Part shown: piece after piece, positions 1-50,323 of the stretch
How positions within the stretch are numbered: position 1 is the first letter of the stretch
Layout of the letters: the number at the start of each line of letters is the position of its first letter
Origin: Saccoglossus kowalevskii
Taxonomy: Eukaryota > Hemichordata > Enteropneusta > Harrimaniidae
NCBI RefSeq assembly: GCF_000003605.2
Contig: NW_003156751.1
Span: 81,236-131,558 of the forward strand
Length of the DNA stretch: 50,323 nucleotides
Direction: 5' to 3'
Notes under the pieces: model-generated
Told to the model about the DNA's origin: nothing
Seen by the model: the letters and a program-made list of their open reading frames with translations, nothing else
Databases searched by the model: none
Made by a program: the position numbers and the translations under genes

Positions 1-802
1 ATATATAGTGGCTATGGTTAGAATATTCACATAGAGTAGCTATGGTTAGAATATTCACATGGAGTAGCTATGGTTAGAATATTCACATAGAGTAGCTATG
101 TTTAGAGTATTCACATAGAGTAGCTATGGTTAGAATATTCACATAGAGTAGCTATGGTTAGAATATTCACATAGAGTAGCTATAGTTAGAATATTCACAT
201 AGAGTAGCTATGGTTAGAATATTCACTTAGAGTAGCTATGGTTAGAATATTCACATAGAGTAGCTATGGTTAGAATATTCACATAGAGTGGCCATGGTTA
301 GAATATTCACATAGAGTAGCTATGGTTAGAATATTCACATAGAGTGGCCATGGTTAGAGTATTCATATATAGTGGCTATGGTTAGAATATTCACATAGAG
401 TAGCTATGGTTAGAATATTCACTTAGAGTAGCTATGGTTAGAATATTCACATGGAGTAGCTATGGTTAGAATATTCACATAGAGTGGCCATGGTTAGAGT
501 ATTCATATATAGTGGCTATGGTTAGAATATTCACATAGAGTAGATATGGTTAGAATATTCACATAGAGTAGCTATGGTTAGAATATTCACATAGAGTGGC
601 TATGGTTAGAATATTCACATAGAGTAGCTATGGTTAGAATATTCACATAGAGTAGCTATGGTTAGAATATTCACATAGTGTGGCCATTGTTAGAATATTC
701 ACATTGAGTAGCTGTGATTAGAATATTCGCATGGAGTAGCTATGGTTAGAATATTCACTTATAGTTGCCATTGTTAGAATATTCACATAGAGTGGCTATG
801 GT
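1..802. repeat. 28-bp tandem satellite array (about 28-29 copies, truncated by window edge)
   Basis: The unit is close to TAGCTATGGTTAGAATATTC plus ACATAGAG, 28 bp, repeated without a break from base 1 to about 802, where unique sequence begins (GGTCGCGTCC). Copies are very similar. A variant unit with GGCCATGG and TTAGAGTATTCATATATAG occurs at about 344 and again at 484, exactly 140 bp (five units) apart, and its tail (ATATATAGTGG) also forms the first bases of the window, 364 bp (13 units) before the copy at 365. This points to block duplication of several units at a time. The array continues to the left of the window. No coding role is visible. Confidence 0.97.
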
Positions 803-3800
803 CGCGTCCAGGTAAAACCTCATACTTGTGATTTCCATTAGAAGAGCACATTGGATTGTGGGAAAATCAATGTTTGTCAACACAAATGTCGCACTTGCGC
901 AGTGCGACGACTGCCGCGCTTTAACATTTCTGGGTATTCATCTTATGTTTTACAACTTCTACTTGACAATTTTTCTGTGATAATTAGAATATTGAAATTA
1001 GATGCGAAATGTATGGATTAGTCAATCAGCGCCATGGTTATCCAATGATAGTGTAGGCAATATATCGCCAGACTTCAGTGGAGGGCGAGTGACCAGCCGA
1101 ACAATTGGTTGGCTTCCAGGTTACAAATTCCTGTAGTTCTTATGAGCCTCAAAAAGTAGAAATAATATAATTGTTTACACATTTGATTTGATTAATTGTG
1201 AAAACTGACAAGAGACAAATTAATTGTTAGTTGACGTTCGAAATAGCACCGATTACTTAGTCAGGAAAAAGCTTACTTGCTATTTCTCTTTGTGAACGAT
1301 ATTAATATGTCAAAGTTATGGACTGAATTACATACACTGACATTCATCATTGAACTGCCCTCAACACACCCTGTCCATGTATCGCTTTTTGAATAAAATT
1401 ATACGACATTCTATTATTTATGTACGATTATATACAAACTATGTCACTGAGGAATTCACGTCGTCAACTTGTGTCGAGCTGTTGTTTGAATTAACACTGG
1501 ACACCTACACTATAGTTGTTTCATACGCTCATAAAATGTTAACACATATGCTCCTAATTTTTATTCAATATTTTTTTCATTCATTTAAGAGGTGCACGGC
1601 CTTAAAGTCGTCTCGTTCATAATGTCAGTAATTTGTTGGCAGCTCGTTGTTCAATCATTGTTTATATATCCCATACCTGCAGTTAAAAATACAGGTAAGA
1701 CGACGTGCAAATAATGTAAACAGTCGCCGCGGCATACGCTGCGAAACATGAACACTTAATTGGATGGCCACGTCGGGAAGTATCTTGGACCAATTCCCAG
1801 TAGAGGACGGTTTGATGAATAGGTCGGTGACACAAACAGAAATAAATATGTGAAGGATGGCTATCAATATTACTTTCGATGTTTCTAGCATAAAATGAAT
1901 CATTAGGAATTGTGATGTGTATTCATTATGAATAAACTAGTGATGAATAATAAACAAGGCACAGTACATTAAACAAGCACGAGATACCGCCAGTCCACAC
2001 GCAAATGGACAGGCTAAATTTGCAAAGTACACAACGCACATGTACAGGTACATAACCGTAAAAAATATGTGAAGCATGTTGTTGCAATGTTTCAGAGGAT
2101 CAATATAATATTCAGCACTGTTTTCATACATCTAAAGGGCGGTGGTCGTCGTACCACGCATGTGCGAAATTTGTGATGATAAACAATAATTTTGTAAAAA
2201 TCAATATGGTCGTGATGTGCACTAAATACCGACTTTGAGTCTTCTGATGACGTCTCTTGTTTACACGTTGATGTGCGCAATAATCAAAGTCGGCGTCGTT
2301 TTTAATATGGGCCCCTTATCTCGTGCATGAGCAGTGCGACGATCACCACCGTTTTAATTGAAACTGAATATCTGAATAGAACTGTTTTTGATATGCGCGG
2401 TACTAATTACTTAACCTGCAAAGTAATTTCCGGGACTCATTTTTAAATTCTTATTATGGATCGCAATTTATAATTTTTATTTTTATTTCTTCGATAGTTA
2501 TTTTTTTCATATTAGGTAATAATATCTCCGGTGGATATTTAACGAGTTTGGCGACTCGTCCACACGAGACCACTAGCGCACTGTCAATAGTAATTTCGCA
2601 GTTAAAAATAGAAACTTCATGGAATTGATTTAAAGTGTATTCCCAAGTTTCAGTAAAACTGAAATACATGTTTATTCCAAAAGTCGTTAACTAATTCAGT
2701 ATACATATAAAAAAAGGCAGTGTTTCATAGCGATATGCGCTTAATGACCAATATATTATAATATATTTATTGTTATTCTAGAAAGCACAAAGTTGGAAAT
2801 TGTGAAAGTAAAAACTCTATTCCTATGATACTTGTACTCGAACTTCTGAAATATTGCTTGAAAGGAGAACGAGCAAATATGTTATAATGAATCAGTAATA
2901 ATATGTGTCTATCACACGGAGAAAGACTTTTAATAATCGTTTGTCATTTATAAATTATGCTACAGTGGCTACGTGAATCGGAAATTAGAAATAGATGTTT
3001 TAGTCGGCTTAACGTTGTGATCCTTGTTAGGTATTTGCTAACCATAAAAGTAAGCCATGACGTAAACTTCTACTGCAATTGATCCTCTCAGAAGACATAT
3101 GTTATTGTCAATCGGGTACATCCGAACCAATGTATTAGAACAGGGATGTTTGTCATAAATCAATCACCCTCGTTAAATAAATGAAGGTAATAGGTATATG
3201 TTTGAAGTCAACAACTTCAAACTATTCATACCAGTACAAAGTTCAAGGGTACGGATTTCTGAAATCTACCGTACATGTTAGGCAATTAACATACACACGG
3301 ATTAAGTGTCTATTGGTTTTAGATGTAAATTGTTGTTATTTAGAGTTAGATAGGTTTATTGTATATATTAAAACGAACTATTGGGCACGTGCCCGTGTTG
3401 ACACGTACGGACACTACAAATATACGTCACAAAATACATTATTAACTGCAAGTTTACATTTCTTAACAATGTACTCAACTTCATCACCAAATTGTCCCTA
3501 TAACACGTTTCTCGATAAATGTTTTTAAAGTTTAAGTTCATGCAAAGTAATGAAGATACATAGTAAAAGAACCAATATATAGACAATTCATGTGACATCC
3601 GTCTTATTACATCCCAAATATTGTATATCAAATATTGTATTTTCTTATTAACTTGTATGAAATTATAATGAACGTGCGAGGTATATAGTGGTTACAGTGT
3701 CTGTTGTCATCGTCGTTGTCATCGTTAACATTTATTGTGGCTGAGATAACTCCGGTAATTTTTGTTCAATATTTTTCCAAACTTTATGATATTATCAACC

Positions 3801-6800
3801 AATGTTTAATGTCGGTGCAGTTCAAATTTGGTATAGCTGTAAAGTTTGGAAAAATATAGCCTAAACAGTAATGGGAACTTGAAATGTAACTGATGTTTTT
3901 TTCTGAATTGAAACGTGAAACCAATACAAATGTAACTCGACACTGATATGATTGGCTTAGTTAAAATCAAGTAGTGATAATGAGCACTTATTATTTATAT
4001 TTATTTTGCCAGATATATTGTTTTATTTATAGAATCTGTCCTAAGTTTTATTGCCTTATCATTCTAAGCCCTAAAATGCACCGTAGTCCAAGGTTTATTA
4101 GAGTGCATTGCAGGCATTTGGTTTATTTATAAGGGGGCTACACTAAAACATGGCTGGATCTACAATGAGATATGATGTTATATGTTCGGCTCCACATCTC
4201 TACTAGACTAAAACAACTGCGAATTACACCCAGTATTTGGGATAGATTAAGAATTTGTTATTGAGTGATCAATAGTTTCATTATGTTATAATAAAATTGG
4301 GACTACATCAGACAAGTGGTGACTTTATGATTTTATGACATAATTACAATTGTGTTCAAGAGCTCATGTTACCTTTTCCAAAAATCATTAAAATGAAAGT
4401 CAATTTACACAAATTAATGGATTGGAACAATAAGAAGCATTGACATACTCATCCATTAATCTGAATATTCCCATAGGGACTTTAACAAGGGGAACTAACA
4501 TACAACAATAACAATGTACATTAGACAAAGTACGTTTACACACATACATAGGTCAATTTATGCAGAAATACAGAAATTATTGGGCTTCACGAAATGATAA
4601 CAAGTATCAGATCACTCACAAAAAATAATGTAATAAGAATGATATATGGACCTCGAGACCAAGACGTTATAGAAAAAGGTAGCACCCGCCATATATATCA
4701 ATCTAAGTACTAATAGTCAATTCGTGAAGAGAAAATCAAAGATCATCTGCCTAGGTGATTTGTCATATTTCGTCACTAGTCATGATATCAGCTATAGAAA
4801 TTAGAAGCCACCAAATTGTTTTGCCTACGGCATACATGTTAGAAGAGACCCAGCAATAGCAGATGGATTAAGGGCTGTAAGTACATGGGAGATTGCTATT
4901 GGGATTCAGATCACTTCTTCGCGTGTCGAGACAAGATATATTAGAATCGAAGTAAGAAGTCTGTCGATGTGAACACAAATCGGACGGCGTTAAAATCTGA
5001 ATGACATTTGAGCATCCACACAAAGCCAGGACCGACGAATAATTGTAAACCGCTTCTAAATTTCCAACTACATGATATGACCCAGAAACATGTTGAAATA
5101 TTGCGGGATTACACCTCGTTGCGCAAATTAGATACATATTCAGAAATTATTTAACTTGCATCAATGAATCCAAGCCCTATAATCTAAAAAAAAATCATTG
5201 TGGAATAATAGGCAATACTTAGAGCATATAATATGACGGGGAATATGTGGAAGTCACGCACACAACCTCAGTACTGTCAAATATCATGAACACAACATAT
5301 AAAATGAACAACCCTATAACAGCACACATGCACGCGACGCTGTCGGATACTTTTCCCAAACAGGTGCGTAAAAAGATTATATTAATGACATTTGCTTCCT
5401 AGCCATGACAAATGAATCATCAAGACACACATTTCTAGTAACATCCAAGTCGATGTTCTTAATCTCAGATATGACTCATTGTTATGCGAAAATAGATAAA
5501 GTATCTTGTTCAGAAATAATGAACTTAATTAATTTTGTGCTAATGCTCTGACCGCTGTAAGCCAAGGAGTGGTGATAAAATCTAATTTCACAACACATTG
5601 ACATTCTGACAATAATGATAATACATAGTATTAGACAGCCAAGTGTTTATTATCGAAGTATATCGACTGTCGGGGACGCGATGTCAGTGTTTGTGTCAAT
5701 CAAACCACTGTCTGTAATGTAACTCATTGTAGGGAAGATTTCCAAATCTCTATTTTATAATAGTCAAGATAATACAAATAACGTTAATTCTATTTTATGT
5801 TTTATTTTATTCAGTTGTTATTAAAAAGTATGAGTATTTTCACTCGCTGACAAATACCCTATCTAACTCGTTAAAACCTTCTAGTTCTTGCTAGTTATCA
5901 CGAGACGTTGCGTAAAGCCCAGGATACAACACTCATAGCGCTGTTTCGGTGTATAGAACACAAAAGTAGGAACAGAGTTCAAAAGAATGAGGAATAGTTC
6001 CAATGAACCGAGTCCCTATTGTCCTGTATGTAAGAGCGTCAAGTGTTCGTATAGAATCAACACCAGAAAAGCCAAGTAGTTAGGAGCAAACAATCCATGG
6101 AACTTCCAAACCCTTGGGGGGGGGGGGGAGTCGAACCCCAATAAAACGTTCTAACAACCGTTTCAAACAAACCAACATGTTTCTTCCAGAACACAGGTTT
6201 GAGACGTTTTTAGAAGTCAATACATCATCAAGATGGCCGTGGAAATGTGGGTGAAACGAGAACTCATAATTGTGACGACCATAGTTAATCGCTATATTTG
6301 GTGTCGTGTGGGTGTTATCTTAGCGTTATTGAAACAAAACAAATAATCACGTTCGCGGTATTCGGTTGCTAGGTTAATGAACATGCGCGATGTCGTTTCT
6401 GTAATATGTGTCGATTTCATAACCACCCATTCGTGAGACGGCTTACAGCAGTTACAATTGGTTCGCAGATATGGCTAAATCAGTATTTGTATTCAACTTC
6501 TTGTGTTTCCCGCTTCACCAGTGTGTATTAATAAATAACACATTTGAATTTTACAGCTAACAATGCAATATAAAATCAAATCTGAAGCCGAAACAGTAAA
6601 AATCTCTTCGTAATAAAAATTGGTTATTCTTGGTGGCTGGGGCATAGTAACCCTATTTGCTAATGAGACAGACACTGACTGATTGTTTATGAATAAGAAC
6701 GTCCCGAGCGTTCTTTGTTGATACCACATTACAAATACATTTAAGAGTCCATGTAGGTAGCGAAGGTGAACCCCACTGCAACAACAGCATGCGCTAATAT

Positions 6801-9800
6801 TCGTTTACATTGACCAAACTCTAGCATGTTCCGAGGTAAAAACTCGATGGCAGAAAATACAAATGAATGTGATACACACCAAACTTACACACAACAGCGT
6901 ACATGTATGAATACTGAACATCTTATCTGAATATTTCATTATTATAATTGAATACTCCGTGCACGTTTAACTGTTTGCTGCGTATTTGCATATAATTACG
7001 AAAATAATCATCTACATATACCTGAATATAGTGATAGATATGCGTTTGTAATGCGCCCGAGTATTCACAAATGACAGTATAACAATACCAGCATGGTTTG
7101 TGTTTTGAAAGAGTTATCACAGGGGTTAGCGTTTTATAAGTATGAAGTAGATAACTATCATTACAATTCAGATCACGTGCTTCTTGGCGAGACAAGGAGT
7201 ATTAGTATTGCAGTAAACTATCTAAAACTCACAACACCTACATATTACCAAATAACTGTATAGTTTATGGAATTTGTGTCTAAGTGATGGCGGGTAACAA
7301 TTTTAAATTAATCGAAAATGAAACTACCATTCCTTAATTTCAAACGTAGTCAAGTAAATGGGTATTCGTGTTAGCGAGCATTCACTGACAACATAATCCA
7401 AACGACCACTACGTTTGCTCACACCTGATAGGAGCACGACATATGCTGCGAACTTGATTATGGTTCTAGGTTTGATTTATCGTTACGAAATAATTAATTA
7501 CACGTAACACACTGGTATGTGTATGTTACTGTAATTCTAAATACATTTTAAATTACTGAATAATTGGATATATTATAGCATATCAACTATCCGACTTGTT
7601 AGCTTAGTCGCGTACACTAAATATTCAAATGAAAGCATTATCAAATAATATGTCCTCACCAAAACTGCAATATGATAAATATGTATATGATATGTATATG
7701 TCAATAAGGAAATCGACACGGCCCTACGTTGTCGGTTGATGCAAAATAAAACAATCGTCCGCAGAATAAATGTAGTGTAGACAATCTCAAGCAGTATGCT
7801 TTACCATAATGGTTCAGATAATCTTTTTTTATTCTGGCATATATGTAAAATGTCGGAATGTTCATGCATTTACACAAATGTATCATAACTACTAAGCAGC
7901 AGGCTTTTGTTTTAAGATTTCACTCTGGGACCCTGGGATGTCTTTGTTATTGTTGTTGGTACAATTACAATTATAAAGACAAAATTCCTAGAATTATCGA
8001 TGATTTTTAAATTCTAGTAATCTCCAATCAAATATATTCATGAACCGAATGAAGTCGTGATTCCTTAACACGTCTTGTTTTCGCAACTTGTAGGTGTGTA
8101 GACCTTTCGCCCTTTCCAAATACTATGAACTCAGTACATAGATGGTGGTAATAGTTGGGGAATGGTGACTCGCCTTATAAATTTACTTGACTTTACAGAG
8201 TGTTATTCCATGAATAACATTACATGAAAGTTAGTATGCCACACACGAGTACGTAAGATCACGTAAACTCAGGATGTGCGTGTATTCCTTAGAAACAAAA
8301 TAACATTTCACACAATTCCCAGAAGTTATAAACGTAATACTTTACACCAAAGTGAAATTAGACTCAGACCCGGAAATGATATTAGACAGGAAAATGAATC
8401 TACAAATGGACTCGACCTGCTATTTGTTGCAATGTGATGTAGACGAAACAGCGTCGGGAAATTATTGCGATGTGTCCATTGTTATATTATGTGCACTGGG
8501 TGAAACCCTAACGGAAGTCAAACTATAATTAGACAAAGTTAGATGAACAATATTACTATTTTTCCGTGCAACTCGGTATCACTGTCTATAATGTGATGTA
8601 ATAATACACTGATATTGTAAGATATGCAGACGGGTAACTAATTATTCATAACTGTATGTTTTAGGGAAAGGTCATTTCACTAAATGTGTAATACCTGAAA
8701 ATTTAATTCAAAAATTTTAGTCATTGTATTTCTTTCACATATCTGAAAAAAACTTACATCGTATGAAATATACATCACACCAAAAAGGCAATTGCTTATA
8801 TAGCATTATGAAAATGTTTTTCCAAATGCAAATAAAGTGCGCGTGGTCGACCGCAATTAGTATCAATTAGATCGAGATGGGAACGTTGACAATGTGACGT
8901 TTGGTTTAAAGAAAATCAATATTTGAAACATAAGAAGAATGATAAATGAGGAGAATATATGCTTACTAATTATCATCATCTGTCATAGAAGTCTTAAATA
9001 TTGTTCTCATGGATATAGCTATTAAATATGGCTTGTAAATCGAGAAGCACATTTAACGTTGATACTACAATGAATAGGTGATTCGAATCCAGTCGCATTA
9101 CATCACTCATATTTTCTAGTTCACTACTTACTTTGGTAAACATTACATGTCTCATCCTGCTAATATACAAGGTCATACCTGAGTGTGAGCTAAGGCTAAG
9201 GTCAATTATATCCCAGTCATCGTCTCATTCAAAACTGACCCAGGAAATAGATTATTTATGAATGAGACTGAGAACCATTCCAATATGGGACATGGGGGAG
9301 CACTATATATTGTAATGTTTTCGAACGTGGTTTATTATGAGGCAGAATATTTGGAGCATCGATATACATGCTGTATACATACGCCGCTCTACCCGTGGTT
9401 TAAACATTACGGTATATTTATTTGACAGGCTTTCGTTGTCGTTATGATAAATGCTATTTTTTTGACTGGTGGGAATTTCCAATTAGGGTTATGCCATGCC
9501 ATAATAAGACTAGATGGGATTTAAATGCCTGGGGATTTGTTGATATCTTTGTGGCAAGAAGTTAATTATACTTCACGGGTTCCATGCATTCAATTAAATT
9601 GTTTAAGCTACGGTTGTTGGCATTGCCGTCACGTGGCCTGCGTCATGGTAATGTCGTAAATGTCGCTTGACCTATTCTTGTGAGCCTATATTGCTTTAGT
9701 ATAAAATACATGCGTGCCTTCCAAACAAGTCATGTTAATATGTGTGGGTATAAACATTTGTCTTCAGTGTAATAATTATGATAAAAAAAGTTTAATCAAA

Positions 9801-12800
9801 TTTCTAAGAAACAAATGACTAGGTTAAAGGGGTGACATCCATTTTTCTAACGTTTATAAACAAAACCGGTAGAAACATGCGTTCAGGTTCAAATGTTTAG
9901 GTTCCCACTCGTGTTAACGTATGCGATGCCCCGTACCGATGCTAAATAATTGTGAAAGGTAGGAGATTCGTTTCATGTTATTTTGAGAGTTGCTACTATA
10001 TTTTTTGTGTGACATGTTAAAAGATTTGTTCAGTATCATAACTGTTTTCAAAATGACACATTCATTTCTTTGGCATTTTAACACAGGTTCTGTCACATGT
10101 GTCGAGTATATATCACAGAGTGACACGGCAGGGTGTATTGTAGTTGGTCATAGATTCCATACAACCACGTGACTCGTTCATTTTCATTTTTAACTTATTC
10201 TTATGTATTGCCCTGGCAAATACCTTATAAATATTAATAGTTTAAGATTACATCGCTTTTCTTAGCAAGCAAAGCAGGTGCTTTGAATTTCAATCAGCAT
10301 AGAAACTCTCAGAAGACGTCCCGCAAACAATATATCACGGAGCCCCGGGTGCCTCCCATTTCCAATAAAAGGTATTACATATTATGACATTTATGCACAG
10401 TTAACATGATACCTTAATGCAGGTACCTTTAATTGAACAGAAATATATTATAATCGAAATAACTATCTGTTGTTCCCGGAAATAACTTTATTAGACCCAA
10501 TACGTATAATATTGGAGCTGCCCAGTTTGCATTGTAACATTGCAGAGCGCGTAACTAGCCACAACTGAACAAAATCCCATAAAACGGTTACTGTAAATGT
10601 AGCAGCACATACAATGAAAACATATGAGGTATTCACAATATAACGGAACACTGCGTATGGAAAGATGCACTGAACACATGTGTCGATCATTATATCCACT
10701 TACCCACAGATCTTGTACAACCTTCGCATATGTTTACGGCTGACTTCACTTTCAGATCATAACCTAAAAAGGCGAAATGCTAGAAACACTGATGTTGCTA
10801 CTTCACCGGAGCCAGATTTTCTCTATGAAAGGTACGTTGAATTCACGTGGGTTGACTCAAAAGTATAACAGCCACCGGGATATACAGAGGGAGTAATGTC
10901 ACCGGCTGTCTTGCATCGTCAAGCAATATGTATCTTTCAACGGAGTTTTGCCAACACACACCTCGCTTCGTCATACATCACGTTTGCAATCAGATGTTAA
11001 GGGAACTCCTTATGTTTGCAGAGAAAAACGATGAGAGCCTCCAAGCTGCTGGTTAATAATAAAAAAAATACAAGATTTCAACGTTCAAAACAACATAATG
11101 CAGCTACCGTAGTTAAATGATATTAAAGTATTTTTCCCTATTACAACATATAAAAACAAAAATAAATTGTTAACCTAGGTTTCGATAATAAACTACTGGA
11201 GCGTTTGGCAACTGATGGATGCACGCGGCGATCATTATTTCAATTAAATGGAATAAAAGAGAAAAAACATCTGTTTCATGGGACGTTAAGGACACTAAAT
11301 AACACAAATGATGTGTACGGAAGTAGAAAGCCGGATACAAAATTTTAAAATGTTTCTATTCTATTATATTTTCCATCATAGTACGGAATGCTGATGTCCT
11401 GCTTGGCGCAAGGTATTACAATTCTGAATATAATATTAAAATGTACTTTTCCTTCCGTCTTGTCGTTTTCAGTGACTACTTTGTCTCTGTATAAGTCATT
11501 CGTAGTAACAGCAATAAATCATATATATTGTATGCGCTCGTATTTCATAACCGGTTGAAACCACTGAACAGCATATTGAGTTTATTGTCTATCGCTGTGA
11601 TGGGTCACACTTTTTTTAGCTGGTTAAAATTATAGAATTATCGTCAGGTTAACGCAGTTTGCAGCCAAAAATATTCTTCATCTATAATATATGCAGGATC
11701 TCCCACGGGTAACCCTATTCAATCCAATTTATTAAATGAATATATTAATTGTCATTTGTTCAGAGCCTTTGGCTAGGAGCAGATGAATATTACTGTACAA
11801 GCTTAATGAGTCGGATATTATAGGGTCATGAACTTGAAATCATATTTACTTATACATATCGTGCGTGTAAAAAGGAAGTAGTAGCTCATGTCCGTGTCGT
11901 TTAATTTCCCTGACTATACGTATGTTGGGTGTGAACCTGCAATACCCAATGACACGGAAGCAATGATCGTTCCAGTTGGACATGATTGCCAGGCGGTAAT
12001 ATTCTGTTTTAACCCCAAAATGGGACGCTGACATTATGTCTAAATTATGCATTATGTGCAGATATATTAATTTACCCTATGCAGATTCGTTTATTTTATT
12101 ACGGGGCCTAATACATTACTCTGTGACGATTACATTCATTATGCGATATTAATGTTTAGAGCGCCATAGTTTGCATATTGTGTATTTTAAACTCAATGAG
12201 CCTAATTTCTTATTTGCTATAAATAAAAAACATCATCATTTTGGGAGCATTATGCGAGTGTAACGGTCTTAAATTAATGACAGAAACATCACATAGGACT
12301 CACATTTGTTAAGTGTGGAGAATACGATAACTTTTATACAAGACAAGAATGTCACTACACCATATTTAGTCAGTGTTTATCAAATATATTTAGTACATAA
12401 CAAAATATAGCCGAACTTGAAACTTAATTACAGATTCATAGATATGTGTAAATTTGAAAGTTTTGAGTTATTCGTACAAAACATAACATCGTAAGCCACT
12501 CAGGCGTAGATTTAAATCTTTTCCCGATTTTTAATAAACATAGTTACTGTTATTCGTACAGCATCTTCAGAGGATAAGTAAAATGGAGAATTTATGACAG
12601 TGAACAATAAATTGCCATAGTGACGATTTTACAACTACTCAATTAATCAGTTAAAATTTATATATTCGGCATAAATTATTGTGCAATAAAATTGTAGATA
12701 TCACGTGGTATCAGGGCCGGGAGAGACATGGGGTATACGGCTGTGAATAGACAACAGAAAGTGTGACTGTTTGAAGCGTTTCAATCGAATTCGCGAAGAA

Positions 12801-14915
12801 AAGAAAATAACAAATACGATATAAAGATTAAAATGAGATGTTTCGCAAATTTCAAAACTGTTCTTGTTTGCTTCATATCCTATGTAGACGCATTTCCGGT
12901 TCCGCTTACTCTATTTTGTACATATAGTATTTAAATGTGTTCCTAAAAATACCGCATTTCCTATAATAGGTAATATACATTATTTAGTACGTTTCACTGG
13001 AAATGTGCACATTTCAGCATTCTATATTTTTTATGAGAGTAATGTTAGCTTTTTTTAATGAAGTCGCCAGGGTCTCTTAATATATGCAAATCCATTCATT
13101 AGCATATTCATAGTGATTTACACATCAGTATTAATTAATTAATATGTTAGAATTCGTTTTTATAATCCTTTTGGTAGGTACACGCATTTATATTAATATA
13201 ATGACACGTTAATAGTATATGGGTTTAGACCACTGATCCCCAACTGAACCGACAAGACGCGAAATGGCGCTAGTATTGTTATATTCTCGTTTGTTACATT
13301 CAGTAGTGTCCCATTCATCCGTGCTTGGCATACACAGAACTCATACAAATGTTAATAAATATGATGCAGTTCACATGATAACGTGTTTAGTTAAGTGTGT
13401 ATATACTGCCACATGAATAGCATTGTAGAACAACTCAATTATTCGCATCAATTTTCATAGCGGTACCTGTAAAACCCCTGAAATTGAGAGAAAAGCATTA
13501 TTCCCAGAACGGATGACGTCATGGTACACTGAAGAAGATTGAATGGCACATTGTTAGCATATTAATGAAATCAATTAGCGAGAACACGTGACAGGAATAA
13601 ACACTATAAGTGGACAAAATATCCACGTTTATTTAATGGTTATATAAACCATGGCTCTCTTCTTTTTCTATATCACTAACATCGGTGGCTACAATTAGAG
13701 GGTATGATTAATTATATTGGGTGACCAAGGTTCCGTATACATTATCTTTAAAACTATCCTTCTCGTGTATTTATGTACTCTAACCCGGCATGTAATGTTT
13801 CTCCATTCGTTCCTTCGTCCTTTCATTCCAGTAATTTGGACTCATATGTCATCATTTGCATGTTTCATTTATAGCTGTTTCATGTAATGTGGAATGACGT
13901 CGCTTACGTGTTATTTTAAATCACAAATACAGTACATGCTTGAATAGACAGTATGACCAATAGTTGAATAAACATGGTCACTAAATACTCACTATATTGT
14001 CTATGCTCTGTGCATTATGGAATTGTCTGTTTTTTTCTATTGAAATTTAAATAAAAAATATACATGTGCTTTAATTATTTCGACAAATTAGCTTTAATTT
14101 AAAAAACGATGGCATCACCTTTATACATATCAGATTGAGTTGTTTGTTTATTTAGTAATTACTGTGATATAAAAACAAAATTGCACTATAACCGTTTGTA
14201 ACATCACTAATGTGAATACATTTAATGTATAGAACTATATACGTATTGATATTAGTGTCATACTGTAAAGTAAAAACGAATCCAAGGCCGGCATCATGAC
14301 CAGAATGAACAAGCAATCTGGAAGTCGTTTCGCATACAAAATAGCTATCAGAGATGTATGTAATTTGCAATGTAACGACTCTGTAACAGTGTGCGTTCAG
14401 ACAACCACATTATTTGTGTGTTTCAATAAAAACAGCAAACAAGTTGACAAGTAAAAATTGAACAAATATTGTCACCTGAAATTATTCTCAAGGCACAGAA
14501 CAGTCAACAGAATTTATTGCCCTATAATTCGATGCAAACCCCAGCGATAAATGCGATTTCACTGCGTAATAATATCATATCCTTTATTATGTATGGGGAT
14601 TGTTGCACGAACTATCTTTCCCGAATACAGAAACTTGAGTTTTAAAATGTAGTTATTTAATTACAAGACATACCGGTCAGGTGATGTCAGATGACGAAGA
14701 TGACTAATCGGTGAATGCGTTGAATAGATAAAGTTCGGATATAAGAAGTAGATCTGTGCCAAACACGAAAGGACAATTTTCGTCTTTCAGTACGCAAACT
14801 CAAACGATTCCTAACAATATATCCCTTAAAATTAAAGTGCGTTAGAAAAACAAACAAGATATTACTTAATTACATTACGTCATAAGAATAAATTATTTCC
14901 CTCAGCAAACTCATC
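803..14915. other. Long AT-rich stretch without a supportable gene
   Basis: I read both strands and found only short open frames without conserved domain character, splice-site support or codon bias. There are a 13-G run at 6,116-6,128 and a weakly conserved ~35-bp CpG-containing motif near 890 and 2,323 (see findings). No tRNA, rRNA or transposon ends were recognised. Distal exons, regulatory elements or non-coding RNAs cannot be excluded. Confidence 0.55.
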
Positions 14916-15550
14916 TTGCTGATTCCACCTGTGAGCCAAAGCGGGTCTGGTCACTACTCAGGCAAGTTACCACTAGTATACCAGAATCAATCTTTCCAAT
15001 ATTGGTTACAATGTTTCCAACGTTTATTTAACATCCCGGAGAATTATGACATTGAATTGAAGGACTTTTACAATGAAATGAAAGAATACATCAATGCAAC
15101 CTTCTCCTTAATTGATCTAATACCAATGTTAATTATGGCGAATGCGCATTAAACGTTTTAGACCAACCAATCACATTAGATGAAATCAACTCCATTGAAA
15201 TTGGTTAAAATCTGTTGTGTAGATGGTATCCCATTTGAATGTTTCAAATATGTAGCTTCCGACTTTATTCGACTTGTGTGCAATATTTTCAAAATTTACA
15301 AAATGTATTCTACTTTTAAATTATCTTTTGTCCATCTGTCTTCATCAATGGTATATATTCTATGGTTCCAAATTAAGAGAAAATATTATTTCTAATGTTG
15401 ACTAAGATGACATGATCATTTTCTTTATAGACTTTTATTGCACATAAGGCCTACAATACTGTAATAGCATATTGAAATTCTAGAAGAGAAACTTCGTGAT
15501 ATCTATTCTTCGTAGAAGCACGAATCGTTCAAGGCTCGTTTAGAATAGTA
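14916..15550 (+). pseudogene. Fossil non-LTR retrotransposon reverse transcriptase fragment
   Basis: Conceptual translation on the plus strand, with several frameshifts and stops, gives pieces in the order expected of a LINE reverse transcriptase. NVLDQPITLDEINSIEIG (about 15,147-15,205) resembles the segment before the RT core. VDGIPFECFKYVASDF (about 15,221-15,268) resembles the DGIP-E-FK region of RT block 1/2. DFIAHKAYNTV (about 15,430-15,462) resembles motif A, which carries a catalytic aspartate. The frame at 14,916-15,152 directly upstream ends in an NA-like tail and may be the end of the preceding domain. No intact ORF, poly(A) tail or target-site duplication is visible. Clade is not assigned. 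Confidence 0.65.
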
Positions 15551-18500
15551 GTCACTGGTTTTCTGTAACATTTTTTCACAGTTTTTGAACATACTTTTTA
15601 ATCAGTTAAGCGTGTAATTTGTCAATTCTATCAACGAATTAAAATAACGAATAACATTGTTAACGTCTTTGTTTATCGAAATTTTATTTGTTTTTTAGTG
15701 GTGATAATTTAAGAACATATTTTTTTACATAAGATTCATGTTCTTTTAAATATATTTCGTGCGTTTCTGAAGCTGTGTTATACTTCTTAGGCCCATGTGA
15801 CTTCCGATGTGAGCAAGACTTTCGAAACTGTAAATTCCAGTGATACTCACATCTGACTGTGGAACTAATAATAACTTTGAATTTCTCAAAAAATGCAAGG
15901 TTGGTCCATATTTTTTGTACACACAGATATTGTTACATTAGCCCATTGGCTATATATAAACATTTGCATGAATCATACCAGAAGTGTGAATTGTACGTGA
16001 ATTAAAGCGCAAGCTGTCTTCACACTTTAAAGTTTATGTGTTGCTATTCAACGGTCATTTGACAATGAGAGTGTATGCTGATATTGTATGCTAATAAAAT
16101 GGTCACATACAGTTTGTGTCATTGTCACATTTATATTATTTTCTGTAGAATTGCAATTTTCAAAAGTTGAGTTAATATGTGGGTAAAATGTTATCTGTCT
16201 CTCAGGCGAATATTGTAATATACACAGTATACCCATAATACCTAGTCACATTATACGGCTAGACATTCTGTTTTGGTCATTTAGAGGTTATTGCGCAGTC
16301 TCAGTCATAGCATCGGGTCCACTCACTCTAAGGACACAGATGTACGAAATGTGTTATGGTCTCCAGAGACTGCTACAGCAAAGTGGGAAATGTTGACAAT
16401 ATTTATGTTACCAGGTGATACTGAAAGCTTGTAATAATTCATGCGATATATGGCAGGTGGCCAATGAATGCACTAAGTAACAATCATGAATAGGTCAGCG
16501 TTTAACACCCGTTATGAATATGGATACAAAGTTCAACGACAGGTTCATAGCATTATGGCCTTTCGTGCATAGCATAACATAGATGATAATGCGATCACGA
16601 ATGAATCGAGTATATGTGTCCACTTCAAGCGGGGGAGTTGTCACCTGCGCATGCGTCAGATGGCCATAGCGTGTCATTGCTTACAAACAAGCGTCTATAT
16701 ATGAGCCTTTGCGTTTTAGCGTGTGTTGTTATCGTCGTTTGGGGCTCAATTCCCGCGCGTGCGCAGGTGTCGACCCTGCCGCTTTAAGTGTCATACCCGT
16801 GTCGCATGTATACAACGGAGTGGTATCGTTTTAATTTGACTATGTTGTCTAGTACATTTGTCAGTTGTTGTTTTTCTTGTAGATTGTTTATTTTTGTAAT
16901 TGTAAATTACCCTATCCGATATTTGTCTAAATATTTACGGTCGGGTATATTATTTCCACTCACATGGATGTGGACATTGAACATGTCCATAAACAAACAT
17001 CAATAATAACTACTTAAATGCACCGTAGCTTATTGTAGCTTCTACGAATCACTGTCTTGTACATATAATGCAATATAACCACCTGTGTGAATAATTGCAA
17101 TAATAGAAACATTAAATTGTCCCCTGGCTATTAAGATATGATAGTTACTTGGTGTTATAAACAAACGACATTCCAAAAATCGACATCACTAGAAAAGTTC
17201 ATTGTCAAGTGGAATACATAACAACAATAAAATAAACCAAATAATAATGATGCATTAAACACAACGGGAATTTAAATGAATAAATATAAAATAAATTTTT
17301 TTCTTTGTGATCATGAATAACCCGAAAAATTTACCTTTTAGTATTTGCTCTACACACAAAAGTAAATCTTCGAATTCAATTGTTTCCTTTACTGGCGTAA
17401 TCTTATAATATGACATGATATATTGGCTTTGATGTAATGTGAAATGGATTACACATCTGGATAGATTAATTGGAAGTGCTTATTTCTATCACAAGTAATT
17501 GTTACAATTGAACATTAAACCGTTCATTCTCATCTCTACGTAAATGTAAGCACTTATTCTAGAAAGATTAACAGTGTTCTGTGTGTTATGGCTAACTCGA
17601 ATTTATAGCTACTTGATTGTGTCTTGGTAATCTTGTCTCGTTTTTTTTACAATATTTGACGTTTTCCAATGATTTCTCTCCAAGTTCTAAATATACAGTC
17701 TATAATAAATGCAAAAACAATACAACATTCCTTCCAGCCCTGATCCTGGATATCTGGTGGTGTTCGCTCGCGTGTGTAAATTCACGTTACAAGTTCAGTC
17801 TTTCAACAGGCGTGATTCACGTAGGGGTAGATTAGGGTAGGGTGGAGGCGAAAAGAGTTATGGCGATGTTTATTTTCGCGACGCTAACATACGGAGGGCT
17901 GCTATTTTAGAAATAAAACGAAATTCAAAATCGGCTAAATACGTTTAGTGGAGTATCTGAAAGCGATATTGCGAATACTTTTGGATGAAAATTTATCATT
18001 TAAATCACTTATTTGCCATGTGAACAGTGACAAATCCGGGACGGGGTGCGTTAAAATGAAATTTTTAAAAACTGACCGAGTGTTAATGCCAGGTTATTCA
18101 ACATGGTGTCGACACTGATCATAAGGTACCGCATGTGCTGCATCAAAAATGCCGAAATACATTTCAAAGAGCATGGTTTGATAACCAATCAGTAAAGATA
18201 TCCATTTTAACCCTTGAAAGGATCGCAAATAGTACAGAATTTAGCCGTTTTTTTCCTGTCATTGAGGTTGTTGTATGTCACATGGCTGCATCATGCTGTG
18301 GTACTATGCACAAAGCCAGACAACCTTGAATTGGATGGAAACAGAGCACAGCGCCTGAGGTGAAGTGTACAGGATATCGTCTTATGTAGCAGTGATGTAG
18401 ATTGGTATCATTCAAATAGTTGAAAAACGCAGAGCCGCCTTGTGCGAAGATACAGGGCAATGTCGTGCATAGAGTGTCAAATAATCACATGCGCTGACAT

Positions 18501-18654
18501 CACATTATCGTGCAAAGATAATATACGAGCGAAGCGACAAAGAGTGCTGATTTAATTTAGAAACACCATTAATATGAGAGACCATGACTTCGTAACAAAG
18601 TTATCATTAAGATTTAGAGTAGAGGTCAATTTATATAAGTAGGGGGAGAAACTA
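15551..18654. other. Non-coding stretch, no gene recognised
   Basis: No supportable ORF. A small CpG-richer patch at 16,620-16,790 contains TGCGCATGCGTC (NRF-1-like) and a TATATAT run at about 16,696, but no open frame of recognisable family follows. At 17,830-18,480 the sequence is somewhat richer in CG dinucleotides than its surroundings and a short plus frame (18,135-18,329) is present; I could not assign it to a family. Confidence 0.4.
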
Positions 18655-18951
18655 TCATTCATCAATTGATTTAGTTATTTCAAAATAGCCGGGAAATGAT
18701 TGGAGTACTTGGGCTTCTAATGAATAGTCTTCATTGCATCCAAGAAGTATAGCAAGCTCATTCCAGAGTGTTAGAGATGGTTTGCTGAAAATAGAATGCG
18801 CCATCATTGATTCCTTAATTGGCATAGCAGCTAATGACCGGGCTCTTATTAGTAACCGTCTCAGTCTTGGAAGATACAGAGTAGAATCCAAATGGAAAGT
18901 GCCTACTTCAGTTGTTACAATTGAAGGAATAGGAAGAACAAATTGATTGTG
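18655..18951 (-). pseudogene. Unrecognised coding-like open frame (terminal exon or gene relic)
   Basis: An open frame of about 98 codons on the minus strand, closed by TGA upstream (about 18,958) and ending at a TGA at 18,655. The translation has a protein-like composition: FVLPIPSIVTTEVGTFHLDS, then TLYLPRLRRLLIRARSLA, MPIKESMMAHSIFSKPSLTL, WNELAILLGC and QSFPGYFEI. It contains charged helical stretches and is unlike the surrounding AT-rich noise frames. I do not recognise the family. It could be a last exon of a gene on the minus strand whose other exons I cannot see, or a relic of a transposon protein. No clear splice acceptor was identified at its 5' side. Confidence 0.35.
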
Positions 18952-18959
18952 TAAACGTT

Positions 18960-19259
18960 TTCAATATCATTGTACTTTATACATTATCTTATTGATAACC
19001 AGATATACCATACTAACAACTTAAAGATTCTTTTATAATGAACCCGTTGACTGTAACTGTGTTTGAAATGTTATGAATAACAAAGCAGACTAACTATCTA
19101 ATATGCAAAACATCATAACTTTAATACTCCAATGTCAAATATGTATATACAAAGAACTCTCTGGATGTCTGAGTAATTTGTGATAAATAATATGCTTGTG
19201 CAATAAGATAAATGTAATTATATATAATGTAGTAGACCTAAAAATTATAAAAACAAACC
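18960..19259. other. Short AT-rich spacer, nothing recognised
   Basis: AT-rich unique-looking sequence between the unassigned minus-strand frame and the diverged repeat block; no gene or repeat identified. Confidence 0.4.
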
Positions 19260-20410
19260 ATTAGTGGGCTACATATTGTATTGGTTGCCATGGTCGTATT
19301 GCTAACAAATGGGGGTAACCAAGTAGTACCCAAGAAAAAATATGTGAGGCCTCATATAAGGTAAGCTTCAAAACACCGATTGAAGTCACAATGGGGTCCC
19401 ATGTAAAGGTACAAACTTCAGCACATTGCTCAAAGTCAGAATTTGTTCCTTGATACAAACGTCAAAACACTGCTTGGAGCCACATTTGGCCCATGTAAAG
19501 ATAACATCGGGCAATGAACCTTCTATCATGATGAGCCACATCATGCTTCAATAGTATTTTGATACTTGAACCATTACAATTTTTAAGCTTTTAGTATTGA
19601 CCCCCGATATGGTTTGTGGTGTTCTTTAGACAATCCAATAATACTCAAGACGCCTTTCATCCTTTGATGCGAAACAATTCTATATCCATTTTTTAGACAA
19701 GATTTTCGTCTTGCAGAATCTTGTAACCTTATATGGGCCCTTATTATGGCTCCAAGCAGTGTTTTGACCATTCTAACATTGCGAACCCTATTGTGGTTCC
19801 AAGCAGTGTTTTGAAGCTATTAGCCTGATAAGGGTCATATTGTGACGCCAGGCACTGTTTCAAATCTTGTAATATTACGTAAGGTCCCATAGTAATTCCA
19901 AACAGTGTTTCAAATCTTTTACATTCTTGTAAGCAGTGTTTCGAAGCTTGTAGTCTTAAATTGGGCCTCATTAAGACTACAATCAGTGTTTTAAATCTTG
20001 TAACATATGAGGACTCATTGTGGCTCTAAGCACTGTTTCGAAGTGTGTAGCCCTATTTGAAATCTCTATGTAATTCAAAGCAGTGTTCCTATAAGCATGT
20101 AACCTTGCATGGAGCCTCATTATGGCTAAAAGTAGTGTTGCAAATCTTGTAACGTTATATTATGGCTCCAAGCAGTTTCTTGAAGCTTGTGGCCTTATAT
20201 GGAGCCTCAGTATTTCTCCAAGCAGTGTTCTAAATCTTGTAGCCTAATATGAACCCCCATTGCAGTGTTTCAAGGCTTGTAATATTACACGAGGCCTCAT
20301 TGTGGTTCTTTTTAAACTGAGATTCAAATTGGGCCTCATTATGTTTTCATGCATTGTTTTGAACAGTCTACCTTGATGGCCCACATTCTAGTTCTGGTAC
20401 CAATCAACGT
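19260..20410. repeat. Diverged ~47-50 bp tandem repeats, both orientations
   Basis: A loosely conserved unit with core GGCTCCAAGCAGTGTTTTGA and a tail like AGCTTGTAGCCTTATATGGG is repeated at roughly 47-50 bp spacing from about 19,740 to 20,380 (cores near 19,755, 19,802, 19,851, 19,901, 19,981, 20,028, 20,078, 20,129, 20,170, 20,220 and 20,264). Between about 19,340 and 19,500 the same unit appears in the opposite orientation (AACACTGCTTGGAGCCACAT). The array is old, with many substitutions and indels. Open frames in it are repeat shadows. Confidence 0.85.
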
Positions 20411-21119
20411 TTCATATTTTGTAGTGAAAAATTGTGATCTTGTGATAAAATGTTACCAGATCCAGTGCTGAAATATCACTTGTTCTATGGGCAAAAGGTA
20501 CACACAATGCGGGGACATTGTTCTAGGGGTATCAACGACCGTCACATTGTGTTGTCGTATTATATTTTGAATTATATATACATATTTTCGGGAAATTGTT
20601 GCTACTGTAGCTCGCATGTTTTGGTTCCGATCAAGGCATAAATGGTGTACTAAGTCCAAGATTACTTATTCTTATTCGTAATACTAGTATGCTTGTGGGG
20701 TGTCTTATAAAGAGAAAATGGCAAATCTGAATATAGTGTTTTGCCACAATTAGGTCAACATCGATGTTTTTGCACGAAATCAAGGCAGGTTAATCAATGA
20801 AAATCAAAGGAAATAAGCAAATAACGGTATTCCCACCCGACTTACTCATACTGCAATTTTTCTTGTATCTGTTGAACCATCGAACCGTTCAATGTGACCA
20901 TAGCTTAAACTATGATTGATATTTTCCTTTGGGATAAATTTTTATTTTTTATCATGTTTATAATTTTACATGTTAATACTTTTTTTACGATGAGCAGTTT
21001 AGAGTCCCGGCATTATGAATACTTTCATGAGGGCTGGGAATGTTGTATATTAACCTAAATCACAACGAAAAGGGAAATAAACGAATCGTCCAAAATACGC
21101 ACAAATAATATCACAATGT
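20411..21119. other. Spacer between repeat blocks, nothing recognised
   Basis: AT-rich sequence with overlapping short frames on both strands at 20,450-20,660 and no protein family signal. It separates two blocks of the same ~48-bp repeat and may be an insertion into it. Confidence 0.4.
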
Positions 21120-21470
21120 GGGTTCGAAGATTGTAACCTTATATAGTCGCCATTGTTTTTTCTGACAGTATGGGACAGCATTATGGTTCCTGGTGATGTT
21201 TCAAATCTCAAAACCTGATATGAGGTCCCAAGCCCCAAGTAGTGTTTTAAAGCTTGTAGCCTTATATCGAGCCTCATTGTGATTCCAATCACCTTTCAAG
21301 GCTTATATCTTTATACTGGGCCTTGTTATGACACAGAGCAGTGTTTTGAACATTCTATCATGATGGGCTCATTGTAGTTCTAAGTAGTGTTTAATATTGT
21401 GTATCCTTATTAGGGCTTCATTGAGTCTCCTATCAAAGTTTCAAATGTGGTTGCTATGGATGCCATGACT
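21120..21470 (+). repeat. Continuation of the ~48-bp diverged repeat
   Basis: Copies with TTGTAACCTTATATAG, AAGTAGTGTTTTAAAGCTTG and AGAGCAGTGTTTTGAACATT are spaced as in 19,740-20,380 and in the same orientation. The block ends where the non-LTR element begins at about 21,476. Confidence 0.8.
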
Positions 21471-21475
21471 ATATG

Positions 21476-23455
21476 GTCCTGGAAGAAGCAATAAGAAAAA
21501 GAAACATGGATTGACTACAAAAAGGCATTTGACAGCCTGTCCCACAGCTGGATCACTAAGACACTTGAAATGTACAGATTATTGTAATCAAGTCCAGTAA
21601 ACATCACAAGTGGGATATTCCAAAGAGACTCGCCTTCATCCCTGCTCATCTGCCTCGCCCTTGCTCCTCTTTCAATTCTCAATGTCACGAGGTGCCTAGA
21701 AATGCTGTACAGATGCCTAGATACGTTTTATACTGTAATTTAAGTGTCTATTGTATTCACATTATCTATTATATTCATATTATTATTCTGGTTTAACTGC
21801 AAGTTCTGCTTACAGGACATTGACATTGGATGTATGATACTGGTCAATAACACTACGTTAGGGTTACACATTTTATGCATATTCTGAGATTATTAGTGTA
21901 TATTGTGGAGTGCACGTCATCTATTTAATTCAACTTATTATTCAACTGCTGTAATTTTGTAATGCTTTGCCGTCATTCTATTGATGTGTTTTGACCAATT
22001 AGACTAGTTAGAAGCTGGAAATTTGGCAACATTTAATGTTGGGAACGGCGTCAGTTTAAACCATTTCCTCGTACATTGTTTACACTTGGATGTAAGTCCC
22101 ATGTTACTGCACGGGCTCTAACTCGTTGAGAATTGGTTAACACGCACAGGGTTCTAGTCTGACTGGTAGTTTTGCTGGGATTTGAGCCTTGTGCGGCGTG
22201 ACTTAAAAATATTGACCTTTAATCTGTACCAGTTATATTTGATAAACCGTTAACTGCTAGTATATAATTGCGTCTGTTTTATGTTCACACTGACTACACC
22301 AGGGTCACCAGTTATTGCTTGTCGGTTGTATACAAATGTACAAGTCACAATTAATGCTAAAAAGTAGCAGTGGGGAAAATAACCCACAACACAGGGGAAG
22401 TCTTGTTTGGTAGCCACACTTGACTCCGCATTGCGACACTCATTAACTTACAGTACATGTGGTCATGAATCGAAGAAGGATAACATTAACCATCTATTCT
22501 ACATGAATGACCTTCAGTGATGACATCAAAATGAAGTTTGGTCTAGAAAAGTGTACCCATGCAGCCTTCAAACAGGGGAAATTGACCCAAACTGACAAAA
22601 TAACTATTGACACTGACACAACCACCAGAGAGCTAAAACCAGAGGAAACCTTCAAGTATTTAGGAATGAATGAAAGAGACACATACAACGCAAGCGGAAG
22701 TCAGGAAAGAAAGTTACAACAGGTTAGAATGATCTTAAAAAGTGAACTCAATGCTGCCATTCAAATCTGTAACAGATTCGAAGTTGTAACTTGCAGCTTT
22801 AACATCATCAACTAAAAAATTCAGTGAGATCAAGAAATTAGATACCAAAACCCCCAAATTCCTCGCTCTAGAAATATGCACCATTCACAATCTGATGGGG
22901 CCGTCTTTACCTGCCTAGAATAGCAGGAGGGAGGGGCATGATGCTGCTGGAAATGTCCTTCAAGACAACCACCATTGGCCTGGACACGTACCTTGTAAAC
23001 TCTACAGACCCCCTGCTCCAACTGGTACAACAACATGCGGAGAAAAATTTAAATACAAGAAAATGAAAATGGGGGGGGGTTACAAATTATGCAAAGAGAG
23101 TAAAGAAAAAAGCCAAACAACATGCTCAGGATATAATGCAAAAGAAAAGGATCAAAATATATTGAAAAAGGCAGATGCTAACCAACATATAACTAATCAA
23201 TGGCTAGTAAGTGCTGGAAACTAAAACAGAAAGAACTGATTGTTTTAGCACAAGACCAGAGCTTAGCAACTAGATCATAACCATATCATCAAAGATGACA
23301 CAGATCCCTATTTCAGATATGTGGCAGATATAAGGAGACCGTCGACCATAATGCATCAGGCTGCCCTGAATTAGCAAAGACAGAATACATTCAAAGACAC
23401 AAGAGGGCAGCTACATAAATGCACTGGGCGATCTGGGGAATGACAACTAGAACAG
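21476..23455 (+). mobile_element. Degraded non-LTR (LINE) retrotransposon, RT to C-terminal zinc region
   Basis: Plus-strand frames, broken by stops and frameshifts, give the RT blocks in order. WIDYKKAFDSLSHSWITKTL at about 21,509-21,570 is motif A. SGIFQRDSPSSLLICLALAP at 21,611-21,670 is the S-G-x-x-Q-G-D motif B with G replaced by R. HLFYMNDL at 22,490-22,514 is motif C, with the first catalytic aspartate changed to N. The following thumb-like region (FSDDIKMKFGLEKC and ETFKYLGMNE, 22,508-22,815) has a deletion just before it. TTTIGLDTYL at about 22,969-22,998 and, near the end, ETVDH-x-x-SGCPELAKTEYI at about 23,338-23,395 match the usual C-terminal part of this kind of element, whose ETVDH/SGCPELA region belongs to a Cys/His zinc motif. 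About 0.7 kb of unrelated sequence (21,720-22,440) lies between motifs B and C. The copy cannot be active. Clade not assigned. Confidence 0.85.
22105..22205 (+). repeat. Possible tRNA-derived SINE head inside the broken LINE
   Basis: Within the foreign segment that separates RT motifs B and C there is a stretch with a tRNA-like arrangement. CTCTAACTCGTTGAGAATTG followed by GTTAACACGC resembles an A box / D-arm, and GGGATTTGAGCC, about 65 bases on, resembles a degenerate B box / T-arm. Acceptor-stem pairing is poor, so this is not a functional tRNA. A tRNA-derived SINE inserted in the LINE is the best explanation, but the boundaries and target-site duplication were not found. Confidence 0.3.
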
Positions 23456-25675
23456 TGCCAGTAGTCATCGACAGGATGCAATACAAGCGCTACAAAGGAA
23501 ATTGTGACGCAGATTCTGTCTTCTAAGGGTAATTTGTATTGGATATGTCTACCCTTCTTTATTTCTAATACATGACTGCTCATTCTGAAACGAATCATTG
23601 TGATATTGTTTCAGAATACATAAGATCAAATGTGGTTTAAAAAGTGTACGAGTCTTTAAACATTCTTAGTTTTCTATTATTTGTTACACTCAACATCAAA
23701 AACTCTATATAGTTACCTTTGTCGGATATTTTGTATGTTTGTTTGTTTCATTTTACTGCATGTTATTTTACTGTTATGTTTTTGCTTTTGAAAGGCTTGT
23801 TTTGTAATATTATTATCTGGTAAGTCACAAATAGCAGTATTTAATAAGATTTGTCTGAATATCTATAAGTAATGAAACACTTTAGCTGTATATACGTATA
23901 CGTACATACGTAATTTTTCGCACAATTTTAAATGTAACTGTTCAATTGCTGTTATGTCCCCAAGTTGTTGATCCATATAACAGAATTGGTTTAATACATA
24001 TCTGAAAAAGTGCAAATCATGACTATTGTTTATTACAATTTTTAATTTGTGGCAGTACTCAGATAATTTATTTAATATACATGAAACTTGTAATAAATTT
24101 AAAACAAGGCAATTTCTATTTCCTTCCAAATTCGCTATCACTGATTGTAGATTTAATTATGCCCGTTTTCCCTGATTATGAATCTAAATATACGCGTTAT
24201 GCATTTGCTATTTGTAAAAGTTATATTTGTAGGGAAACACGTCCAATTAGATCACTGTAAATAACGTTTTTGGAGCAGTTTTTCTAACCCAAATTTATCA
24301 TATGCGATACGATGTTGGAAAACCAAAATATGACTTAGAACATTAATCATATACATAGGTAAACGTACATTTCACTCAACCTTGAGGCAGCAGCATTTTT
24401 AATACTAACTAAATATTTTGCAATATTAATTCCATAAGTTTAAGCAATATACTTGACGAGTAAAATATGTTTAACCATTTGGGAGAAGTTGACAATATGA
24501 GAATTTGCACAGAATTTATTGTGTCAAAATTCAAATGCGATGTCATGAAGTTAGTACATGCAGAATAAATACTGGATGATTGCGAGTCTTATTTAATTAT
24601 TCATGATTAACGCACTGTCACGTATATATTTCCATTTCTTTATGAATGCTAGAATATGTCCACCTCCCAAACCAAATAAGATTTTTGTTGCATTTGTCAG
24701 TTCAAGGAGACCCCCTTTAATACAGAGGATTAAAATAGTAAATCCGTGAGTTGACATTGGATATGCCATGTATTTAGTTGCTTTCGGCAATCATTGTTAT
24801 ATACAGCAAAAGCAAATTTAGCACTTACATGATTCACTGCCTCATTTAAAACAGCTTGGGTGGCTAAAGCATAACAAAATATAACCTACTGCAAAGTGTT
24901 ATTACGTTTACAGTTATCTGTATAATTAATATTAATGCATACATCTTATAAACCTGCAAGACCACATTTGAATTTTGTGTATCCTACTGCAAACTGAAAA
25001 ATCTACCTGTGTGCAAAATTTCCTTTTTTTTAAATTTTGGACGTTTGTCCTTGAATTCTGATGTTGTACTTCAAGGTGTTAAAATATGCCAGGAGGCCCA
25101 GGGTAGGATGAAAACTAGGTTAATCTGAGATTACATCAAATCAGCAGAAATATCTGATGACTCGTATCCTGCTTCGCATAAAATTGAGCATCTTAAATGT
25201 TCATGGTATAATGTTCCAGCTTTTGGCTTCCATATGTTACCCTGAAGTACTTTATATGCTAGTTGTGCAACCAGAGTTACAATAGAAAAATGTTCAGCCA
25301 ATCATGTTCTTTCTATAAGAGGTATATAAATTATAGTTGGGTTTCCGTCTTTAGTAGGGAAATTCGGGGACAAAACAATCCACAAGAATAACAAATTAAA
25401 CAAAAACAACTGCCATTACATTAGAGTCAAATTAGTAAGGGAATGATATATATAAACTCCAAATAAAGAGGCGTTTTAAAAAAATGAGTACATCCTGCTC
25501 CACATGTGGCATCTACCATACTTATTTCTGAGTCATAATCAGAGGTTTACATCAGAAAAGTTACATCATTATCATCCAAAATCATCTGCTTATTAATGTT
25601 TTTGTATTTGTATCTGCTTAAAAAACATTTAAGGCTAGTGTTCACTGCAAACCCCTTAGTTCAATGGCTCTGACA
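23456..25675. other. Non-coding stretch, nothing recognised
   Basis: AT-rich sequence with only short unsupported frames on both strands (for example 23,863-24,141 and 24,593-24,790 on the minus strand). No repeats, RNA genes or transposon termini were identified. Confidence 0.45.
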
Positions 25676-25678
25676 TAG

Positions 25679-26041
25679 CGAGTGACTGTAACTCCTGGAA
25701 CTAAACAAAGTAACTTTTCACCTATACCTCACGGCTACAAAATAAAGTCTGTGCAGTTGTATGAAGATGCTGAATTGACTGAAAATCAAATTTTTCATTT
25801 GGTTAACTGTGCATGTGCTGCTTAATAATTGCCCAGAACACATTCATATGCAGAGCATTTCTGCAAACATATGGCTGAAAGTGACAAACTGCCATCCATA
25901 ATAAGTGCTGTGACAACATATTTAGCAAGTACTGTGTGGGTAGCTGTCTCTTTTGGTCATGATGTGGAGAAGCTGTATGCCTTCGTCATGATCGAACAAG
26001 ACATCTCCCCAACAACGTTGTACTACAGCTATGCAAGGTGA
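25679..26041 (+). pseudogene. Interrupted open frame of unknown family (two in-frame TAA codons)
   Basis: One plus-strand frame runs from just after a TAG (25,676-25,678) to a TGA at about 26,039 and is broken only by a double TAA at 25,823-25,828. The first half reads RVTVTPGTKQSNFSPIPHGY, KIKSVQLYEDAELTENQ and IFHLVNCACAA. The second half reads HSYAEHFCKHMAESDKL, AVTTYLASTVWVAVSFGHD, VEKLYAFVMIEQDISPTTLY. Both halves look like real protein and the frame is kept across the stops, which suggests a recently broken gene, a retroposed copy or a virus/transposon-derived ORF. A GT donor-like site (GCAAG followed by GTGACA) lies at 26,037/26,038. I do not recognise the family. Confidence 0.4.
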
Positions 26042-26844
26042 CAAAAGCCACTTTAATTATTTGCATGCATGCACCTCACCTTGACCTAAAAATGTGATTA
26101 AACATGGCTTTCTACTGTAAGAATCAAGGGGTGGCTATAATGTTTCTGTTCAGATTTGTAGAAAGATTACCTTTCAGTTTTAGATAATTTATTTTCAGGA
26201 AGTTAATACTGCTGGACTGTAAAAAAGCAACCTAATGTAGTATAATGCAACATATACCTGTTGTACAATGTATCCCTCTATTAGAACCAATTTTATTATG
26301 GTTCGATCAAAATGATTGTAAAATCCAGACCAGTTGCTATAATATGGGCTTTGCTAATACAACCTACAATTTTTATAAGCTCATTTGTATAAATTTCCCA
26401 AGAACTAATTTACATCTAGACTCCAGGAAACGAAGCTAGAAGTTTCAGCAGTTTTCAGATGAAAACACTGCATAAACCCAATAGCCATCCAATGGGCTAG
26501 AAAAAGATGGAACTGTTCTTTCAAAATTCCTTAGTATGAAATAGCATGTGCAAATTTACATCAAATTTATCAGTGAACTGAATTTCATTTAAATTGAATT
26601 GAAAGCTTTTGAGATATATCAGTAGAACAAACTTGGAATGGACACAACACAGACATGGTAAACCCAAAGCCCATTTTTGTGCTTCACACATGGGAGTCAA
26701 TAATTGAAGCTAACCTGGATTCCATTCATCGCAAAAAAAAATAAAAATGTCTAATTTACAAGATATTATTTTGGGGCAACAAGCAAACACAACTTGACTG
26801 GAGCTCTTGTTTCATATACAATTATTGATAGCTTCATTTTATCA
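26042..26844 (-). other. Downstream region / probable 3' UTR of MTPAP
   Basis: This lies immediately 3' of the MTPAP stop codon on the minus strand. Canonical AATAAA signals on that strand occur at 26,292-26,297 and 26,188-26,193, which would give a 3' UTR of roughly 550-660 bases. No other feature is seen. The transcript end is inferred from the signals only. Confidence 0.35.
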
Positions 26845-27329
26845 CTACAACAATGCTTTGGTCTTTCCTTTCTTAATGTTCGTTGCTGCATTGACTTTGT
26901 TTCTTTTGGATATCACCTTCATTTGTCCGTTATTCAAATCTGTCCTTGCATTTGTCTCTGCAAGAGACTGAAATATTGGTGATAAGTATTCAGTCAAAAG
27001 AAGTGATTCAGTTCTTCCTTTACGCTGAGCTTTTCTGAAGTCCATCAGCAGTGCAGCAAGTCCCCATGGAGGGATGTCATCATCATTATTTGTTTTCCTG
27101 AGTCCATGTTGTTCTATAAGCCACACAGCTTCCTGCATTCTGTCCACAATGCGACTGAGTTGGTCTGGATGTACATTCCTTGTAACATTCAAATCAACTT
27201 CAAATGGATTCTCAATGTACAATGGGTAATCCTCCGGCTTAGGAAATTTGTCACCACGTCTTAGAGAAATAGCAAACTTTTGAAAGTTGAATCTTGCATA
27301 AAAGTCAAAGAATTCATACATAAGTTGAC
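26845..27329 (-). CDS. MTPAP: MTPAP exon 8 (PAP-associated domain, stop)
   Basis: Acceptor TTTCTTGCAG before 27,329; 160 codons and a TAG at 26,845-26,847. It encodes MYEFFDFYARFNFQKFAISL, PLYIENPFEVDLNVTRNV (PAP/25A-associated signature), QEAVWLIEQHG, PWGLAALL, and a lysine-rich tail ending KGKTKALL. Confidence 0.93.
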
Positions 27330-30300
27330 CTGCAAGAAAAAAAAATAGAAATTAGAAATGTCCATGTGAATCAGGGTTAGGTCAAGAAATGCCTAACAAT
27401 GTTTTAATCAAGAATATTAACTGCAAATTATAGATCTTTGGATCAAAAGATTTTTGAAGAAATTTAAATGAAATTGAAAAGTAATCTATGATATAAATGC
27501 AATTTAGAAATACCTAATGATTGCGTATTGAGTGATGTGGGTATACTATTGATATCACTGAGGAATGTACAGTTAACATCATCCACAATACACTGGTCAG
27601 AGGAATCTGAAAGAAACAACCAGATAAAGTAGAAATGATGACTTTGACAAATACAAAAATATGAAATCTAATAATATAACAAGCAGCAATGTCGAAGCTG
27701 TACAAGCAGCAATGTTGAACAAAATCCATTCATAAATGACCGGTTCCGGAATGCCAGAAATACTGGATTTTTAGCACAAAAATCGGATCATCAAACCAAT
27801 ATATTTGATATCTACAACATGATGTATAATGAATATATAAAATTTGCTTGAACATAATCAATCAAAGTATGTCATAAATATGGTACTGAAAAACAAAATT
27901 ATGTGCATCAAATCCCATAATGTCAACAGCCAAGGTCAGGTTCCCGAATACCAGAAATGCTTGATTTTGATGATTTTTCAGCACAAAAATGGCCACAATT
28001 TGGCCATCTTGAATCAGATCGTGAAACAAATGAATGTGCATATGTATAATAATATGTATAATGTATGTATGAAGTTTAAAGGTAATCGGTCTAAGCATCT
28101 CTAAGTTATAGGTCAAGAAGTACCCACACACAGACACACACATGCACACAAGTCAATCAATAAAAAAAATCATTATTACAGCAAAGTATGGTATGATGTG
28201 TGCACGTGTAGGACTGTTTAAATGTGTTTACCTACCTGCCATTGCACATAAATAGTCTAATGTAGGCACAACTGATGGCGATCTAGTTTGTAAGAAATAA
28301 ATTACCATCAAAGTTATCCCAAAATTGGTAATCCACGGTCCGGGGCAACTTGTTGTGATACCATTGTATCTTGCCCAATGTCTAAATGCAAACACTAGAG
28401 GGCGTACTCTTGAATCATAATTGCCATAGAGATACAGCAATTCTGTGGTCTTTGTTGCAATGCTGTGTGAAGAATAAAAGTTGTGTGAATTATGACAAAT
28501 TGTTGATGCAATATACTGCATGATTTGTTTGTATTTTTCAAACTTGGTACAAAGAGAATACATGATATCACACATATTATACATTATCTTTGATCTTCTT
28601 TTGATTGATATAAAATAGGCTTAAATCCTAAACTTGAACATGTTTGTAACAGATTCACAGATATAACTAGGCCAAGTGCAATTAAATTTGGTATGATGAC
28701 TATACATTTTGGGTTGCATTGTTATTTTTTCAAGATGGCTAACTAATGTTTTTATTTTGTTTTCATTATGTTCTTAACTATATTTTTCCGGTGTGCTGTT
28801 ACCAGTTATAGTCAAACTTAAAGCACATACATATATGTACACTATATTGTACGTGTACATGTATACAATATGATCTAAACAAATTTAGCTGAGTGGTGGC
28901 CATTTTCTTAATAAAATTGTCAAATCAAAATACATGTACTTAAACTTGACCCCCATCTGGTTTTCAGAATGACTGGATCAATGTAAATACATAAATGTGT
29001 GTAGCAGATGCACATTTCTATTTTCTTTAGATCAGATATAAGATATGCATCAAAGTTACTGTCTTTCAACTTTTCATTCAAGCTTAATCTCAGTGACCTC
29101 ATATGATTTTGGAAGATTAATACAATTAAATTATTGACAAGGATCACATCATTTACAATGACTTGTTAGTTTGTGAGCTTCAGGTCAACATTTAAAATTC
29201 CTAAAAAAATATGTGGGTTTATTTAGTGAAAAGTGGCAGATTTGGACAAACACAAACAAAGCACACTTACATGTATAACCAGTTTCATGCAATGTTTTAC
29301 ATTCAATTGTACAGCTGAACAAATATTTCTGGTCGACAAGTTTCTAAAATTGATGCATAGATATCTTTTCATTTTTATTCTGAAATTGTCATAAAATTCA
29401 TGATTTTTCATGAAAACTGAATTAAAGGGGGAAAAAATGATGACATACATGTTTTAACTGACCAGAAATTTGAATATTTTTTTGTTTCATAAACAAATGC
29501 TATTGTCACAGTAAACAGCTTTATTTCACTATAGAAACAATCTCTTGAACTACACAAGCTAATTTTGCAGCATTGAGCATCTCACTGGAGTCATTGAGCC
29601 GGTGTGTCACATTGAACATGTCACTGAAGTCATTGAGCCAGTGAGTCACATTAAACATTTCACTACAGTCCTTGTGTGAGGGAGTCACATTGGCCAGTGA
29701 GCCAAATTGAACATTTCACTGGAGCATTGAGCCGGTGTGTCACATTGAGCATCTCACTGGAGTCATTGAACCAGTGAGTCACATTAAACATTTCACTGGA
29801 GTCATTGAGCCAGTGAGTCACAATGAACATTTCACTACAGTCCTTGGGTGAGGAAGTCACATTGGCAAGTGAGCCAAATTGAACATTTCACTGGAGCATT
29901 GAGCCGGTGTGTCACATTGAGCATCTCACTGGAGTCATTGAACCAGTGAGTCACATTAAACATTTCACTGGAGTCATTGAGCCAGTGAGTCACATTGAAC
30001 ATTTCACTACAGTCCTTGGGTGAGGAAGTCACATTGGCAAGTGAGCCAAATTGAACATTTCACTGGAGCATTGAGCCGGTGTGTCACATTGAACATTTCA
30101 CTGGAGTCATTGAGCCAGTGAGTCCCTTTGAGCATCTCACTGGAGTCATTGAACAAGTGAGTCACATTGAACATTTCACTAGAGTCATTGAGCCGGTGTG
30201 TCACATTGAACATTTTACTGGAGTCATTGAGCCAGTGAGTCACATTGAACATTTCAATGGAGCCATTGAGCCATTTGTTTCCTATGGCATGTCTGAAAAT

Positions 30301-33300
30301 TTAGCAAGGAAACATCAGGTGAGATAACAACCAGTGCAATTATATGACAAAATTACCTTATTTTAGTGGGATTTTAAGGACAAACTGTATTTTCATTGTG
30401 TTTTGTGAAATCCGCTGAAAATCTGTCATTTTGTGCATATCATTATTTTACAGATTTACAGTGAATATACAGTAATGCAACGAGGTGTATAGAGAATATT
30501 AAGGTATGAGACATGTATCAGTGACACATTTTGGTAATACAAAATGTACCAAGCTTGAATGAAATCATCCTACATTTGTAGGCGTTTCTGATGACTGAAA
30601 AGACTTGTTCAGTGTTTATCTGATTTTAGGATGAAAATGACCATCAGTAGATTAAATTGAACCCAACAGTTACCTAGTATCTGTGATGTTCAAACACGAA
30701 GTTTGGATGAAATCAGCTCAGGCATGTCTGGGAAATGGCTGAGGACAGGTGGACATACATGTATTGTGTTTTTCTGCATTATTTAGAACAAAAAGTTGGT
30801 CAAATATCACAGAATACTAAAACAAACTGACATGCAATCTTTGTACCAAATTTAAACAAAATCCATCTAGGGATGTTCAAAAAAATTAGTCAAAATAAAA
30901 ACACAAGTCAAAATTTTCAGACTGTGTTCAAATGAGAATTACGAAACAAGACTCAATGCACAATCTGTTTACACTAATTGTTCAATTAAATACACGTATG
31001 TGGAATATCAAAAATTCAGAGACATTCATTATGGGTATAAAATACAATGTACCTGTTGTTTGAAGAGAGATCGCACTGTAGATTTGCTGCCTTGTGGTGA
31101 AATTTCACAATCGGGCATCTTGCTTTCAGTATCCTTTGCACACTCACACAGTGTGGTACATTTTCTTGTAAAAACGTTGCTACTGTACCGAGTGTCTGCT
31201 GTGTTGCAGCCCTTTCAGAAGATGCTGATTTTGTGTCAAACACCATCTGAAATCTATTTCTTCCCTACAAAATTAAATAGTAACACAAATAAACTAAGCT
31301 GCAATTAAAATCTGTGTTAATAATAATGAACCCTACATGTATTGATATACGTTGATATGAGTTTATGAAACCCATACATTAATGTGAGCTATGTAGGACT
31401 GTGATGTGTTGACACTGATGTGAGTAATATGGGGGCCATACATTGATGTGAATAATATGGGGGCCATATGGTGATGCAAGTATTATGGAATCCACATGTT
31501 GATATGAGTAATATTGGTCCCATACATTAATGTGAGCGATGTAGAACTGTGATGTGTTGACACTGATGTGAGTAACATGGGGGCCATACATTGATGTGAA
31601 TAATATGGGGGCCATATGTTGATGCAAGTATTATGGAATCCACATGTTGATATGAGTAATATTGGTCCCATACATTAATGTGAGCGATGTAGAACTGTGA
31701 TGTGTTGACACTGATGTGAGTAATATGGGGGCCATACATTGATGTGAATAATATGGGAGCCATATTGTGATGCAAGTATTATGGAATCCACATATTGATG
31801 TGAGTAATATTGGTCCCATACATTAATGTGAGCAATGTAGAACTGTGATGTGTTGACACTGATGTGAGTAATATCGGGGCCATACATTGATATGAATAAT
31901 ATGGGGCCATATGGTGATGCAAGTATTATGGAATCCACATGTTGATGTGAGTAATATTGGTCCCATACATTAATGTGAGTGATGTAGAACTGTGATGTGT
32001 TGACACTGATGTGAGTAAGATGGGGGCCATACATTGATGTGAATAATATGGGGGCCATATGGTGATGCAAGTATTATGGAATCCACATGTTGATGTGAGT
32101 AATATTGGTCCCATACATTAATGTGAGTGATGTAGAACTGTGATGTGTTGACACTGATGTGAGTAAGATGGGGGCCATACATTGATGTGAGCAATGTAGA
32201 ACAGTGATGTGTTGACACTGATGTGAATAATATGGGGGCCATATGGTAATGCAAGTATTATGGAATCCACATGTTGATGTGAGTAATATGGGACTCACAC
32301 AATATGTAACTGTACTGAGAAGTTATTAAGATTTGTCATACTGACTATTAGCCATGATACATGTATTACAGTATTATTTTAATAATTTTATGTCATTTAT
32401 CTGACAAATTTGTAAAAGACTTCATACATACACCAGGTACATATGTGTCAAAATCATATTGCACCACTCACCGTTTTCACAGGAACAACACCATTTTGGG
32501 AACCTAGTTCCATATACATATCAAGATCACTTCCTGCTTTACCAAAGGAATTAACTGTAGAACCAAATGGATAGATTGTACAATTTGGAACAATTTTTTC
32601 TATGCCTTCTTCAATCAAAGAACACACAAGGAATCGTTTGTGTAAATCTTCATCAGCCAGCTCTTGTTCCTTTGTTAAAATCATCATTTGTTCATCAACC
32701 TGGATGAAAAAAAAATCAAGTTAGGTTTTTACCACTGGAGTTAGGCACCACAAAATAGTCATAAGGCATATAGAGCAGGGAATGCAATGAAGTTAGGCAT
32801 CTACTCAATGAAATTAGACATGGCCAATGGAGTTAGGCAACCCTGTATCAATGGAGCAGAGTTCACAATGAATATATATCAACAGAGTTAGGCATATTTA
32901 AGCAGGGCATGCAATGGAGTTAGGCATCTACTATTCCAACTAGGCCTCTATCAAAGAAGTCAGTATTAATAAAAGCATTCACCAAAATGATTCAACCAAC
33001 TATTAACCAACTATTAACACTACTAAAACAAGTCATTGTCAATGACACGTCCCCGTTCCGTTCATATTTGAGTGACATATACATTCAAAGCAGATCATGA
33101 CCGAAATGCACCTGCATATGTACAACACATTGTGCTAAATCTGAACAAAATCCATCCATGCATGACTGAGATCCGGTTCTGGAATTGTGAAAATACGTGA
33201 TTTTGATGCATTTTCGGCCTTAAAATGGCCATCATTCCGCTATTGTTAAGCGGATCATGAAACAAATGCAAATATCTATTTGTGACATGATGTACCATGT

Positions 33301-35842
33301 GTGTGTGAAGTTTGAACTTGATCAATCCAGACACGTCTTGGATACGGATCCAGAACTGAATTCTTTAACAAAATGGCCGCCAGTCGGCCATTTCGAACTT
33401 GATCCGAAAAAAAAAAAGACGTGCATCAAGGTCCTATTATGTTTAATGTATGTACCAAATTTGAACAAAATCCATCCATGCATAACTGAGATACGGGTCC
33501 GGAATTTTGAAAATGTGCGATTTCAATGCATTTTCGGCCTTAAAGCGGCCCCCATTTGGCTATCGTTAATGAGATCATGAAACAAATGCACATACATATT
33601 TGTGACATGATGTACCTTGTGTGTGTGAAGTTTGAACTCGATNNNNNNNNNNNNNNNNNNNNNNNNNNNNNNNNNNNNNNNNNNNNNNNNNNNNNNNNNN
33701 NNNNNNNNNNNNNNNNNNNNNNNNNNNNNNNNNNNNNNNNNNNNNNNNNNNNNNNNNNNNNNNNNNNNNNNNNNNNNNNNNNNNNNNNNNNNNNNNNNNN
33801 NNNNNNNNNNNNNNNNNNNNNNNNNNNNNNNNNNNNNNNNNNNNNNNNNNNNNNNNNNNNNNNNNNNNNNNNNNNNNNNNNNNNNNNNNNNNNNNNNNNN
33901 NNNNNNNNNNNNNNNNNNNNNNNNNNNNNNNNNNNNNNNNNNNNNNNNNNNNNNNNNNNNNNNNNNNNNNNNNNNNNNNNNNNNNNNNNNNNNNNNNNNN
34001 NNNNNNNNNNNNNNNNNNNNNNNNNNNNNNNAAAAAAAGGACAAAGGTCATATCATCGTAGTGGCGACAATCATCACGTGGGATTTCACAAACGCAAAAG
34101 TATTTTGAGTATTTCCATGCTTAATAATGTGCTGTAGACATTTGATGATAGTCAATTTCAATGAAGTAAGGGTATTCAAATGCAATATTTCCCTGTCAAT
34201 GATTGGCCTTTCAATGTGAGCTATGAAATAAAGAAATTCAAGTTCAAAACCAAATCATTTGATTTTTGCAGCAGACATTCGGTGTGCACCTTTCCTGCAA
34301 TTCACAAGATCTCGCTGTTGTAAGGAAAATTGCTTATTCGATGTGTGTTCAATCAAAAGTAGATAAAGCAATGTGCACCTTGCTATGCGATGAAGACCCC
34401 ACATGATTACCAGAAATCACAAGACAAACACATTTTCAGAAATACTAAAAGCAGTTTTGTCTGAGGCTGCATTTTTTAGCCTTCGAGAAAATAATTGCAT
34501 GTCCAATAAACTCAATCACTTTGGTTTCTATTTTGAAAACATGTATTGACTTACTGAATTAGCAGCTTGTAGTTTCTGATGAAAATTAATTTGTAAATGC
34601 TCTATGCTGTGTTGGGTTTCGTAATTTGTCTTCGTTCTACTTTTGGACTCACTACCACCAGAGAAATTTAATAGACGAGATTGAAATGATGATTTCTTCT
34701 GAGATTTTTTGGGTTTAACTTTATTCAGTAATTCTTGTATACTACTGGAATCATCAAATTCTATAACAGCATATAGACCCTGTGTAGAAAGATATAAAAA
34801 GTCAACAATGTTACAATCTCTTCTAAAATCAGCATCAATTTCATGAAATCACATGGATGTACATTGATGTACTGCACAGTTTGTCAAATGAACACTACAT
34901 TCCATACATTTTGTATTTGTAACAGATCTAATCGAAACTTTTGTACAGATTGTTCACAATAATACAGAATTGAAACAAAGACAAAATAACCTTACATCTC
35001 CTGTGTATGTAAATGAGTTCCTTAATTTTCCAAGCTGAGAACAATAGTTTATCAGCCCCTTTTCCACGCCTTCACCTCTAAGCCGGACGAGTATACTTCT
35101 ATTTGCCTGATCTCTATGCTCAGATAAAAACTCAGCAAAATTCTTTTTCTTTGCAACTGAAAAAAAATTTATCATTTAAATCTCAGTGGTACGGATGGGA
35201 TGACATCATGAGTATTTAATATAAATAAAAAGAATAAGACAATTAGCACATTCAATTTTATTTTACTCCATTACCTAGAGTGTCGACAGTCCTCGGGCCT
35301 AATGTAATTGTGTTTCCTAGACATTCGAACGCCAAAGGCATTTGATGGGAAACATTTCACGCAAGGGACTTTAACACAACACAAACGATGTGGCAGTAGG
35401 ACTATTTAGTTGTCAATACTACAAAGTGTTTTTGTTAGTTTGTAATTCTTCGCCTAGCAATCGACAGGACAGTCAGTTTTATGAACCAAGTAACACCTTG
35501 GTAACGGATTACGCAATGGAATTATTTTCTTTTGTAAATTATAACTATTTCACCGTTTTCAGTGCGATCACAAAAAAATCATTATCAGCTATCGATGAAA
35601 TATTTTAAAACTTGTTTATCAGTAGGAATAAATCAACACAAGATCCCTCTAATAACAAAAATACGCAAATAATTGGCGTAGTAAAATTCTTGTGGTGATT
35701 CATCACAAAATGGTGGTGTGTGGTGGCAGAGATACTTTCGATGATCTAACCGCAAGAAACTCTGAGAAGAAGAATGCACACGCATATGAACTGTGCTTGA
35801 CAAGATGACATCATTGTCAGGAATGGGTATCTGCACATGCAT
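26845..35842 (-). CDS. MTPAP: Mitochondrial poly(A) polymerase (MTPAP/PAPD1), eight exons
   Basis: A non-canonical poly(A) polymerase of the Pol beta nucleotidyltransferase superfamily. In other animals this enzyme adds poly(A) tails to mitochondrial mRNAs in the matrix. Join of exons in transcript order: 35842-35665, 35156-34996, 34779-34555, 32699-32472, 31246-31053, 28462-28236, 27606-27514, 27329-26845. All introns are GT-AG, all phases agree, and the product is about 596 residues, close to vertebrate MTPAP (about 580). Order of domains: a short Arg/Ser-bearing leader (1-59, possible mitochondrial presequence); an RRM-like (RL) domain (about 60-125, SILVRLRG to GLYAVIEF); the catalytic core with PFGSTVNSFG and DLD (G234, S235, D246, D248); the third acidic residue D323 in LQCDLSSNNS; the central domain with WITNFGITLMVIYFLQ (330-404); and the PAP-associated domain with LYIENPFEVDLNVTRNV near the C-terminus. 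All three catalytic aspartates are present, so the enzyme should be active. Only exon 1 is uncertain. Confidence 0.9.
27514..27606 (-). CDS. MTPAP: MTPAP exon 7 (93 bp)
   Basis: Acceptor TTGTTTCTTTCAG, donor GTATTT; phase 1 on both sides, so skipping it would not shift the frame. It encodes SSDQCIVDDVNCTFLSDINS and IPTSLNTQSL, matching the NCTF...N-T-L segment that precedes the PAP-associated domain in vertebrate MTPAP. Confidence 0.88.
   Translation of the reverse strand: MPLTSVLWMMLTVHSSVISIVYPHHSIRNH
27740..28160 (-). repeat. Copy of the hairpin-bearing dispersed repeat (reverse orientation) in MTPAP intron 6
   Basis: Contains TTTTTCAGCACAAAAATGGC followed by CACAATTTGGCCATCTTG, CATGATGTATAATG and a CACACACAGACACACACATG tract. 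These are the reverse complement of segments seen at 41,130-41,640. Both ends are eroded. Confidence 0.75.
28236..28462 (-). CDS. MTPAP: MTPAP exon 6 (central domain)
   Basis: Acceptor TTCTTCACACAG, donor GTAGGT; 227 nt, entering in phase 2 and leaving in phase 1. It encodes ATKTTELLYLYGNYDSRVRP, LVFAFRHWARYNGI, PGPWITNFGITLMVIYFLQ and RSPSVVPTLDYLCAMA, the central domain that holds the nucleotide base. A second GT four bases downstream would break the frame with exon 7. Confidence 0.93.
28463..29559. other. First part of MTPAP intron 5 region, no feature
   Basis: Intronic AT-rich sequence. Apart from a short ACATGTA-rich patch near 28,830-28,860 (TATATGTACACTATATTGTA), nothing is recognised. 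Confidence 0.5.
29570..30272. repeat. 39-bp tandem repeat with 172-bp higher-order unit (MTPAP intron 5)
   Basis: The unit CATTGAGCCAGTGAGTCACA plus TTGAACATTTCACTGGAGT is 39 bp, so it reads as a 13-residue repeat in open frames on both strands. A 172-bp block containing a variant GGTGAGGAAGTCACATTGGC segment is itself repeated three times (starts about 29,663, 29,835 and 30,007). The plus frame at 30,079-30,327 and the overlapping minus frames are products of the repeat, not genes. Confidence 0.95.
30273..31052. other. Remainder of MTPAP intron 5, no feature
   Basis: Unique-looking intronic sequence between the 39-bp array and exon 5. No coding or repeat signal recognised. Confidence 0.5.
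31053..31246 (-). CDS. MTPAP: MTPAP exon 5 (third catalytic aspartate)
   Basis: Acceptor AGATTTCAG before 31,246, donor GTACAT after 31,053; ends in phase 2. It encodes SSERAATQQTLGTVATFLQ, SVQRILKARCPIVKFHHKA and NLQCDLSSNN. The aspartate of QCDL is the third metal ligand. Strongly similar to the equivalent part of vertebrate MTPAP (VQKILNARCP...). Confidence 0.92.
31371..32292. repeat. 148-bp tandem array built of ~37-bp subunits (MTPAP intron 4)
   Basis: Blocks beginning CCCATACATTAATGTGAGC repeat at 148-bp spacing (31,371, 31,519, 31,667 and onward), each holding about four variants of a subunit like ATGTGAGTAATATGGGGGCC. One block near 31,870-31,930 is a few bases short, and near 32,180 an internal rearrangement changes the order. 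Because 148 is not a multiple of 3, overlapping open frames recur in different frames. These frames (minus strand, 31,379-32,298) are not genes. Confidence 0.95.
32472..32699 (-). CDS. MTPAP: MTPAP exon 4 (catalytic GS and DxD motifs)
   Basis: Acceptor TTTTTTCATCCAG, donor GTGAGT; 76 codons, phase 0 on both sides. It starts VDEQMMILTK and carries YPFGSTVNSFGKAGSDLDMY, the hG[G/S]...DxD signature of the nucleotidyltransferase fold (G234, S235, D246, D248 in the predicted protein). Confidence 0.93.
32730..32960. repeat. Short degenerate GGAGTTAGGCA repeat cluster (MTPAP intron 3)
   Basis: The phrase GGAGTTAGGCA or a close variant (AAGTTAGGCATCTACT, GAAATTAGACATG, AGAGTTAGGCATAT) recurs seven or so times at irregular spacing of 20-50 bp. 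It appears to be a small, old minisatellite. Confidence 0.6.
33040..33642 (-). repeat. Hairpin-bearing dispersed repeat, cut by assembly gap (MTPAP intron 3)
   Basis: Contains two tandem versions of an internal segment (ACAAAATCCATCCATGCAT at 33,145 and 33,465; GATGTACC-TGTGTGTGAAG at 33,289 and 33,610), GTCCCCGTTCCG at about 33,050, and the palindromic AAAATGGCCGCCAGTCGGCC at 33,370. It is the reverse-strand version of the family at 41,049 and 50,098. The copy runs into the N gap. Confidence 0.75.
33643..34031. other. Assembly gap (389 N)
   Basis: Run of undetermined bases inside MTPAP intron 3, directly next to a dispersed repeat, so probably a repeat-induced gap. The length may be an estimate. 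Open frames drawn through it are artefacts. Confidence 1.
34032..34554. other. MTPAP intron 3, 5' part, no feature
   Basis: Unique-looking intronic sequence between the assembly gap and exon 3; no gene or repeat recognised. Confidence 0.5.
34555..34779 (-). CDS. MTPAP: MTPAP exon 3 (second half of RRM-like domain and linker)
   Basis: Acceptor CTACACAG, donor GTAAGTC; 75 codons, phase 0 on both sides. It begins GLYAVIEFDDSSSIQELL (equivalent to the RNP1 strand of an RRM), followed by a lysine/serine-rich linker (KPKKSQKKSSFQSRLLNF) and a helical segment before the catalytic domain. Confidence 0.88.
34996..35156 (-). CDS. MTPAP: MTPAP exon 2 (start of RRM-like domain)
   Basis: Acceptor TTTTTTTTCAG precedes 35,156 and donor GTAAGG follows 34,996. 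It encodes AKKKNFAEFLSEHRDQANRS, then ILVRLRGEGVEKGLINY and CSQLGKLRNSF, matching the linker and first half of the RL domain of vertebrate MTPAP. Phase in 1, phase out 0. Confidence 0.88.
35157..35664. other. MTPAP intron 1 (provisional)
   Basis: Sequence between provisional exon 1 and exon 2. The plus-strand frame at 35,390-35,608 has no recognisable family and is taken as chance. Confidence 0.45.
35665..35842 (-). CDS. MTPAP: MTPAP exon 1 (leader; start and donor provisional)
   Basis: The first ATG in this frame is at 35,842, with an in-frame TAA shortly upstream. The translation contains MRVHSSSQSFLRLDHRKYL, Arg/Ser/Leu-rich and low in acidic residues, as in mitochondrial targeting peptides, and ends QEFYYANYL. 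The donor TTGC|GTATTT after 35,665 is weak but leaves phase 1, exactly what exon 2 needs, and uses the same GTATTT as the exon 7 donor. An alternative upstream non-coding exon or a different start cannot be excluded. Confidence 0.5.
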
Positions 35843-36000
35843 TAATTAAATGGCCGCTGCTGCTGTGTCGTCACAGGAAGCACTGTCCCAGTCATATGAC
35901 GCCTTACTAGCCAATTTTGGCTAAAATAGCACTCCGCAGCCTCTTTACACTTATGTTTATACACGGAACTTGATAATTTTTTTCCAATTTAAGTTGCTTT
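35843..36000 (-). promoter_or_regulatory. Probable MTPAP core promoter region
   Basis: Upstream of the provisional MTPAP start there is no TATA box. ACAGGAAG (ETS/GABP-type core) lies at 35,873-35,880, with a GTCATATGACGCC palindrome-like segment and an AAATGGCCGC segment nearby. ETS/GABP sites are common in TATA-less promoters of nuclear genes for mitochondrial proteins; assignment here is by motif only. Confidence 0.3.
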
Positions 36001-36744
36001 TTAATCACGTATTTTAGTTAAATATTGTTTAGTGAGTGAAATATTAATGTCATAAATAATTCAATCTTCGAAACAACAGAAACTAACACATAATAACGAT
36101 AATCAAATATGTGTTTGAAGTTCTAAAGTACTTGCGTAATTTCCGGTTTCAACTAGTTCGAAAATTTCACGTCCATGGATGCGATAAAATCAGGCGTAGA
36201 ACGCCTTTCGTACCAGACACTAGCAGCGTAAACTTATTACAAATTTGCGTAATTTGGGCCCAGTTTGTTCTTACAAGTTTCAATTATCATTATTTAGTAA
36301 ACAGACCCATGAAACAATTTAATACTTCTGTAAAATACGTGCCAACAGACGACTGACTTCGAAACGTTCAAAGTTTCGAACAAACTCCCGGCTCACTATG
36401 CACGATATGCGTCAGAACGGTGTAGAAGACGCTGACCTGCAGCGTCAATGGCTAAGGAGTTACATAGTCGGATTTCGTGACATTTTCACCAAAATATACA
36501 GGATAAAGATAAGCAAAGGTAAATAAAGTTTGATCGATCGACTAGAAATGAATTTGTTGTCATTCGTTGCGAGTTTGACAGGTAATAATTGATGGGAACA
36601 TTTTTGAAAAATTGTATTTATTTATTTTGACGGATGAAGGTTTTCTACCATGTCTATTTCTTTAGTTCTAGAAGTGTATAACTTAGGGCGATTTTGGTTC
36701 TAGGGGCGATTTATGTCAAAACGACGAACCAAGCAACGTAAAGG

Positions 36745-37686
36745 CCCTGGACGGTTGCGGCCCTGGTAAAAAAAAGACGTTCCGTCCCAAAAACATGTTA
36801 ATGTTAATATATTAAATGCACAAGTGTTTGACTATCTTGTTTAAGAACTTATTTTTTGTCTTTTGCAGGGCATTTTTCACGATTTAACACCGTGTTTGAC
36901 AGTGCAACAGATATATGTTCATTTATTCGCCGCCGCCTATGCACATGAACCACAGACATTAGAATACACATCTAATACAATCTGTTTTAGTCAGGGTTCG
37001 AATGCACATTCGTGGTTTGTCGCGTAATAAACGTTAATACATTAAATGCACAACGAATGTATGACTATCTTATTCACAACTTATTTTTCGTCTTTTGTAG
37101 CACTTATCAGAGTTCATGGAAAGAATGCAGCCAATTAACGCTTACATTTTAGCATAATGCAAAGGCCATACACATCTCCTGGTTGGGCATGGTGTCAAAA
37201 TACACACAATCACTGAAATGGTAATGAGGAGTGTAGCAAACAGGTCACTTGACTCCAGTGACAAGGTGTCAAAGCACACACGAATATTTAAATAGTAACA
37301 AGTGTAGTGAACCAATTTTCTAATCAACATGATTATTATCCAGCAAACGCAATGTAGCATTAAATCTGCTGTTTTCAATTGAATTCATTTGTAACATTTC
37401 CTTGCCTTGTTTGAGTTTCTTTTTATAATCAGTGGGACTTATATAACGCGACTACCGTAACATGGGACGATTTTTTTTTATTATAAGTGGGACAGATAAA
37501 ACGCGACGTACCGTAACATGGGACGATTTTTTTTTTCATTATAATTGGGACTAATAGTGGGATGAATACGATTTGAATATCCATCTTTTGAAAAATCAGG
37601 GCCGGATCGACCAAACTGTTTCGGGGCCGGAACGTCCAAACCAGGGCCGGAATGTCTTTTTTTTTACCAGGGCCGGATCGTCCTGA
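36745..37686. mobile_element. Candidate inverted-repeat element in the divergent intergenic region
   Basis: The left arm GGACGGTTGCGGCCCTGG followed by TAAAAAAAAGACGTTCCG (about 36,747-36,783) is the reverse complement, with few differences, of the right arm CGGAATGTCTTTTTTTTTAC followed by CAGGGCCGGATCGTCC (about 37,645-37,682). The interior contains three kinds of direct repeats: a ~75-bp pair (GTTAATA-ATTAAATGCACAA at about 36,800 and 37,030), an ~80-bp pair (GGTGTCAAA-ACACAC at 37,191 and 37,264), and a ~63-bp pair (ACCGTAACATGGGACGATTT at 37,454 and 37,511). No transposase and no clear target-site duplication were found. Confidence 0.5.
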
Positions 37687-37779
37687 CACCAAATGAGTAA
37701 CCCCAAAATGAAGTAGGCCACCAACCGGTTGACCTATCATGTGATCGGCGACGGCCACGGTTCGTACATTCGAGTGCAG

Positions 37780-38338
37780 GAGCATTACGGGGATCCATTA
37801 GAAATCAAAGAGTTGTTGAGCTGTGCAATCGTTGATACGTTCGATTGAGTGTAAGAGTACCGTCCATGGCGATCGCGTGGTGCGCGAAGGATCACGCCAC
37901 TCAGCAATGCACACGCACATAGTACTCACCGGTTTTATGTATATTTACATTTTCTCTGGTTATTTTACCGCCATTGACAATTGAAGTGGTTGAGAAAAGT
38001 CTCTTGATACATAATGAGCACTGATTTACGCATGGAATCGGTAAATGTGTCAGACAACCACAAAGTTTCATGGAAGTCGCCATTTTGAATGGCAGTGTGC
38101 GCATTTTTGTTTGCGCATCCAAACAAATATACATTGTACGTGCTTGAAAATATTTAGGTCGACTTTATATTTGGCGAATTTGCTTTACAAATATTATTTA
38201 TGTTCGATGAATTATCAAACCCTTTTTTACTAACAATGATAAAATGAAATTAAACTATCATGACCTTTTAAACTTTGACCGTGATCACGTGTTTTCTGCC
38301 GCCATTTGTAAAAATACATGTACAAAACAAGTGTGTGA
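37780..38338 (+). promoter_or_regulatory. Probable TUT1 promoter region with YY1-like sites
   Basis: Two sites resembling the YY1 consensus (AANATGGCGGC) occur on the minus strand: GTCGCCATTTTG near 38,077 and GCCGCCATTTG at 38,298-38,308. The second lies about 30 bases before the first ATG of TUT1, a typical position for YY1 in TATA-less promoters. No TATA box is evident. The region also contains GATCACGTG (E-box) near 38,282. Functional assignment is inference from motifs. Confidence 0.3.
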
Positions 38339-38420
38339 ATGATGGAAATGGAAGAAAACGTATACACTGAACAAGGTCATGGCTATGTATGTAACATTTG
38401 TCATGTTTACCTCAATACGG
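38339..38420 (+). CDS. TUT1: TUT1 exon 1 (first half of zinc finger)
   Basis: ATG at 38,339; M2 and M4 follow at once, so the exact start could be any of three. It encodes GYVCNICHVYLNT and ends G|GTAAGT in phase 1. The split codon with exon 2 becomes GAT (D28). Confidence 0.85.
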
Positions 38421-41400
38421 GTAAGTATGCGCGTTCAACTGGCGTTTGTATTTTGCATAACATTGCTAAAATGATATTTGAAACTAATACTGAAGAAAAA
38501 AAAAATCAATTCAATCATAAACATTTATAAAGTGCCTGAATCCAAAACTATGCTCTGTTCAAAGACGCTAAGGGAATTATTCCACGATGTAGGCTTTGTT
38601 GAATAAATATGTTTTAACTGACTTGACGCATGTCAGATGGAAGGGTGTTCCAAAGTTGGGGAGCAGAACGTGAAAAGTAATAATAATGTGAATGCGCCAC
38701 TAAAAATATGATTTCACTTGGTGATTGTCAAAATGTATATTATTTTGTGAACCTATTGCACAAACGTAGTAAAATTATATTTTTTTTGTTGCTGATTATT
38801 AATAGTGTTGCATTATTATTTTATTTTGTTCAGTATTAGTATTAGTTTAACATGCTGACACACAATTGATAATCAAATAAATGTGATTAGTTTGACGATA
38901 TTTACTATATGGGGTCAGTCATCTTGAATATCGCATGAAACGAAAGAGTTTCAAGCCATATTCTAAATGACTTTTCCTGTATACACAGTTATTATTTTGA
39001 AACTGCTGCTTTTGAAACACCAAACACATTTTGCCTGACGAGTTACACCATTCATTCCTTATTGGGGCAGAAACTTGCACTACACTTGTTGTGGAAACTG
39101 TAACATACAAAATGAAAACACACAATCATTCTTGTTAAGCATAATATCAATATTAACACAAATATTGGTAAACTTTTCCTAATAGACAATATGCAAGACA
39201 AAATCATTCTGCCAACATTTATCCCATCACTAAGACAGTGCCTTTATTTATTTTATGGACACTTTTAATATCTTAAAATGTAGACTAAAACTAAGACATA
39301 CAAAATATGTCTAGAACTAAAACTAAGACATACAAAATATAACAAGACTAGAAATGATAAAACTATGAAAATAAGAAATAAAACTTAAATATTTCTGGAG
39401 AAAATAACATTACAAAAAGTTTGGTCGCTATAACAACATAAAAGTTAAGTAGAATTCAATTACAGACTGGGTTCACTATGTTCAGTGAAGAAGTAATTCC
39501 ATGTTTATACTGCAACTTATTACTATTATATTTTCTATGTACATTGCTAGCTAGGCTGATGATTAGTGGCAAATTATGCCAAATTAAGCCAAATAAACTA
39601 TTCAACAAAAGACTATATTACTGTGAAATACTTTATTTTAGCTGGAATAGTTATGTTTGAAGCATGTCTAAAGTTATTATCAATTGTTCAGTTTGGACAA
39701 ACTGAATGATTTGTATACCTGCAGCATCTCTTTGATGACTGTTACAGTTACAGAAACCCTAGTCTTTTAGATGATATCTTTTTGTAGATCTCTTCTCTTA
39801 AACCAAACAATGTTTAGATTGCCATTAAATGGATAGACAATATCGCATGTTAAAGTAGAAGCCTACCGATAGTCATAATTTTTGACAAAATTGGTCATAA
39901 ATACCATGACGATGTTCGTTAGTTTATTATGTACAATGAAGCTAATGTCCCATGGTACAATGAAATAGCATTATTTTGTGTGTTACAGTTATGCTTTTTG
40001 AAAAATGTGTTCTAATATTTCTTGAAAATTGCTATTTTTAGAACAATTCCATAGAACACACTTTTTAAAACCCAGATTTTTTAAATAATTCAGAACAACA
40101 AAAAGTACTCCAACATTAACAATATATGATTTTTTTTCAGCCTCTGTCACTAGGCTAGATTTTGAGATATTTCATAATAAACGTGTTATAAATACAAATG
40201 TAGTGTCAAAATGGTGACCTTCCACTAAAATACAACCATTAATTTCTCAAATAAAAGGCTGGTGACCCCCCAATTTTTTTTTAAGTCAATATTCTTATAT
40301 TGCCTTGAAGTACAGTTTATTGCAAAATGAATAAATTCTGGGTATTTTAATTTATGAGTAGGCTTCTACCTTAAATCATTATCAGTAGTGGTGTGTGCAT
40401 GCCACTAATGCCCAGATTTGATTAGTTTTGGGTTAAAATGTGTGAATATTAATTTGTATATTGATTTGTCAATTTTTAATTAATTTTTAATGCGTCTCAA
40501 ACACTCTTAGCACACAGTTCTTTGATTTTTCTTCTTTTTTGAGATTTTGATTTTACTACACAATATAGGGCTTCCTTAGTAATACTTATGTATAGTTATG
40601 ACTACTTTCATTGATCACATTGAGACAGTGGTGTGCATAATGTCTTGCTGCATACACAGTCTGTTTCCTCACATTAACCACATGCATTACTGACTAACCT
40701 AGCAATTTTCAGCTTTTCCAAATCAGTTGTAATGCAGGGGCAATTATGTTATGATCAAGAAACATAAAATGAACGTATCAACTTTATGTCTATATGCAAT
40801 AACATTAAGAATTGCACCATTTATTTTTTTTTGTTAATTAGATAAAGTACTCAATGATCATTTGAAAGGAAAGAAACACAACAAACTTAATGACATGATT
40901 CAATACAGAAAACGACAAGCTGAAAGAAGTATCTATGTATGTGGATTTGCCAAGGGTACCTCAGAACTGGCCTTAATTGATCATTTCTCTGATTATGGTA
41001 CAGTGTCTAATGTTATAATGGACAAGGATAAAGTAAGTATTATTTATTAGTGCCGTTAGGACGCAGTGCGAAAACAGGGACTTATGTTTTGACCTCCGTG
41101 TGTCCAAGCGTGCGTCTGTGCGTGCGTCCGGACCTGTATCTTAGAAATGCCTGGACCAATCACAATCAAACTTCACACATACATCATACATGATAGTATA
41201 CATATGCGCGTCAATTTGTTTCACGATCTGATTCAAGATGGCCGAATGGCGGCCATTTTTGTGCTAAAAAATCATCAAAATCAAGCATTTCTCGGCTGTT
41301 TACAGATGGATTTTGTTCAAACTTGGTATATACATTAGACATTATGGGACCTTAATGCAATTAATTTTGTTTTTCAGATAAGATTCAAAATGGCCGACTG

Positions 41401-44400
41401 GCGGCCATTTTGTTTTAATGAATGTGGTTCTCGTGCCATATCTCTGACTTGCTTTCACTGATTACGTTCAAATTTTAAATTTTCAATATACATCATGTCA
41501 CAGATACACAGATATATTGGTTTGACGATCCTATTCAAAATGGCCAAATGGTGGCCATTTTTGTGCTAAAAAATCATCAAATATCAAGCATTTATCGATG
41601 GATTTCGTGCAAACTTGGTACATATGTTAGACATTACAGGTTCCTGATGCACATCATTTATTTTTCAGATCGGATTCAAAATGGCTGTCTGGCGGCCATT
41701 TTGTTTTAATGATTGGGCTTCTAGAGCCATATCTCTTACATGCTTTGACTGATTATATTCAAATTATATATATTCGTTATACATCATGTTATATATATAT
41801 ACATGTATTCAAAATGGCTGATTTTGAATGCTGTTCCAGTATTTCTTGACGATCAGATACAATTGTCAATCATTTTAATGTTAAAAAATCATATTCCTGA
41901 CATGGTTATATTCCAGCTATACTACTATAAACAAAACTATATATCTTAAATTTGATAACTAACGGGGACTGCCATGCATGGCTTGTTTATTTATTATGTT
42001 AAAGTTGTCTTATTAGGATCACACTATTATATAATATTGCTCACTGTAATGTTGGTTTTATTTGTTTAACCATTTCTTGGTCGCCTTGGCCAATTTTTTT
42101 CAAAGTTATTACAAAGACAAGACAAATTTTGTGTTTTTAAATGTAACCTTCTAGTTATTTATGATATCCAAGGCCAAAATAGGGACTGTGATATTTATGT
42201 CTCATCCTGTAAACAGCAGGTTTTTCAGATCAGATTAAAAATGACTGACTGGCAGCCAATTCACTATGTTCAATTACCCACCATAGACTCCGGTCAGTCA
42301 AAATGACTATTTTGAACTGTAGGCATTAATCAGCGATTCTGCCGGTGACGGAGAGATAGAATACAGGTCAGGGGAAGCCCCATGACCTCAAGATTCTTTT
42401 ACCCCTTACGTCACGAACCCACGTGACCGAGGCCACCTGGCAGCGCCACAGGTAGCCATCCATCACTCTTAATTTCTCTCCGCCTCGAGTGAAGATGAAA
42501 TCTAGCGAGCTCTGCTGGGTCGCCTGCTTTTTTTTTTCCTGTCCGGATTTATAGCTTGGGTTGTTGCCGCTGCTCGGCATCCGACATGGTAGCTGGTAGG
42601 ATAAGTTTTCCTTGTCGTTTTTACCCTTGTGTTGTTTTCCTCTTTGTGTGTAGTATTTTTCACATCAAAGAAGTTAAAATCCGACGCCACTACGTAACCA
42701 GTTGGTTTTCATGGCGGCACCTTTTACAACTGTAATTCGTTTCCCTCATGCATGTCTTTTATTTTCAATGTATTTAGCAATACCGTACTCAACCGCGTTA
42801 GCACCCATGCCCGGGCAAGCGCCCATTCCCCACTTTTGCACAATTTTTATATTTAGGGTCACATTCGGCAAAGCGCCCACCCCTTCAAAATGCAACTAAT
42901 TTAAAACTTGGTCTTGCGCAACGAATCTTGGTAATCATTTTTATATGATACAGCGTGGATATCGACCGCTGTGAACATGTTGTGAATGCGTAGAACACGG
43001 TAACCATGCGTAAACTACGCTTCGACAATGACCTGTTAATACAAGTAAAATGCGGTAAATATTTCATGCCATATTCAGTTTACCTCTCAAAAATGGCTAG
43101 TTACTAGTTTTTTGGAAAAACTATGTCGTTTATTCGCTGAAACCAATTCTAACAGATCGTACTTCGACATCGATAATTCACTTCCGCATTGCGTTACCGG
43201 AAAGTCTTCGGGAATTTCCAAAGAATTGCGTCAGTACAACACAGCATTGTGATTGGTTAATAACCAACTTGACCCATTAGGTCAAAGGACGCCGCTGCAG
43301 GTGAAATCTGCAAATGCATCATGGCGGAAAGTGATTTTCATCGAGAGTTTGCGTACGATCCAACACCTTCGTCAGTGGAGATAATATGACAATTTTGACT
43401 TCGACTGTGTTCCAACAGACTCAAATGTTTTTAATTTTGTAAATTCTGGTGGTACGTAATTAATTAATATTGTAATAAAATGTGCATATTTTTTGTGATC
43501 ATTTCTGTTTCTTCAATGGAAAATCAATGACGACTCAACTAATTTCGTAATTTGATTTCCCTCAAAGACATAATCTGTCACTTGATGAATCAAATTTTTC
43601 ATTTGCACTTTTTTTCGGGGGGTGCTCGGGTAAGCGCCCACCCCTAAAAAATCTTGATTTTCTGAGTTGAGGCCCCTGGGCGCTAACGTGGTGGAGTACG
43701 GTATATAGATGTAATGACAGCACCAGGGCTCGCTGCAGTTTTCTTTCCGGTCTCCTCGTGTTTCGAGTGGACCATGCAGTGGTTTACCAGCATAGAACCC
43801 GCATCCGAGATACTTTGTCGTAGCTACGTGCGGGTTTTGGGATTTTTGCGTGAAAGCGTGTTTGTTTTTTTTCCACTACAGTTCTGAGGCCTGAGATTTT
43901 CTTTCAGAGCCATCAAAATCGCTGAGACTGACCGCGTCACAGCAAGGTCGCACGTCCAGTAAACAAATCTGTTAAAGTGAGTTGCGTGTTTTGCATGAGT
44001 GGAAAGTCCTCTCGCTCGGCTACCGGTACTTCATGTACCGGGATGTCGAGTAAGAGGCCCGACGGTGGAGGTACCGATATTTCAGGGCAGGGCACACGTT
44101 GACACCCCCCCTCCACTTTCAGCCAGCTAGGGTTCGTCACACGGTAACGGTACAACAGTAACGAATTTATCATTGTGTCCCTACTGTGGGTTTTGACTCC
44201 TTTCTTACCGACCCACGGGTGTCCCCAGAGGGAACCGACCCTGTCATGAGACACACAGTCGAACACGCTCCCACTCACATATTTAAAGTGAAAGGAGACT
44301 CAGTTCGCTCGCGTCAGATACAGCCGGTACTCTGGGCGGTCCCTCAGAGTCTTCCATCTGTATGACTCGGTGAGCCACGCTTTTGGGGTGAGGTGGAGTA

Positions 44401-47400
44401 TCATCGATCCCAGTGATACGATGTATATACCCCCACCCTTGATTCTAAAGCGACCACCTATGTTTGCTTCAACGCTTATGGGATCACCGGCGTTGGGATC
44501 CAAAGCAACCCCGTCGGCACCTCTCTCCCTGTCCGCCTGAGTGTGGAGTGGGGCGCAGAGCATGCAAACAGTGTTGATGGGCAGCATTGGTCAGCTGCTG
44601 AGGATGTAATGCTTAAGGCCCCCGGGTGAGGATAACATTAGGCAACACTTCCCACTGGACCAAACGCTACCCGGTCGGTGTGGTTTCGAGATCAGACCCC
44701 ATAGCGTGGGATGAGACCAAAACGCCCCCAACCGGATTCCAAGGCTCCTTCCCCAGACCCCGGTACCCCGAATTTGGCAAACTGGGCAAAGAGGGATAGC
44801 CGTGTTCCATGGGTGTCTTTGCCAATTGAAGACGACCCATCCAGCCCTGAGGGCAGAGTTGCTTGAGCGCATGATTATGCGTGACCAGCACTCTGGAGAC
44901 CTTGGAGGCAGAACGCACCAGCCTCCTAGACCAGGCGACATTTTTACTGATGGGCCACTGCACATCTACATGCGACACCCCCTAGTGTCGCCTGGATCTC
45001 TTGGCCAGGGCCACTACCGTGCTACGAAACGCGGCCTTAGACGCATGTGTTTTCGCCAACAAGCTGAGCCGGGGTACGTCCCCACCTCAGTGACGCAGAC
45101 TGGACCATCCTCCACCCTCTTTGTTCAGAGAATGGTGGGTACAGTCTCGGAGCTTCGGAGTGGAATGAACCAGAGGGTTCAGATTGAATCCGCTAGCTAG
45201 TTGGTCCTGCCATGGGCAAACAGAGGGCACCCCAAGCACAGAAAACACAACGCCCTAGGGCGTCATCCGCTAGCCAGAGTCAGCCAGGAGGCAAGCGCTT
45301 ATACCCTTCCATAGCAATCCTCCTTTGGTGCCTGGAATACAATGTGGAGCTAACCGCACACCTCCTTCCAGGGGTGAGGAACAGTTTGGCGACGCCCTTT
45401 CAGGGCGGCTCCGTCTCCAGAACTCGGAGTGGCTGATACCCAGTGGGTAGCCTCCAGGCTGTTTCGGCCGTGGGACGGTTCAAGGTTGGACCGTTTTGCT
45501 GCACCCCGGAACGCCAAGCTCCCGACGTACGTAACACTTCTGCTGACTCCAGGAGCCTGGGCCAGGGTCACTTTGCTAGCCCCATGGACTCACTTAGTTG
45601 TGTATGCCTTTCCTCCATTCCCGCTAGTTCACAGGGCACCGGAGAAAACTTCGACAGGTGCACACCCCCATATTATTATGGGTTGCACCCAATTGGTCAA
45701 GCAAGGCCTAGTTTCCACTTCTGTTGGAAATGCTAGTCGAAGCGCCAGCAGTGCTTCTGGACTTACCGGACCTGCCGTTCCAACCAGACGGCGCACTACC
45801 AACGCGCCCAGCAGGCATCACTCGCACGCATTGAGGCTCTCAGTAGACCCGCACATACGAAAGCCTTATCTGAGCGGGCTGCCAACGTCCTGGCCAGGGC
45901 GAACAGGGATTATACCTTCGCGGCCTACATTACGCGACTGCAAGCATACACTGATTGGTGTAGTGGAAGGGAGATTAATCCATACCATCCCTCTATTGGC
46001 CAGGTAGCAGGCTCCTTCGTCTACCTGTTTGACGAAGTGAGTTTGTCCTACGCAGCGAGTGTTGGCTACAGGTCGGTCTTGTCCCCCACCACTCAGAACA
46101 TACGGGAACAAGACTAGCCGATTGTCCTATTATTAGGAGACTATTTACTGTTTTCCAGACGCCAAGACCCCATACAAGGGGGCCGCCCAACTGGGACTCG
46201 TCGGCTGTGTTATCTGCTCTAAGCAGACCGCCCTTTGAGCCTCTCCAATCAGCACCACTCAAATTTTTGACGTGGAAAATAGTCTTCCTACTGGCCCTCG
46301 CCTCAGGTAGGCGCCGCTCAGAGCTAGGCGCACTGTCATTCACAGACGGTTGTGCCGCTTTTATGGACGATCAAGTTGTACTAAAGACACGAATCGGGTT
46401 TCTCGCCAAGAACCAAATCCCAGGACACGATCCTCAACCGATCATCATCCCCCGGCTGGCAAATATTGTCGGCCCAGAGGATCAGGAGGAATTGCTTCTC
46501 TGCCTGGTCCGAGTGCTGAGTTTCTACGAGAACCGTACCAGGTTTTCCAGACAGATGTTTTTGTGTTACGGCCCTGGCAAACAGGATAAGCTGGCTTCCC
46601 CGACTTCATCTCCAGTTGGATTACTGCGACTGTACTGGAGGTCTATAATACACTATCCTCCTCAACACAGACCTCGCAGAGACACCAAGTACGAGAACAT
46701 GAGGTCCGTGCGATTGCTAACTCACTAGCGCTAGCGTCAGGTGCCCCCCTCAAACACATTCTGAGGGCAGGCTTCTGGAGAACGCAGAACGTCTTCATCA
46801 ACTACTACCTAAGAGACACCCAATCTATTGAGCAGGATCTCTTCAGGTTAGGCCCCGTCGTAGCGGGTCAGGCCTTGTTTGCTGACCCAGCCCAAACGAC
46901 CGCAGGGGCCTCTGTGCATAGGCGATAAGTCAGTCTCGGCATTTTTGCGGGCAGATTGTCTGTTCCACTAGCACTTCCTGGAAGCTCCCAGGTTTCGCTT
47001 CTGTCAACCTACGCCCTCATGCGAACTGTTTCGGTCCTACTTCAACCTTATCACCCCTGAAATTGGCTTGAGTCTAGCTTTCTCTGGCACAGCGAACCCT
47101 GTCACCACAGCAGCATTGGCGAGGGTTCTCCGAACCCGCCTATACACATAGTTCATACCCACCATGAAGCGAGAAGCCTCGCCTAATTTTGTTTAATGAA
47201 TGCTGTTCTAGCGCCATATCTTTGACATGCTTTGACTGATTTTATATATGAATTATACATTATATCATAGATATACCAATGTATAGTTTTGACGATCTGA
47301 TTCAAAATGGCTGACCTGTGGCCATTTTGTTTCATTTAATGCTGTTCCAGAGCAATATTTCTCAATATGAACAAGTACTCGTACTATATTACTATAAACA

Positions 47401-49613
47401 AAACTATATAACTTAGATTTGATAACTAACAGGGACTGTGTCCTGCATGGCTTGTTTTTCATAATATGTACTTTCAAACATCCAAATACTGATTTTGTAA
47501 AATTGCCAGACACTGACAAATACTCTTAGTATTCAGAGATTATGGAAGCTTGTTTTCTGATGAGATGTGACCTACATGTACTAAATACAGATTCATTCTC
47601 CTACTTGCAGATTTCTGAATTAAGTTTGCTTTTTAATTGAGTTGCAGCAATTTGTGTGTACTCCAGGTTCACCATTGTTTGGTTTCGTTGCCCAGAAAAT
47701 TGCATCAAACACTGAATTCTGTAAGATTAGAAACTGTCAATTCATGCTATTCTGAGGACCAATGCATCAGAGTATTCACAAAAACAATAGTTTATTGTTT
47801 AACAAAGCACATGATAAATATTATAATTCCTTATTAACTCTTATCTGAAAAGTAAATGTAAAAGTGCATATGGCTGGCAGAATAAACTGTGTTGAGTATG
47901 TTCCACGAGTACTTGATAGAATTTGTCATTGCTGACTTGTGGCTATTTTGTTTCAATGAATGCAATTCTAGTAGCAAATCTTTGACATGCACTGGCCAAA
48001 CATCACAGGACTATGTAATGCAATTCTAGTAGCAAATCTTTGACATGCACTGGCCAAACATCACAGGACTATGTAATGCAATTCTAGTAGCAAATCTTTG
48101 ACATGCACTGGCCAAACATCACAGGACTATGTAATGCAATTCTAGTAGCAAATCTTTGACATGCACTGGCCAAACATCACAGGACTATGTAATGCAATTC
48201 TAGTAGCAAATCTTTGACATGCACTGGCCAAACATCACAGGACTATGTAATGCAATTCTAGTAGCAAATCTTTGACATGCACTGGCCAAACATCACAGGA
48301 CTATGTAATGCAATTCTAGTAGCAAATCTTTGACATGCACTGGCCAAACATCACAGGACTATGTAATGCAATTCTAGTAGCAAATCTATGACATGCACTG
48401 GCCAAACATCACAGTACTATGTAATGCAATTACTCATTGTAAAAAAGTATTTTGCATCCTGAATCAACATAAAATTTATAATTGCTTTGGTGGTTTTTAT
48501 GTACCTCAGGGAAAATATGCCATAATTGAATTAGAGAGTAAAGACAGTGTTGAGAAGATACTCTCAGCGGAACATACCATTGCAGGACACAAGATAACTA
48601 TAAAAGAAAGGCAGCACAAGGAAGTACAATATAAACGTACACAAAAGAAGGGAAAATCAGTGAAAGACAAAGAGAAGAAATCAATTGAAGATTTGATTAA
48701 CTTGATTGGAAATGAATCATCTGTAAGTTGATTGGCTTACAAGTACACGTGTTTCAAATGACATCACTAAGATTAAATCATGTGATTAATTATTTATGAA
48801 AATGTTCTTTTCGACAAACAAGTGAGTAAACAAAAACTATAATATCGACTGATGTATTTATAACTTTTGTGGCATTGAATTAATTCAGCAAAGATTTGTT
48901 CAGGGAATGAGTGTTCTCAGGTTTCACAACAAGTCGCAGAAATTTCACAGCAAAGGAAACTCAATTAGGGTAGAAAATGACTATTTGTACGCACACACTC
49001 AACACATTTGATATCTGTTCACATTGATCATCATTGTGATTTATGTCTGCTCAGTTCTCATCTCGTAATCATAAATTATTTTTGTGACACTCCTACACCT
49101 GCCACATTTCATCTCACAACCAACTGCATTTCAAGACGTTATGTAATATGTCTTTATTTTAGTTTTTTTTTCTTGTTTGTACATCTAATTGCAAGTTTTC
49201 CATTTATCAGTGTCTATTTGTTCTGACTGTCATTCTGTTCATGATCCAGTGTGAGTCTATCACCCCCACCCCCCCACCTTTACAATGCTTCAAAATTGCT
49301 GGGAAATCTATTATATCTGTTGAATTGAATGTAACTTGCGTATATAATACTTTTTCAGATTAGCGATCAGATGGCTAACTTAATGTCAAATGTAAGATTA
49401 CAATCCCAAGACGTAAAATTACGATATTTAATATGTGACTTGCTGCAAGAAATATTCAAAGAATTCTTTCCTAAATGTTTGGTCTTCCCATTTGGATCAT
49501 CCGTAAATGGATTTGGTTCCAAGGGATGTGATCTTGATCTTCACTTGGACTTGCATGGAAGTAATTACAAATATATATTTTGTAAGATTCCAAAGGAATT
49601 CTCTGATGAAAAA
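38339..49613 (+). CDS. TUT1: TUT1 / Star-PAP (U6 snRNA uridylyltransferase, nuclear poly(A) polymerase), 5' part
   Basis: In other animals TUT1 is a nuclear enzyme that restores the oligo(U) tail of U6 snRNA and, as Star-PAP, polyadenylates selected mRNAs. Visible exons: 38339-38420, 40842-41032, 48510-48722, 49359-49613; more exons must lie beyond the right edge. The joined frame is 247 codons. Domains in order: a C2H2 finger of the matrin/U1 type (C18, C21, H34, H40, with 12 residues between the pairs and 5 between the histidines), an RRM (about 56-130, RSIYVCGF and GKYAIIEL), a lysine-rich linker (KKGKSVKDKEKKS), and the start of the catalytic domain with PFGSSVNGFG and CDLDLHLDL (G208, S209, D220, D222). 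This finger-RRM-catalytic order is diagnostic of TUT1 and excludes MTPAP or TENT2. The third catalytic aspartate, the PAP-associated domain and the C-terminal region are outside the window. The gene starts 2.5 kb from the divergently transcribed MTPAP. Confidence 0.9.
38421..40841 (+). other. TUT1 intron 1, no gene inside
   Basis: A 2.4-kb GT-AG intron. A stretch at 38,530-38,690 (GGAAGGGTGTTCCAAAGTTG and GGGGAGCAGAACGTGAAAA) resembles a common type of old dispersed repeat in marine invertebrate genomes, but I could not assign it. The remainder is AT-rich without recognisable features. Confidence 0.5.
40842..41032 (+). CDS. TUT1: TUT1 exon 2 (second half of zinc finger, first half of RRM)
   Basis: Acceptor TTTTTTTTTTGTTAATTAG, donor GTAAGT. 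It encodes KVLNDHLKGKKHNKL, then RSIYVCGFAKGTSELALIDH and FSDYGTVSNVIMDKDK. The two histidines completing the zinc finger (H34, H40) and the RNP2-like strand are here. Ends in phase 0. Confidence 0.92.
41049..42005 (+). repeat. Near full-length copy of the hairpin-bearing dispersed repeat (TUT1 intron 2)
   Basis: Begins 17 bases after the exon 2 boundary with a decayed hairpin (AGTGCCGTTAGGACGCAGTG followed by CGAAAACAGGGACT, 41,049-41,082), followed by the GTGCGTCTGTGCGTGCGTCC tract. The interior repeats a ~300-bp segment twice (41,230-41,500 and 41,530-41,790). It carries four palindromes of the form AAAATGGCC-N-GGCGGCCATTTT near 41,238, 41,386, 41,538 and 41,680. AACGGGGACT at 41,961-41,970 mirrors the AGTCCCCGTT of intact copies, and similarity to another copy continues some 30 bases past it. 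Confidence 0.8.
42150..42261 (+). repeat. Left half of a split hairpin-bearing repeat
   Basis: TTTTTCAGATCAGATTAAAA followed by ATGACTGACTGGCAGCCAATT matches the family segment at 41,665-41,701. It stops at AATT (42,258-42,261), where the DIRS-like element begins. Its other half resumes at 47,185. The left limit is approximate. Confidence 0.7.
42783..43701. mobile_element. Non-autonomous DNA transposon with ~25-bp inverted repeats and TA target duplication
   Basis: Left end CCGTACTCAACCGCGTTAGC and right end (reverse complement) CCGTACTCCACCACGTTAGC match at 22 of the first 25 positions, and both are flanked by TA (42,781-42,782 and 43,702-43,703). Length is 919 bp. Subterminal AAGCGCCCA-CCCC motifs occur twice near the left end and once near the right. 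No transposase is recognised. An ATG-led frame at about 43,321 (MAESDFHREFAYDPTPSS) could be a leftover N-terminus, but it is short. TA duplication fits Tc1/mariner-like or other TA-targeting superfamilies; the termini do not let me choose. Confidence 0.82.
43995..45300 (+). pseudogene. DIRS gag-like region (ORF1), broken
   Basis: Starts with an ATG at 43,995 (MSGKSSRSATGTSCTG). Further frames give SHAFGVRWSIIDPSDTMY near 44,377 and LDLLARATTVLRNAALDACV near 44,994-45,055, a phrase typical of the end of DIRS gag proteins, and a basic tail rich in Q/R/S (45,212-45,300). Stops and frame changes are frequent. The minus-strand open frames of this interval are shadows. Confidence 0.6.
45301..45660 (+). 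pseudogene. DIRS RNase H end, broken; RT deleted upstream
   Basis: AILLWCLEYNVELTAHLLPG followed by VRNSLA (45,315-45,395) is the RNase H segment that normally reads ...A-HLPG-x-N-x-x-AD. It is followed by RPWDGSRLDRFAAPRNAKLP at 45,466-45,530 and LVVYAFPPFPLVHRAPEK at 45,593-45,650, the region typical of DIRS and related pol proteins after RNase H. The polymerase motifs that should precede are absent. Confidence 0.7.
45880..46830 (+). pseudogene. DIRS tyrosine recombinase, frameshifted, catalytic residues still visible
   Basis: N-terminal SAM-like part: LARANRDYTFAAYITRLQAY and SLSYASVAGYRSVLSP (45,890-46,090). Catalytic part: LALASGRRRSELGALSF at about 46,290-46,340 carries the first Arg. 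REHEVRAIANSLALASGAP (46,692-46,750), in another frame, carries the H-x-x-R pair. AGFWRTQNVFINYYLRD (about 46,768-46,818) carries the nucleophile Tyr. At least two frameshifts separate them, so no functional enzyme is made. Confidence 0.8.
47185..47470 (+). repeat. Right half of the split hairpin-bearing repeat
   Basis: Continues TTTTGTTTAATGAATGCTGT, CGCCATATCTTTGACATGC, then GATTCAAAATGGCTGACCTG followed by TGGCCATTTTG. AACAGGGACT is at 47,428-47,437, followed by a CTGCATGGCTTGTTT phrase also present after 41,970. Together with 42,150-42,261 it reconstitutes one older repeat copy. Confidence 0.8.
47471..47961. other. Spacer in TUT1 intron 2
   Basis: AT-rich sequence without gene signal. From about 47,935 (TGGCTATTTTGTTTCAATGA) it becomes a fragment of the hairpin-bearing repeat, from which the following tandem array grows. 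Confidence 0.5.
47962..48425. repeat. 58-bp tandem array, eight copies, nearly identical
   Basis: Units start GCAATTCTAGTAGCAAATCT at 47,962, 48,020, 48,078, 48,136, 48,194, 48,252, 48,310 and 48,368. The first seven look identical and the eighth has two substitutions. The array ends 84 bases before the TUT1 exon 3 acceptor junction. Its first half (AATGAATGCAATTCTAG and TTTGACATGCACTG) matches an internal stretch of the hairpin-bearing repeat. Confidence 0.97.
48510..48722 (+). CDS. TUT1: TUT1 exon 3 (second half of RRM and basic linker)
   Basis: Acceptor TTTTTATGTACCTCAG, donor GTAAGT; 71 codons, phase 0 on both sides. It encodes GKYAIIELESKDSVEKILS, AGHKITIKERQHKE, then a lysine-rich segment and IEDLINLIGNESS. 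The acceptor sits 85 bases after a 58-bp tandem array. Confidence 0.92.
48723..49358 (+). other. TUT1 intron 3
   Basis: GT-AG intron of 636 bp without recognised elements apart from a C-rich run near 49,261-49,279. The plus-strand frame at 49,008-49,226 is regarded as chance. Confidence 0.55.
49359..49613 (+). CDS. TUT1: TUT1 exon 4 (catalytic GS and DxD motifs)
   Basis: Acceptor ACTTTTTCAG, donor GTAAGT; 85 codons, phase 0 on both sides. It starts ISDQMANLMS and includes DVKLRYLICDLLQEIF, FPKCLVFPFGSSVNGFG and GCDLDLHLDL, the nucleotidyltransferase signature. Confidence 0.93.
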
Positions 49614-50097
49614 GTAAGTGTATTTAAATAATTCTGTATTTGCTCTATCAGTAGTATATATACTTGTGTAAATTATTGATGTCTCTATGGTTAAAATAAG
49701 TCAAAGCCCTGTGTACACTAAATCCAATTTTTTTTTTATCTTAGGAATTTATGATAGCACTGAGGTGATATTGAAACCATGATGACAAAATAACATGCAA
49801 TTATTACAAGAGAGATTTATTATCATTGATTTTTGAGCAATTTGTCAGAAATCTGAGAAAATAAATTTTCTAATGTATGTAGCCACCAGATTTTAATCCC
49901 TCTTGTGAAAAACTGCACAAATTACACAAACATTTCTCGCAGGCTACAACTAAACATGTTATCCTTGTTTTTTGGGGACTTTTAGAGAATAGTCCTTGCT
50001 TGTGACAATGGATACTCAATAAAAGTCTGATTTTTTTTTTTTACTTAAATTCTCAAGTACCATACTTGTGTCCACAGATTCTAAGCTGTGCATATTT

Positions 50098-50323
50098 AGT
50101 CCCCGTTCGGACGTAGTCCGAAAACGGGGACTTATGTTTTGCCCTGTGTGCGTGCGTGCGTCCGTGCATGCATGCATGCATGCGTGCGTCCGTGATCACC
50201 TGTATCTCGAACATGCATGGACCGATTAAGTTCAACTTCACTCATACATCACACATTATATGGGACATATGCACATGCATTTTTTTCATGATCCGATTAA
50301 CGATAGCCGAATAGCGGCCATTT
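50098..50323 (+). repeat. Hairpin-bearing dispersed repeat, intact left end (TUT1 intron 4, runs off window)
   Basis: Starts with a perfect stem: AGTCCCCGTT and CGGAC pair with GTCCG and AACGGGGACT across a GTA loop (35 nt, 50,098-50,132). A TGCGTGCGTGCGTCCGTGCA tract follows, then the body (CCTGTATCTCGAACATGCAT, AGTTCAACTTCACTCATACA) and the ATAGCCGAATAGCGGCCATT palindrome at the window edge. Confidence 0.88.

Follow-up and report, generated by a model that had tools for sequence, protein, structure and literature searches.

Known relatives and a comparable gene pair

The nearest analogue of the gene pair described here appears to be COL4A1|COL4A2, a very old pair of head-to-head paralogues that, according to the accessible text of PMC12141075, has been kept across metazoans with few exceptions; two works cited there name a bidirectional promoter in their titles. 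Since the COL4 products assemble together, their joint expression has a reason. As for the two proteins considered below, the available part of PMC5509036 traces MTPAP back to TUT1, setting its derivation in the ancestor of bilaterians, and reports MTPAP as absent outside Bilateria, so that comparisons with cnidarians or sponges are informative for TUT1 only. That work was based on protein trees and species distribution, and the character strings 'intron' and 'synten' do not occur in its main text as available.

We analysed a stretch of 50,323 bp from the hemichordate Saccoglossus kowalevskii (contig NW_003156751.1, positions 81,236 to 131,558; hereafter the window), in which MTPAP and TUT1 are neighbours. 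The paralogy and its direction (TUT1 older, MTPAP derived) agree with PMC5509036; what is new relative to that paper is the gene structure and the linkage. No earlier mention of MTPAP-TUT1 linkage was found in the accessible text of the literature searched, including PMC5509036, PMC6240794 and PMC7988573. Unlike the COL4 pair as described in the text cited above, the two enzymes work in separate compartments and on different RNAs, and whereas broad conservation is established for COL4, the present pair is known here from one genome.

Organization of the locus

In the gene models built from the sequence, MTPAP (minus strand) and TUT1 (plus strand) lie head-to-head. The outer limits given in the preliminary description were exact, the MTPAP stop codon ending at 26845 (minus strand) and TUT1 exon 4 at 49613 (plus strand). 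Two exons beyond that description were placed, namely MTPAP exon 1 (37930-38083) and TUT1 exon 1 (38339-38420); with both first exons in place, the two start codons are therefore 255 bp apart. The junction of the two genes is free of gaps. Because the sole N run inside the locus (33643-34031) falls in MTPAP intron 3, MTPAP exons 1 to 3 and TUT1 exons 1 to 4 form one continuous stretch. The 39.9 kb upstream of the window (contig 41300-81235) consist of N. All introns that were read have GT..AG ends, and a search for RNA families gave 0 matches in the window.

The MTPAP gene

MTPAP is complete, with 8 exons encoding 594 aa, and its intron phases are, in order, 1, 0, 0, 0, 2, 1 and 1. Exon 1 (37930-38083, start codon at 38083-38081) encodes a basic N-terminus rich in Cys, Ser and Thr and is followed by a phase 1 intron. 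Exon 2 (34996-35156) encodes the first half of the RL (RRM-like) domain, and exon 3 (34555-34779) supplies the RNP1 strand (GLYAVIEF) and the linker; the phase 0 introns after these two exons are common to TUT1. The palm is encoded by exon 4 (32472-32699), with the DLD motif (D238, D240) and a following phase 0 intron that is not alignable to that of TUT1, and by exon 5 (31053-31264), with the third Asp (D321) and a following phase 2 intron. Exon 6 (28236-28462), which covers the fingers region, and exon 7 (27514-27606) are each followed by a phase 1 intron, and exon 8 (26845-27329) contains the bulk of the PAP-associated domain, the C-terminus and the stop codon.

The deduced protein matches three Pfam families above cut-off, in the order RL (PF17797, 49.5 bits), central palm (PF22600, 122.5 bits) and PAP-associated (PF03828, 38.2 bits). 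It scores 402 bits against MTPAP, versus 173 against TUT1 and 145 against TUT4. Vertebrate MTPAP (TENT6; 5a2v and 3pq1, 402 and 327 bits) has the same domains in the same order, as well as DLD and the third Asp, and no difference of substance was seen; in chain 5a2v, the catalytic triad D238, D240 and D321 has its aligned counterparts in DxD and the CDLS stretch. By eye, exon 1 encodes no acidic residue before E44, and its RLFSTT fits R-x-F-x-x-T, a cleavage motif of mitochondrial targeting peptides; this N-terminus thus looks like a putative targeting peptide. A C-x2-C seen by eye in the same exon was considered as a zinc-finger trace and dropped, as it lies far from the junction.

The TUT1 gene

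The first four exons of TUT1 are readable and encode 247 residues, with intron phases 1, 0, 0 and 0. Exon 1 (38339-38420) carries the start codon and the C-x2-C half of the zinc finger; exon 2 (40842-41032), after a phase 1 intron, carries the second half of the finger and the first half of the RRM/RL domain. Exon 3 (48510-48722) encodes the RNP1 strand (GKYAIIEL) and the linker, and exon 4 (49359-49613) the palm with its DLD motif. Exons 2, 3 and 4 are each followed by a phase 0 intron, the first two of these being common to MTPAP. The protein has a C2H2 zinc finger followed by an RRM, both above cut-off (zf-met 33.3 bits, RRM_1 26.9 bits). The 247-residue fragment scores 146 bits against TUT1 and 87 bits against MTPAP, and the palm exon alone prefers MTPAP (67 bits versus 59 bits for TUT1).

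Human TUT1 (TENT1, Star-PAP, U6 TUTase; 9j8p, 8idf) has the zinc finger, the RRM, the linker and the beginning of the palm in the same order (146 bits, residues 11-229) and differs in that its fingers, PAP-associated and KA-1 parts correspond to regions outside the readable sequence here. Searches for the later exons (PAP-associated and C-terminal KA-1) gave none at E below 1 in the readable 32.5 kb past 49613, while the same queries recovered the known exons inside the window. In genome searches, which score best candidates only, the PAP-associated domain gave three matches (MTPAP and two on C4223), and TUT1 exon 4 matched itself and MTPAP exon 4. The remaining TUT1 exons are probably inside a 7.8-kb N run at window positions 50324-58140.

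Intron positions shared by the two genes

Four intron correspondences had been proposed. Alignment of the exon junctions bears out two of them in both column and phase: the intron before RNP1 (TYTGD|GLYAVIEF in MTPAP, DKDK|GKYAIIEL in TUT1) and that before the palm domain (AANS|VDEQMM and NESS|ISDQMA), each in phase 0, the latter pair also coinciding in a 7-sequence alignment. The other two agree in phase only. The first introns are of phase 1 in both genes and fall in different columns (54 and 45); their homology was considered and set aside, MTPAP exon 2 beginning 8 residues nearer the RRM, a difference that would disappear if the acceptor had moved by whole codons. Phase 0 is likewise common to the introns that follow the DxD exon, which lie inside an unalignable loop.

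With all sites of the 172-column alignable core taken as equal, the chance that two of two core introns coincide is 7.5e-6, a value which, like every chance estimate in this report, is inflated because the window was chosen for its odd-looking layout. The matches could be convergent, through independent insertions at favoured sites, and since introns prefer certain sites and phase 0, chance agreement is higher than this value suggests: with only 72 eligible sites, at least 2 matches between 4 and 4 introns have p 0.014. Against convergence, both core introns match exactly, for which the chance stays at 8e-4 when just one in ten sites can take an intron, and in the TUT4/7 paralogue of the same genome an exon crosses the palm site with no intron. 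Convergence is thus extremely improbable. That the duplication copied DNA together with its introns is supported.

Age of the duplication

The tree unites MTPAP and TUT1 with support of 99/99; within it the MTPAP clade has 81/84, below the starred level, and the TUT1 clade is weak (58/59). Both proteins also match Pfam RL above cut-off, which together with the tree and the two intron sites confirms that they are sister paralogues. A genome search with RL returned three candidates: MTPAP itself, a second on C1262 that just exceeds the cut-off (22.9 against 22.8 bits), and a third below cut-off with stop codons. RL is not claimed to be exclusive to this pair.

In a first tree from the palm only, a topology making the two window genes recent duplicates was not rejected (p 0.068), and with a longer alignment it was (AU p 1.15e-5). 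A recent local duplication can thus be dismissed, and the pair is old rather than lineage-specific, as had been supposed; the duplication predates the split from vertebrates.

Origin of the head-to-head pair

We favour an ancient inverted duplication of TUT1 at the DNA level, giving rise to MTPAP, with the two genes having stayed together in this animal, probably because they share a bidirectional promoter; we give this reading as a whole a probability of about 0.68. The two genes are adjacent and are sisters by an old duplication with two identical intron sites; the further history would be as follows. Early in the history of Bilateria, a single duplication of TUT1, a nuclear enzyme that uridylates U6 snRNA, would have placed an inverted copy, introns included, next to the original; this copy would have lost the zinc finger and gained a mitochondrial targeting exon 1, becoming MTPAP. 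The linkage would then have been unbroken since the duplication, the inverted orientation original, and separation selected against, the proposed shared promoter keeping the pair together. That the linkage is ancestral is suggested by one genome.

More tentatively still, and with odds of perhaps one in a few, MTPAP may have been born as an inverted partial copy of TUT1 that lacked exon 1 and landed beside the TUT1 promoter. Backward transcription from it would have given a new first exon with a targeting peptide, replacing the zinc-finger half of TUT1 exon 1, and the shared promoter would since have held the pair together from early bilaterians on, so that the tailing of mRNAs in mitochondria would be coupled to the maturation of U6 snRNA in the nucleus.

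The adjacency might instead be secondary, the copies of an ancient duplication having parted and later been brought together by accident in a rearrangement of this lineage. The shared introns would still reflect common descent, and the layout would carry no history. Human MTPAP and TUT1 lie on different chromosomes, one genome stands behind the layout seen here, and divergent gene pairs of this kind are no rarity in animal genomes (in human, about 10% of genes according to the literature as available). Accidental immediate adjacency of two given sister genes has, however, a chance of only about 1e-5 to 1e-4 by a rough estimate that assumes 20,000-30,000 genes, and retention has a precedent in COL4A1|2 as described in the accessible text; we therefore consider secondary adjacency rather unlikely.

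The sequence as it stands today is compatible with more than one original orientation. Twenty matches between the two halves, all inverted (the best 82% over 198 bp), were examined as a relic of the inverted duplication and rejected. As the introns that contain them are not equivalent and the matches turn up repeatedly, at about 33.2-33.6, 41.1-41.8, 47.2-47.3 and 50.2-50.3 kb, they were read as a dispersed repeat, with nothing of the event preserved in them. The first copy could accordingly have lain in direct tandem (head to tail), or have been short and dispersed, a later local inversion producing the head-to-head arrangement and the shared promoter; this costs one event more than direct inverted duplication and seems quite improbable.

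The inverted duplication that we prefer, if its linkage proves widespread, would provide physical evidence for a descent of the mitochondrial poly(A) polymerase of animals from a nuclear U6-tailing enzyme. MTPAP-TUT1 would then join the few very old paralogue pairs maybe kept by a shared promoter, and co-regulation of nuclear and mitochondrial RNA tailing would become testable. If confined to the Saccoglossus lineage, the arrangement would be a curiosity built on an already published paralogy. The locus is also a concrete case of a duplicate that would have acquired an organelle targeting peptide via a new first exon.

The stretch between the start codons

The 255 bp between the start codons (38084-38338) most likely act as one bidirectional promoter for MTPAP and TUT1, and the head-to-head layout fits the shared divergent promoter that had been raised as a possibility. 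This candidate promoter has a CpG o/e of 1.43 and contains two TGCGCA, one CACGTG and one ATGGCGNC. Such words cluster between the two genes, which is only suggestive because they were picked after the sequence had been viewed. A second ATGGCGNC word overlaps the MTPAP start codon, and the high CpG o/e reaches into MTPAP intron 1.

Arrangement and identity of MTPAP and TUT1

The window spans positions 81236–131558 of contig C4627. MTPAP is a complete minus-strand gene of 8 exons (38083 to 26845) encoding 594 residues, with introns ending in GT..AG and phases of 1, 0, 0, 0, 2, 1 and 1. TUT1 starts at 38339 on the plus strand; its exons 1 to 4 end at 38420, 41032, 48722 and 49613, followed by introns of phases 1, 0, 0 and 0. 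Between the two start codons lie 255 bp. Since the sole run of N within the locus (33643–34031) falls in MTPAP intron 3, the head-to-head junction, itself free of N, is not an assembly join, and the adjacency noted in the preliminary description is borne out. From 50324 on, the contig contains 7817 bases of N. When human TUT1 and two MTPAP sequences were used as queries, the 32.5 kb that can be read past 49613 yielded no further TUT1 exon at E below 1; within the window, the human TUT1 query found exons 2 and 4 of TUT1 but neither exon 1 nor exon 3, which means that downstream exons that are short or diverged could escape this search. Beyond the gap, at about 61–76 kb in window numbering (L004–L006), translations inspected by eye suggest a gene encoding multiple Kunitz-like and cysteine-rich domains.

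In Pfam searches, the MTPAP protein matched the RRM-like (RL), MTPAP-like central and PAP-associated domains, and the TUT1 fragment the zinc finger, RRM, RL and MTPAP-like central domains, each above its own cut-off. Against solved structures of chicken MTPAP, human MTPAP and human TUT1, the minus-strand protein scored 402, 327 and at most 173 bits, respectively, and the plus-strand fragment 146 bits with human TUT1 versus 87 with MTPAP. With the TUT1 palm exon alone the order was reversed (MTPAP 67 bits, TUT1 59); it is thus the zinc finger, the RRM and the fragment as a whole that support the TUT1 assignment. The Asp triad of MTPAP (D238, D240 and D321) is conserved. A third RL-like match, on another contig (C1262:168913–169017, minus strand; L023), scored 22.9 bits when taken with its neighbours, just over the cut-off of 22.8, and could be due to chance or represent a further relative. 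MTPAP is the poly(A) polymerase of mitochondrial mRNAs, and TUT1 uridylates U6 snRNA (PMC7988573).

Relationship and age of the two genes

The main tree, with 10 sequences, used a longer alignment including the RL region, which the rows of the other families lack. It joined MTPAP and TUT1 (99/99) against TUT4/7 and GLD2, upholding the proposed paralogy; the MTPAP clade received 81/84 and the TUT1 clade just 58/59. Forcing the window genes together as recent duplicates was rejected (p-AU 1.15e-5). Support was weaker in a first tree built on the palm alone, to which TUT1 contributed 85 residues and in which one row carried two typing slips: the MTPAP and TUT1 clade had 98/95, the TUT1 rows were not joined, and the forced pair gave a p-AU of 0.068. 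As judged from these sequences, MTPAP and TUT1 are sister genes, and their duplication, as previously proposed, is ancient, predating the split from vertebrates. Among the species examined, non-bilaterian animals and other holozoans are reported to lack MTPAP, which probably arose by TUT1 duplication in the last common bilaterian ancestor (PMC5509036). The duplication was thus already published, and what is added here is gene structure and linkage: "intron" and "synten" do not occur in the main text of that paper, and no mention of MTPAP-TUT1 linkage was found in the literature searched.

Shared introns and probable origin of the copy

Of four intron correspondences offered in the preliminary description, two stood: when the genes are aligned with MTPAP of chicken and TUT1 of human, the introns preceding the RNP1 strand and the palm domain each fall at an identical column and phase in the two genes. 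The first introns share only their phase (1), as do the fourth (0). The palm-site match also holds in a wider 7-sequence alignment, and the exon bounded by the two sites is 75 codons long in MTPAP and 71 in TUT1. The chance of both core introns matching over 172 aligned columns is 7.5e-6, or 8e-4 if one tenth of sites can accept introns; when 4 introns are set against 4 across 239 columns, the value becomes 1.4e-4, or 0.014 if just 72 sites are eligible. On this alignment evidence, the two sites are homologous. As a small control of one paralogue, the TUT4/7 orthologue (C4223:575000–594999; L012, L013; 332 bits with TUT4) shows no intron at the palm site, which lies within one exon, and has two phase-1 introns at other points of the aligned stretch; the part read has no RL domain and is therefore uninformative on the RNP1 site. 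This orthologue shares 70% identity with human TUT4 over 264 columns of its C-terminal catalytic module and evolves far more slowly than MTPAP or TUT1.

The zinc finger of TUT1 is split between two exons: its C-x2-C half lies in exon 1, and exon 2 opens with the His half. The MTPAP exon 1 product resembles a targeting peptide by eye, and MTPAP exon 2 begins 8 residues nearer the RRM than that of TUT1. The simplest account would be a DNA copy, probably inverted from the outset, that later had its first exon replaced or remade. An estimated prior, applied to one genome, favours linkage unbroken since the duplication over separation of the copies and later re-adjacency. The nearest known case is COL4A1/COL4A2, likewise head-to-head and reported as kept across metazoans with a few exceptions (PMC12141075).

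Intergenic region and repeats

The 255 bp (38084–38338) are a candidate promoter, probably common to both genes. Their CpG o/e of 1.43 is at the 95th percentile among 989 sub-windows, and they contain two TGCGCA, one CACGTG and two ATGGCGNC, one of which overlaps the MTPAP start codon. At least 4 of 27 such words within 255 bp occur only here in the 50-kb window; the words were selected after viewing the sequence and prove nothing alone. CpG o/e is also high (1.26) over 36000–37800, within MTPAP intron 1. It drops from above 1.2 around the shared start region (36000–38600) to 0.33 over 38600–40800, in TUT1 intron 1, possibly the edge of an unmethylated stretch.

TUT1 intron 2 holds a G+C-rich insert (about 42400–47000; 0.56 at 44001–46000 versus about 0.35 around it) whose open frames recall, by eye, a DIRS/Ngaro-type tyrosine-recombinase retroelement; no Pfam family matched any of four frames at E up to 0.1. 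Long tandem arrays occupy introns of both genes, at 29571–30273 (unit about 39 bp), 31371–32190 (about 148 bp) and 47959–48431 (about 58 bp, 8.2 copies, 99% match). A repeat family at 27781–28150, 33191–33638, 41099–41809, 47239–47328 and 50198–50323 is sited in introns of both genes and past TUT1 exon 4, with all matches (20/20) sharing one direction relative to each gene's transcription.
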